A DNA stretch of 64,000 nt, taken from NCBI GenBank assembly GCA_030386875.1, contig CM059575.1, positions 20,422,293-20,486,292 on the forward strand. The letters run 5' to 3'. The DNA comes from Morinoia aosen. Its lineage: Eukaryota > Arthropoda > Malacostraca > Amphipoda > Talitridae. The notes under the pieces were generated by a model, which did no database searches, was not told the origin of the DNA, and saw only the letters and a list, made by a program, of their open reading frames with translations. The position numbers and the translations under genes were made by a program. Below are positions 1 through 64,000 of this stretch, one piece after another (the first letter of the stretch is position 1; each line of letters starts with the position of its first letter).

Positions 1-1795
1 GCCCCACACAGGCCCCACACAGGCCCCACACAGGCCCCACACAGGAACCACACAGGAACCACACAGGCCCCACACAGGCCCCACACAGGCCCCACACAGG
101 CCCCACACAGGCCCCACACACGCCCCACACAGGCCCCACACAGGCCCCACACAGGCCCCACACAGGAACCACACAGGAACCACACAGGCCCCACACAGGC
201 CCCACACAGGCCCCACACAGGCCCCACACAGGCCCCACACAGGCCCCACACAGGCCCCACACAGGCCCCACACAGGCCCCACACAGGCCCCACACAGGCC
301 CCACACAGGCCCCACACAGGCCCCACACAGGCCCCACACAGGCCCCACACAGGCCCCACACAGGCCCCACACAGGCCCCACACATGTCGTACACATGTCG
401 TACACATGTCGTACACATGTCGTACACAGGCCCCACACAGGCCCCACACAGGCCCCACACAGGCCCCACACAGGCCCCACACATGTCGTTCACAGGCCCC
501 ACACAGGCCCCACACAGGCCCCACACAGGCCCCACACAGGCCCCACACAGGCCCCACACAGGCCCCACACAGGCCCCACACAGGCCCCACACAGGCCCCA
601 CACAGGCCCCACACAGGCCCCACACAGGCCCCACACAGGCCCCACACAGGCCCCACACAGGCCCCACACAGGCCCCACACAGGCCCCACACAGGCCCCAC
701 ACAGGCCCCACACAGGCCCCACACAGGCCCCACACAGGCCCCACACAGGCCCCACACATGTCGTACACAGGCCCCACACAGGCCCCACACAGGCCCCACA
801 CAGGCCCCACACAGGCCCCACACAGGCCCCACACAGGCCCCACACAGGCCCCACACAGGCCCCACACAGGCCCCACACAGGCCCCACACAGGCCCCACAC
901 AGGCCCCACACAGGCCCCACACATGTCGTACACAGGCCCCACACAGGCCCCACACAGGCCAAACACAGGCCCCACACAGGCCCCACACAGGCCCCACACA
1001 GGCCCCACACAGGCCCCACACAGGCCCCACACAGGCCCCACACAGGCCCCACACAGGCCCCACACAGGCCCCACACAGGCCCCACACAGGCCCCACACAG
1101 GCCCCACACAGGCCCCACACAGGCCCCACACAGGCCCCACACAGGCCCCACACAGGCCCCACACAGGCCCCACACAGGCCCCACACAGGCTCCACACAGG
1201 CTCCACACATGTCGTACACAGGCCCCACACAGGCCCCACACAGGCCCCACACAGGCCCCACACAGGCCCCACACAGGCCCCACACAGGCCCCACACAGGC
1301 CCCACACATGTCCCACACATGTCCCACACATGTCCCACACATGTCCCACACATGTCCCACACATGTCCCACACATGTCCCACACATGTCTCACACATGTC
1401 CCACACATGTCCCACACATGTCCCACACATGTCTCACACATGTCTCACACATGTCTCACACATGTCTCACACATGTCTCACACATGTCTCACACATGTCT
1501 CACACATGTCTCACACATGTCTCACACATGTCTCACACATGTCCCACACATGTCACACACATGTCACACACATGTCACACACATGTCACACACATGTCAC
1601 ACACATGTCCCACACATGTCACACACATGTCCCACACATGTCCCACACATGTCACACACATGTCACACACATGTCACACACATGTCACACACAGGCCCCA
1701 CACAGGCCCCACACATGTCCCACACATGTCCCACAAAGGCCTCACACATGTCCCACAAAGGCCTCACACATGTCCCACAAAGGCCTCACACAGGT
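1..1795. repeat. 11-bp minisatellite, zoned variants
   Basis: About 163 copies of an 11-bp unit, running off the left edge. Positions 1-1300 are mostly CAGGCCCCACA with scattered CATGTCGTACA; 1300-1440 mostly CATGTCCCACA; 1440-1535 CATGTCTCACA; 1550-1690 mainly CATGTCACACA; 1735-1790 alternates with AAGGCCTCACA. No stop codon occurs in any phase, so three plus frames and one minus frame are open for 300-500 codons. Because 11 is not a multiple of three, all frames give the same His/Pro/Thr/Gln-rich text, as expected for non-coding repeat. Confidence 0.98.
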
Positions 1796-2421
1796 CGCAA
1801 AAAGGCAAAACTGAACATTCACACAAATGTTCAAATTAATTTTTATTTGGGAATTGTTACATTTAGCAAGGGTTTGTTTTGATTTCCGATAATTTGAAAA
1901 GAAGAGTCGAGTCATGCACGGGAATCCAGAAGGCTGTTCATCCATATTCATTGAGCTGTTAAACCGAGCGACAGCCATCTGCCTATCGCCTTCAGGCCAC
2001 CGAACAACTAAATTCTTAAATTTCCTCCTGCCTAATTCTGGATCTCCGGTGGCTATTTAACAAAATTCGATCTATTTGAAATACACATGCTTCTGTACAT
2101 CAAAACTTTAAAATTAAGTTGTTAAAGTTCTAGCTTGTGTGAGACTGAGTTTGGTAGATTATTTACTGCACTGCTATCAAATATGTTGAAGGTTAATTTG
2201 TAATTGCTTCTATAACAAGAAGTGATCAGTGCACATCTATCGTGACTCCTCACGTGTTGCACATTCGAGTAAATTTTAGGTATCTGATTCTTGTTTTCTT
2301 TTTTGAACCTCTACTGGAACTCATGTAATTCTCCGCACGTGAGTGAACCGACACGAGAGGGCCAAATAAATATTTTTCTCCTCTTATGTCTCATTTTTCT
2401 AGAATAGCTACTCTTGGATGA
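1796..2421. other. No gene seen
   Basis: AT-rich unique-looking sequence between the 11-bp array and a dispersed repeat. Nothing is recognised. Confidence 0.6.
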
Positions 2422-2765
2422 CCCCTCAGGGGGGATACAACTATTGTATCTATGGGAATTAGCGCTCCCAGGGGGACAATGTGAGTGCCCGAGCTCAGAG
2501 TTAGGTAGGCCTTCTTTTTGTTGAAATAAAATGTTTTTTTATGTTAAATGACCATCTTTTTATCGGTTCACTGCTGTCTTGTTTTTCAGCACCAACTACT
2601 CTCTTCTTCGACTTGGATCTTGTTTCATGAACTTCTTTCTCAACTTACTGTTTTTATGCTCTTTCTGCAAAGATTTCGCGTTCCCTTGACTCCATACTAA
2701 ATTGTGCCTTCCTCCTTCCTCTCTTTAAATCGCATTAGTTGCTGGGTAGGGAGGCTAAAACTGAT
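2422..2765 (+). mobile_element. Retroposon-like family, copy 1
   Basis: Diverged nearly full-length member of the roughly 390-bp family described at 3279-3665. It starts at cccctcagggg and ends at the conserved gggaggctaaaa block. No clear (TAA)n tail or target-site duplication remains. Confidence 0.8.
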
Positions 2766-3264
2766 GACTAATCTGATCTAATCGAATTGTTTTCGATTTT
2801 CCTTAACACAGCAACTTTTGTGTTTTGAAGTGCTAATGTATATCTTGACACAATTCTTGAGATAGGTCTCTCTTTGGATCAGTGCTATTGAGATGTGGTT
2901 AATTTATTGGTTGATTATGTACCCAAAACATCAGAATATTTCGGCAAAAATGCCGTTGTGACAACAATAGTATCAATGGTGATTTTATCGGTGTCGAAGT
3001 TTGGCGACATTAGTCCAGCTTTGGATTGTGTATTGCTGTGTAGGGTGTAACTTCCTAAAGTGCTTTGAAAACAAAAGGAATTATTGTTCCCTTGTAAAGA
3101 GGTTTTGAATGGGTATTATAGAAGGGGGTGAAATAATACCGGAAAAAAAATAATGAAACTCCAGCAGCAGAATGAATGGAAAATAATCATGCATTGAGAA
3201 GAATAAAACATTTGTAGAAGTTGTTTTAGAAGTTTTGTGTTGTAGAAGTTGAAAGGAAAAATTA
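2766..3264. other. No gene seen
   Basis: AT-rich spacer between two retroposon-like copies; nothing recognised. Confidence 0.6.
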
Positions 3265-3278
3265 ATGAGGAGTGGGGT

Positions 3279-3617
3279 CCCCTCAGGGGGTTACAACAAT
3301 TGTGTCTATGGGAATTAGCGCTCCCAGGGGGACTATGTGAGGGCCCAAGCTAAAGGTTAGGTAGGCTTTCTTTTTGTTAAAATAGAATAGTTTTTTTTGG
3401 TACGGACTATCTTTTTTTCGGTTCACTGCTGTCCTGTTTTTCAGCACCTACTACTTTCTTCTTCAACTTTTCTAATTTCATGATCTTCTTTCTTAGCTTA
3501 CTGTTTCTATGCACCTCGTGCATGATTCCGCGTTTCCTCAACTCCATACTAAATGGTGCTTTCATCCTTCCTCTCTTGGAACATCTTTGTCGTGGTAAAG
3601 GGAGGCTGAAAATGTCT

Positions 3618-3656
<39 letters not shown>

Positions 3657-3665
3657 TTAATAATG
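3279..3665 (+). mobile_element. Retroposon-like family, copy 2, full length with TSD
   Basis: Reference copy. It begins with a small palindrome (cccctcaggggg), has pyrimidine-rich internal text and ends in a (TAA)n tail at about 3621-3660. It is flanked by 14-bp direct repeats, atgaggagtggggt at 3265-3278 and atgaggaatggggt at 3666-3679 (one mismatch), a target-site duplication of the size made by target-primed reverse transcription. I see no tRNA-type A/B boxes and no coding capacity. It could be a SINE of unusual origin or the 3' end of a LINE. Confidence 0.85.
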
Positions 3666-3679
3666 ATGAGGAATGGGGT

Positions 3680-4397
3680 AAAAAAAAATTGAAATAGATC
3701 AACCAATCAAAAATATCTCCTTAGACAGACTGTCTCATCTTCCATCATTAAACTATAAGTTGAAATCGTACCCTACTGTTTTTAAGCTAGAAGTCTTTAA
3801 TTAAGTATTCGACATGTTTCTCAATCGCGGGCGTCAAGCGTTGTGATGAGAGTATGAAGTCACCGCAAAACCGAGCAAGCCCGCGGCGATGACGTCGGGA
3901 GATCCCGATGTATCGCCCGCTTCAGGCGAGTCAGACCCGTCACTCCCTGAACGTCGTTCAGATAGGAGAGTGCAAATAATTATTTGTGGCTTGCAACGCG
4001 TCTGAGGCTCTCTACATTAAAAACGCAATGTCTAATTTGCGTGCGCTGTTGCAGCTCCCACCTGAAGACAAGGCAACCAAAATGTTCAGCTTACGGACGA
4101 ACGCTTGCTGGGAAACCATTTGTTACATCTCGAAAACTTGCAAATTAGGAAACCTAATCACTTATTGGCACGCTTTTTGCTTAGCATGCAGGTCTCGCTG
4201 TATTTTAGAGGTACTAACTAAAAGGTGTCATTATTGACCCTTCCAGCTGAGCAGGTCTCGCCTTCGGAAGGTTGCGGGCACAAAAACATCAAACTTTTGC
4301 GAGTAAAATCGACGATTTTATGAGCTGAGCGACCACCCAAGTGCTGTTGCATGCTTCTCCTGGGAGCTTCAGCGGGACTGTCTGTGACTGATAAATT
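3680..4397. other. GC-richer stretch without a gene I can name
   Basis: Positions 3830-3975 are clearly GC-richer than the surroundings. A short frame at 3986-4237 (from GTG) has no recognised domain. It could be a worn gene or transposon fragment, but I cannot support a call. Confidence 0.4.
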
Positions 4398-6485
4398 GTG
4401 GTGCGCTGTATTGGCTGGTGTGTGGTGCGCTGTGTTGGCTGGTGTGTGGTGCGCTGTATTGGCTGGTGTGCGTGGTGCGCTGTGTTGGCTGGTGTGTGGT
4501 GCGCTGTGTTGGCTGGTGTGTGGTGCGCTGTGTTGGCTGGTGTGTGGTGCGCTGTATTGGCTGGTGTGCGTGGTGCGCTGTGTTGGCTGGTGTGTGGTGC
4601 ACTGTATTGGCTGGTGTGAGGTGCGCTGTGTTGGCTGGTGTGTGTGGGTGGTGCGCTGTATTGGCTAGTGTATGTGTGTGTGGTGCGCTGTGTTGGCTGG
4701 TGTGTGTGGATGGTGCGCTGTGTTGGCTAGTGTATGTGTGTGTGGTGCGCTGTGTTGGCTGGTGTGTGGTGCGCTGTGTTGGCTGGTGTGTGTGGGTGGT
4801 GCGCTGTGTTGGCTGGTGTGTGGTGCGCTGTGTTGGCTGGTGTGTGGTGCACTGTGTTGGCTGGTGTGTGGTGCACGCAGTGCTGGCCAGTGTGTGGTGC
4901 ACTGTATTGGCTAGTGTGTGGTGCGCTGTGTTGGCTAGTGTGTGGTGCACTCTGTTGGCTAGTGTGTGGTGCGCTGTGTTCGCTAGTGTGTGGTGCACGC
5001 AGTGCTGGCCAGTGTGTGGTGCACTGTGTTGGCTAGTGTGTGGTGCACTGTGTTGGCTAGTGTGTGGTGCACTGTGTTGGCTAGTGTGTGGTGCACGCAG
5101 TGCTGGCTAGTGTGTGGTGCACTGTGTTGGCTAATGTGTGGTGCACGCAGTGCTGGCCAGTGTGTGGTGCGCTGTGTTGGCTAGTGTGTGGTGCACGCAG
5201 TGCTGGCTAGTGTGTGGTGCGCTGTGTTGGCTAGTGTGTGGTGCACGCAGTGCTGGCCAGTGTGTGGTGCACGCAGTGCTGGCCAGTGTGTGGTGCACTG
5301 TGTTGGCTAGTGTGTGGTGCACTGTGTTGGCTGGTGTGTGGTGCACGCAGTGCTGGCTAGTGTGTGGTGTACGCAGTACTGGCCAGTGTGTGGTGCACGC
5401 AGTACTGGCCAGTGTGTGGTGCACGCAGTGCTGGCCAGTGTGTGGTGTACGCAGTGCTGGCCAGTGTGTGGTGTACGCAGTGCTGGCCAATGTGTGGTGT
5501 ACGCAGTGCTGGCCAATGTGTGGTGTACGCAGTGCTGGCCAGTGTGGGGTGTACGCAGTGCTGGCTAGTGTGTGGTGTACTCAGTGCTGGCCAGTGTGTG
5601 GTGTACTCAGTGCTGGCCAGTGTGTGGTGTACGCAGTGCTGGCCAGTGTGTGGTGTACGCAGTGCTGGCCAGTGTGTGGTGTACGCAGTGCTGGCCAGTG
5701 TGTGGTGTACGCAGTGCTGGCCAGTGTGTGGTGTACGCAGTGCTGGCCAGTGTGTGGTGTATGCAGTGCTGGCCAGTGTGTGGTGTACGCAGTGCTGGCC
5801 AGTGTGGGGTGTACGCAGTGCTGGCCAGTGTGTGGTGTACGTAGTGCTGGCAGTGTAGGGTGTACGCAGTGCTGTCCAGTGTGTGGTATACTCAGTACTG
5901 GCCAGTGTGTGGTGTACGCAGTGTTGGCCAGTGTGTGGTGTACGCAGGGCTGGCCAGTGTGTGGTGTACTCAGTGCTGGCCAGTGTGTGGTGTACGCAGT
6001 GTTGGCCAGTGTGTGGTGTACGCAGGGCTGGCCAGTGTGTTGTGTACTCAGGGCTGGCCAGTGTGGGGTGTACGCAGTGCTGGCCAGTGTGTGGTGTACG
6101 CAGGGCTGGCCAGTGTGTGGTGTACTCAGTGCTGGCCAGTGTGTGGTGTACGCAGGGCTGGCCAGTGTGTGGTGTACGCAGTGCTGGCCAGTGTGTGGTG
6201 TACGCATGGCTGGCCAGTGTGTGGTGTACTCAGTGCTGGCCAGTGTGGGGTGTACGCAGGGCTGGCCAGTGTGTGGTGTACGCAGTGCTGGCCAGTGTGT
6301 GGTGTACGCAGGGCTGGCCAGTGTGTGGTGTACTCAGTGCTGGCCAGTGTGTGGTGTACGCAGTGCTGGCCAGTGTGTGGTGTACGCAGTGCTGGCCAGT
6401 GTGTGGTGTACGCAGTGCTGGCCAGTGTGGGGTGTACTCAGTGCTGGCCAGTGTGGGGTGTACGCAGTGCTGGCCAGTGTGCGTG
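4398..6485. repeat. 24-bp to 26-bp minisatellite
   Basis: About 83 units. The left part (4398-4880) is a 24-bp unit with core gtgcgctgtgttggctg. The right part (5330-6485) is a 26-bp unit with core gtacgcagtgctggccag. Positions 4880-5330 alternate between the two forms. Open frames on both strands, up to 474 codons, follow from the absence of stops in the unit. Confidence 0.98.
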
Positions 6486-6489
6486 TAGT

Positions 6490-7039
6490 GTGTACCACAT
6501 TCGAGGTAAGGGTAAAATTAATGCCAGCAATTGCGAAACCTAGAATAAAATTCTCGTGCTAGTTATTTACCGCATGAACGATGTTTAACATGTGAATGGC
6601 TATAATTCGCACAACATGATGTCATTCAAGAAAACAAATCGTACTCCCGAGACGCTAATTATCCAAAGGCCAAGTTTGCTAGTCGTAAGGAGGCGCACTA
6701 AACTGTTGCTTATTGCTAAAGTAAAACATTATTAATTGAAGATATTGGAAACCATCTTATTGTATGTGAGACTCGCGAAAAATGTTGATATACAAGAGAT
6801 AATATTTTTTGTGATTAATCTAGCAGTATGCAGAATTCCGATCATAGCATGAATTTCATTGTAAATTTCAATGTGAAGTAAAGCAAAAATCGTTTTGTTA
6901 ACATCAGAATTATAACGCGGGCTTAAAATTAATTCTCATACATATATTTTCAGATGTAATTTGTTTAGAAATTGGTACAATTTAATTTTTTCGCACCTAG
7001 AGCGCTGAAATGTAGGTTGATGTGTTCTAATTTTTTTAA
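6490..7039. other. No gene seen
   Basis: AT-rich sequence after the array; nothing recognised. Confidence 0.6.
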
Positions 7040-7330
7040 TATAATTTCGTGTCTCGATATGAGAGTGAGCTAGGCCTTTTTTCATTGAAACAGAAAACGT
7101 TCATTGTTTTACTACGAACCATTGTTTTCGGTTCATTACTAATTGTCTTCAACTTTTGTCTTGTTTCAAAATCTTCTTTTCTGACTATTTGCTTCTATGC
7201 GCTCGGGATCTTGAGTGGGAATATACCCCCCTTCTGCATTGATTCCGCGTTCCTTGAATTTCATGTAAAATATGTCCTCATCCTTTCTCGCTTTGGAACA
7301 CCCTTGTTGCTGTAGCTAGGGAGGCTTAAT
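7040..7330 (+). mobile_element. Retroposon-like family, copy 3, diverged
   Basis: Old copy recognised by the ordered blocks tttcattgaaa, cggttca, cttgtttca, gattccgcgttcc and gggaggctt. It carries an extra segment (gcgctcgggatcttgagtgg) that younger copies lack but copies at 10847, 25085 and 47740 share, so it marks an older subfamily. Confidence 0.7.
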
Positions 7331-8368
7331 CTGTTACTGTTAAATTGTCTGAATAATCCAATACACTTCCTGTAAGTTTTCTTTTAAAAACATTAAAAAC
7401 ATAAATATAAAACTTTTTTGTATGTTTTGCAGTCTGAGGTTCAAAATGTTTTTTTTCCAGGAAAAGAAAATTGAAAATTCCACAGCAATCAAAAGAAATC
7501 GCTTACTCAACGCATGCAATTTTTTCCGAACAATGATTTGGATTTTAACACTTCAGTGTGTTATTAGTGACTTGGTGAGATAACTAAAATCCAACTTTTT
7601 AAGCTGATTATTTTACATTGAACAGGAAATCGAAACATGTGTAGTACACATATCTCTTTTTTCTCAGTCGTAAAACAAGTTACTGCTATCGGCCAACACT
7701 GAATGCTAACGAATGAAAAAAGTTAACTCTGATTGCGAACGACCCAATAACCTCTTCTAACAGCAAACTCTGCTAAACGTAATACGATGCTCCCATTCCC
7801 AAAGCTTCTAATCGAAATGTCGACCAATGCCCTGTAGTTGAGAGGTCTTGAATTTATTAACACGCACATACAGGGGCGGACACTCAAACCTCCAAAATTG
7901 TTATGAATAGTTGATGGATTTACATGCTTATCTGTTTCGGCCAATGTACTATCTTCAAATGGAAATTATTAAAATGTATGAGCTCTTCAAATGCTTTAAA
8001 TGAACCTTAAGAAATTTTTACCCAAAGATTCTAAAGACCTCAAAGATTTTTAACATTTCTCAGCTGTCCATTTATTTTTTTAGTTGAAAGAAACGTCAGT
8101 TTTGCTGACGCCCCTCTAACTTCGCACTCCTCTTTATATTTTTTTGGAGACTTCAATGCACCTTGAGTACCAATCTTTCACCGTGTGACTTGCGCAAGTG
8201 CTTTACTGAGGTAACCGTTGAGGTCAGTCTTCTCCCGATAATTTATTCTCCCTAAGCTGTTGTTCTGATATGTAACGACTATCATTGAAATTGAGGTACA
8301 GCATCGGGAATCAGGAATAAGTTTTTCTTAATCCTAGTCGGTACCTTTCACTTGACCTCTCGATCAAA
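7331..8368. other. No gene seen
   Basis: AT-rich; short open frames only, none with a recognised domain. Confidence 0.6.
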
Positions 8369-8415
8369 CAAGGTTTTTTCAAATGAAATAAATGTACGAG
8401 GAGTTCGTGGGCTCG
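8369..8415 (-). repeat. Inverted copy of the 260-bp repeat junction
   Basis: About 46 bp that match, in reverse complement, the segment at 8649-8694 (from gagcccacgaactcc to aaaaaccttg). It precedes the tandem array and can pair with any of its units. Confidence 0.85.
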
Positions 8416-8429
8416 TACCAGCTCGTACC

Positions 8430-9272
8430 TTGTGGAAGCAGTGTCTTCCCGTACCAGAATTAACTGTTTCTGGGGGTGACTAGACTTTGAGCTCTCGATA
8501 CATATGGGAATTAAATATCTGTCAGGACAGTGCGCCTGCTTTCACTGTGCCAAAACATTGCTTTCGTTGTGCTTCGGTCACCTTTTTTGGGTGATCGATA
8601 GCGCAGTCGATAGCGTGTTGGCGCGGTGATCTCTAGTCCTGAGTTCGAGCCCACGAACTCCTCGTACATTTATTTCATTTGAAAAACCTTGTGGAAGCAG
8701 TGTCTTCCCGTACCAGAATTAACTGTTTCTGGGGGTGACTAGACTTTGAGCTCTCGATACATATGGGAATTAAATATCTGTCAGGACAGTGCGCCTGCTT
8801 TCACTGTGCCAAAACATTGCTTTCGTTGTGCTTCGGTCACCTTTTTTGGGTGATCGATAGCGCAGTCGATAGCGTGTTGGCGCGGTGATCTCTAGTCCTG
8901 AGTTCGAGCCCACGAACTCCTCGTACATTTATTTCATTTGAAAAAACCTTGTGGAAGCAGTGTCTTCCCGTACCAGAATTAACTGTTTCTGGGGGTGACT
9001 AGACTTTGAGCTCTCGATACATATGGGAATTAAATATCTGTCAGGACAGTGCGCCTGCTTTCACTGTGCCAAAACATTGCTTTCGTTGTGCTTCGGTCAC
9101 CTTTTTTGGGTGATCGATAGCGCAGTCGATAGCGTGTTGGCGCGGTGATCTCTAGTCCTGAGTTCGAGCCCACGAACTCCTCGTACATTTATTTCATTTG
9201 AAAAAACCTTGTGGAAGCAGTGTCTTCCCGTACCAGAATTAACTGTTTCTGGGGGTGACTAGACTTTGAGCT
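8430..9272 (+). repeat. 260-bp tandem repeat with tRNA-like segment
   Basis: Three complete units plus a partial fourth, starting at 8431, 8690, 8950 and 9210 and practically identical. Each complete unit holds a tRNA-like stretch (copy 1 at about 8590-8660) with an A-box-like tagcgcagtcg and a B-box-like gagttcgagcc spaced as in a pol III promoter. Acceptor stems do not pair, so it is not a working tRNA gene; a tRNA-derived SINE head captured in a tandem duplication is the best reading. Confidence 0.85.
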
Positions 9273-10067
9273 TTGTTACTTTAGTTATACGATGACTTTC
9301 AATTTAATTTTAAGAGTACTTCACCCTCGTCACCACACCAAGTCACAGCGACGGCATATAAAAGTTAGTCTCTAGATGTTATCTCACAAAAAAAATTATG
9401 AACGCAAAGATTTCGTGTACTAACCCTCACATTGGAATTTGTGTAAAGGCTATTACACGTTCATGATTCTATTTTTCAGCCAACATCTATGGAGCCTAAC
9501 CTTATATATTATTGCAGTGACATTGTGCAGTGACGATGGTAAAGTATTTCTAAATTTAAATTGAAAGCTATTGTACATGTAAAGTAACAAACGTCCCTCA
9601 CTTTCGAGATGCTTGGGAGAAATATAATACATTGTTTTGTTTTAATGTAATTACTATGTACCATAATAGGTGCTCGGTGTTAGTTTGCATTTTGTTTGCT
9701 GCAAAACATTTGCGTAAAACAAATTGCTTAAAAACTTCAACGTTAACAATGTACCATCATATACTCTATTTTGGTACGATAAAAATAGAGTATTTACTTC
9801 AAACTCCTGTCATCTACATTCATCGGGAACCAAAATATTTGCAAGCAATGAAGCAATGTTATTCCAAATGTATCTGAAAACTGTAAAGGCTGGACTTGAT
9901 AAAGTTTTCCCAGTGTTATTTGCATGAAATTTTGTCATTAGATAATGACGATCTGATACAACCACATCTCCTCAGAGCTATTCAAAAAAATAACTGCAGA
10001 ATATCCACTTGCATGCGTCTGTTTGATACGCATTTTCCTTAGGCATCCCGATAAAATGATAATTAAG
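9273..10067. other. No gene seen
   Basis: AT-rich; two overlapping short frames (9632-9927) have no domain. Confidence 0.6.
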
Positions 10068-10080
10068 AACTACATTAGAA

Positions 10081-10413
10081 CCCAGGGGGACTGTGTGAGG
10101 GCCCGAGCTAAAGGTTAAGTAGGCTTTCTTTTTTGTTGCAATAACATAGGTTTTTGTTTTGTTACGGACCATCTTTTTTCGGTTCACTGCTATCCTGTTT
10201 TTCAGCACCTACTTCTTCCTTCTTCAACTTTTTCTTGTTTCATGATCTTCTTTCTTCGCTTTCTGTTTCTATGCACCTTGTGCATAGATTCCGCGTTTCC
10301 ACAACTCCATACTAAATGGTGCCTTCATCCTTCCTCTCTTGGAACATCTTTGTCGTGGTAAAGGGAGGCTAAACTTTTTATATAATAATGATAATAATTA
10401 TAATAATAATAGT
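10081..10413 (+). mobile_element. Retroposon-like family, copy 4, 5'-truncated with TSD
   Basis: Starts inside the family at cccagggggactgtgtg and ends in an ATA/TAA-rich tail. Flanked by 13-bp repeats aactacattagaa (10068-10080) and aactacgttagaa (10414-10426). Truncation at the 5' end together with a target-site duplication supports reverse transcription as the mechanism. Confidence 0.88.
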
Positions 10414-10846
10414 AACTACGTTAGAAGCGAGTCCGTTAACGACTAAATACAACAAATTTTTTTTTAATTTATTTGTACTCTTAATGGTTGTAATTAAAGT
10501 TTGCGTGCACAAAATTGATGCTGGTATACCAGCAGCGCTGAAATGCTAATCGTTTTCTAGAAGGTAATATTATAGACAAGTTTGTCCTCAGGGCCATCCA
10601 TTAAGAAGTATTACAAATTATAATTCTATACATTAAGTCTCTGCACAAGCTCAACTTGAGAGGGGCTTGAAATTACTTCAGAGTAGTGAGAAATAGCTCC
10701 GTGCTAATCAATCATAACTACTTTTTATTTCTGGTTCTTTTATAACTGTTGCTTGATGCACAATTGGGAGCTCGTTATTATTCACTTCTGGCCATTCATA
10801 AATTCGTAAGCCTTCTCAAGGGGAGAAAACTAGTGTGTCTACGAAA

Positions 10847-11215
10847 CCCATCAGGGGAATACAACTGTTGCATTTTTGGGAATTGGCACTTCCATGAGGA
10901 AAATGTGAAGTCCCGAGCTGGTAGTTAAGTAAGCCTTCGTTTTGTTGAAATAAAATTTTCTTGGTTTTGTTAAGAACTAGTTTTTTTTGGTTCACAGCTG
11001 TCCTGTTTTTTAGCCCATCTGATTATCTTTTTCAACTTTTGTCTTGTTTCAGAACCTTCCTTCTCAACTTACTGTTTCTATGCGCACGGGATTCTGGGCA
11101 GGAACACACTTCATGCATAGAATCCACGTTTCCTTAACTCCATACTAAATCGTGCCTTCTTCCTTCCTTTCTCTTTTTGAACATCTTTGTTGTGGTAAGG
11201 GAGGCTGAACTAATC
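10847..11215 (+). mobile_element. Retroposon-like family, copy 5
   Basis: Diverged full-length copy from catcaggggaatacaac to gtaagggaggctgaac, belonging to the older subfamily with the extra internal segment. Confidence 0.8.
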
Positions 11216-11239
11216 TATTTTCATTTCTACCTACAAAAG

Positions 11240-11575
11240 TTAACGCTCTCAGGAGGTATGAAGGCTGGTTAGATTTTCCTTTTGTATAAATAGAAAATGA
11301 CTTTTGTTTTTTACGGACAGTCAGTATTTAGTTCAGCGCTGTCTAGTGTTTTAGCATTTATCACTTCCACCTTCAGCTTGTATTTTATTTCATAAATTTC
11401 TACCAATCTCGCTGTTTCTATGCGTAGGGTATTGGGATGCACCTAACGCATAGATTCTCGCATTCTCTTTGTTCATTATTCATCTTTATTCATTCTACAT
11501 TAAATGGTGCCTCTCTCTTTCCTCTCTTGAGAACACTTTTGTCTTAGTTTGGAAGGCTTAAACTAACTTACTATC
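11240..11575 (+). mobile_element. Retroposon-like family, copy 6, strongly diverged
   Basis: Lies directly behind copy 5 in the same direction. Blocks acggacagt, gttcagcgctgtc, catactaaat-like and ttggaaggcttaaac remain in order. Confidence 0.65.
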
Positions 11576-14102
11576 TCTAATCTATTCATCTCGGGAAAAT
11601 TTGTGCTATCACTCTCTAGGCATCGATGAAAATTCAACAGTAATGATGCTCTGAAAATTGAGGCGTACAATTTTACAGTTTTTCACTGTCTCCACAATCC
11701 CTTGAAATTTCTAATGAAACCTTTTCAATTAAATTCAATGAAAGATTTATCTACTCCTTCACTTAAGTTTGTGCATTAGTATATCCCGTTGAAGAGCAAC
11801 ACATTCGCAGCTCGGTAAACATATTTGATTGGCAAATCTTTTACTCCATTTTTAAACGCATTGTACGGCATGAAATATAACCTGGTTCATATACGTACAA
11901 GTGCATGTATACTAAAACTCTTACTTGAAACAAAGCTTGATTCATGGTTCTCTGCGAGAGAGACTCACGCTCCAGGAAAGGTTTGTGCCCGCCATTACTT
12001 TAGCTGGGAATGTTCTCCGACTGCTGTTTTTAGAGATGCTTCACGAGAGCGATTGTCCGGCGTGGCCTCTGGAGCTGTCCTTTTGATGGTCTCCGCTCAG
12101 TAGTCGCGGTCACGACTAACAGTGAGCGACAAGGCCGGGACCCGTGTTCGCAGGCCTTGTCCCGCTGCTGGATCTTCTTTTTGCCCTACACCACTTGCAG
12201 GTACTTCAGTTCCTTCATTGCTAAAATAAGGCGATGATCTAGGCTTTGTTCTCGGTGGCATCTGAACTTTGCGCTCATAAAATGCGAGCTTTGCGTCAGA
12301 AGGAATATAAACTTTGTGTTCGATGGAATGCAAATTTTGTGTTGGATGGAATACAAACATTGCGCAGAAGTACACATTTTGTGCTGAGGTAAAATCATAA
12401 AAGGAATATGATTGTTTTCTGAAATGTTAATGCAGCGCGATCTTTTATGCCTGTGATGCGAAGTAATGAGTTTTGGAAAGAAGGAAGAAATGTATCTTTG
12501 AAAGTGCGTGTTCTCCTGTCAAACAGTCTCGCAAACTCGGGTTTCATGAGCTAAATTCTGCCACTCAGACAAAAAAAGCGCTAACTCTCAAAATTTAAAT
12601 TTTTATTTTTCAACAGATTTGGGTTTTCTTAAATGCAAGATGCCCTCTAAACTTTCAGTGGTGGTGGGAGGTGACATTCACGTAATAAAAAACTCCAACC
12701 CCATAAAACTCAAAAAAAGGTTATCCTGAAAAATCTTGTAAAATGCACTAGGCATTTTTTTGTCTGATAGTCAGAAATGTTATAACAGCGGAATAATGAT
12801 ATTTATATTATGTAGTAGGTACAAAAAAATTGCAAAATGGATATGACCGAGTCGTTTATTAAACAATAATACAGTGAAATGTTAACATTGAATTTTTAGC
12901 AGAAGTTTGAAAGCTATGAAATCTGAGTTAACGAAAACTACTTTAGGTAGGAAAAGAAATTAATACTCACGTCAAGACTTGTGAGTAGGAATTAATGACT
13001 AATATTTAGTACGTCCTAGATAAAATTAAATCACTTTCTGATGTACTCCTACCATCTCCAGGTGTTACTAAAAAATTTGATCTATTATACGAGTAATTAT
13101 TGGTAAGCTGAAAATCGTTGAATAATTAGCCAGTAGCTCAATTTTTGAGCCCACTACCAACTACACAACGTTACATAAAGTTGTGTTACGTTTTTAAGCC
13201 CTGAAATGAGAGACTGGGATGGTTTTAACCCTAACAGACCGCTGCGCTGGTTTTTTGGTAATTTATAAAGCTGCCACTATACCGCTGGACCTAATTTTCA
13301 TTACTTTGCCTAGTACCTAAAAAAATACGTCACAAACTAAAAATAACGAATCAATCGTGGTCAAACCTTCAGGTTAGCTATGGCAAATGTCTGTTTGAAT
13401 TGAGTTTGCGTGATTCTTGAAACAAATACGCTGAACAGTTAAGTTCAGGTCTTCAGATCTGGTTGTGTTTAAGAAACCTGTGGATCAATGCGTGCATACT
13501 GGCGCTGTGGAGGAGTGGGCAAGGGCGCCAAGTTCATTAGATGCTGTACAGATGAATGCTTGCGATAAGAGCGCCATCTCGGTCCATCTGACAACTAGTG
13601 CTTGATTTTAACGGTCTTTGAGAAGTCGTAAATTTCAAGAAAACAAGAAGACTTGGCGCTTTCTGGACCGCAAGGAACAGCGACTTTCGTTCCAGAGACT
13701 AATAGGTAATTTGTATTGTTTTGAATCGACTCCGGAACATTTGTGTGCTTTTGTGTAGGGTTACGGGATGCATGGAAACGGACTTACCTGCGATAGGGAT
13801 TACTCGAGGACAGATGAAACTCTCATAGTTCTTTATCGAGGTTACCATTCGCTCTTGTGCATTTCTTTTCTTGAGTTAGTACGATACTATGTTTGTCCAC
13901 CTTTCTTATCTAGAATTTTTTTTAAATTGATAGTATTGAAAAAACAAATATGTTCTTAGAACTTAAACGTTTGAATTTCAGAATGGGAAGTAATTGAAAA
14001 AAGTTTTTTAGAAAACTTCACGGGTCAATTTCATGGAATCATTCCCAGCTAAGAAGTAAAACATAAGGCAAATTGAGCGCCGCTTTGATACGTCTGTACT
14101 AG
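11576..14102. other. No gene seen
   Basis: AT-rich with a GC-richer patch at 11950-12180. Positions 12250-12390 hold about five degenerate copies of a 25-bp unit (core aactttgtgttcgatgg). Positions 13490-13600 are also GC-richer. No exon could be supported. Confidence 0.5.
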
Positions 14103-14460
14103 CAGCACCTGCACCGTTAGCATCACCCAAGGAGGTAGCACCAGTAGAGGCATCAACACTAGCAGCGACCCAAGCACTAGCACCAGCACCAACCTCTTGC
14201 ACCAGCAGCACCCCCAGCACCAGCAGCACCCCCAGCACCAGAAGCACCCCCAGAACCAGCAGCACCCCCAGCACCAGCAGCACCCCCATCACCAGCACTA
14301 ACCTCCAGCACCAGCACCAACCTCCAGCACCAGCACCAACCTCCAGTACCAGCACCAACCTCCAGTACCAGCACCAACCTCCAGCACCAGCACCAATCGA
14401 AAGCACCAGCAGCACCCCCAGCACCAGCATCACCGAAGCATCACGACCATCAGCACCACC
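14103..14460. repeat. Low-complexity CAG/CAC-type minisatellite
   Basis: Mixed 15- to 21-bp units built from agcaccagc and acccccagc. Its minus-strand frames translate to Gly/Ala/Leu/Val repeats and are not taken as genes. Confidence 0.9.
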
Positions 14461-14695
14461 AGCAGTAGTCACAGCACGACAATACCCACAAAGCCCGAAT
14501 GCGAAAGTCGTGCTGCCGTGGCAGTGCTCACGACGTTCAGGTCATCACGACCTCATAGAATATTGATGAAGCGCACCAAACTTGATGTACGCGCTGCCGC
14601 GATGACATAAACATGACCCCGCACCTTGACGCTGCGACTGCGAACTGCGGTGACAACCTGCCTGCTGGGCGCTTGATGATGTAGAGGTGTTCTGT
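14461..14695. other. GC-rich spacer between two arrays
   Basis: Unique, GC-richer sequence between two minisatellites. The minus-strand frame continuing from the 15-bp array codes through it but shows no known domain. It might be part of an unrecognised exon. Confidence 0.35.
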
Positions 14696-15525
14696 CCAGC
14701 ACTGCGCAGCACAGCACTGCCCAGCGCAGCACTGCTCAGCACAGCACTACCCAGCACATCACTGCCCAGCACATCACTGCCCAGCACAGCACTGCCCAGC
14801 ACATCACTGCCCAGCACATCACTGCCCAGCACAGCACTGCCCAGCACAGCACTGCCCAGCACATCACTGCCCAGCACAGCACTGCCCAGCACAGCACTGC
14901 CCAGCACATCACTGCCCAGCACATCACTGCCCAGCACATCACTGCCCAGCACATCACTGCTTAGCACAGCACTGCCCAGCGCAGCACTGCCCAGCACAGC
15001 ACTGCCCAGCACAGCACTGCCCAGCACAGCACTGCCCAGCACAGCACTGCCCAGCACAGCACTGCCCAGCACAGCACTGCCCAGCACAGCACTGCCCAGC
15101 ACAGCACTGCCCAGCACAGCACTGCCCAGCACATCACTGCCCAGCACATCACTGTCCAGCACATCACTGCCCAGCACATCACTGCCCAGCACATCACTGC
15201 CCAGCACATCACTGCCCAGCACATCACTGCCCAGCACATCACTGCCCAGCACAACACTGCCCAGCACAGCACTGCCCAGCACAGCACTGTCCAGCACAGC
15301 ACTGCCCAGCACAGCACTGCCCAGCACAGCACTGCCCAGCACAGCACTGCCCAGCACAGCACTGCCCAGCACAGCACTGCCCAGCACAGCACTGCCCAGC
15401 ACAGCACAGCACTGCCCAGCACAGCACTGCCCAGCACAGCACTGCCCAGCACAGCACTGCCCAGCACAGCACTGCCCAGCACAGCACTGCCCAGCACAGC
15501 ACTGCCCAGCACAGCACTGCCCAGC
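14696..15525. repeat. 15-bp minisatellite with two alternating variants
   Basis: About 55 copies of actgcccagcacagc, many carrying acatc instead of acagc. The two variants occur in blocks. As 15 is a multiple of three, long open frames on both strands (up to 330 codons) are automatic. Confidence 0.98.
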
Positions 15526-15539
15526 GCTGTGAAGCATAC

Positions 15540-17379
15540 CCTTGCGTGTTTAACATAGTTTCGCTTAATAAAAATGTCGGAAATTCTCCAATTTCTTACT
15601 AGACATAACTTGAGAATTGGAAGTTATTTTAAAGTTATTCTCAGACTGATTTACCCTAGGAAAAACTCGAAATTAAACTTGTGGATTTGGACTTTTTTCT
15701 AAAAGAATTTAATAACAATTGTATGAGGATTTTATAGGAATTTCCAGTCAATTAATTGGGTGTTCCTAATTTGCGTCCGAGTACTGAAATTTTCAAATAA
15801 ATTCAGCTCATATGGAAACATTCAGAGAAAAGGTGATCGTGTTTTTGGACGTGCAGCAAAAACATGAAATTCTAACTGAAGCCATCTTCATCGAGCAAGT
15901 CATAGAACTTACGAAACCGTAACATGATACATAACTAACAATATACGTTATACAACTTATCGCACCGTAAGTCAACGCCACGTTCTCGTTTACAAATTAA
16001 GGAATCCATTGAAATTTCGATTAGTGCTGAAGGATAATAAGCAGAACCATTTGCAAAAAAAGTAGCTATCTCCGCGTTTAAGAAAGCATTTGTTGACAGT
16101 GAAGAGAACGCGAGGACGGCGGCGCGGCAATGATATTAGAGTGGGCCTCAGAAAGTCCTGAAAAATAATAGATCGTAAATCAGGTTTATGGTGGTAGCGG
16201 CGTTCGCGCTCCTACCGAGGTCTCGAGTTCCAATTCATCTTCTTTTAATTGATTGAAAAGTTCATTATTAAAGGGGCTATTAAGCCGAGTGTAAATCATG
16301 GTAGTTAACATGTCTGGTGATGATGGTGGAGGTGATGGAGGAGTCGGTGCGTAGTGGCGATGGAGTTTCTTTTGTAAAGGTTGGTGGAGATTTGGGTGTT
16401 GGTGTGGGTTAAATCGACCATAAAAACAACTCCCGGTGAGAATTTTTTATGCCTTTTAAAGCCCTAAAAGAATTTGTAGTCTCTGAGTATTTTTGTGAAC
16501 AATAAACAAGTTTGAAAGGATAACCAGAGTGTTGATAGGGTGACTAATAATATGTGATGATAACAATTGCAAAAGGTGGAACAATATTCAATGATGTGTA
16601 CTGCACAATGTCAGAAAAATACATTAATTGCTACGATGAGCGAAATAGCAACATGAGGTATGTATTTCCAGAGATGTGAAACGATATTGCGGTACTTTTT
16701 TTTACTCTATCATCACGACACGAGGAAGAAAAAAAAATTTTTACTGGCTAACAATATTGCTGTCAAATGAAGCTATAAGTTATTATGCATATTACAGGGT
16801 GAGAATTAACACTTATATTTCTTAGAAAAATATCATTGTTCTGATACAGACCTCAGTCTCCGAGCTGTAGCGGAGTACAATTCAAAATGAGCGCAGTGTT
16901 TCATATGATCATCTACTCATTTTGTACTCACTTTCGCTGTCCTAAAAAATATCATCTTTCTGAGGAGCGTCCTTTTGATACTGCAAACGTGGGTAACAAA
17001 TAAAGGGGAAATAATGAGTTATTTGACTAGCAAATCCACTGCAGCAAAAAGCTCGACTAGAAATAACTCACATTTTGAGGAAAAAATATTGTTTTGGTAC
17101 GTAAGAAAACATTTCTGAAATTCACCGAAACGTGAACACAGCTGTTCAATAGGGTGAGATTAATTGTAGTGCAAAGCACCGGATAACCTTCCAGGACTAT
17201 CAGGATTTTAATCATCGTATTAAATTTAAACAACGCTCAAACAAGAGGATATTCTTTAGAAAAACGGCCCAAAGCTACACCAACTTCAGATGAAGACTTT
17301 TGCTGCCGGTTGTTCCGCAACGAAGACTTGAACTGTTATAAATTCTAGCCCCAAGCCCTCTAGCAATTAGATAAGAACT
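15540..17379. other. No gene seen
   Basis: AT-rich. Positions 16160-16250 contain a weak tRNA-like pattern (ggtagcggcgttcgcgctc followed by gagttccaattc) that could be a degraded SINE head. Similar short sequences agggtgaga(a)ttaa occur near 16797 and 17153. Nothing firm. Confidence 0.45.
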
Positions 17380-17715
17380 TAGTTTACGCCTCCCCAGCCG
17401 CAACAAAGGTGTTGCAAAGAGAGGAAGGAGGAAAATATCATTTAGTATGGAGTTAAGAGAACGCGTCTATGCACAAGGTTCATAAAACTGTAAAAACGGG
17501 AAAAAAGTTCAGGAAACAAGATAAGAGTTGAAGAAGAAAGTAGTAGGGGCTAGAAAACAAGTCAGCTGTAAATAAGAAAAAGATGATCCATAACTACACG
17601 AAAAAACTTTTATTTTAACAAAAGGAAGGCCTACCTGACCTTAAGCTTGAGATACATTGCCCCTGGGAGCTCCAGTTCCCTCAAATACAACGGTTAATTG
17701 AATCTCTCTGAGGAG
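17380..17715 (-). mobile_element. Retroposon-like family, copy 7
   Basis: Reverse-oriented copy from gcctccccagccgcaac to the diverged palindrome ctctgaggagg. Moderately diverged. Confidence 0.8.
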
Positions 17716-18460
17716 GAACAGGGTCTGATACATAAGTGAGGAAAATACATTCTTTCGAATATTTTAGTTTGAGCACGACAAATAAAAGTTTATACGTACC
17801 GTAAATACTGTTAAAGAACACCATAGAGGGCAGTCTCTCCTTGCAGACGCACAAAAAGCTTATGTTTCTGCGGCAGCCATTGATATTGTTGAAAGTGTAG
17901 CTGATGGAAGTAAATAATATGCATCTGAAACTAACAAATAAAAATTAGTTTTGTGTGCATGTATATCAAGCGATTGCCTTGTAACCAGCATGGGAAGCAA
18001 CTTCACAACATTACAAAATTTCCCCAAAAATATGGTGTTATAGCGGTCGGTGAAAATAATTCCAGTCGCTTACCAAAAATTTACTCCTACTCAATAATTG
18101 CGCTGATTTCCACGCGATAATTCTTACGGTCACTTACGTTTTATTGCCACAGTTATTCGTACGCGTAAACGAAATATGCTATTTCACGAACAAATATCGG
18201 TAACCTTCGTCTAGAGTGTATTAGAGGTTCATTCACGTGTCATTCAGCTCAAATCCTATATAATATTTCAAAATTTTAATGTATTAATTCGGTGTTGGAT
18301 TTCCAATTCTGAACTTGGCGTGGCCATAAAACAATAGCTGATAAGTGACAGGAAAGCCCGATGAGAAGACGCTGCAAGCTGGGCAGTGTCAGAAAATACT
18401 ATTTAATTAACCTGAAATTATGAAATTTTCATTAAATTGATATAAAATTCATTAAGAAAA
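17716..18460. other. No gene seen
   Basis: AT-rich; nothing recognised. Confidence 0.6.
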
Positions 18461-20245
18461 GGATCTAAATCTGCAAGTTGAATTTTGAGCTTTTTCTTGG
18501 GCTAATCAGTCCGAGATTAACTAAAAACTGCGTTTTCCACCTGCTATTCCTCTCTTTAACTTCTCAAACTGTGCACCAAAGTCTGAGAAGTTGAAAAAAT
18601 AGCTTGTGTTTTTCCAAAATATTTTACTGGCGTGCATTTTAAAGTTGTATTGTGGATAACTTTAATATCATCGCTTTTTAATTGCAAAGTCAAGCTTCCA
18701 GCCGGAACGCAAGCTATTCTTGTTTTAAGTTATGTTGTGCACGCTGTGCATCAGAGTACTTTGGGTGTACATCTCGAATCCTTCGCACTCAAGTTTGCGA
18801 GCATTCTGGTAGGAGCTTCAGAACCGGTTCAATTTCTGTCAAAGCCCCAATTTTCCGCCGTTCGGGAATATTCTATTGATCAATCTTGGCAAAACCAGAG
18901 TTTTATACAAATATGCGGATTTTAGAGTCCTTGTTCATATCTAAACTTAAGTCGGCTTTAAACAACACTTCTATTTCGTTTTCTTTAGCCATAGTGAATA
19001 CTCGTAGATGAGCGTAATCAACATAATTTTAGACCTGTTTTTAGATTTGTTATTCGAAAACAGTTCATTTTTACTTTGTCCCTTTGCAGAATTATTGCCA
19101 ATGATGATGGCCTGTGGCCGTAATCAGTGAAATTAGATTTTATTGGAATATGTACCTTAACGATTAAAGTAGCTTATCTTGTTCTTTCATGTTTTTTTGT
19201 TAAGAAACTGTTTCAGAAAAGGGTCCAAATCTGCACGTTGAATTTTGAGTTTTTCCTTGGGGCAATTAGTCTGAGATTAATTAGGGGGACAACCCATTGA
19301 ATTTTTGTGATTTTTATTTGTTAACGATTATTCTGAAACTTGCCCAGTATATGTAAATTTTAAAAAGAAACACATATTAACTCGTCTAACTTTATTGAAT
19401 TTGGTCTTAGTTTTTGAGAAAATGGGAAATATTTTTAAATCCTTTTCTTGGACATTTCAAAAAAATAGAAGTCAACGAGTTTTCATGCTTGAAAAAAATC
19501 TAAGACAGTTTTGGAATCCTTGTAACATGTCTAACAAACTGAAGTTGTTTTTTTCTAACTTTTAAAATTGTCTTTAAAAAAGCTAAAAAAATATCCCTTT
19601 CTAATTTCTTTGAACTTTGATAAAAAAATCGAATATAAAAATGGGAAAAACCGCAACTTTAATTTATTAGAAAAGTTACAAGGATTCCAAGACTGTCTTT
19701 TTTTCTAGCATGAAAACTCATTAACTTTTATTCGTTTACAATGTCTAAGAAAATTAAATAACATTTATCATTTTCTCAAAAACTAAGACCAAATTGAAAA
19801 AGTTACATGAACAAATTTGCGTTTCTTTACAAAAATACCTGAACTGGGCAAATTCCAGAACAATAGGTCCACAAATAAAGAATCAACAGGTTGTCCCCCT
19901 TCGCTTTAAAACCGAGTTGTCCAATGCACTAGTCAATTCTGGGGAGGAATCAGATAATTTCCAACATTCTTATTATACGAATTTTTTCTCAAAAACGCAT
20001 GATATGGCCGTACGATATTTTTCACATATCCACTCAATGCGCTGAAACTTTTTGACGACGTCAACACTCAGTTGTTGACCAGGCAAATCTTATTTTTTGA
20101 TCACGAACTGTTATAAAATTCTCATAAAACTGTTATGAAATACTTTCAGGAAAGTATCTGAATTCACAAGTTGAATTTCAAGATTTTCCTAGAGTGACTC
20201 ACTCTGAGAAGAACTTTAAAACCACGTTTTCCGATTCTCAAGTCA
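18461..20245 (+). repeat. Local 80-90 bp module, three copies
   Basis: A module with aaatctgca(a/c)gttgaattttgag, then ttcctt(g)gg and gagattaa, occurs at 18461-18550, 19212-19282 and 20150-20245 in the same direction. The middle copy is interrupted by the foldback element at 19283-19900; its continuation (tttaaaaccgagttgtcc) resumes at about 19905. Confidence 0.7.
19283..19900. mobile_element. Foldback (long inverted repeat) element
   Basis: Ends agggggacaac and gttgtccccct are inverted repeats. The arms (about 19283-19590 and 19640-19900) are imperfect reverse complements over most of their length, for example cttagtttttgagaaaatg against cattttctcaaaaactaag. No coding capacity. A MITE-like foldback transposon is likely. 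Related sequences lie at 46146-46460 and 46690-46895. Confidence 0.85.
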
Positions 20246-23200
20246 TTTCTAGCAAACGATGGAAACAACTGAAAGTGAAACTCTCCATTTGAGTTTTATT
20301 AAGCGAAGAAGAAAATTTTTCAAATTACATACAAACAGCTTCATAATAAATATGTTACACTCAATCTTAGTCTCGATTTCATAATTTCGTGAGCTATTCT
20401 TGCTTTTTCTTCACTACCTCATCATAACACTATCGATGGAGGTAGTTCAAAAAACCTGTCATGCATATCTGTATTTCTCTCAATATATTGTCCAGAGATT
20501 ATGAGCAGTTTTCAAGATTTTAGGTATAAGTAAAATAAGAAAAGATACAGTATTATATTATATTTTTTATATTGCAACAAATATCTAGGTCACGTGAACA
20601 CAGACTCGAAATTTCACGGAACAAACTAAGTGGTTACACGGATCATTACACGATACAGTAAATGCAAATTTATTACGCGATGTTTTCCGCAGTAGCTCTT
20701 GCCCGTTAAAACTAAAATATTATGGTTCAATGATTTTTTGTCGGGGCTCCAATTAAAATATTACGCCACACTGACTAATATTATCTCAAGCGCCATAGAT
20801 TGAAATGGTGTGCTAACGCTCGTCGAATGAACACAAAATAAATATTAAATAATTATAATACATTGTGTTTTCTCTAGGTAGTATTTCTGTCCTTTGCCTC
20901 AGTTTTGAAGACGAAAAAGTCAATACATAGAAACGAAAAGTAGTAGAAAAACTGGACACGTTTAAAATTTTTAAATTTACAAGAGAAAAGAGTCAACATA
21001 GAACTCAACCTCTCAACTGGACAGGGGATCAAAATCTAGACTACACATCATGCACGTTCTATGCTCCCTATCTATTTGAATTCATCATAATTCGACCACT
21101 GTTTTCAGTATTATATCGCTAGAAGTAACAAGAAATATAAACCAACTGGAAAATATGTTCATTAACTCGTGTTCTTCTGAACACCCAAAAACACATCCAA
21201 ATCCTACTTCTACTTGCATCTAAGGTTCAAAAAGAAAAGTTCATCTACAAAGGAAACACGTTGGTCAATCAGGGAGTAGGATTTAGCATGCAGAAAAATG
21301 CCAAGTTTAAAAACGTACTGATTACTTGACCAATACAGTATCACACTCTCTATACCATACAGGGAATCTAAATACTGTACTCTTGACCCTTCATGACCAG
21401 ACGGGGTCCGGCTCAACCTAAGCAACTTTTTCAAAAACATGTAATTTTCATAATTGCAATGGAGACCTTCCATAAGAAAATATATGTAGAGAACGTTCAA
21501 CAAATTTTACTTGGAGCTTAGCGAAGAAACCCGCAAAATAAGAGGGATCTCTCGGGACCCTAATGGCCTTACGAATAATTTGAACCCCGCTGGCCAACGA
21601 CGGGTTAATGAGATGCTGAATACACCTATTTTCAAAAGCCCTGTCAATACCACACGCACAGTAAGATGAGACATCATTCATTCGTATCCTGAAGCCGAGA
21701 TTAGGTGACTAGAAGGCTGTCCAGCCATGTACCACACAGATGATGCATGAATAACAGCTTCGTGAACTAGAACGCAAATTTTTTACGACAAACATGATAC
21801 TCTTAAGACATGGAGAATTCATTTTAAATTCATTCTAGACGTCAGTCACAGACTGAGAAAATGAAGATTATTCCTATCTTCAAATTACGATGTTTCACTG
21901 AAATGATAGTGTAAACAAAACCAGTTCCCATTAACTGAATAAATGATGAACATTACACCGAGTACACAAATTCTTTTACAACGCCAGATTAAAATATTTA
22001 CAAGCAACGAGATGTATGTGCGCAACGAAAGCTGAATCTAGTTCACACAAACCTTACAGCAACGTTTTAAAAGTGAAATGTGAATCACCATATAAACAAT
22101 ACTACACCTCTTCCTCATGTCGCAGCTGGATACTTGAAGTTCTTCATTTATAGTACACAGAAAGTTAACATATTTATATGGAGCACGATATTAAGATTAG
22201 AAAGGCTCTAGTTAATTAGATAACAAATGTAATAAAGGACAGCAACCAACATTTATTGTTCGTAGAATTTATACACTAAGTTTGCATATTTTATCTCTAA
22301 CATTCAAACGTGCCTCGCCACAATGTTGCTCATCTGTGGAAATTTAGTAACGAAAGACGAAAGTGTCTATTGCTAATACGCTTCGTTATGCTTATTTTCT
22401 ACATTACCCGCCAATTTTAACGTCATTCCCGTCTTCAAATAAGAAACAAGTATACCAGTCGTTGTCTATATTTTTCTTCTGGATGGATGTTCGAATACTC
22501 TGACCAGATGCAGTCTCTGAGATTATTTTTGATTGGCAGGTGCTGTGACAACCTTCTACAGCGAACCTTGGAGTTCAATACCATGCCAGTGGCGGCACCA
22601 TCACATTGTTCGCAGATAGCCCCTGACACAAGAAAACCTCGTTCAGTATACCAATATATGTCATAGTAGGATTTTTAACAAATTCTTACGAACTGCAAGA
22701 AATATGCCAGTTGCTTCTTCTCACACAGTTTTCAAACATGTCTACATAAGGTTACGAATTTTTGAGATTTTAGAATCAGTCCGTGAAAAATTACTACTCT
22801 CCAAAATAAATTTGAGTCGCACTACACACCCGAACGTTGCAAGTGCCAATAGAAATGGCAGTCCAAGATCAGAAAAAGGATATCCTCGCGAGTAACGGCA
22901 CCTTCTCGATCCCCTTTAACAGACTTTGTTGAAACGTCGCATCTTTCCAGTAAAAAAAATCGGAAGCTTGAATGTAATTTAAACAGCTTTTGACTTCGTT
23001 AATCAAAGGTTACCACAACTCCTACAAGTGCTCCACAAGCAGCTCGTGCTGTAAAAAGCATTCCATCTAGATAAATGCAGACCATTCAAAGAGGCGAGTG
23101 GTAAATTATTTCAATGCATGCTGGATAATATGAAGGAAACTACGAGTATCGTACCACAAAGCTACGGAATACAAGTCACACAATTTGATGTCATTGCTTA

Positions 23201-23880
23201 GGAAATCAAACGCACTTTTCTACAGGAGAGAGCTACTCTACTCGAAGTTGGTACGCACAAAACGAGCCAGAGATAAAGAATGTTACTACTGACTTCGTAT
23301 TGAATGCTAGTAATGACTCCGCTCGCATGCGGTTACCAGTGAATACTAACAGAGGTCATGTTATTTATAAGACCTAGAAATCTCCACGTACGTTTTCTGA
23401 AGATAATAAAATTATTTTTACTAAGAAATAAAATATGTGGAGGAGATGATGGTGTTGTCAACAGATTGAATGATATTAACGATTAAGCAATAGAGGAATA
23501 GCGTACACTTCACGGGCTTTTTAAGAGCTCCTGCAGCGAGCGAACACAAACGAAAGAGTTTATGAAATTGTTCTACGACACATCTAAGGCTTCATAAATA
23601 TTTTCACCAAAATTTCCAGAGACATGAGTCTCATAACATAGACTTCCGAAGCTCACTACAGCACCTCCGTCACAATTAACGTAGTACGTCCGGTGTCTGC
23701 TATCATCTAAACCAAAGGAATTCTAAATGCAGAGGATAATACGGAAGGAATCTAAAACGAAAGCAAGGACATTGAGAAACTTTTATCTGAGGTACAGTTA
23801 AGTTTTGACAATTTGGCATCGTCTACAGCAACTGTTGGAGCATTACTCGTTGCTGAAAAAAATTTGGTGGACATGTTTCA
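20246..23880. other. No gene seen
   Basis: AT-rich, no long frames, no recognised repeat. Possibly intergenic or an intron of an unseen gene. Confidence 0.55.
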
Positions 23881-23892
23881 TTCAAACCGTTA

Positions 23893-24257
23893 GTTATTTA
23901 GTTAGTTATTAGTTAATTTAAGCCTCCCTATCCTCACCAAATGAGATCCAAAGAGAGGAAAGAAGAAGGCACCATTTAGAATGGAGTTAAGGGAACGCGG
24001 AATCAATGCAGAAAGGGTATAGAAACGGTAAGATGAGAAAGAAGTTCATGAAACAAGATCAAAGTTGAAGAAGAAAGTAGTAGGTGTGGAAAAAACAGGA
24101 CAGCAGTGAACCGAAAAAGATGGTCCGTAACAAATCAAAAACCTATGTTATTTTAACAAAAAGAAAGCCTACCTAACCCTTAGCTCGAGCCCTCACATAG
24201 TCCCCCTGGGAGCGCTAATTCCCATAGATACAATAGTTGTGTCCCCCTGAGGGGTCG
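23893..24257 (-). mobile_element. Retroposon-like family, copy 8, with TSD
   Basis: Full-length reverse copy ending in ctgagggg. Flanked by ttcaaaccgtta at 23881-23892 and 24258-24269 (12 bp, perfect). The tail is TTAG/TTA-rich. Confidence 0.88.
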
Positions 24258-24269
24258 TTCAAACCGTTA

Positions 24270-25084
24270 CCATTTCTCCTCGTTTATGCATGTAGTTCAT
24301 CTCACTGTACATGCTTTTGAAATAAAAATTGTTAAATCAGCTCAATGACTAAAATTTTTAACTTACGAAGTTTCTTCATTATAGCGTTCTTACTGAGACA
24401 CCCTGTACAATAATACATTTTGTTACGAAAAGGCTCCACAATATTTTCAAGAATTCGGCAAGTGTCAATGATACCAGGGAGATAATATAGCAGGCAACTT
24501 CCAGTAAACAGAAGGACAATAAATACTTACTTCGTAACCTCAAGATACACTTGCAGCCAAGAAAAGCCTGAAATACGATTCATATCTTCGCCTCCACATC
24601 ACCACAAATTCACAGCCCTGCCATCGAAATAGTACACTAAAGCATCGACACCGCACGGGAAAAACCAGGTCGATGTAATATTTGACACAGCATCAACTTA
24701 GCTTTACAGTAGCTCACATACATATATTCATATTTAAATGACAAGGGAGGGAACGAGCAAATTTGGTCGTAAAAGACTTCCATCACAAAAATTAGGGGCC
24801 TTTAGATTTTTATTGACAGTTTTCAAATCGAACACCCAGACACACGCAAAAAATATCCACTTCAACCTTATTCTTGTCACGACAATGAGGAATAGCGTCG
24901 ATTTTTGCGCAATACACTGGTGAGAGTCCAGGCAAATAATGGTTCATTAAATATACAAAGGGCACACCGTTATATATTTCACGCGTAGAATGTAAAATAA
25001 TTCTATTGTAGATTGCTTCTTACACGCGTGGGAAAATCGAATCTAGACGATGAAAGAAAATACACATAAACGGTCAAACTGATT
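24270..25084. other. No gene seen
   Basis: AT-rich spacer; nothing recognised. Confidence 0.6.
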
Positions 25085-25455
25085 TTTTATAAGTTAGTTT
25101 CAGCCTCCCTTACCCCCAAAAAATATGTTCGAAGAGAGAATGGATGAAGACGCCATTTAGGATAGAGTTAAGGGAACGTGGAATCTATGCGCAAACAGGG
25201 TTCTCGCACAGGACCTCATACGCATAGAAACAGTAGCCTAAGATTGAAGGTTAGGACATCAGATAAAAGTTGAAGAAGAAAGTAATAGCTGCTGTGAAAA
25301 CTAATACAGCAGTGAACCGAAAAAAGATGGTCCGGCACAAATCAAAAAAGGCTTACTTTAATAAATATAAGGCAAGCCCATCAGCTTTAGACCCCATATT
25401 CTTCCCAGGAGGCGCTAATTTCTATAAATACAATAGTTGCATCCCCCTTGAGGGG
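25085..25455 (-). mobile_element. Retroposon-like family, copy 9
   Basis: Reverse copy from aagttagtttcagcctccctt to the palindrome ccccttgagggg; older subfamily with the extra internal segment. Confidence 0.8.
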
Positions 25456-25699
25456 CACAAATAATCAAATTCTTGAACAAAGCTGACAATAAAAAAAATA
25501 CACCAAAGAAAAAAAAACTGTAGTTTGAATATTAATTGTTGTCGACCAGCTAATTTTTCCGAGGTTTGAACACAAGCATCTACAATCATAGTCCAATTCC
25601 TCCAGAGAGTCGAATTTTCAATACATTGCACCAGGTGCCACGGGTCCCTTCATCTCAAACTCGAGTGATACTAAAGGAGCTCGATCTATCGCTGCCCCC

Positions 25700-25932
25700 T
25701 CTACACATTTCCTGCCAAGTGACTCACCAGTGGTCACTTAGATGATTTACACTGTGCTGCTGACCCACCTGCAGTCACTAACTCATTTTTTATTAACACC
25801 TAATGAAAGCTAAGTGAAAGCCCGATCCAGTTAATGATTGCTATTTTTAAAGTTGATTATCACAATTGACTTTAAATTTGAATTGAAAATTGGCCTCCAG
25901 TTCAACCCATCGCAGTTAACGTCTTAATTAAC
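25700..25932. mobile_element. piggyBac-like MITE family, copy 1
   Basis: About 220 bp sharing agtcac/agtta, gatccagttaatg, ttgctatttt and tgactttaaatttga with copies at 43833-44054 and 61600-61805. The ends are degraded; TTAA motifs flank the right end. Confidence 0.6.
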
Positions 25933-28919
25933 AGTGAAACACACAAATACAATGTACAAAAGACGCACCTAAATGCCAAAAGAAACATTACATCAAAATA
26001 CTACACATTATGACGTATAAAATCTTTTACACTATTAAATAAAATAAATCAGTGATGTATTTCCGGAGAGCATTACTGATCAACTTGCAGAATATTTCTT
26101 TTAACAGTACAACTTGATGTGATTTGCTTAAATAGAGATGTCTCCTTAGAGACTTTGCTCTATATTGGAGAATCACATTTACAATGGATCTGCTCGTGAC
26201 TGAAAAGAAGAAATATTCCACAGACCGATAAGTACTCTCCCGGAAAAATAACCTCGCTTCATTTGAAATGTACATTTATTCGGGCATGTTAAGTGCGAAA
26301 CAAAACTTGAAACGAATTACAGCGATTCTTCAGCGCGATAACTAAGCAAAAGATTCATAAAGAGTAGCACAATGCGTCTCCGTTTGCCCAACTTCTAAAT
26401 CACAAATCTAAAATGTTGAAAAGTGTCAACTTTTTTCTAGCAAAAATTCTTTACAGCTTAATCAAAAGTATTTTTTATTTAATTTGCAGAAACGCTTCAT
26501 GAATTACAAAAACATGTTAGTATACTTGTGAATCATTCACTTTTTAATCAGATAGAAAAGCTCATAACGACCACGGAGGCATTCGTTTTGAGTAAGAAAA
26601 TCCAAATAAATCAGTCTTCAATTTTGGTTTCATTCCATTATTTGATCATGATAATGTTGTTGGAAAACGCTTGACAACAAAACGAGTTCTCGCAGCACAA
26701 AATTTTGAGTGAACAATCTTACAATCTTAAAAATACGAGCGTTTTATCAACATTAAGCTTTCTTTCATTAAAATGAATGAAAACAGCACTGGCAGTGTAG
26801 AAAAAAAGGTTGATTGTTCGACTTAATATATTAACAGACTCAATTGATAATCTAACATTTATTTCCTCTTGAAATCCATGAAAGAAAAAAATTTGAACGG
26901 ATGTATGAATTATACTCGAGTGCATTTGAACAGGAAAACTGCCTTGTAAGATGAGGTCGATCATTGCATGCAATATCGCGTTGTATTGTTTGATTATACC
27001 ATGGAAAAGTTGATTTTGAAAGCAAATTCGATCCAGTAAAATACCTATTTATGTGGTAGATACGTTCTCAAGCAAGCGTTAGAGAAGCAACTATCGAAAT
27101 AATTAAATAATATGCCGCACTAAAACATGATGGAAACACAAACTCTTGTCAGTATTATCAACTATAATCAGGCTATTTATTTATATGATTCATTTCTGTT
27201 AGGTTTACTAGCATAAGTTCAAGAGTTAGCCTTCCATGAAACAAGTCTTCTCGTATGAATGACCGACATAACGAAATATAGCAAAACAGATGCGTACATG
27301 GCCTCCAAAAATAATGTATAACACTCGAGATACCATAACCGCATTTGAAGGACAATATAGGACATGAACATTAGGCATGCATTGCATCACAATAAATAAT
27401 ATGTATCTCATAAGTACACACCCCACAATTAACGTTAAAATCATGCCGATCTGGATGTAAGAGCATGGAAAACCTAAGATATTCATTTGCCAGGCGTTAA
27501 CAATATGAAACGACTGAACTTGACGAAGGCAAACCCATAGGTATCATTACGCCCAGGTCGAGTCGGGACTTTATGTCCACGAATGAACAATCACTTGCAT
27601 CTACAATTATTGTGCCATCAAGTCACTCAATCGATTTTCTACTACTTGCAAACACGGTGTATTTTCACTAAATCTTGTTCAGATCTTTCTACCTCTAAAC
27701 AATACAACTCCTTGACTTGAAGCGCAGAAAGACAATTTAGAATCTCGTACATGCTAAGACTAGCTTAGTTAAACACATGCATCAAAATACAATCTCATTC
27801 TTTATAAGTAATAAATTTCATCCACTAGCCTCACTACGCTTATAGAATCACTATATTACCGAAAACTCCTATACCAGATGTTTTTTCAACAAGCATTATA
27901 ACGCGCTTCTATTTATTGTTATTAACACGGTCTCTACACATGGAATGGGCCATTATTTTCATCTAAACTCTCGAGCGTCATCACAGCATGCTGAGCTAAG
28001 TAGCAGAACAACTAGTCATACGCGTAGTTATAACTAATTCAATAGGTCGCTTAAAAATCGCTGCTTCAACTGAACGAGCGTCCATGTTTCGTTGAAAGAA
28101 TTGTTCCTGTTCCGTAATGCACTCCTGAAAGGCTCCAACATGCAATGGTGGTGACGTAGGTTACTTTTTCACGTGAGCGAGTCGACATCAACGAATGAAC
28201 GCACTAGAGCAGTACCCGACTTAGGGCTTAGCCCGACTAAGCATACTAGTCCAAATCATGCATATTGTGTCGAATAAGAAATGTGAGCTAATTTAAAAAA
28301 AAAACACTGAAGTAGGAAACCCGTTAGGGTGCAACTTTTTCAAGACGCTTCTTCATAACACATTTGAGGCAGTAGTTAGCCGCCGTTTTAATTTCATTAG
28401 CTCAGTTACCTTCCCTTTGTCACAGTTCTCCTGATCTGCTTTTGGTAAATGGCTAACCTTAATTAGCACAGTTTGGCATCTTGAATTACTGACCTGAACA
28501 GCAAAATTTTCTAAACAAAGCCCCGCAAAATATCTTCGTTTAGTGCCACTAGTAAGACCACAAGTAGGTCATACCTTCCGTAGCACAAAACTCAAAATTA
28601 TAATTATGTGCACTGAAGATAGTTAAGAACCCACAAGTGCCTACACAATCTAAGAAGAAAAGTTCATAATAGACAATATTTCTGAATGACGACTCCTTAT
28701 CTTGAAACACTCAAAACAAATGCAACAAAACCTGCCACATTTTTCTCAAGAAGTCTTTCATTTTACAGGCATAAATCTAGCTACTTAATTAATCAACTGC
28801 CCACTGTAGCAATGCGTAACAGCTTGGCACACGTCTGAGAAGAGAGTTCACTATCGTTTCTTGTGCACAAATATAATAGTCACTAGTCACTTGAACGGCA
28901 GAAAATTTTCCCATCGCGC
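25933..28919. other. No gene seen
   Basis: AT-rich downstream of the ABCC10-like gene. Short frames only. It may include an extended 3' UTR. Confidence 0.5.
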
Positions 28920-29219
28920 TCACTACTACTTACTAGATGCCAGGTATTTGTGCATATCACACACAACTTGACTGGACAGACACTTCACCATCATTACTTA
29001 TCACATCACCTGAGAAACACTTCCCAACACTCAGTGGAAAAACATTTCACGACATCATCACCAGACAAACATTTCACGACTTTTCACACCCCATCACCGG
29101 ACTAAACACATCATTACACCACCACGAGCATAGTTCACATCACTCATCACTCCACGACATCACCAGCCAAAGCACACGACACCACAACACCACCACCACC
29201 ACCACGAGGAGCACACTGC
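28920..29219 (-). other. Putative 3' UTR of the ABCC10-like gene
   Basis: Sequence directly after the stop codon. It is rich in short CAC/ATC motifs (two imperfect copies of a segment containing aaacatttcacgac at about 29040-29080). I did not find a clear poly(A) signal close to the stop, so the transcript end is not placed. Confidence 0.4.
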
Positions 29220-29322
29220 TCACTGCCGCTTCATGAGGTTGGAGTAACGCGACGTCTGGCGCACCATGAGCTCGTGGGGCGAGCCCTCCTCTACCAGCTC
29301 ACCGTCCTCCAGCACCAGCAGC
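29220..29322 (-). CDS. ABCC10: ABCC10-like exon E17: C terminus and stop
   Basis: 103 bp, phase 2 in, ending with TGA at 29220-29222. Acceptor gcactggtctcgcgcag. It encodes LLVLEDGELVEEGSPHELMV and RQTSRYSNLMKRQ. The V-L-[ED]-x-G-x-[LV]-x-E-x-x-[ST]-P-x-x-L block followed by a short helix with Y/F-x-x-[LM] is the usual end of ABCC NBD2. There is no PDZ-like C-terminal tail. Confidence 0.94.
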
Positions 29323-29517
29323 CTGCGCGAGACCAGTGCAACAGTGTTTGTGCTCTTACAGTGTAAAGAGAATGTGATTTCACTCAAATATTGCAGCAAA
29401 TGACGTACATTTCCCTATTTCGTCGTGTCATTTCAAGTTTTTGCGTAGTGGAGCACAAGAAATGATGCACTGGAAACCACAAAAAGTTTACTCGTCCTTA
29501 TAATGTAATGTGGTAGC

Positions 29518-29557
<40 letters not shown>

Positions 29558-32500
29558 ACATAGGTTTGCTAGCGCTTCAGTTATTCAAACTATTAATGTA
29601 ATGTGGGTGATGTTGTAATAAGTAAATATGTACCTAGAGAGCCAATAGCTAGCATAAAAGAATCTAAAAGAATCGTGTTTTCAGAAAGGCGATGGGCAAA
29701 ACAGCATTTTTACACTCTGAAGTGTATACCGATTTGATAGCTTTACGTTATGAATTCATACTCAACCTTAACATGCTCACGATGCAGGAGGATATATTTT
29801 AAAATATATTTTTACCAATGTCAAGAACAATGGAGCATGTAATTAGGCGGTTTAAATAATTCATTCAACAGTTTCTGAAGAAGTAATTGAATTGGGGAAT
29901 TCACATTAAGAGCAGAAGTAAACATTGACCCACATTACAGAGTATCAAGGTATAACATTTCTTCTGATAATAATTAGATCAATCATTAAACACAAAATGA
30001 AGAAATAATTTGCAACACCTTCTAATGCAAGTTTTAAGTATGTGATTTCTATAAGTTTCAATAGCTGAAGGTACTTACAACTTCTGCAAAAATCTAAATG
30101 CTACGTAGGGCAAGGTTATCAGATAATTTTTGCGTTAGTATTACATCAGAAGCGTTTACTACGAGATGCCGAGGCAGAGGGAGTTCTCAAAAGATGCTCA
30201 GGACCGCATTATTTCCGTGAACACAGTAACAATGAGTAATTGGTATAATTCCAAGATCCTAAATGCCTCCTAAAACACTATAGGTTGCATTCTGAAGAAA
30301 TGTAGGATGACCGAGACCACGGAGAGTTTTTCCAAAACTGGTGCGCCTCCAAAAGATTTTAATAAGAAATTCACAAATCACGTTAGATAAAGTCAATTCG
30401 TTTCTGACAAGACATGAACTTGAAATGATTTTAGCGTTACTAGTACACATGTCTCTGAGAGAACTAGCTATTAGTAATGAACTTCAGGGGCAAGAGCTGT
30501 TATCACGATCTCCTCGCAACACCTCATTATTGCACACATTTCCCTTAAAATCAAGATTGCAGTCCACATAAGAAATGAAATTAAAGAAGGAACAGTTTTT
30601 TCAAGGAAACTTAGCTCCCTTTTACCGTTTAAATAAATGTTACAATTCTTGCGAACATTTTGAACAAATCCGTGACAATTACCAAGCAAAAAATATTTGT
30701 TGCAGATTTACGAGTCTGCCTACGGCGAGACGCCTTGGAATCACTGCATTGTGGAATCCTTGATACATCTTTACTGGAGCATAAATAGCACGCATGTGGA
30801 TCTGCCAAACCTAACACTTGATGCCATCAAAGTCACCTCACAGGATTTTGCCTCAAAATGGTCGATGCTCTTTTTTTTGCCTTACATTGCAATAAAAGGC
30901 ATTGATAAGTGAGTAAGATTAATCACTTACAGCACTGGTTCGTATATATTTGAATAAAATTACTGACCTGTCACAATCATTGAGCGTGCGGAGACGATGC
31001 GCGATGACGAGCACGGTGGTGTTACGGAAGGCGTCTGTGAGCACCCTCTGAACAGCGTCCTCTGTGAGGGGGTCCAGCGAAGCTGTGCCTTCGTCCACAC
31101 ATATTATCTGCAATGTTAAACCATGAAAACGCACTCAACTGACGCTGGATTTCTTGATAATGAGGTGAACTTTGAATACTGCAATTTAGACCAGATAGGT
31201 TTTTGTTCAGCGGTACTTCATCTTAACAGTCATGACTCCGCGTGAAGCTCAAAATATTTTTAGAGATGTAAATTGAATTTGTAAATGCCATCGTGTGGAT
31301 CATGTTTTGCAGCGCTGACAAGTGCATAATGCAATGGAATGCATGAGCGCTCATCACGATGCAGCACTGCTTTATTAACTCGAAGGGCAAATCATTCAAG
31401 TATGATACTTCTCTATGGTAACATTCAGACTGAACAATGAGAGTAGTGCTTACTTCAAGGATACAAAAAGTTACAGTATGGTAAATAAAAGGTTATCTAA
31501 AATTTACGGATAACTACGTTCAAAAAGTCTTGAGAAATCTCAAAGTGTTATAACTTATCCTAAAGCGAGAGCATTTTTCACAGTCCCAGTATTACCTTCG
31601 CTCTGGTAAGCAGCGCCCTCGCCAGCACGAGCAGCTGCCTCTCTCCTTGGGATAAACATCTCCCCAAGTCCCCCATGGGGAAGTCTAAAATTGCAGCCAC
31701 GCTCTCCTTTCCTCTCTCCTCGTCAGATCGCCCTGAATGTCCCCCTTCAGACTGAGAGGATCGGAGTCTGGATCCTAAAGGATCGCGACTTTCGGATCCA
31801 TGTGTAGCATCTGAAGGAACTCTTTGGCGTGTCGCCCGCTCATGCTCGTCAGAAACGCCTTCAGCGCCTTTGGAAATTTCTTTTTGTATTTTGAGTTGGC
31901 GAGCTCTGGAGACAGCATCTTTGAGAGCAGACTGGATGTAGCAGGCTTTGAGAGCACTCCAGATGGCAGAATCGGAGTGGCGACCGAACGGGTCGACGTT
32001 CTTTCGGACGGTACCCGAGAACAAGGCTGGGTTCTGGGACACAACTGCCATCGCGGTTCTGAAACACATCATAATCTCGGTATTTATCTGCTGAAATCCA
32101 CGAATTCACGCAACATGTTCATCTATTTTACACTTATAAAATAACTGAGAGAGCCAGTATTATAATTAAGGCTATTGTGAGTTTCTTAATCGCAACTAGT
32201 TATAATATTTTCAAAAGTAAACGAACACAATGATGTACATTGTACAGTTCACAATAGGATAAAACATACTAAACTGAAGGACAATCCCAATAAGAAATCA
32301 AGCATAATGCAGTAATTAATCCACAATCGGAATTGATAAAAAAAAACACTCAAGACAACACTTGTACATTTTGCTGACCCCTTCGTACCTGAGCCTCTCC
32401 AGACTGAGGCCAGCGATGTCGACGTTATCGATGTAGATGGCGCCCCTGTTGAGCTCCACAAGACGGAAAAGAGCAGAAAAGATGGACGATTTACCGGCTC

Positions 32501-35500
32501 CCGTGCGGCCCAAAATGCCGATCTTCTCGTTGGCACCCACACGGAAGGTGAGGTTGTGCAGCGCGTAGGAGTGATACGGCCTGCACGTTTTCAATAACAA
32601 CTTCCACGGAAACTTACACAAAAAAACTATACCTGAGAGTTATATATATATATAAAATTATTATATAAGAAAGTTTTAGCCTCCCTTAATTGCACGACTA
32701 AGATGTTCTAAGAGAGGAAGGAGGAAGGAACCATTTCGCATGAAGTTGAGGGAACGCAGAATCTATGCACAAGGTGCAACAGAAACAGGAAGCTAAGAAA
32801 GAAGTTCATGAAACAAGAAAAAGTTGAAGAAGAAAGTAGTAGGTGCTGAATAACAGGACAGCAGTGAACCGAAAAAAGATGGTCCGTAACTAAACAAAAA
32901 CCTATTTTATTACAACAAAAAGGAAGCCTACCTAACCTTTAGCTCGGGCCTTCACATGGTTCCCCTGAGAGCGCTAATTCCTATAGATACAATAGTTGTA
33001 TCCCCCTGAGGGGATGGTCCGTAACAAAACAAATACCTATTCTATTTTAATAAAAAAGAAAGCCTACCTAACCTTTAGCTCGGGCCTTCACATGGTTCCC
33101 CTGGGAGCGCTAATACCCATAGATACGATAGTTGTATCCCCCTGAGGGGATATACCTGAAAGTTTTAGACATGCTACACGCACACATGTTAAGCTATGAC
33201 TCCTAAAAATTTGCACCTGGAGGTTTCTGTCATATACGCCACACGCCCACAAATTAAATATGACTTTATACACTCTCGTACAATTTACCTTTCACACTTT
33301 GATATGATCATAGGAGCCTATTGTAGGAATGAAAGAGCAAGAAATTCCTAATGCAGGAACATTTTCCAACTATATTTTGATCCTATTTTTAAAACTTTGA
33401 ATTTATTTGTTGACTTTAAAATTCAGTTCAATTGATTCAACTTAATATACTCGGAATTATGAGGCTGAATGATTTAAACCAATAATTAGTTTATGAATCT
33501 TCCTGTCCTACAAGCTACTAAAGTCCGTCCCCTATTTCAAGTAATGAGTAATCCGAGGAGCTTGAGAATCATGTTTTAACCTTTAATTATATCTTTACCA
33601 AACTGGCATAATACCTAGCTCCAAACCAATAACGAAGTTCATATCCAAAATATTTAAACAAAAAAGCTCAAGTTTACCGCCCTTCCTTCACAACCACGTT
33701 CGAAAGCACTAAATGTTGCGAGATCCCTGCAATGCTTCCCTAGTCCCTCGACCCTGCAGACTATTCATTAGCATGTAGAGAGGAGTACAAACGAGATGGA
33801 AGACATTACCTGTAGCGCAGACACACTTGCTCGAAGCGGATGGTGTTGTGGGTGGGCCACTCCGGGCCTGGGTTGAGGGGCGGGGCCGTGAAGATGGCGG
33901 AAGATGACAGGTCCCCCGCACCCGACGCCCTGGCCCGCTGGTCCACCCGCACTCCTCCGTAAGCTCCAAGACTCAATGCCAACGCTCCATCTGAAGACCA
34001 GACATAGATGGTCACGCATGGTCAAAATGGAACATTTGCATTATGCTTCCCTGTTCTATCTGGTCAAAATAAGAAGCCTGTGTCTTGTTTCTGGGGTGCA
34101 TTTGATATTAACACAACATTAGCGTCTCGTTTCTGTTATGTATACAGCAGAAAAAATTTGCACCTCATTTCTGCCACGTGTGTAGTCTAAACAAGACATC
34201 TATGTTTTGTTTTAGCCATGTATACGGTCAAAAATAAAACCAGAAGTATCAACATTTTTTAAGATTAAGCAGAAAATTAAGATACAGATCAAAACGTGAA
34301 AGATTGGCATAACCCATTTTTCCAGTCATTTTATCATACTTGCAATATGGCGGTTTTTAGGGAATCTCACGCTTAAGCTAAAAAGAACATGAGTTCTTCT
34401 CGTTATATTAATATCCTGTCAATGAAATAAACTGACCCCTATCACCCCGGATGTACTCATCCATGCGCTCCACAGAGATGAACTCCCTCTCCGTGTCCGT
34501 GAAAGAAGACACGACAGAGTTGAGGAACCCGCTGATGGTCAGCGCGTACGACACCACTAGCCCTACGATCCCTGCGAAGGAAAAGAATTGGCTGACCAAC
34601 GTGGTGCGGCAACAATATCATAGAAGTAAAAGGATAAAATTAAGCAACTCGCGTGAAAACAAAGCCTGAAATGTAAAAGGATAAAATTGACTAACTTAAG
34701 GGAGCAACAATGTCTGACACGCAAAAGGACACGATTGACTAACTGAGTTAGGCAAGAATGTCTGAAATGTAATAGAAACAATTGACTAACTTAGGGTGGC
34801 AACAATGTCTGAAACGAAACAAGAACCAATTAACCAACATAGTATGGCAACAATGTGTGATATGTAAAAAGAAATCAATTGCTGAACTCAGTGTGACCAA
34901 ACACACCAAAGCCCCAAGAGGAGCACCTCAATAACAGCGCGTGCCGTTACTTCATAAAGCGCGCACAACAATAGACTTTGTTCACAACCAAAAAATGCCA
35001 AGAATGACAGACTAGTACTGGTAGTATAAATTTCTTTTGAAAGAACATGCAAGTATAGCATACCAGAAATAAGAAGAGTAGCTTCAGTAGCTCAACAACT
35101 ACGAGAAATCATTGCAACTTTACCTATCTCTACGCAACAAAGATAGTTACAATTAAATCCTGGTTCAATGTTTTTGAAAGACACTGTTATTCTCTTACTT
35201 CTACTTCTATTCGGGTGCTTGTGTGTGATTGCTGTCTTATGATATGAAACTTCGGCAATAGCCCGAGAATGGGCCAGATGACTCATTCATGATGTCATTT
35301 GCAATTGTTTTCAGGGTGACTACTGATATTTCATTTCTAAATTTTACTACTTTTTACTACCTTTTTTTAACACAATGAATGTTGTCGTCCAAATGTCCAG
35401 ATGTAAGTAATCGGCCTATAATGAGTAATTTGAGTCGATAATATACGCAAATACGCAATACCAAAGGATCAAAAAAAGCTTCAAGTTTCTTAATACTTAA

Positions 35501-38500
35501 AATACTTAATACTAAACGGAGCAACCGAAGCTTTACTGCAAAAAAGTTACCTAAATTCTTAAGGTACCCCGTCCTAAATCGACGCCAACAAAAGTTTGTC
35601 GAAGACCTTGTCTTAACATCTTTCAACTATGAGGGCAACAGTTCCATCATATGGGAAAAAATGAACAGACTGGAAACTAGTAGACACCAGGGGATTGTCA
35701 GATCCCTTTACAGCAGGGTAGAATATCAAGGAATTTCATTATGACCAAACACTATGGCACTTCGGAAATATGAGTTTGTAAGCTGTTTCCATCGTACCTC
35801 AAAATCTAAATCGGCATCCTAATTGCGATCAATAATAACAAATAGGTTATGAACATGTTATATTACGGAACCAATCACGAAAATGCAAATTTCATGAAGC
35901 TTTCCTATATACATTTAGTAAAAGAATGAACTTTGATTACATTGGAGCATCTCCATGCTATGACGACATCCTGGAGGTCACTGAATCGCCATGACTGCCA
36001 AAAGGAAATTCAAAGGAACTGAACTCTCGTTCAAATGATGACACATTGTATTTAAAGATTATTTTATAGCATAATTCTTTCTGTATTTGGACATAAATTA
36101 ACGTCACTGGAAAAAGAAAACTTTCAGCTTTACAAAGAGGTAATTTAAAAAAAAACATTTATAGTTTCAGTAAATCGTTGTTTCCCCAAATCGAAGTGGA
36201 CAGAATAAATTCGTCTTTTCAAAGGAAGATAATACTGCTCAAAATCAAGCTCAGGCCCAAGAAACCACTTTCTGGATATAAATGAACTGCGGAGAAGTTC
36301 CTTTGAAGTCATTGCAATGTTTCTACCCTGCCGCAACAACTTGGAGTGTGAGAATATTTGTCTTGGAATAAGAATTGGAAGGCTACATCAAGTTTATGAT
36401 AATCAAGACCTTACCAGCCAAATATATGGCTTAGAATTTAACATTATTCATTAAGAGTAATTGAAATGTAATAAGTTTGATTCACGACTTACTCATCTGA
36501 ACTTGCAGCAGGACTCTCTAAAAACTAATTGAGAATAATTTTATTTCTGTGCTTACGTTTGTGAATAAAATACTTTAATTTTTGCGTATCAAGTGCACAA
36601 AAAGAACAATTATGCCAACTATGCTATATATCTTACGGGCAACTGCATCCACTAAAGATGAAATCCAATAAAATGTAATAGTTATTTAGTGATAAGTACA
36701 ACTACCTATTTGAAAGATTTGTCTAGTTGTTAATGTTTATTCATAAAATTTAAAAGAAAAAGTTAACAAGATGTTTTACATTTAAAAGAATCGTAATTCG
36801 TAATAAAATATAAATTATTTTACTTGACAAACACATTTCAAACAAAGCCACTTAATATGCTTCCACTAGAGAATATGCAGCTATGCTACTTCATTTTTCC
36901 TTGAAATCGTATAATGCATATTTGATACGTAAGAATAAAAGATATTAAATGTCGACCTCATAATCATAAATGCACAATTTTTAAATCCTTATTTTATTTT
37001 CAATACTAATCCCTGATATCACAAGTTCTGAAGCTTGTATCTCAATGTAAGGGAGCACTAACAGAAGTGTTTCCAATCAACAATGCATCGCTACTAGTAT
37101 TACATTTTTTTGAATTTATATAATAACGCTATATGAAACCTCGATTACCGCATCGAAGCAAAAGCAGTTGTATTGTTTTCTCTCAATAATTTGTTGATAA
37201 TGAAATGGCTCAAATGAACCTTCCATCATAAAACAACTAGATAACTTTCAGATCAAACGGAATGAGAAGAAAAAGTGAACTGTTTTTACTGTTGTTTGCA
37301 AAAGTTTTTGAAACTTTTTTCTATTTTGTGTGCTCCAGTCCTATAACTACATCCCACTCTACAGGAATATTTCCCATAAATCGAGGCAAATTTCTGATTA
37401 TGGGAAAAAAAATTTTTAAAAAAAGCTTTATACTATATATTAATAAGTAACATTACTTTACATTTTCAGAGAATTATTCCACTTAACAAATTTTTTTACT
37501 ACCCTGAGGCAAATTTTACTACTTTTTACTACTTTTTTACTACTTTCCAAATTTTACTACTTTTTACGACTTTTTTTACTACTTTCCAAATTTTACTACT
37601 TTTTACTACTTTACAACCTAGTAGACACCCTGCACTGTATTCATTTTTATTTTATCCTTATACATTCTAACCTCATCTATTATACTCCAAACAGCTCTTT
37701 TGACTCGTTATTAACCTAAAAGCGTAGGAATGTCTAGATGGTAGCTTTGAATTGAAGAGACACGCACAGCAGAGACCTGCAACACAACCTACCATGACTG
37801 ACAGGACATGGGGACCACCTACCATGACTGACAGACATGGGGACCACCTACCATGACTGACAGGACTTGGGGACCACCTACCATGACTGACAGGACATGG
37901 GGACCACCTACCATGACTGACAGGACATGGGGACCACCTACCATGACTGACAGGACATGGGGACCACCTACCATGACTGACAGGACATGGGGACCACCTA
38001 CCATGACTGACAGACATGGGGACCACCTACCATGACTGACAGGACATGGGGACCACCTACCATGACTGACAGGACATGGGGACCACCTACCATGACTGAC
38101 AGGACATGGGGGCCACCTACCATGACTGACAGGACATGGGGACCACCTACCATGACTGACAGGACATGGGGACCACCTACCATGACTGACAGGACATGGG
38201 GACCACCTACCATGACTGACACACATGGGGACCACCTACCATGACTGACAAACATGGGGACCACCTACCACCACTGACAGGGCATGGAGACCACCTACCA
38301 CGACTGACAGAACATGGGGACCACCTACCATAACCGACAGGAACCACCTACCAGGCCTGACAAGACCACCTACCAGGCCTGACAAGACCACCTACCAGGC
38401 CAGACAGGACCACCTACCAGGCCAGACAGGACCACCTACCAAGAGTGACAGGACCACCTACCAGGACTGACAGGACCACCTACCAGGACTGACAGGACCA

Positions 38501-41500
38501 CCTACCAGGACTGACAGGACCACCTACCAGGACTGACAGGACCACCTACCAGGACTGACAGGACCACCTACCAGGACTGACAGGACCACCTACCAGGACT
38601 GACAGGACCACCTACCAGGACTGACAGGACATAGTACCCCCCAGGACTGACAGGACGTAGCACCGACCAGGACTGATGGCACTGGTGTGGTGTTGCAGGA
38701 GTGCCAGCGCTGTCACGCCCTGCAGCACACCCACTGCCAGCAGCTGCAGCCGCAGACTCAGCCACTGGCTGGCAGCCTGCACGCTCAGCTGGCAGCGCTG
38801 ACTGCACTCCAGCAGCCGCTCGCACTCGCTGCCAGCGCTGCCGGGGACAGGAGCCGTTAGTTCATAAATGAAATGGGCGAATTTGCTGTTAGCTCGTGCG
38901 GTGTTCGCGGGAACTTTGTGCCATGAGGGTATCAACGAGTGATAATGGGCGATGGGGGGATAATGGGCAATGAGGGGATGATGCGCGATGGGGGGATAAT
39001 GCGCGATGGGGGGATAATGCGCGATGGGGGGATAATGCGCGATGGGGGGATAATGCGCGATGGGGGGATAATGCGCGATGGGGGGATAATGCGCGATGGG
39101 GGGATAATGCGCGATGGGGGGATAATGCGCGATGGGGGGATAATGCGCGATGGGGGGATAATGCGCGATGGGGGGATAATGCGCGATGGGGGGATAATGC
39201 GCGATGGGGGGATAATGCGCGATGGGGGGATAATGCGCGATGGGGGGATAATGCGCGATGGGGGGATAATGCGCGATGGGGGGATAATGCGCGATGGGGG
39301 GATAATGCGCGATGGGGGGATAATGCGCGATGGGGGGATAATGCGCGATGGGGGGATAATGCGCGATGGGGGGATAATGCGCGATGGGGGGATAATGCGC
39401 GATGGGGGGATAATGCGCGATGGGGGGATAATGCGCGATGGGGGGATAATGCGCGATGGGGGGATAATGCGCGATGGGGGGATAATGCGCGATGGGGGGA
39501 TAATGCGCGATGGGGGGATAATGCGCGATGGGGGGATAATGCGCGATGGGGGGATAATGCGCGATGGGGGGATAATGCGCGATGGGGGGATAATGCGCGA
39601 TGGGGGGATAATGCGCGATGGGGGGATAATGCGCGATGGGGGGATAATGCGCGATGGGGGGATAATGCGCGATGGGGGGATAATGCGCGATGGGGGGATA
39701 ATGCGCGATGGGGGGATAATGCGCGATGGGGGGATAATGCGCGATGGGGGGATAATGGGCGATGGGGGGATAATGGGCGATGGGGGGATAATGGGCGATG
39801 GGGGGATAATGGGCGATGGGGGGATAATGGGCGATGGGGGGATAATGGGCGATGGGGGGATAATGGGCGATGGGGGGATAATGGGCGATGGGGGGATAAT
39901 GGGCGATGGGGGGATAATGGGCGATGGGGGGATAATGGGCGATGGGGGGATAATGGGCGATGGGGGGATAATGGGCGATGGGGGGATAATGGGCGATGGG
40001 GGGATAATGGGCGATGGGGGGATAATGGGCGATGGGGGGATAATGGGCGATGGGGGGATTAATGGGCGATGGGGGGATTAATGGGCGATGGGGGGATTAA
40101 TGGGCGATGGGGGGATTAATGGGCGATGGGGGATTAATGGGCGATGGGGGATTAATGGGCGATGGGGGGATTAATGGGCGATGGGGGGATTAATGGGCGA
40201 TGGGGGGATTAATGGGCGATGGGGGGATTAATGGGCGATGGGGGGATTAATGGGCGATGGGGGGATTAATGGGCGATGGGGGGATTAATGGGCGATGGGG
40301 GGATTAATGGGCGATGGGGGGATTAATGGGCGATGGGGGGATTAATGGGCGATGGGGGGATTAATGGGCGATGGGGGGATTAATGGGCGATGGGGGGATT
40401 AATGGGCGATGGGGGGATTAATGGGCGATGGGGGGATTAATGGGCGATGGGGGGATTAATGGGCGATGGGGGGATTAATGGGCGATGGGGGGATTAATGG
40501 GCGATGGGGGGAATAATGGGCGATGGGGGGAATAATGGGCGATGGGGGGAATAATGGGCGATGGGGGGAATAATGGGCGATGGGGGGAATAATGGGCGAT
40601 GGGGGGAATAATGGGCGATGGGGGGAATAATGGGCGATGGGGGGAATAATGGGCGATGGGGGGAATAATGGGCGATGGGGGGAATAACGGGCGATGGGGG
40701 GAATAACGGGCGATGGGGGGAATAACGGGCGATGGGGGGAATAACGGGCGATGGGGGGAATAACGGGCGATGGGGGGAATAACGGGCGATGGGGGGAATA
40801 ACGGGCGATGGGGGGAATAACGGGCGATGGGGGGAATAACGGGCGATGGGGGGAATAACGGGCGATGGGGGGAATAACGGGCGATGGGGGGAATAACGGG
40901 CGATGGGGGGAATAACGGGCGATGGGGGGAATAACGGGCGATGGGGGGAATAACGGGCGATGGGGGGAATAACGGGCGATGGGGGGAATAACGGGCGATG
41001 GGGGGAATAACGGGCGATGGGGGGAATAACGGGCGATGGGGGGAATAACGGGCGATGGGGGGAATAACGGGCGATGGGGGGAATAACGGGCGATGGGGGG
41101 AATAACGGGCGATGGGGGGAATAACGGGCGATGGGGGGAATAACGGGCGATGGGGGGAATAACGGGCGATGGGGGGAATAACGGGCGATGGGGGGAATAA
41201 CGGGCGATGGGGGGAATAACGGGCGATGGGGGGAATAACGGGCGATGGGGGGAATAACGGGCGATGGGGGGAATAACGGGCGATGGGGGGAATAACGGGC
41301 GATGGGGGGAATAACGGGCGATGGGGGGAATAACGGGCGATGGGGGGAATAACGGGCGATGGGGGGAATAACGGGCGATGGGGGGAATAACGGGCGATGG
41401 GGGGAATAACGGGCGATGGGGGGAATAACGGGCGATGGGGGGAATAACGGGCGATGGGGGGAATAACGGGCGATGGGGGGAATAACGGGCGATGGGGGGA

Positions 41501-44500
41501 ATAACGGGCGATGGGGGGAATAACGGGCGATGGGGGGAATAACGGGCGATGGGGGGAATAACGGGCGATGGGGGGAATAACGGGCGATGGGGGGAATAAC
41601 GGGCGATGGGGGGAATAACGGGCGATGGGGGGAATAACGGGCGATGGGGGGAATAACGGGCGATGGGGGGAATAACGGGCGATGGGGGGAATAACGGGCG
41701 ATGGGGGGAATAACGGGCGATGGGGGGAATAACGGGCGATGGGGGGAATAACGGGCGATGGGGGGAATAACGGGCGATGGGGGGAATAACGGGCGATGGG
41801 GGGAATAACGGGCGATGGGGGGAATAACGGGCGATGGGGGGAATAACGGGCGATGGGGGGAATAACGGGCGATGGGGGGAATAACGGGCGATGGGGGGAA
41901 TAACGGGCGATGGGGGGAATAACGGGCGATGGGGGGAATAACGGGCGATGGGGGGAATAACGGGCGATGGGGGGAATAACGGGCGATGGGGGGAATAACG
42001 GGCGATGGGGGGAATAACGGGCGATGGGGGGAATAACGGGCGATGGGGGGAATAACGGGCGATGGGGGGAATAACGGGCGATGGGGGGAATAACGGGCGA
42101 TGGGGGGAATAACGGGCGATGGGGGAATAACGGGCGATGGGGGAATAACGGGCGATGGGGGAATAACGGGCGATGGGGGAATAACGGGCGATGGGGGAAT
42201 AACGGGCGATGGGGGAATAACGGGCGATGGGGGAATAACGGGCGATGGGGGAATAACGGGCGATGGGGGAATAACGGGCGATGGGGGAATAACGGGCGAT
42301 GGGGGAATAACGGGCGATGGGGGAATAACGGGCGATGGGGGAATAACGGGCGATGGGGGAATAACGGGCGATGGGGGAATAACGGGCGATGGGGGAATAA
42401 CGGGCGATGGGGGAATAACGGGCGATGGGGGAATAACGGGCGATGGGGGAATAACGGGCGATGGGGGAATAACGGGCGATGGGGGAATAACGGGCGATGG
42501 GGGAATAACGGGCGATGGGGGAATAACGGGCGATGGGGGAATAACGGGCGATGGGGGAATAACGGGCGATGGGGGAATAACGGGCGATGGGGGAATAACG
42601 GGCGATGGGGGAATAACGGGCGATGGGGGAATAACGGGCGATGGGGGAATAACGGGCGATGGGGGAATAACGGGCGATGGGGGAATAACGGGCGATGAGG
42701 GAATAACGGGCGATGAGGGAATAACGGGCGATGAGGGAATAAAACGCAATGAGGGAATGGTAGGCCGTAAGTAGAAATAAGAACAGAAAATAAAAGGTGG
42801 AGAAAAGTATAAGCACTATAAAAAGCAAAGCGAGCACTACAAAAGTTAAGTGATAAGTCCCGAAGGCCTACCTATCACTTAGGTCAAGGATTCTCAAACT
42901 TTTTTCATCCAAGGACCACTTTTATTACACAAAAATAAGCTGAGGACCCCCTCACATGTGTTCCTCCCAGGAATATATGAATATATACATTGTACGCAGT
43001 TTCATATCAAGTCATGGAAAGCTGTAAATAAATACCTTAACTGCATCCACTGTTGAATTTGTTGAATTTTGCGGACCCCCTGTCCACAGTGGCACGGGCC
43101 TCTGGGGGTCTGCGGACCCTACTTTGAGAACTCCTGGCATGGGTAGCCTAACCTTATCTCCCCAGGGGGTAGTCCCCCAAATACTATCTACAAGATAGTA
43201 TCTGATAGTATCTATCTATAAGATAGTAAACCTAAAGCCTATCTATATGGCTAATGTCAATTGAATATGTCACCAAAGGAATCGATTGGTCGGATTATTA
43301 TTATTATTATATAAGAAAGTTTTAGCCTCCCTTATCCACGAAAAAGATGTTCCAAGAGAGGAGAGAGGAAGGCACCATTTAGTATGGAGTTGAGGGAACG
43401 CGGAATCTATGCACAAGGTGCACAGAAACCGTAAGCTAGGAAAGAAGTTCATGAAACAAGAAAAAATTTGAAGAAGAAAGTAGTAGGTGCTGAAAAACAG
43501 GACAGCAGTGAACCGAAAAAAGATGGTCCGTAACAAAACAAAAACCTATTTTATTACAACAAAAAGGAAGCCTACCTAACCTTTAGCTCAGGCCCTCACA
43601 TAGTCCCCCTGGGAGCGCCAAATCGATTGGTCGGAATAGAGTATATGTTAAGTTAGTCTAAGCTCCCCTCACCACAACAAAGGTGTTCCCAAGAGAAGAA
43701 GGACGAAGGCACCTTTTGGTATTGAATAAAGAAATGAGGAATCTATGCACAAGGTTCCCATAGCCTGCTCACAGCAGAAACCAGATTGACAAAAGTTAAT
43801 GAAACAAGATAAAAATTGAAAAAGAAAGTTAACACTTTGACCGTAACGTGAGCCACCGGTGGCCACAGAGGGGATTTTCATAATGCTGCTGACCGGCTAG
43901 TAGTTACAAACTACAAACTCAATTTTCATAAATACTATAAGCTAAATGAAGGCATGATATAGTTAATGTTTGCTATTTTCAAAATTTCCTAATGCAATTG
44001 ACTTTAAATTTGATTTGAATAACGAACTCCAGTTTAACCCATTGCGGTAAAGTGTTGAATGTGCTGAAAAAAGGACAGCTGTAAGGACAACTGAAAGAAG
44101 ATGGATGGTAAGAAAACAAAATACCTATTCTAGTCCAACAAAAGGAAAGCTTCACCTACTTTCACCTCAGAACCTCACACCTTTTTCACAAGAGCGCTAA
44201 TTCCATGAATAAAGCAGTTGTATCTTCATGATGGAATCAATCAATAGGCTAGAAAGAAAACGAACTAATCACCATGGACAGAAATGAACACGAAAACCAA
44301 ACAGGACCGGACAAATAAGGAATACAGGATAATGTTCAAAGACCAAACAAATGCCGGGAAGCTAAGAACAACCGCACATGATGTAGCAAATAAACATTTG
44401 CTGTACAGTAACACATATTGGTGGAGGAACACCCACCTTTTGACAAGTGGAAATGTTTACAACCAAACCTCAAGAAGCTAAGAACAACCTTACACAATGT

Positions 44501-47500
44501 AAACATCAGAGTAAAGCAATGGTAGCGGAGCACCCGCCTGTTGACAAGTGGAGATGTGTAAAACCAAACCAACCTTAAAAAGCTAAGAACAAGTGTACAC
44601 CATAGAGCGAGGGTAAAGTAACGGTGGTGGAGCACCGTTACTTTACCCTTAGCTATATGGTAAAGCAGCGGTGGTGGAGGACCCACCTGTTGACAACCCG
44701 CATCGCACGGATGGTGGGCAGCCCGGCCAGTGTCTGCGTAAAGTGCGAGTACACGGGGGACAGAGACAGCGAGTACAGCCTCCGCAGGTCTCGGGACGTG
44801 TACCTGCACACACGCACATGGCTATCGTCATCTCAACTTGCCACACGCGTTACGTTTGGCAGCCTGACTTATAATCCGCAGAGCTCAGCGTTTTTGGAGC
44901 GCAAGGTGCGGGGAGTGTTACAACGTGGCTACAACGTGGCTACAACGCGTTATATAAATAACATTATTCATATATGTATATAAGGTAATATATCAATTTA
45001 TAATTAAAGTTTCGCGACGGTGAAACGATGGGATGACAATAAGGTTATGTACTTTATAACGCTCATTAAAAAACAAGGGCAACATAGGCAACTTGTTCTC
45101 AAGAAAACTATACACCTCGCACACCTGTGGAGATGGTTCATGTCTGTCTCGTTCGCGTACCTTTGGAAGGTGTAAATAATTTTGATAAGCAAAAAATGAT
45201 CATTTTAAATCAATAACCATAATAACTTCAATAATAAAAAATTATTACCATTATAATTTAAATTTTTTCAGCAACGGATAAATATAAGATTTTTTCACAT
45301 GTACAGCTAAACCAAATCACTAAATTGAAGCTGCCAAACCTTACTATGCCTACTCAATCTTTTCAAATCTATCATGACTTATTCTACTATTTCAACGAGA
45401 GTAAAACCTACCTAGTCATCAGCTCGACACCTCACATCTTCCTTCCCGTGGCGCTAATTCCCATAGATACAACACTTGTATCCTCCTAGTCAAACCTAAT
45501 TTATCCTAACTTAAGTTAGCTAGAATGAAGGAGTGAATCGTTCATGTTTCATAAAAACCTGGTCTTATATTACAAAGAGGACACATCCGACTGATAGAGC
45601 AGTCAACATATTTACAGCTATTTGTTTGCAGAACGTCTAAATTAGCGGCATTGGGTACGGTAATGATCGATAAAACACATGAATATTGTACTCTTATGTA
45701 ATGAACGACAGAAACGTATTTCAGGTCATGTATCGTTGTGCAATCGTAAAAGAATACAATCCTGTATCCATGATACAAACCGTGAAGAAAGAACCTTGAA
45801 AGAATTTGAATTATGTATCCGTGATACAGACCTATCTTTCAATGTTCTCAAAGTCTGGCAGGCGGATGCATGGACTCGGCTTTTATCATAATGAAGACTA
45901 TGTATAATTTTTTTCAAGAGCTAGAACTCCTGAATATAAAACAACAAGTCTTCAGACAACACAAAACCTCATATATAGGTTTAAAAAGACCGTCCCACTC
46001 TTTCAACTTTTTTCGTCCGATTCGTTTGAAAATAGACCAGTATATGTATTTTGTGAAAATAAACCTTTTTTACTCCTGTCACTTTTTCGATTTATTGCTT
46101 AGTTTTATATTTTTTTCGAAAAATTAGATTTTTGGTATATTTTATGGATATTTCAAAATAGAACTCGTCTTCGAGTTTTGATGCTAGAACAAAACCAAAG
46201 ACAGTTTTAGAATCCTTGGAACATTCCTAACAAACTCAAATGGGCTTTTTTTCATATTCAAGTTTTTTCTATTTTTTTCAAATTTTTTAAAATTTCTTAA
46301 AACAACAGTAATTTTTTGGGTTTAGAGCTATATATTTTTTCGAAAAATTTGAATTTGAAAAAAGCCCATTTGAGTTTGTTAGGAATGTTTCAAGGATTCT
46401 AAAACTGTCTTTGGTTTTGTTCTAGCATCAAAACTCAATGACTAGTCCCATTTTGAATGTTGGAAGTTAGAAGTGTTGGGTATAAGCATAAAATGAAATT
46501 TTTTATTGAAGTGTATTATAATGAACAATTTATGTAATTGAATGCTGTTTTAATTTTATTTCGATAATTTCCATACATAACTTCATATTCACACTGTGAA
46601 TTGCGATAACCGAACCCCCCAAAAAAAAATTTCAAATATATGAAATTTTTTATCTTCAGTCTGATTCTTATGAAATTTGACTATGATATGTAACTTCTGA
46701 AAAGAAACACAATTTATTCCATTCATTTTTTATTTATTTAGGCCTTAGTTTTCGAAAATATTTACATATTGGTTTTTAGGTATTGATATTTCACTGGTAT
46801 TGATATTTCAAGATGTATCTCCTCATTCAGTTTTGGTGCTAGAACAAAAACAAAGACAGTTTTAGAATCCTTGGAACATTCCTAACAAAATCAAATGTTT
46901 TTTTTCCCCATTTCTTCTCTTTTTATATTGGGTTGAAATTGGCTCAAAGGGAAAGATTTTGGTCCTCTTACCCCCCCCTGGGGGGGGGGATCTATTGTCC
47001 GTAGCGCCATAAAAAACTTGAAAAATTGAAAAATGACCACCTGAGGACCACCTGGGCAACAGGGGCCTGGGACGGTCTCCTTAAGTTAGTTTGTCATGAG
47101 TTACCTTATCGATAAATACACTGTAAGAATCTTTACATGTAAATTAAAAGCAATTTAAAATGACTGGTAGGCTCACCTATAAAAATGCTGTATGTTGTAA
47201 TACCACAAGGCGACGGGCACATAAACCAGAATCATCCAGGGCAAGCCGTAGACAGTGAGGATAATACTGCCAGCAAGCCCGGCGACCTGGGCACACAGGA
47301 TGTTCATTTGGAAGGGCAAGGAGTCGTCCACAGTGTAGAGGTCCGACGAGAACCTGTTGATGATGCGTCCGATGGGGTTGTTCTCAAAGAAGGCCATGGG
47401 GCTGTGAAGCACAGCCGTTAGCAGCTTCCTGTGCAGGTTTCTGGCAGCCCTCACGCCGCAGTAGGCAAAGCCGAAGGCGCGCACCAGAGTGAAGATGGAG

Positions 47501-50500
47501 TGCGCCACCGCGATGCAGCAGTACACCGTCAGGAAGTAGATGTTCGTCGGAGACACGCGGGTATCCAGGATACCTAATGTTCCCGTGCTGCTCACCAGGC
47601 TTTCCGGTACCTGGAAATTCGAATGATTCAAACGGAGATGAAAAGGGTTCTTCAAGCTGTCCAGGTAAATATTATGACAAACACAATCTTAAGAATGTTA
47701 AATCTTAACACAAACACGCAAAATCTAAGAGAGATTCGCAAAAAGATCGGTATAGATTAGTTCATTTAAGCCTCCTAACCACAACAAAGGCATTCCAAAG
47801 AGAAGAAGGATGAAGGCACCATTTAGCATGGAGTTGAGGGAACGCAGAATCTATGGACAAGGTGTACTCCCACACAAGATCCCCTGCGCATAGAAACACT
47901 TCGTTGAAAATGTAGGTAATTTATGAAACAAGATAAAATTGAAGAGGAAAATAATAGGGGAGGAAAATAATAGGGGTTGAAAAACAGGATAGCAGCAAAT
48001 CGAAAATAGATGGACCTTGACAATACATTAGACCTATTTAATTTCAACAAAAAGGAGGAAACCCAACTTTCAGCCAGAGACATCAAATTTTCCACCGAGA
48101 GCGACAATTTCCATGAAAACAATAGTTGTATCCTTCTGAAAAGAGAGAGATTCGCGATACCAAACGACTTGATGTTTGTGATAATGTTGCAAGAGTCTCG
48201 GGAAACAATGGATATGATCATTATAACAAACAAACACATATAATGCACTCGATATTTTTAAATTTGGACAACCTCATACATAATACTAGATATTAAAGCG
48301 CAAACTTAAGCTAATTCGAAATTACATACAAAATAACGATTACACAAGTACAAAAAAAATGAACTGAAAATATGTAATAGGATTTGAGAATGATAAAAAG
48401 ACATGGCTGCACGGTTGAGAAGACATGCATTTCAAAATAACGCAACCATCAAATACGATAGACCTCTTTACTGTAAATGTTTACTGGATATTGTACAGCA
48501 GGATTTATTATAAAAAATACGAGGGGAAGACAAGCTACATTGACCCTTATCTTATGCTCTGGATAAAGGCTAATTCCAAATGCTTCAGCCACACGCCATA
48601 AACAGCTGAGAAAAACGCAAAAAAATATACAAATTGAATGCACTCAGATTCACGTTGTTGCGTTGCGTGAGTGGTGGTAACTCTAGTGCAAAAAGTACGA
48701 GGTCTACTTCCAATGTAAATCTCGTACTAGCTTGCGAGGATTCTAGTACCAGTTTAAGAACTGGTACTAGCTTGCGAGGATTCTAGTAACAGTTAAAGAA
48801 CTGGTACTAGCTTGCGAGGATTCTAGTAACAGTTAAAGAACTGGTTCACCACTTAACAGACCTTCCAATTTATGCAGTCAGGAAGTAATCTGGCCAATAT
48901 GACAACCCAGTTTGAGTTCACCAGTTTTCTATTCTTCATTATGAACGCAGTTTTACGATTTGCGAATTTTAGAATCCTTATACATATTTTTCATCACAAG
49001 CTTGTTATAAATAGAAGTGTCAGTGCAACCCCACGTCCTACAAATAAGGTAATCGTGCTTAGCGCGCATTCCAATTTATCACATTCATACGCTATTTCCT
49101 TCATATTATTTTGAGTTTATTTTTGTAGCCTTTTTTCTACTGACGATGGCCATCGGTTGAAGAATTTGAAATGAGGTTTATTTCAACCACAGATAAGGTT
49201 TATTGCTGCTGGTCTTCTTCTTATGCTTTCTGTCAAGAGTGGTTTAGCTCGCTAATGATTTAAATAGGATTCATTTTTTTATGCATTCCATGATAAAATT
49301 TGGACGCATATTGAAGAAGCTATGAGCTCAAACCTCTCTCTTTTCTTAGGCCAATTATTTTTCAGCCTACATAAAATCATATTTTCTGAACAAATGAGCA
49401 ACGACTACCAGCCTTTGAGCCTCCATTTTGTCCAGTACATGCACGACACATTTGTTCTGTATCGTCCTGAAATTAAGTCCAATAGCATTTTTAATATATC
49501 AACGCTTTTTAACTAGATATCAAGCTTATAGCTTATAATTAATAAAAAGAAGCAAAAAACCACTACAGACCATCAGAGACGTTCTCATTGAAAGTCAAAT
49601 TCAAAGTGAACTACTGCTGTTCAAATGCAGAGAAAACTGCTTATCATTTTTAACTAAATACTGCTAATTTAATTTTTAAGCGATCAACAGAGATACAGAA
49701 TATTGAAGATTGACGGTATTTCAGTAGTAATTATACGGAACTTTTGACGTATTTCAACAGGTTAGGAACTCGAAAAACATCGCAGTGTTAAAAAGCTGGA
49801 AAAGATACTACTGTTCACAGGAAGCCGTCATTTACTGTCCTTCGAATGGATTGTTTTATTTATACATCAAAGAGATTATAGAATAATGTTTAAACAGTCT
49901 GCTTTATCTTAGATATTACATACCCAGTTTGTGTGTACAAATTTTTTCACCGAAAAGTTGAATAAATTTACATATTGTCAGCTGTCAAAAAGCATTCAGA
50001 ATAGAAACCTAATTAACAAATAATTCCCTCAAAAATCTTCAACTACTACGATCTCACAGATTGTTGCAGATGAGACATACCTATAAGGTTGGATTTAATT
50101 ATATGAGATGCATTTCACGTAAAGGAGTCAACTTGTGGCCATACACTTTCGACCTCTACTGCAACAATACAAGGCCGTAAATCACATCACAAAGTGCCCC
50201 TGAGTATGGCAGAGCAAGACGTTGTAAACAGACTGGTCATTCATGTAGTATTCGACTGTTGAAATGAACGCAGATTTCTCATCTTTCCTTCGTAGATTTT
50301 TACTTCATTGGACGTCTGGGTACTTAATGAGGATAGTATCTTAAAACAGTTTCTCCCGTCAGATATGAAAAATTGGATGAGTGAGTGAAGTGGATGTTTT
50401 TATTTAAGAGAGAGTCCGGAATTGCCGTCTTTGAAGCGTGTCAGTGTAAGTGTTGCATGCACTTTTTTGTGGGTAATGCTGATCTTCAGCAATTCATAAG

Positions 50501-53500
50501 ACATAGCCAACATTCAGAAATTTTTCAGAGAAGTGGCATGTCTTCACTTAAAAATTTCAGTAAAAATACTGGGATCTTTCTCACAATTTATATAATCCCT
50601 TCAAAAACATTCAAAAAAATAATTCAACAGATAATAGATAGATGGAACAAGTGCACAGTTAAGAAAATAAAAAACAAACATATGAATGATAAAGTTTAAT
50701 ATATTAAACAGGGAGATGAAACTGACAAACATATATGTACAGATCACATAAACAAAATAAAAAGGATCCGTAAAATAGATACAAGAAACAGTAAGAAAAA
50801 CAAATACAAGTTGAAGAACTGGAACATCAATGACTACAATAAATATAATGAACAGAATGTATCATATATATATACACACGCAATACTAACTAGCATAAAT
50901 AGATACAATAGAAAAAATAGGACATATAGAATAGATGAAACAGACGGAACACATCAACAAAATATCAAATAAATAAATAGAAAATTTACATGAAAGAAAG
51001 AATGAATAGAAAAAAATGAAACGATACAGCAACACGTCACACAGCAACACCCAACACACCACACAGCAACACCCAACACACCACACAGCAACACCCAACA
51101 CACCACACAGCAACACCACACAACAACACACACGCACTGACCCGCACAAAGGCGCTGAGGGAAGCGACCCAGGAGAAGGGATGCGCGTGGCTGTGGTGGG
51201 GCACGTTGGGGTGTATGAGCCACGACCCGAAGTTGGCAACATCCCGGCCCGTCTCCCCCGGGGATGGCGGCATCCAGTCTGCGTTGCCCCAGTCCCCGCT
51301 GGGTGTGGCTGAGTAAGTTTTGAAATTAGGCAAACATAAATGCGGTTAACATATGCCCCTTGACGTGAGCAAGAAATAAATTAACTATGCTCATAAACAT
51401 GAGAATCGAGGCAAGTTTTGTAGAGATATTTGGTGACGTTGGCGCATGAATAACAAGACTTGCTGAAGTGAATTGAATTTTGAATTAACTTGAAGGATAT
51501 TATTACACTAACACAAGCGCACTCACTAGTCGTTAAATTTAGCATAATATAAGTATTTAGATAAACAACCGTCCAAGAACTACCCACTCGTTCGATTATC
51601 TCAACATCCGAGTGGTTCCAGTCATACCGACGAATGAGTGAATGATTTTATAAAGGAGACCAAGTTTAATGAAACAACTCACCTTCAGGAGGGATAAAAA
51701 CGCCTACAAAACAGAGGCAAGATGAACACAGAAAATTGACACACGAGGGTATATTATAACCTTAACCCTTTAACGCCCACATTTTTATACTCATATTACC
51801 GTTATAACAACCACTATCACTAAACCAACACTGGCATTAGGTAGTCACTGTTATCAAGATGGGGAAGGAACTGCCAATCGGCAGTGAAGTTCAAAGGACA
51901 TATTAGTGCACAAATTGAATAAGAAATACAATATATTATTGTTATTTTTGAAAGAGGACCGTACAGTCCACTTGGGCGTTAAAGGGTTAAGAATTATTGA
52001 CCTGCAAGCACGACAGTCACAATTAAAAGCAATATCAGAACGAGTAAAATAACTTGATACAGAATGAAACATGTTTACTATGAAGTATCAAATAGTAACT
52101 GCTCTTACAACTATTTCAGTGTTGCAACACTGTTTCAGTGTTTTGAAGCTCCGCAGTGTTTCACACAAACAGGGCAACACGCCGTGTAAGCAAGGAGATT
52201 CCTAATCTAGTGAGTGGTTACACAATGTGAAGTAATGGCTCGGTCTGATGACAACGAAAGACTTAAAACACTGGACTCAAGAGGCACAACTCACAGCGCT
52301 GGTAGACGCGGGAAAACGAAAAATTTCAAAACTCCAAACACTGGACACAAGAGGCACAACTCAAAACACTGGACACTAGAGGCACAACTCAGAACACTGG
52401 ACACAAGAGGCACAAAGAACTCTGGACACAAAAGGCACAACTCAAAACACTGGACACAAGAAGCGCACAACTCAGAGCGCAGGAAGGCTGCCAAGAGTTG
52501 TAAGGAACACAAAACAACTCAAGACTACAAGACTGGACCCAAGAGGCAGAACTCACAGCGCTGTAGGGCGGCCAGGAAGACCTGAGTGGAGTTGGTGCCG
52601 CCGGGCGCGTTGGTGACCCAGTACGCGAGCCAGAGGTCGGTGAGGTTCCTGCTGAACTGCATGCCCAGCAGCGCCATGAGGGTGATGAAGGCCAGCCAGT
52701 ACCCCACGGCGGCGAGGTACGTGAGGTACACGGCCCACGCGAGAGACCCCGTCTCCTGGTGCTCCCTGTCCACCGTAGTCAGGAACGGGTGCGAGAACGA
52801 CTGGCTCAGGTCCTGGTCTTCTTCGGCGTCCTGCAGTCATTATGCGCAGTGATGTAGCAATACATGATGAACTTGTGGTTAAGTGAGCTATGCTATGCTG
52901 AAGTTGTGGTACTGGGAAGAGAGCTATGCTGTGTTGAAGTTGTGGTGCTGAGAAGTGAGCTATTCTGCGTTGAAGTTGTAGTAACGGGAAATGAACTATG
53001 CTAGGTTGAAGTCGCAGTATCAGGAAGTGTACAACACAATATTGTGGTTCCGAGAAGTCAGCAACGCAATATTGGAGTTGCTAGCCAATAGTGGTTGCAT
53101 GGACCGTGCAAGGGCGTGTATATTTTCGCTGCACTGAATTTTTAAGAAAATATGCCAACAAGAAATTGATGATCGGAATAGAAGAAAAACGTAAGGTTAT
53201 ATTCTTAGACTGCCAGTATTACATGTATAAAAAATTTAGTTCAATAAAAATGATAAACTTAGGGAAGTTTTTTCACTCAAGTGCATTTCACTATTATATT
53301 GCTAGTCCACCCATCGTAGCTGTACTTCACTGATGTGACGGTATTTTATTTGTCACAACGGAAGGAAGTTTTTCTTGAACAATTTTGATTTAGAGGAATA
53401 ACTCAATTCCAATGTAATTTACAAGCTTTAGTTAAAGTGAGCAAAATCTTGCCCAAAAATTAAAATCACATCACATTCCTTTAGAAAAAAAAACTTGTTG

Positions 53501-56500
53501 AATCTATTCACGGTTTTAGTTTTCTCATTTAGTTTGAAAACATATTTCCCCCCCACGAATAAAATTAACGTATAGAAGAATAATTAATTCCAATCCAGTT
53601 CTTAATTAGCCCTATGGTAAATTTGGAACACATCTCTAATGGCATTAAAATCTTACGAAATATTCCGCATACATAAATTCAGTTTGTATGATAGCCTTGT
53701 CATGAACAAAAGCTTGAGAGTAGAAATCAATGAAAAAATAATGTTTCACAATGAACCGAATAAAAATCTTAGGTTTGTAATCTCATTCATGTTTGAAGTT
53801 ATTAAGTACTTTGAAAAAAAAACCAAACAATGCATCAATAAACTATTAGTAAAACAGTTAAGAGAAAATTTGTATTACCATCTCAGTTGGCGTCGTAATC
53901 ACTCGAGAACAGGTCGCTCGGGTTTGACTGTTTTCATATTTATTCCATTGTATTCACTTGGCTTGTAACTGTTTCCATATACATTCCATTGGACTCTACT
54001 AACAAGATTATGAAGAGAGAGACCCTTTCAAATTGTTACCTGATTAATCAGGGCATATCTCTGATGCTCCTCTAGCAGCACAAGCGGTTCCCCGTCACTC
54101 AGTCGCTTCTGGGCATCGACAGGGGTAGGTGGTGTTGGGGCAGTGCTTCCGCCTGATCCATTATCTGCATAAATACAATTATGAATTGCCATAAGGTCAC
54201 GTTTCATAATAAAGAGAGGGTAATGGAGTGGATGAAAAATATTAACAAGGCGGTAAATTTAAATCCTAACATAGCGGTACTCCTCTACAGGGATGACAAA
54301 TTGGCGGTTTTGCTGGCTCTATTGGTTCATATTAGCCACAAAAAGTCCCAAATTCAAGAAACCAGCTACTTCATTGTTTGCAAGTCTTCTCCAAGCTTTC
54401 TTTCCTGACGCCATTCCGTGACTCTTGCTCAAAACATCTCCCGCCTACATCACCTCTTTCTTTTTCTTGTTACCCGTCATAGCTCTTGTTCTTGCCTCAA
54501 ACCTTACCAATACTCACTTGCTGCGCAAAACCCACCAACATTTTGCAACCAGAGAGGTGATCATCTATCACACACAAAACCATGCAATCAACAAGTTAAT
54601 ACATAGCCATAAAGCCACCACACCTTTGTACAATCCTTCTTCGACACACGCTGAATTACTCACAAGGGGAACTCTTCTTAAAAACTTTGCCAAATTAATA
54701 GCGCAGTGAAGCAAGCACACAATGAATTAATTAGCATGGTGAAAGGCTTCTCACACCTCGAACGATTAGGAGGGCACTTGCGTTAGAGTTCACAAGAAAT
54801 TGTTTTTCCGGAAAAAATTTAAGAAAATAGTACACAGAATCACAGGGTGAAGAACAGCACACGAGAAACTAACCATAGCCGTTCAAGTTTTTTTCTATAC
54901 TTAGCAATGGAAAGGCATACATGGTAAACTAAAGACATTTCGAAGAGCTATTGTCCATCATTACGTTGCTGGTACTCCAAATTGAAAGCGCGTCAACACG
55001 GACACGTAGGACAGTCATCAGAGATGCCAGACGCACCTCCGCTCAGCGCGGCGGCAGCGCTGCCTCTGCGAGGCACGGCGCCCGTCTGCTGCCAGGCGTG
55101 CGTGATGGGCTCCTCCTGCCACCAGTCGCGCAGCAGCTCTTGCTGCGAGAGGAAGTGCGGCAGCACCTCATCAGGAGTTCCTGGCAAATATAGGATTTTG
55201 TACACTTCTACAAGCTTTTCAAAATGATCTCAGTAAAAAATTGCACTCATATATACTTTTAGACTGTGTCTACTCGCTGAAAAGTCACTTAATATATCCC
55301 ATTCTAGAAGATGGCACTTTTACATTATTTTGGTTTTTTATTTATACTTGGACAAAGACATGGTCTAACAGAATCTTCCTACATAGTTTGTTTTCACTTG
55401 TACATGCACAAACACGCGTACCAACACATAGCTCAGGTGATCAGTTTCTGTGCATCAATATACACCTAAAATACAATGACACACATTCCGCTTGCATCCA
55501 AGGGAAAACACACCAAAATGAGTGACAAAATGTCGCAAAATGAGTGACAAAACATAACCAAAATGAGTGACAAAAAGTAGCCAAAATAAGTGACAAAATG
55601 TAGCCAAAATGAGTGACAAAACGCACCAAAACGAGTGACAAAACGAACCAAAATGAGTGACGCGCCCTCTGTCAAGCCTGACGATGGAGTTGCAGCGCGT
55701 GGTGAGGTGCACGTGATGCGTGGTGAACAGCACGGTCTTGCCCTTCAGGAAACCCATGATGGCTTCCCTCATGATGTGCCGAGCTACGGGCCCGTCGACG
55801 CTCGACATGACCCCGTCCAAAAGGTACACGCTCTTCTGCTGGTACAGAGCACGGGCCAGCGCGACCCTCGTCCTCTGACCGCCACTGAGACACTGACCGT
55901 TTTCCCCGCAACTCGTAGCGTCCCCTCGAGCAAGTTTGCTAATGTCTTCGTGCAGTGCGCACGCGTGGACAACCGCATCGTAACGGTTCTTGTCGTACGC
56001 GCTTCCGAACAAAATATTTTCCCTGATGCTTTGATTTTGGATCCAAGGGTCTTGGGCGGCGTAACCGAACCCGTGATGCAAAGATGCAACAGCCACCACA
56101 CCTTCAGTCTTCACCAGCTCAGCAAGGATTGCGTTTATAAGCGACGTCTTCCCACAACCAGTTTTGCCTATTATCGCGACTATGTCTCCTTTCGTTACGT
56201 TCAGGCTAATTTTCTTCAGCGTATTCTTCACTGGGGGCATTTTTGCAGAATTTCTTCTTCGAATTTCACTTGAACGAACGCCAGGGTTTACGTAACCAAC
56301 ACGGGGAGCTGTATTTAGACCATCATCATCGTCTCCATGGACAGCATTGATTTGTCGTTCATTGTCGAGACTTTCATGGTCTCGATCACTCACCAAATCT
56401 TCTTCATCACTCCCACGATCGCCACCAAAAAGTTTCCTGGCTTTGAAACCATGAATCTTGCTTCCACCGGACTTTTTGGATTTATGTCTCGAAGACTTGT

Positions 56501-59500
56501 GGGCTGACGAGCCCACATGTTTTTGGGACTCTGAAGCTTTGCCAGGTCTGTAGCCATCTCCATCGTCGTCGTCAAGCTCATCAGGCGGCAGAGCGTCTGT
56601 GGGACACGGAAGATCGCCACCAGAGCCTGGTGGGTGCCATGAGAAAGATGCCTCATGGAACACGATCTGAAGGTCTGATGAAGGAGACGACATCTCGGCC
56701 ACTATGGTGTAGTATTGTGACAAGTCCTGGTCTTGTTCCTGTAAACCAAAGCAGAGAATACAATTTTCTGATCACGGTTGCTAGAAAAGCTTGAAATGTT
56801 AGCACCAGTGTCGGTTTAGTGTAGAACTGCATCAAAGAAAAGTTAAGTCTAAGACTTAATTGTAACAGATAGAAGAACCTCAAGTTATGTACATCCAGAA
56901 GGTACTTCATACTAAGCACTTTCCAGGTAACTTTGTTTGATCATCGAGCACATTAATATTAGAAATATAAAAAACTAACATCAGTAGCAAATGCATCACA
57001 TCACTCTTACTTCTATGTACTTTTATATTTATACTCGCACGGGCCATCTCGAAACCGGCTCAGTAAAGGCTAGAATGAAGTTATTGAAACTTTGGCACAC
57101 AACCAATAATTGCTTTGGACACGGCAACATAATATTCCCACACAAAGGATTAGTGTTCCCAGAAACATCGTTTGATGTAGGTGAACGAAGACAGTTCTTT
57201 AAAAGGCAGTCCTCAAAATTACAAATGAAGCACTGTAATTCAACAAATATTAAGAAAAGTAAACAACCATTACTTACCTAAGTGACGACCTATGTTCCCT
57301 ATATCAACTTGAATTTTTAAATTATTATTACAATCTACAAATTATTATATTTGAAAGATTCAGGTTTGACAGACTTGAAGACTTATTTACCCCAAGCCTA
57401 TGCATTGTTAGAAGATATACAAAAACTCTGAAAATCAACAACATTGGCATAGTGAGCCAAATAAGCAGAGAGGCTTCTATAGCTTCCTATGTCTCACGCT
57501 ACAACTCGGTCTCATAAACCAAAAGAGCAGGGCCTCACTTCAAGAAGCTTTCCAATCCTCCTGTTGGATACGATGCCCTCCACCAGCCCGTTGAGGGCCC
57601 AAGGGAAGGCATTGAGAGGCATCACGAGCATGTTGAAGAGCGCAACTGCAGTGAACACGCGGGCTGGGTTCATCTCGTTGCCGAGGCCTATATAAGTGCA
57701 GAACGTCGCGATTGGGATCAGTACGGGCGTAGCTGCCCAGAAATACACACATGCCGCGTCCAGGTACTTCCGGCCAGCCAGAGCCTTCAGTTCTCCCTGC
57801 AAATAATGAAAGAGGAATTAGTAGAAGAAAATACTACATCCAATGAATTACAAAGGAAAAAACGAGATACAAAGAGAACTTGGAAGAAAAGAGTACATTC
57901 ATCGAATCACACATAGGTGTAGAGAATAACGTTCCGGGTGTTGTAGCAAGAAATACTCAACACGTCCAAGTTTAACAGACAAAGAGATGCCTGTAAGACA
58001 CATTTTTTAATACTACATAAAAGCAGGTTAACAAAACAATTGTTTTTGACTGAGCAGAGGTATGCTGACCTCTCTCTCGACGTCAATGGAGTCAGCGAAG
58101 AGCCGCTGCCAGCAGTGCATGTGCACCGCCTTCACCATCGACAGCGCCTCCGCCACGATGGTCACGCGCCGGTCTTTGTACGACATCATGCGCAAGCTCA
58201 GCTCGCCTGCACACCATTGTAAGTCATCAAGTGACACTCTCACATCATATTTAATGCACGTTCTTAACATCTATGTCTGTACTTATATTAATGTGCCTAC
58301 TGACATTAATGTGCCTACTGACATTAATGTGCGTACTTACATTGATGTGTGTACTCAATACTAGGGTAAGCACTTAACATCAAGGTACATGTACTTATAT
58401 TTATGAGTGTAATTATATTAATGTGCGTACTTATATTAATGTATGAACTTGACATCAATGTATGGAATAAATAAAATAGATTGATTTCTGGGAAATCTCA
58501 CTTTTAGGAAAAAAAGGAAAACCAACGTGGCTATGAATATCATGATAAAAAACAAACTATAAATCTTCTGAATAAATCGGATGTAATTTCAAGAGAATCC
58601 ATTACATCCGATTCATTTAGAAGATTTATAGTTAAAATGTTTTAATACTTTGATTTATTGAATTTCAGAACACTGAAGATGGATTTTTTATAATCCGAAA
58701 CGTTTGTTTTTTATCATGATATTCTTAGCCACGTTGGTTTTCCTTTTTATCCCAATGTATGGAATAGTTGAAGTAGCACCAATGTAGTTTGAGAAGTGAC
58801 AATGTAGCAATATGTCAACAAAGTAAATGTAGCACAGTTGTAGGTAATGTAGACTCGTTCCGCGTAGACATCAATGTAGACACGAAGACATCAATGCAAT
58901 CGATATTTATCCTGTACCGCTGCACTCAGCGTCTATGTGACAGAGCAAAATCAATTTCAAATACCTCAACAATGGCCTGAGCAGTTGCTCTCAGTCTCAT
59001 GAAGAAAAAGACTGTCTCAGCCGCAGTCTATGTAGAGCTGCTGTATTGATCAGAATGTGAAGACCCACGGCTTTGATATAAGATTGTATTCGTTCTGAAT
59101 GGTAGATGGAATTAGTACTACATAGATTCATGATAATATCGCAGTTCCATGTAAAATTAATGAGCTCCTCGCTTTTGAAAATTTAATAACACTTTTATTG
59201 ACGCATGTGATAAGCATCAAATATTCACTCAGTGCCAACGCATTTAGTAATGAAGAAATATATCAAGCAGCGGACCTTACATGTAGCGCTTTCTGAACGC
59301 CTCACACAAACTAGTGAACTATTTAATTACCTAATGAAGGAGAATGTTTGCATAGGTAGAGAAAGAATATGCTCAAATAAATTTCTTACTAAACCGCACC
59401 AATTTTACCAACAGAGAACCGTGAAGTGGCTGAAGCTAATAAAGGCTAAAAAATGAAAGTAATAGTGAGTCTTCTCGGAGGTAAACTTGATCACAAGTAG

Positions 59501-60161
59501 TAACATCTAACTGGGATGAAAGTAATGCATCTATTCAACTATTTCATCAGTATGAAACCTATGCAGCAACAAAACAAGAGGCGTATTCACTCGACTCATT
59601 GCCAGTGAAGCTAACAAGTGACAAAACAACAAACCTATTTCCCAATTTCATCAGCAGGAAACCTATGACGTCACACTCACAGAATAGCATACCCACTCAC
59701 CAATATTTTCAGTGAGGAACCTATAAAACCACAAAATAGCATACCCAATCACCGATCTTGCCAGCAAAGAACCTATAAAGCCACAAAATAGCACACCCAC
59801 TTATCAATCTCGACAAGAAGGAACCTATAAAGCCACAAAACAGCAGACTTACTCACCGATCTTGCCAGCAAGGAACCTATAAAGCCACAAAATAGCACAC
59901 CCACTCATCAATCTCGACAAGAAGGAACCTATAAAGCCACAAAACAGCAGACTTACTCACCGATCTTGTCAGCAAGGAACTTGTTAAGAGGCAGGAGAAG
60001 CAGGACGATGGCAACACCGGCCAGGAAGGCCCAGCCGACCTGGACGTAGAGCAGATACAGGGTCACCAGCAGCTGCAGAGGCAGGCTCCAGCACGCGTGC
60101 AGGCTGGGGCCGATGTTCAGCAGCCGCTCCGTGTCAGTGCTCATCAGCGTCAGGATCTCAC
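29220..60161 (-). CDS. ABCC10: ABCC10/MRP7-like ABC transporter, 17 exons, 5' part missing
   Basis: Spliced gene for a full-length ABC exporter of subfamily C, expected to move amphipathic anions or conjugated compounds across a membrane using ATP. The exons, joined at GT-AG sites with matching phases, give 4331 coding bases ending in TGA at 29220-29222. Domain order is end of TMD1 (E1-E3), NBD1 (E4), linker (E4-E7), TMD2 (E7-E12), NBD2 (E13-E17). Family placement rests on stretches I recall as typical of ABCC10: KYLDAACVY after the TMD1 loop, SPVYSHFTQTLAGLPTIRA, SQW-x-SLRLQL and GIVGLVVSYALTISGFL. ABCC1/ABCC4 fit less well. The first transmembrane segments lie beyond 64000. Two large insertions make the protein longer than the roughly 1,500 residues usual for the family. 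Membrane location (plasma, vacuolar or lysosomal) cannot be read from the sequence. The substrate is unknown. Confidence 0.9.
29323..30967 (-). other. Intron between E16 and E17
   Basis: AT-rich intron without recognisable coding sequence. It contains one (AGT)n microsatellite. Short open frames at 30341-30912 lack any domain and show intron-like base composition. Confidence 0.7.
29512..29557. repeat. (AGT)n microsatellite
   Basis: About 15 near-perfect copies of the trinucleotide in the last intron of the ABCC10-like gene. Confidence 0.95.
30968..31107 (-). CDS. ABCC10: ABCC10-like exon E16: NBD2 Walker B to H-loop
   Basis: 140 bp, phase 0 in and phase 2 out. Acceptor catggtttaacattgcag, donor GTGACAG|GTCAGT. 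It encodes IICVDEGTASLDPLTEDAVQ, RVLTDAFRNTTVLVIAHRLR and TLNDCDR. Walker B (IICVDE) keeps the catalytic glutamate, the D-loop is SLD and the switch histidine is in IAHRL. NBD2 therefore has the residues for ATP hydrolysis, in contrast with the degenerate Walker B of NBD1. Confidence 0.96.
31596..32058 (-). CDS. ABCC10: ABCC10-like exon E15: NBD2 Q-loop to signature, long insertion
   Basis: 463 bp, phase 2 in and phase 0 out. Acceptor ttatgatgtgtttcag, donor GCGAAG|GTAATA. It encodes TAMAVVSQNPALFSGTVRKN (Q-loop glutamine in SQNP), the helix SAIWSALKACYIQSALKDAV, then about 75 extra residues rich in Ser, Arg, Glu and Gly, and finally LGRCLSQGERQLLVLARALL. The signature reads LSQGE where most ABCC NBD2 domains have LS-x-GQ. 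The insertion lies between the alpha-helical subdomain and the signature loop, where family members usually have only some 25 residues. The reading frame is open throughout, so it is coding and not an unrecognised intron. Confidence 0.93.
32389..32580 (-). CDS. ABCC10: ABCC10-like exon E14: NBD2 Walker A
   Basis: 192 bp, phase 2 in and phase 2 out. Acceptor ttgaaaacgtgcag, donor AGGCTCAG|GTACGA. It encodes RPYHSYALHNLTFRVGANEK, IGILGRTGAGKSSIFSALFR and LVELNRGAIYIDNVDIAGLS. Walker A GRTGAGKSS is intact, as are the strand before it (KIGILG) and the I-x-I-D-[NG]-[VI]-D-I block. A retroposon copy (32642-33150) sits 61 bp upstream of its acceptor. Confidence 0.96.
32642..33150 (-). mobile_element. 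Retroposon-like family, copy 10, with internal duplication and TSD
   Basis: Lies in the intron between E13 and E14. Flanked by tatacctgagagtt (32628-32641) and tatacctgaaagtt (33151-33164). The 5' part of the element is present twice in tandem (about 32877-33012 and 33013-33150), each ending in the palindrome cctgagggg. The duplication sits inside the target-site duplications, so it either predates insertion or arose later by slippage. Confidence 0.88.
33165..33809. other. Intron remainder, no gene
   Basis: AT-rich intron between copy 10 and E13; nothing recognised. Confidence 0.7.
33810..33990 (-). CDS. ABCC10: ABCC10-like exon E13: start of NBD2
   Basis: 181 bp, phase 1 in and phase 2 out. 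Acceptor gtctggtcttcag, donor GCTACAG|GTAATG. It covers the variable link between the V-E-R helix and NBD2 (DGALALSLGAYGGVRVDQRA, then a Ser/Ala/Pro-rich stretch) and the first strand of NBD2, IRFEQVCLRYR. The aromatic tyrosine in LRYR is the expected A-loop residue that stacks on the ATP adenine. The link is longer than in most ABCC10 proteins I recall. Confidence 0.92.
34437..34571 (-). CDS. ABCC10: ABCC10-like exon E12: last TMD2 helix and NBD2 lead-in
   Basis: 135 bp, phase 1 in and phase 1 out. Acceptor ttttccttcgcag, donor GATAGGG|GTCAGT. It encodes IVGLVVSYALTISGFLNSVV, SSFTDTEREFISVERMDEYI and RGDR. G-[IL]-[VA]-G-L-x-[VL]-S-Y-A-L and E-x-x-[FM]-[IV]-S-V-E-R-[MIL]-x-E-Y are the conserved end of TMD2 and the linker helix before NBD2 in all ABCC proteins. 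Confidence 0.96.
34572..37787. other. Intron between E11 and E12, no gene
   Basis: AT-rich. Positions 34590-34870 contain three to four loose copies of a 65-75 bp segment with tgactaactta and gcaacaatgtctga. Positions 37489-37617 carry a tttactactttt-type repeat. Confidence 0.65.
37788..38335. repeat. 30-bp minisatellite, outer part of the E11 donor array
   Basis: About 18 copies of a 29-30 bp unit with core taccatgactgacaggacat. On the gene strand each unit reads CAGTCATG followed by GTAGGTGG, a variant of the 22-bp units next to E11. Confidence 0.97.
38336..38668 (-). repeat. 22-bp repeat copying the E11 splice donor
   Basis: About 14 units. On the gene strand each typical unit is CAGTCCTG|GTAGGTGGTCCTGT; the exon ends in CAGTCCTG and the intron starts GTCGGT. 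The first two intron units are 26 bp, the rest 22 bp. Several units carry a donor better than the real one (GTAGGT). Confidence 0.93.
38668..38837 (-). CDS. ABCC10: ABCC10-like exon E11: TMD2 helix pair
   Basis: 170 bp, phase 2 in and phase 1 out. Acceptor cctgtccccggcag, donor CAGTCCTG|GTCGGT. It encodes SAGSECERLLECSQRCQLSV, then QAASQWLSLRLQLLAVGVLQ and GVTALALLQHHTSAISPG. The [NS]-Q-R-C-Q and Q-W-L-x-[IL]-R-L-Q-L elements match what I recall of ABCC10. A second AG nine bases inside is also in frame, but the outer acceptor gives the same spacing from IRA to the SxW motif (28 residues) as human ABCC10 from memory, so I prefer it. Donor choice is fixed by phase: only the first of two adjacent GTs leaves one base. 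Its donor is copied into the array at 38336-38668. Confidence 0.9.
38942..42735. repeat. 3.8-kb G-rich 18/19-bp minisatellite in the E10-E11 intron
   Basis: About 205 copies. Zones in order: 38942-39755 18-bp ggggggataatgcgcgat; 39755-40055 18-bp with atgggcgat; 40055-40505 19-bp ggggggattaatgggcgat; 40505-40685 ggggggaataatgggcgat; 40685-42110 ggggggaataacgggcgat; 42115-42695 18-bp gggggaataacgggcgat; 42695-42735 gagggaataacgggcgat. Each change is one base or one indel. The G-rich strand is the template of the ABCC10-like gene. Open frames up to 793 codons are by-products. Confidence 0.98.
42884..43137. mobile_element. hAT-like MITE
   Basis: Ends caaggattctcaaactttt and actttgagaactcctgg are imperfect inverted repeats, followed inside by ggaccac and preceded by gcggaccct. 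This is the layout of Charlie-type hAT non-autonomous elements as I recall them (terminal ttctcaaact and cggaccc). An 8-bp target duplication is not visible. Confidence 0.65.
43295..43620 (-). mobile_element. Retroposon-like family, copy 11, 5'-truncated with perfect TSD
   Basis: Begins (plus strand) with the tail ttattattattattata and ends within the 5' region at gggagcgcca. Flanked by perfect 15-bp repeats aatcgattggtcgga at 43280-43294 and 43621-43635. The perfect duplication suggests it is one of the youngest copies. Confidence 0.93.
43650..44236 (-). mobile_element. Retroposon-like family, copy 12, interrupted
   Basis: Old copy whose two parts (43650-43832 and 44055-44236) are separated by a piggyBac-like MITE inserted at TTAA between gaaagt and aggtgctgaaaa in family coordinates. 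Confidence 0.8.
43833..44054. mobile_element. piggyBac-like MITE family, copy 2
   Basis: 222 bp, left flank TTAA (43829-43832), right flank TTGA. Ends cactttgaccgtaa and cattgcggtaaagtg are inverted repeats. TTAA target and terminal inverted repeats are typical of piggyBac-type elements. It is nested in retroposon copy 12. Confidence 0.75.
44421..44686 (-). repeat. About 100-bp repeat copying the E10 splice donor
   Basis: Two diverged complete copies (from 44421 and 44522) and a short third piece precede the real junction. Each carries, on the gene strand, a version of TTGTCAACAG|GTGGGTCCTCC (TTGTCAAAAG|GTGGGTGTTCC; TTGTCAACAG|GCGGGTGCTCC). The rest of the unit shares caaacc, aagctaagaacaa and gtaaag. 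Confidence 0.85.
44611..44648. repeat. Perfect 16-bp hairpin
   Basis: gggtaaagtaacggtg at 44611-44626 and its exact reverse complement at 44633-44648, separated by 6 bases. It lies at the break between the third partial repeat copy and the E10 donor. Confidence 0.95.
44687..44803 (-). CDS. ABCC10: ABCC10-like exon E10: TMD2 second intracellular loop
   Basis: 117 bp, phase 2 in and phase 2 out. Acceptor acacgcgtgtgtgcag region, donor GTCAACAG|GTGGGT. It encodes YTSRDLRRLYSLSLSPVYSH followed by FTQTLAGLPTIRAMRVVN. [ST]-[SR]-R-[ED]-[LV]-[KR]-R-L followed by S-P-[LV]-[YF]-S-H and [QT]-x-L-x-G-L-x-T-I-R-A is a signature of ABCC TMD2. The donor region is copied twice more in the intron beginning here, together with a 16-bp hairpin. 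Confidence 0.95.
45400..45493 (-). mobile_element. Retroposon-like family, copy 13, 5' fragment
   Basis: Only the 5' end remains: cctacctag, agctcgacacctcacat, ggcgctaattcccatagata, acttgtatcctcct. Confidence 0.7.
46146..46460. mobile_element. Foldback element, related to 19283-19900
   Basis: Left arm (from about 46165) and right arm (to about 46450) are near reverse complements, for example gacagttttagaatccttg with caaggattctaaaactgtc. The same text occurs in the element at 19283-19900 (gacagttttggaatccttg). Confidence 0.8.
46690..46895. mobile_element. Half copy of the foldback element
   Basis: Shares gcttag-type, tttcgaaaat, gtgctagaacaaaaacaaag and gttttagaatccttggaac with the two foldback elements, but without the second arm. 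Confidence 0.65.
46970..46989. repeat. C-tract/G-tract palindrome
   Basis: cccccccctg followed directly by a run of nine further G. A run of C, one T, then a run of G on one strand, able to form a tight hairpin. Confidence 0.9.
47177..47610 (-). CDS. ABCC10: ABCC10-like exon E9: TMD2 helices and coupling loop
   Basis: 434 bp, phase 0 in and phase 2 out. Acceptor cgaatttccag, donor TTTTATAG|GTGAGC. It encodes IYFLTVYCCIAVAHSIFTLV, an RAARNLHRKLL element, then MAFFENNPIGRIINRFSSDL and the downstream helices (AGLAGSIILTVYGLPWMILV). The P-[MV]-[ASTV]-F-F-[ED]-x-[NT]-P-x-G-R-I-[IL]-N-R-F-S-x-D block is the hallmark of ABCC TMD2. The last residues, YNIQHFYR, run directly into E10 (YTSRDLRRL). The exon is strongly coding in character and is the best-supported TMD2 exon. 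Confidence 0.96.
47740..48143 (-). mobile_element. Retroposon-like family, copy 14, with TSD
   Basis: Reverse copy of the older subfamily with the additional internal segment. Flanked by agagagattcgc at 47728-47739 and 48144-48155. It lies in the intron between E8 and E9. Confidence 0.8.
48156..51020. other. Intron between E8 and E9, remainder
   Basis: AT-rich without recognisable exons apart from a short 40-bp repeat (48724-48845). Confidence 0.65.
48724..48845. repeat. 40-bp tandem repeat, three copies
   Basis: Units start at 48724, 48764 and 48804, each containing gtactagcttgcgaggattc. Confidence 0.95.
51035..51128. repeat. 22-bp repeat just inside the intron after E8
   Basis: About four copies of caacacccaacacaccacacag, beginning about 14 bases from the E8 donor. 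It does not clearly copy the exon end. Confidence 0.9.
51142..51308 (-). CDS. ABCC10: ABCC10-like exon E8: extracellular loop of TMD2
   Basis: 167 bp, phase 1 in and phase 0 out. Acceptor tttcaaaacttactcag, donor GTGCGG|GTCAGT. It encodes a His/Pro/Trp-rich loop segment (WGNADWMPPSPGETGRDVAN ... HPNVPHHSHAHPFSW). I infer it because E7 leaves one unpaired base that cannot join E9, while this exon takes phase 1 and returns phase 0, exactly what E9 needs. ABCC10 has a long, poorly conserved outer loop here. No homology could be used, so this is the least certain exon. It may be alternatively skipped. Confidence 0.7.
51766..51986. mobile_element. piggyBac-like MITE with perfect 14-bp ends
   Basis: TTAA (51762-51765), then ccctttaacgccca; right end tgggcgttaaaggg, then TTAA (51987-51990). 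The ends are exact reverse complements. No coding capacity. A different family from 43833-44054. Confidence 0.88.
52262..52556 (-). repeat. 27-28 bp repeat copying the E7 splice donor
   Basis: About eight units of acactggacacaagaggcac plus aactcaaa. On the gene strand the real junction is CAGCGCT|GTGAGTTCTGCCTCTTG; units read CAGTGTTTTGAGTTGTGCCT and similar. Two units (52280-52310 and 52466-52497) also keep exon-like sequence; the second matches some 20 bp of the end of E7. Confidence 0.85.
52557..52830 (-). CDS. ABCC10: ABCC10-like exon E7: first TMD2 helix
   Basis: 274 bp, phase 0 in and phase 1 out. Acceptor aatgactgcag, donor CAGCGCT|GTGAGT. It encodes the end of the linker (DAEEDQDLSQSF...DREHQETGSLAW), then the first TMD2 helix (VYLTYLAAVGYWLAFITLMA) and DLWLAYWVTN, which corresponds to the D-x-W-L-[AS]-x-W motif after that helix in ABCC proteins. 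Two N-glycosylation sequons appear, NLT and NST; NST lies in the predicted outer loop. An alternative internal donor (ACTCAG|GTCTTC) would also keep the frame by skipping E8 but fits the donor consensus less well. Confidence 0.9.
54040..54164 (-). CDS. ABCC10: ABCC10-like exon E6: linker between NBD1 and TMD2
   Basis: 125 bp, phase 1 in and phase 0 out. Acceptor gtatttatgcag, donor AATCAG|GTAACA. It encodes a linker rich in Gly, Ser, Thr and Pro (NGSGGSTAPTPPTPVDAQKR) followed by an acidic amphipathic part (LSDGEPLVLLEEHQRYALIN). No domain is recognised. The call depends on phase agreement with both neighbours, on good splice sites, and on its place where ABCC proteins carry a variable linker. 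Conservation would need a comparison with related species. Confidence 0.8.
55037..55180 (-). CDS. ABCC10: ABCC10-like exon E5: end of NBD1 and start of linker
   Basis: 144 bp, phase 1 in and phase 1 out. Acceptor atatttgccag, donor GCGGAG|GTGCGT. It completes the last NBD1 segment: RGRVTHF from E4 plus GTPDEVLPHF resembles the G-R-[LV]-x-x-x-G-P-P-S-E-I-L-P end of ABCC10 NBD1. A Trp/Gln-rich stretch (RDWWQEEPITHAWQQTG) and an Ala/Gly-rich tail (GSAAAALSG) follow and are probably part of the flexible linker. GC content is much higher than in the flanking introns. Confidence 0.85.
55181..55512. other. Intron between E4 and E5
   Basis: AT-rich; the 22-23 bp repeat begins at 55513. Nothing else recognised. 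Confidence 0.7.
55513..55662 (-). repeat. 22-23 bp repeat spanning the E4 splice donor
   Basis: Seven units, with agtgac at 55521, 55543, 55566, 55589, 55612, 55634 and 55656. On the gene strand a unit is GTCACTCATTTTG|GTTNNTTTT, and the last unit is the real exon end and donor. Four units keep the G|GT of a potential donor, others have G|GC. Confidence 0.93.
55649..56738 (-). CDS. ABCC10: ABCC10-like exon E4: complete NBD1 with long insertion
   Basis: 1090 bp in one exon, phase 0 in and phase 1 out. Acceptor ggtttacag, donor CATTTTG|GTTCGT. Within its 363 codons: first strand FHEASFSWH (27-35), a charged low-complexity insertion at about 38-168 (runs of D, then K/R/S-rich, then D/E-rich), Walker A GKTGCGKTS (191-199), Q-loop AAQDPWIQ (227-234), signature LSGGQRTRVALARAL (284-298), degenerate Walker B VYLLDG (304-309), D-loop SVDG (313-316) and H-loop TTHH (339-342). 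Most ABCC NBD1 domains have D (or E) after the Walker B aspartate; here the codon at 55812-55814 is GGG, glycine. NBD1 is usually the weakly hydrolysing site, so this may be tolerated. The donor is embedded in a 22-23 bp repeat. Confidence 0.95.
57539..57796 (-). CDS. ABCC10: ABCC10-like exon E3: last two TMD1 helices
   Basis: 258 bp, phase 0 to phase 0 (86 codons). Acceptor cattatttgcag, donor CTTGAA|GTGAGG. It encodes KYLDAACVYFWAATPVLIPI, then a short loop and a second helix pair region with PARVFTAVALFNMLVMPLNA. The stretch KYLDAACVY is one of the strongest hints of ABCC10 rather than another ABCC class. The exon ends shortly before NBD1 with VSNRRIGKLLE, the position of the V-S-x-x-R-I helix that leads into the first ATP-binding domain in this subfamily. 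Confidence 0.93.
58070..58206 (-). CDS. ABCC10: ABCC10-like exon E2: TMD1 cytoplasmic coupling helix
   Basis: 137 bp, phase 1 in and phase 0 out. Acceptor ggtgtgcag, donor GAG|GTCAGC. It encodes ELSLRMMSYKDRRVTIVAEA followed by LSMVKAVHMHCWQRLFADSI. The pattern M-x-x-KD-R-R-V-x-x-x-x-E-x-L-x-x-[MI]-[KR]-x-[VI]-x-x-x-x-W is the conserved intracellular loop of ABCC TMD1 that contacts the nucleotide-binding domains. It joins E1 to give ADKIGELSLRMM and E3 to give VEREGELKAL without a frame break. Confidence 0.92.
58206..58455. repeat. Degenerate 18-20 bp repeat near E2
   Basis: From about 58275: copies of cattaatgtgcctactga and variants, in the intron upstream of E2. Looser related text (aatgtag, aatgta) continues at 58753-58890. 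Confidence 0.75.
58470..58752 (+). mobile_element. Penelope-like remnant with inverted ends and hammerhead-like motif
   Basis: 283 bp inserted between 14-bp direct repeats caatgtatggaata (58456-58469 and 58753-58766). The outer arms ggaaaaccaacgtggct and agccacgttggttttcc are inverted, as is an inner pair (ataaatcttct / agaagatttat). Within it cactgaagatgg, ggatt/aatcc and ccgaaacgtttg follow the order of a type-I hammerhead core, a known feature of Penelope-like retroelements. Confidence 0.6.
58665..58715 (+). ncRNA. Candidate hammerhead ribozyme motif
   Basis: Order of core parts: CTGAAGA (conserved CUGANGA), stem II ggatt-loop-aatcc, GAAA, then a very short possible stem III (ac-gttt-gt). 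Stem I pairing is weak by eye. The tiny stem III is what I recall for Penelope-type hammerheads. Activity cannot be judged. Confidence 0.45.
58767..59529. other. Intron between E1 and E2, no gene
   Basis: AT-rich; nothing recognised apart from loose aatgtag text at its start. Confidence 0.65.
59530..59960 (-). repeat. 52-bp repeat copying the E1 splice donor
   Basis: Clear 52-bp units from about 59700, older ones back to about 59530. Two types alternate (104-bp higher-order period: actcac at 59851 and 59955). Type A on the gene strand is TTCCTTGCTGGCAAGATCG|GTGAGT; the exon ends TTCCTTGCTGACAAGATCG|GTGAGT. Type B has TTCCTTCTTGTCGAGATT|GATGAGT, a broken donor. Each unit is preceded by GGCTTTATAG, an acceptor-like sequence. 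Confidence 0.93.
59961..60161 (-). CDS. ABCC10: ABCC10-like exon E1: TMD1 core
   Basis: 201 bp, entering in phase 1 and leaving in phase 1. Acceptor gatgttcag, donor ATCG|GTGAGT. It encodes GEILTLMSTDTERLLN followed by two hydrophobic spans joined by YVQVGW (around LPLQLLVTLYLLY and AFLAGVAIVLLLLPL). The motif T/S-D-T/S-E-R-L-L-N before the helix pair is typical of ABCC TMD1 (coupling region before the TM9/TM10 pair). It is the most 5' exon I can find. The missing upstream exon must end in phase 1, so that its last base and GT make a codon, expected to be glycine. Its donor is copied in a 52-bp repeat (see 59530-59960). Confidence 0.9.
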
Positions 60162-60894
60162 CTGAACATCGGCAACTTCATAGAAAAATGTTGGTTATAA
60201 ATATTAGAAAGGAACTATAGAACTGCTAATATAAAAAATCTTTCCTAAAAAATGGTAACAATTGATCAATCTATCTGGTTGTCAAGTTTTATATTTCTCA
60301 TAATTTGAAATTAGGGCAGCTGTTTCAAAAGTATAGCTGATGAAGAGTTCCAAAAATCAATTCACTTAGTTATCTCCATGCTAACTCATGAATTTTGTTT
60401 TGCTCTCTGTAATGTCATAGAAGTCTGGTAGCTTATTTGACCTACACTACAAATATTGCAGACCAACAAATCAAAAGTGTCACGGGTTCCACAGATTAAC
60501 GTGAATACCGTAGATGGCAACACCGATGGCAACGCTGGAGCTTTAAGTGATGAAGTGATGGAAGGAACACTGGATCAGTTTCCACTACGCCAAGGATAGG
60601 TCAGAGATCAACTTGCGCGGAGGAAAAGCGGGTTATTAAAGAAGTTAAATTGTCTCAATTGTCCGCTTTTTTATTTCGTTCTGAGATTCCGACAGAGCTC
60701 TGCGTTGTCTGTTAGCAGAGACATCATCAGCCAAGGTCTTCATTGAAAAATCTTACATCAAAATTACTCAAATAAAAGCTATGAATAAATATTTTCAAGT
60801 GATTGAAATTTGCTGAAGAACATTTGAGAAAGCCACATAAGTTATGGGATACTGCGGGAAGTTCTAAAGAAAATTAAAATTGAATTTTGCGAAG
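60162..60894. other. Intron upstream of E1, no gene
   Basis: AT-rich; nothing recognised. Confidence 0.65.
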
Positions 60895-60908
60895 GAAAGA
60901 CTGAAGGT

Positions 60909-61271
60909 TAGATTAAATTAGATGTTAGTTTACGCCATCCTAACCCCAACAAAGGCTACCCAAAGAGAGGAAGCAGGAAGGCCACATTTAGTATGAACTT
61001 AATGGAACGCGGAATCTTTGCACAGCAAAGTGCGTAGAAACATTAAATTAAGAAAGAAGTTTATAAAACAATAATAAAGTTGAAGAATAAAGTAATAGGG
61101 GCTGAAAAACAGGATAGCAGTGAACCGAAATAGATGGTTCGTAACAAAATAACAAACCTATTTCATTTTAACAAAAAGAAGCCCTTCCTAACCTTTTAAT
61201 TTGGGCCTCAAATATTCCACCTAGGAGCGCCAATTCCCATAGAAATGATAGGTGTAACCCCTTTAGGGGAA
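60909..61271 (-). mobile_element. Retroposon-like family, copy 15, with TSD
   Basis: Full-length reverse copy ending in ccctttagggg. Flanked by perfect 14-bp repeats gaaagactgaaggt at 60895-60908 and 61272-61285. Lies in the intron upstream of E1. Confidence 0.9.
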
Positions 61272-61599
61272 GAAAGACTGAAGGTGACGTTTGAAAAAAC
61301 AGGGAACGTTTATGCTCCTACGAACACTACTTCAGTTGAAAATTTTGGAGAATGTAGTCTCATGATTTAGAAAGGTTTCATTTCACGTGGAACGAATTCA
61401 CGTGGAACGAAAGAATTATAGATTATACAACGAGAACGAACGCACGCACGCTCTCTACAAAGATATCGTCAGGGCATGCGAGTTAGTTGTTAATAATAGG
61501 AATTTAAAATATTTTGAAAGATTTTGGCAAAATCATAATCGAGGTAAATGCCTATAAATAAATGTAATTTGAGCTAAAAACAATAATTGGAGTATCAGA

Positions 61600-61805
61600 A
61601 TTTAATGATTTCCTAATTGGTACACGGAGGCAATTTTCCTACTGCTACTGACTGACTAGTAGTCACAAGCTTAATTTTCATAAATACTTGATCAAAATGA
61701 AATTCAGGCACGATTCAGTTAATGTTTGCTACTTTCAAAATGCCAATTAACTTTAAATTTGAGTTGAACATTGAACTTCAGCTTTACCCGCTCCAGTCCA
61801 AAGTG
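61600..61805. mobile_element. piggyBac-like MITE family, copy 3
   Basis: Shares gactagtagtcac, cacgattcagttaatgtttg and actttaaatttgagttgaa with 43833-44054. Right end ccaaagtg followed by TTAA (61806-61809). Left end degraded. Confidence 0.75.
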
Positions 61806-61892
61806 TTAACTCGTCACGGTTGTTGGACGTGGCTGCACAAGCCAGCAAGCTAGGGTCCGGTAACCAAACATCTAATGGCTCAGTACCTCACA

Positions 61893-64000
61893 CCCTCGCA
61901 CCAAATCTCACCTCCAAACATAATAACACCCTCGCACCAAATCTCACCTCCAAACATAATCCCACCCTCGCACCAAATCTCACCTCCAAACATAATCCCA
62001 CCCTCAGCTGAAACATAATCCCACCCTCGCTCCAAATCTCACCTCCAAACATAATGCCACCCTCGCACCAAATCTCACCTCCAAACATAATCCCACCCTC
62101 GCACCAAACCTCATCTCCAAACATAATCCCACCCTCGCACCAAATCTCACCTCCAAACATAATCCCACCCTCGCACCAAATCTCACCTCCAAACATAATA
62201 ACACCCTCGCACCAAATCTCACCTCCAAACATAATCCCACCCTCGCACCAAATCTCACCTCCAAACATAATCCCACCCTCAGCTGTAACATAATCCCACC
62301 CTCGCTCCAAATCTCACCTCCAAACATAATCCCACCCTCGCACCAAATCTCACCTCCAAACATAATCCCACCCTCAGCTGAAACATAATCCCACCCTCGC
62401 TCCAAATCTCACCTCCAAACATAATCCCACCCTCGCACCAAATCTCACCTCCAAACATAATCCCACCCTCGCACCAAATCTCACCTCCAAACATAATCCC
62501 ACCCTCAGCTGTAACATAATCCCACCCTCGCTCCAAATCTCACCTCCAAACATAATCCCACCCTCAGCTGTAACATAATCCCACCCTCGCTCCAAATCTC
62601 ACCTCCAAACATAATCCCACCCTCGCACCAAATCTCACCTCCAAACATAATCCCACCCTCAGCTGAAACATAATCCCACCCTCGCTCCAAATCTCACCTC
62701 CAAACATAATCCCACCCTCGCACCAAATCTCACCTCCAAACATAATCCCACCCTCGCACCAAATCTCACCTCCAAACATAATCCCACCCTCGCACCAAAT
62801 CTCATCTCCAAACATAATCCCACCCTCGCACCAAATCTCATCTCCAAACATAATCCCACCCTCGCACCAAATCTCACCTCCAAACATAATCCCACCCTCG
62901 CACCAAATCTCACCTCCAAACATAATCCCACCCTCGCACCAAATCTCACCTTCAAACATAATCCCACCCTCGCACCAAATCTCACCTCCAAACATAATCC
63001 CACCCTCGCCCACCCTCGCACCAAATCTCATCTTCAAACATAATCCCACCCTCGCACCAAATCTCACCTCCAAACATAATCCCACCCTCGCACCAAATCT
63101 CACCTCCAAACATAATCCCACCCTCGCACCAAATCTCACCTCCAAACATAATCCCACCCTCGCACCCAATCTCACCTCCAAACATAATCCCACCCTCGCA
63201 CCAAATCTCACCTCCAAACATAATCCCACCCTCGCACGAAATCTCACCTCCAAACATAATCCCACCCTCGCACCAAATCTCACCTCCACACATAATCCCA
63301 CCCTCGCACCAAAACTCACCTCCACACATAATCCCACCCTCGCACCAAACCTCACCTCCAAACATAATGCCACCCTCGCACCAAATCTCACCTCCAAACA
63401 TAATCCCACCCTCGCACCAAATCTCATCTCCAAACGTAATCCCACCCTCGCACCAAATCTCACCTCCACACATAATCCCACCCTCGCACCAAATCTCACC
63501 TCCAAACATAATCCCACCCTCGCACCAAATCTCACCTCCAAACATAATCCCACCCTCGCACCAAATCTCACCTCCAAACATAATCCCACCCTCGCACCAA
63601 ATCTCACCTCCAAACATAATCCCACCCTCGCACCAAATCTCATCTCCAAACATAATCCTACCCTCGCACCAAATCTCACCTCCACACATAATCCCACCCT
63701 CGCACCAAATCTCACCTCCACACATAATCCCACACTCGCACCAAATCTCACCTCCAAACATAATCCCACCCTCGCACCAAATCTCACCTCCACACATAAC
63801 CCCACCCTCGCACCAAATCTCACCTCCACACATAATCCCACCCTCGCACCAAATCTCACCTCCTAACCTAATCCCACCCTCGCACCAAATCTCACCTCCA
63901 CACATAATCCCACCCTCGCACCAAATCTCACCTCCACACATAATCCCACCCTCGCACCAAATCTCACCTCCACACATAATCCCACCCTCGCACCAAATCT
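61893..64000. repeat. 36-bp minisatellite running off the right edge
   Basis: About 58 copies of a 36-bp unit (core accctcgcaccaaatctcac). A shorter variant with ccctcagctgaaacataa recurs at 62005, 62279, 62369, 62508, 62564 and 62660. On the gene strand each unit contains TTTGGAG|GTGAGATTT, a strong donor-like sequence. Because 36 is a multiple of three, open frames of up to 431 codons appear; they are not genes. Confidence 0.97.

What the first reader, a model, noticed from the sequence alone, without database searches (positions are those of the whole stretch)
37788..60161. Minisatellites repeatedly seeded at splice donors of one gene
At five of the 16 visible donors of the ABCC10-like gene (E1, E4, E7, E10, E11) the intron starts with a tandem repeat whose unit contains the last 7-25 bases of that exon plus the donor GT. 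Units differ fully in sequence and length (52, 22-23, 27-28, about 100, 22-30 bp), so they arose independently. No other exon edge (acceptors) shows this clearly in the window. A mechanism that duplicates DNA at 5' splice sites, or a selective advantage for spare donors, would explain it. I cannot tell whether this has been described before.
Basis: seen in the sequence. Interest (0 to 1): 0.9.

Follow-up and report, generated by a model that had tools for sequence, protein, structure and literature searches.

The report
Repeat arrays straddling exon ends
In one transporter gene of an amphipod crustacean, short tandem repeats have grown over the ends of five of sixteen exons, copying the splice signal; a single case of the same build is known in people, but several in one gene is unusual and its cause is still open.

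Summary
The gene is a minus-strand ABCC10-like transporter, most likely of an amphipod (71% identical to the Hyalella azteca protein). At 5 of 16 donors (E1, E4, E7, E10, E11) the exon-donor junction recurs just downstream; at 0 of 17 acceptors. Within the gene the placement is non-random: 5 of 11 strong arrays begin at a donor, 0.33 expected (P = 2e-5). More widely, 9 of 11 lie within 105 bp of an exon edge; donor-side arrays may enter the exon, acceptor-side arrays stop 36-104 bp short.

'Spare donors' are not supported: 2 of 59 downstream donor-like sites keep an intact frame, and GT is not specially retained in 21 copies. The introns do not look gained by duplication.

Best reading: ordinary minisatellite growth, tolerated at donors, excluded from acceptors. 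The excess at exon edges is unexplained; the gene was picked because it looked striking, and a donor hotspot stays possible. No genome-wide test: the own-genome search was busy at all 12 attempts. Human CBS has a 31-bp array of the same build.

The parts
29220..60161 (-). ABCC10-like ABC transporter gene, 17 exons in the window (the 5' part was not found in the window)
   Evidence: open frame over E1-E16; Hyalella azteca P0001 71% identity; E17 end
59678..59980 (-). E1 donor array, 52/104-bp unit, begins 20 bases inside E1; weak, degenerate copies (23 of 40 bases) go on to about +442
55505..55661 (-). E4 donor array, 22-23-bp unit, begins 13 bases inside E4; own donor GTTCGT scores lowest of 16
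52330..52563 (-). E7 donor array, about 28-bp unit, begins 7 bases inside E7; GT kept in 1 of 5 copies
44330..44697 (-). E10 donor array, about 100-bp unit, junction copies at +149 (GC) and +250 (GT); ends approximate, set by eye
   Evidence: D4, D6
37787..38676 (-). E11 donor array, 22-bp then 30-bp units, begins 9 bases inside E11; 32 copies of GTAGGT after a weak own donor GTCGGT
51026..51136 (-). E8 array, 22-bp unit, begins 5 bases into the intron, does not contain the exon end
58247..58442 (-). array ending 40 bp before the E2 acceptor
52881..53012 (-). array ending 50 bp before the E7 acceptor
38942..42742 (-). 19-bp array, 205 copies, ending 104 bp before the E11 acceptor
34608..34900 (-). 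array ending 36 bp before the E12 acceptor

Best explanation
These are ordinary minisatellites, born by slippage or unequal exchange in a repeat-rich amphipod genome, that straddle 5' splice sites. When a duplication spans a donor, the first donor keeps its exon and frame, the extra copies fall into the intron and are nearly neutral, and the array can grow into the intron. At acceptors the branch point, pyrimidine tract and AG are disturbed, so arrays survive only further upstream. Shown here: the anatomy, the donor/acceptor asymmetry, the frame consequences, no special retention of GT in the copies. Inferred: slippage, near-neutrality, use of the first donor, purging at acceptors. This model alone does not explain why arrays begin at donors more often than inside introns; a general bias of array birth toward GC-rich exon edges is my proposed addition and is not shown.
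For: Tandem arrays are common outside the gene too. 0 of 17 acceptors are covered, and four arrays stop 36-104 bp before acceptors. Exon tails of E1, E4, E10, E11 align with the Hyalella protein, so the exon is taken as the source and the repeats as derived. In 21 copies at E1, E4, E7 and E10, G and T are retained at 57% and 81%, the 58th percentile of neighbouring base pairs. 57 of 59 donor-like sites would give a frameshift or premature stop. Exon GC is 0.52-0.70 against 0.35 in array-free introns.
Against: The excess at donors over intron interior (5 against 0.33) needs something beyond tolerance. At E11 all 34 downstream sites scoring 4 or more beat the exon's own donor, and at E4 all 3 do, so it is unclear how the first donor wins. 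In human CBS a 68-bp duplication of an intron 7/exon 8 junction is tolerated with the more distal site used (PMC2630376), so such duplications are not always purged. The GC-edge idea gets mixed support from extragenic arrays: 60-bp flanks of 0.52, 0.42, 0.48, 0.55, 0.55 on the left and 0.28, 0.40, 0.30, 0.28, 0.37 on the right, background 0.36-0.37.
Confidence: 0.5

Rival explanations
1. Chance plus selection of a striking window: arrays are common here and the first reader picked the gene in which several fell on donors.
For: 28.5% of intron positions are self-similar; the P values are for one gene chosen after the fact; donors against acceptors alone is P = 0.018.
Against: P = 2e-5 for array starts at donors; 2.5e-5 with 16 arrays at the lower threshold.
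Confidence: 0.22
2. Donor-directed duplication: something about transcribed 5' splice sites (R-loops, breaks, pausing, local sequence) makes them preferred birth sites of minisatellites.
For: Five unrelated units at donors and a sixth array starting 5 bp into intron 8; about 15-fold excess. The six donor-side arrays are poor in A on the sense strand (0.01-0.20) against 0.29 in array-free introns.
Against: Arrays also crowd upstream of acceptors (4 of 11 within 36-104 bp, 0.83 expected, P = 0.005), which points to exon proximity in general. Two of the four acceptor-side arrays are A-poor too (0.14, 0.20). No genome-wide count.
Confidence: 0.18
3. The copies act as U1 landing sites that help a weak authentic donor (intronic enhancer by U1 binding), most plausibly at E11 and E4.
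For: E4 and E11 have the weakest donors of the 16 (1.6 and 3.8); E11 is followed by 32 GTAGGT copies. U1 binding downstream of PAH exon 11 promotes use of the natural donor (PMC5933811, passages).
Against: E1 and E10 have strong donors (8.3, 9.6); array-bearing donors are not weaker as a group (P = 0.51). GT is not specially retained in copies at E1, E4, E7, E10. The scoring matrix is from recalled frequencies.
Confidence: 0.06
4. Selection for spare (back-up) donors.
For: Copies with good scores exist at E1 (+104, +260), E10 (+250) and E11 (many).
Against: 2 of 59 sites, E4 +135 and E8 +60, would keep frame without a premature stop; E7 keeps GT in 1 of 5 copies.
Confidence: 0.02
5. Introns newly gained by tandem duplication of an AG/GT site.
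For: The arrays contain many AG and GT near each other.
Against: Donor and acceptor edges of introns 1, 4, 7, 10, 11 agree at 8, 9, 5, 11, 5 of 30 bases; the other 11 introns at 5-13.
Confidence: 0.02

Closest known systems
Human CBS 31-bp VNTR, c.1444_1467+7(16_21) (PMC2630376, passages; placed at exon 13-intron 13 in a table of PMC1395315, passage)
   Same: By its name the unit runs from 24 exon bases to 7 intron bases and so carries the donor; 16-21 copies
   Different: One donor of the gene; polymorphic in copy number. Here five donors of one gene carry unrelated units; polymorphism unknown
Internal tandem repeats at exon-intron boundaries of human duplicated genes (PMC2812944, abstract and passages)
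   Same: Minisatellites (units of 30 bp on average over all its variable repeats) also at exon-intron boundaries; 27 intron modifications kept after inspection
   Different: Recent human paralogs with novel introns; the words donor and acceptor do not occur in its main text, so no donor/acceptor count
Intron gain by tandem duplication (PMC4974935, abstract and outline; PMC2891723, passages)
   Same: Short tandem duplication over splice signals
   Different: Makes a new intron; here the two intron ends do not match
Intronic U1 binding downstream of PAH exon 11 (PMC5933811, passages)
   Same: Donor-like sequence downstream of a real donor, rarely used as a splice site in the minigene
   Different: One site shown by experiment; here an untested possibility

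Membership tests
Donor-spanning minisatellite (CBS type) | Repeat unit contains exon end plus 5' splice site | tested here: met
   E1, E4, E7, E10, E11; E7 exon end less certain
Donor-spanning minisatellite (CBS type) | Several tandem copies | tested here: met
   E1 about 6, E4 7, E7 about 5, E11 about 14 of 22 bp plus 19 of 30 bp; E10 three junction copies, the original included
Donor-spanning minisatellite (CBS type) | Copy number varies between individuals | not testable with these tools
   one assembly only
Donor-spanning minisatellite (CBS type) | Effect on splicing or expression | not testable with these tools
   no RNA data
Intron gained by tandem duplication | Matching sequence at the two ends of the intron | tested here: not met
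   5-11 of 30 in register at the five introns
Intron gained by tandem duplication | Intron absent in relatives | not testable with these tools
   no eukaryote genome could be reached
In-frame alternative (tandem) donors | Alternative donors keep the reading frame | tested here: not met
   2 of 59

The most novel reading that the evidence does not exclude
In this amphipod lineage 5' splice sites are preferred birthplaces of minisatellites: tandem duplication starts at the exon end again and again, so that many genes carry private arrays of copied donors, with arrays excluded from acceptors.
Probability: 0.2. Interest if true: 0.75.

Novelty: new member of a known kind. Interest (0 to 1): 0.45.

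Why it matters
Each array is a known kind of thing; five in one gene would, if general, mean that splice sites shape where repeats are born or survive. It would also offer natural tests of donor choice: at E11 a weak donor stands before 34 better-scoring sites, none of which would keep the protein intact. The question can be tested directly with one annotated amphipod genome and RNA-seq.

Tried and rejected
Own-genome search (genome search, 'own') was sent and answered 'busy' each time: no genome-wide test, no relatives' introns. Other genes in the window as a control: 10 of the 201 ORFs (longer ones outside arrays, chosen by eye) gave no Pfam family; no Rfam family; no tRNA. So I had no second gene; the other 191 ORFs were not searched. 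Donor strength as cause: P = 0.51. Intron length: P = 0.11. RNA folding of the E11 array: z = -2.68, 0 of 100 shuffles as stable, but own donor and copies are similarly buried (unpaired 0.14 against 0.11-0.27), so folding does not tell which is used. Copies fading with distance from the exon: clear at E1 only. One search's frame test used a wrong E17 edge and was replaced. Rows dropped: one search left out periods under 7; one search left out two of 18 arrays because they lie inside exons (60102-60051, 38836-38736). Literature: 10 answered searches, seen as listings with abstract starts (12 of 15 shown, 15 of 25), listed no title on recurrent donor-spanning arrays in one gene; searches found no paper. 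The library lacks most subscription papers. A 2007 PNAS report on human introns from tandem arrays (Zhuo and others) is recalled, not read.

Full report
What it is. The one gene I recognised in the window is an ABCC10-like ABC transporter on the minus strand. Sixteen exons join into one open frame of 1408 aa, 71% identical to the Hyalella azteca ABCC10 protein over the whole of it; named decapod proteins follow at 46-48% over 63-64% of it. The source is therefore most likely an amphipod other than Hyalella azteca; the species is not known to me. Exon 17 completes the C-terminus.

Observation. I asked, for each exon edge, whether the 22 bases around it (10 exon, 12 intron) recur within 400 bp. 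At five donors, E1, E4, E7, E10 and E11, the best match is 17 to 21 of 22, always downstream; the other 11 donors and the 16 acceptors tested reach at most 14. One search counts 5 of 16 donors and 0 of 17 acceptors at 16 of 22 or more. Windows of 30 bases give the same counts; with 40 bases E8 is added as a sixth donor. The units have no evident common sequence or length. At E1, E4, E10 and E11 the exon tail is coding sequence that aligns with Hyalella, so I take the exon as the source.

Is it more than chance? The introns are full of repeats: 28.5% of intron positions are self-similar by the same measure, 16.6% without the 19-bp array. So the number 5 of 16 is not remarkable by itself. The position of the array starts is. 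TRF (periods of 7 or more) finds 11 arrays with score 100 or more in the introns. Five begin between 25 bases inside an exon end and 10 bases after it, against 0.33 expected when arrays are placed at random in the introns (2 in 100,000 placements as extreme). Nine of 11 lie within 105 bp of some exon edge against 2.26 expected (P = 2e-5). With the 16 intronic arrays of score 50 or more, four begin 5-25 bases inside an exon (0.28 expected, P = 2.5e-5), and nine lie within 105 bp (3.25 expected, P = 0.0008; if arrays may reach 100 bases into exons, 4.54 expected, P = 0.013). E10 is not in these counts because TRF missed it. All these P values are for one gene chosen after it had looked striking.

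A wider pattern. Four arrays end 40, 50, 36 and 104 bp before the acceptors of E2, E7, E12 and E11; 4 such against 0.83 expected, P = 0.005. Self-similarity by distance says the same: averaged over introns it is 0.34 in the first 20 bases after donors and 0.29-0.35 out to 200, but 0.00 in the last 20 bases before acceptors and 0.07 at 20-60, rising to 0.26 at 100-200. Arrays thus gather near exons on both sides, but run into the exon only at donors. Two of the 11 strong arrays lie in the interior of an intron.

Spare donors? Using a donor matrix from recalled frequencies, I listed 59 GT sites with score 4 or more in the arrays after E1, E4, E7, E8, E10 and E11. Two (E4 +135, E8 +60) would give an in-frame product without a premature stop. 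In 21 copies at E1, E4, E7 and E10 the G and T are kept in 57% and 81%, against 71% for the other intron positions of the window. In the E11 array GT is kept in 26 of 27 copies, but these are homogeneous and I count them as one event. Selection for spare donors is therefore unlikely.

What stays odd. E4 and E11 have the two weakest donors of the 16, and E11 is followed by 34 sites that score higher. Predicted folding does not separate the real donor from the copies. Either exon context decides, or the copies are used and the products destroyed, or U1 binding to the copies helps the first donor, as shown for one site in PAH (PMC5933811, passages). Array-bearing donors as a group are not weaker (P = 0.51).

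Not new introns. If these introns had arisen by tandem duplication, their two ends should match. They agree at 5-11 of 30 bases; the other introns at 5-13.

Known relatives. Human CBS has a 31-bp VNTR written c.1444_1467+7(16_21); the name means 24 exon bases plus 7 intron bases, 16-21 copies (PMC2630376, passages; placed at exon 13-intron 13 in a table of PMC1395315). [quoted passage not shown] the paper calls the sites donors, though the junction named is intron-exon). That shows that a duplication at an intron end can also be tolerated and weakens my account of the asymmetry. Human duplicated genes have minisatellites at exon-intron boundaries (PMC2812944, passages). In the talitrid amphipod Trinorchestia tandem repeats are 6.18% of the genome (PMC7062882, passage). 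The listings of my 10 searches showed no report of many donor-spanning arrays in one gene.

Verdict. I favour ordinary minisatellite growth, tolerated at donors and excluded at acceptors, with an unexplained bias toward exon edges. Whether there is a real donor hotspot can only be decided genome-wide; the own-genome search did not answer at any of 12 attempts.

Noticed in passing
window 38942-42742: A 3.8-kb array of 205 copies of a 19-bp unit, 99% matches, in intron 10.
   Followed up: no
window 44611-44648 (minus strand, intron 10): By eye, a perfect 16-base inverted repeat (GGGTAAAGTAACGGTG and its complement) lies inside the first E10 unit.
   Followed up: no
window 43330-43725, 47774-47867; similar text near 32700-33160 and 61000-61300: A dispersed repeat family in introns and outside the gene (68-89% alike between copies; the others by eye).
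   Followed up: no
window 46143-46912: Inverted and direct copies of a 106-115-base element in intron 9.
   Followed up: no
window 1-1794, 4397-6487, 14179-15525, 61903-64000: Large GC-rich (0.50-0.65) minisatellites outside the gene.
   Followed up: partly
window 59678-59980: Each of five E1 units ends in an acceptor-like TTATAG before the next copy of the exon tail, so the array reads like a row of 20-base exons; probably chance.
   Followed up: no
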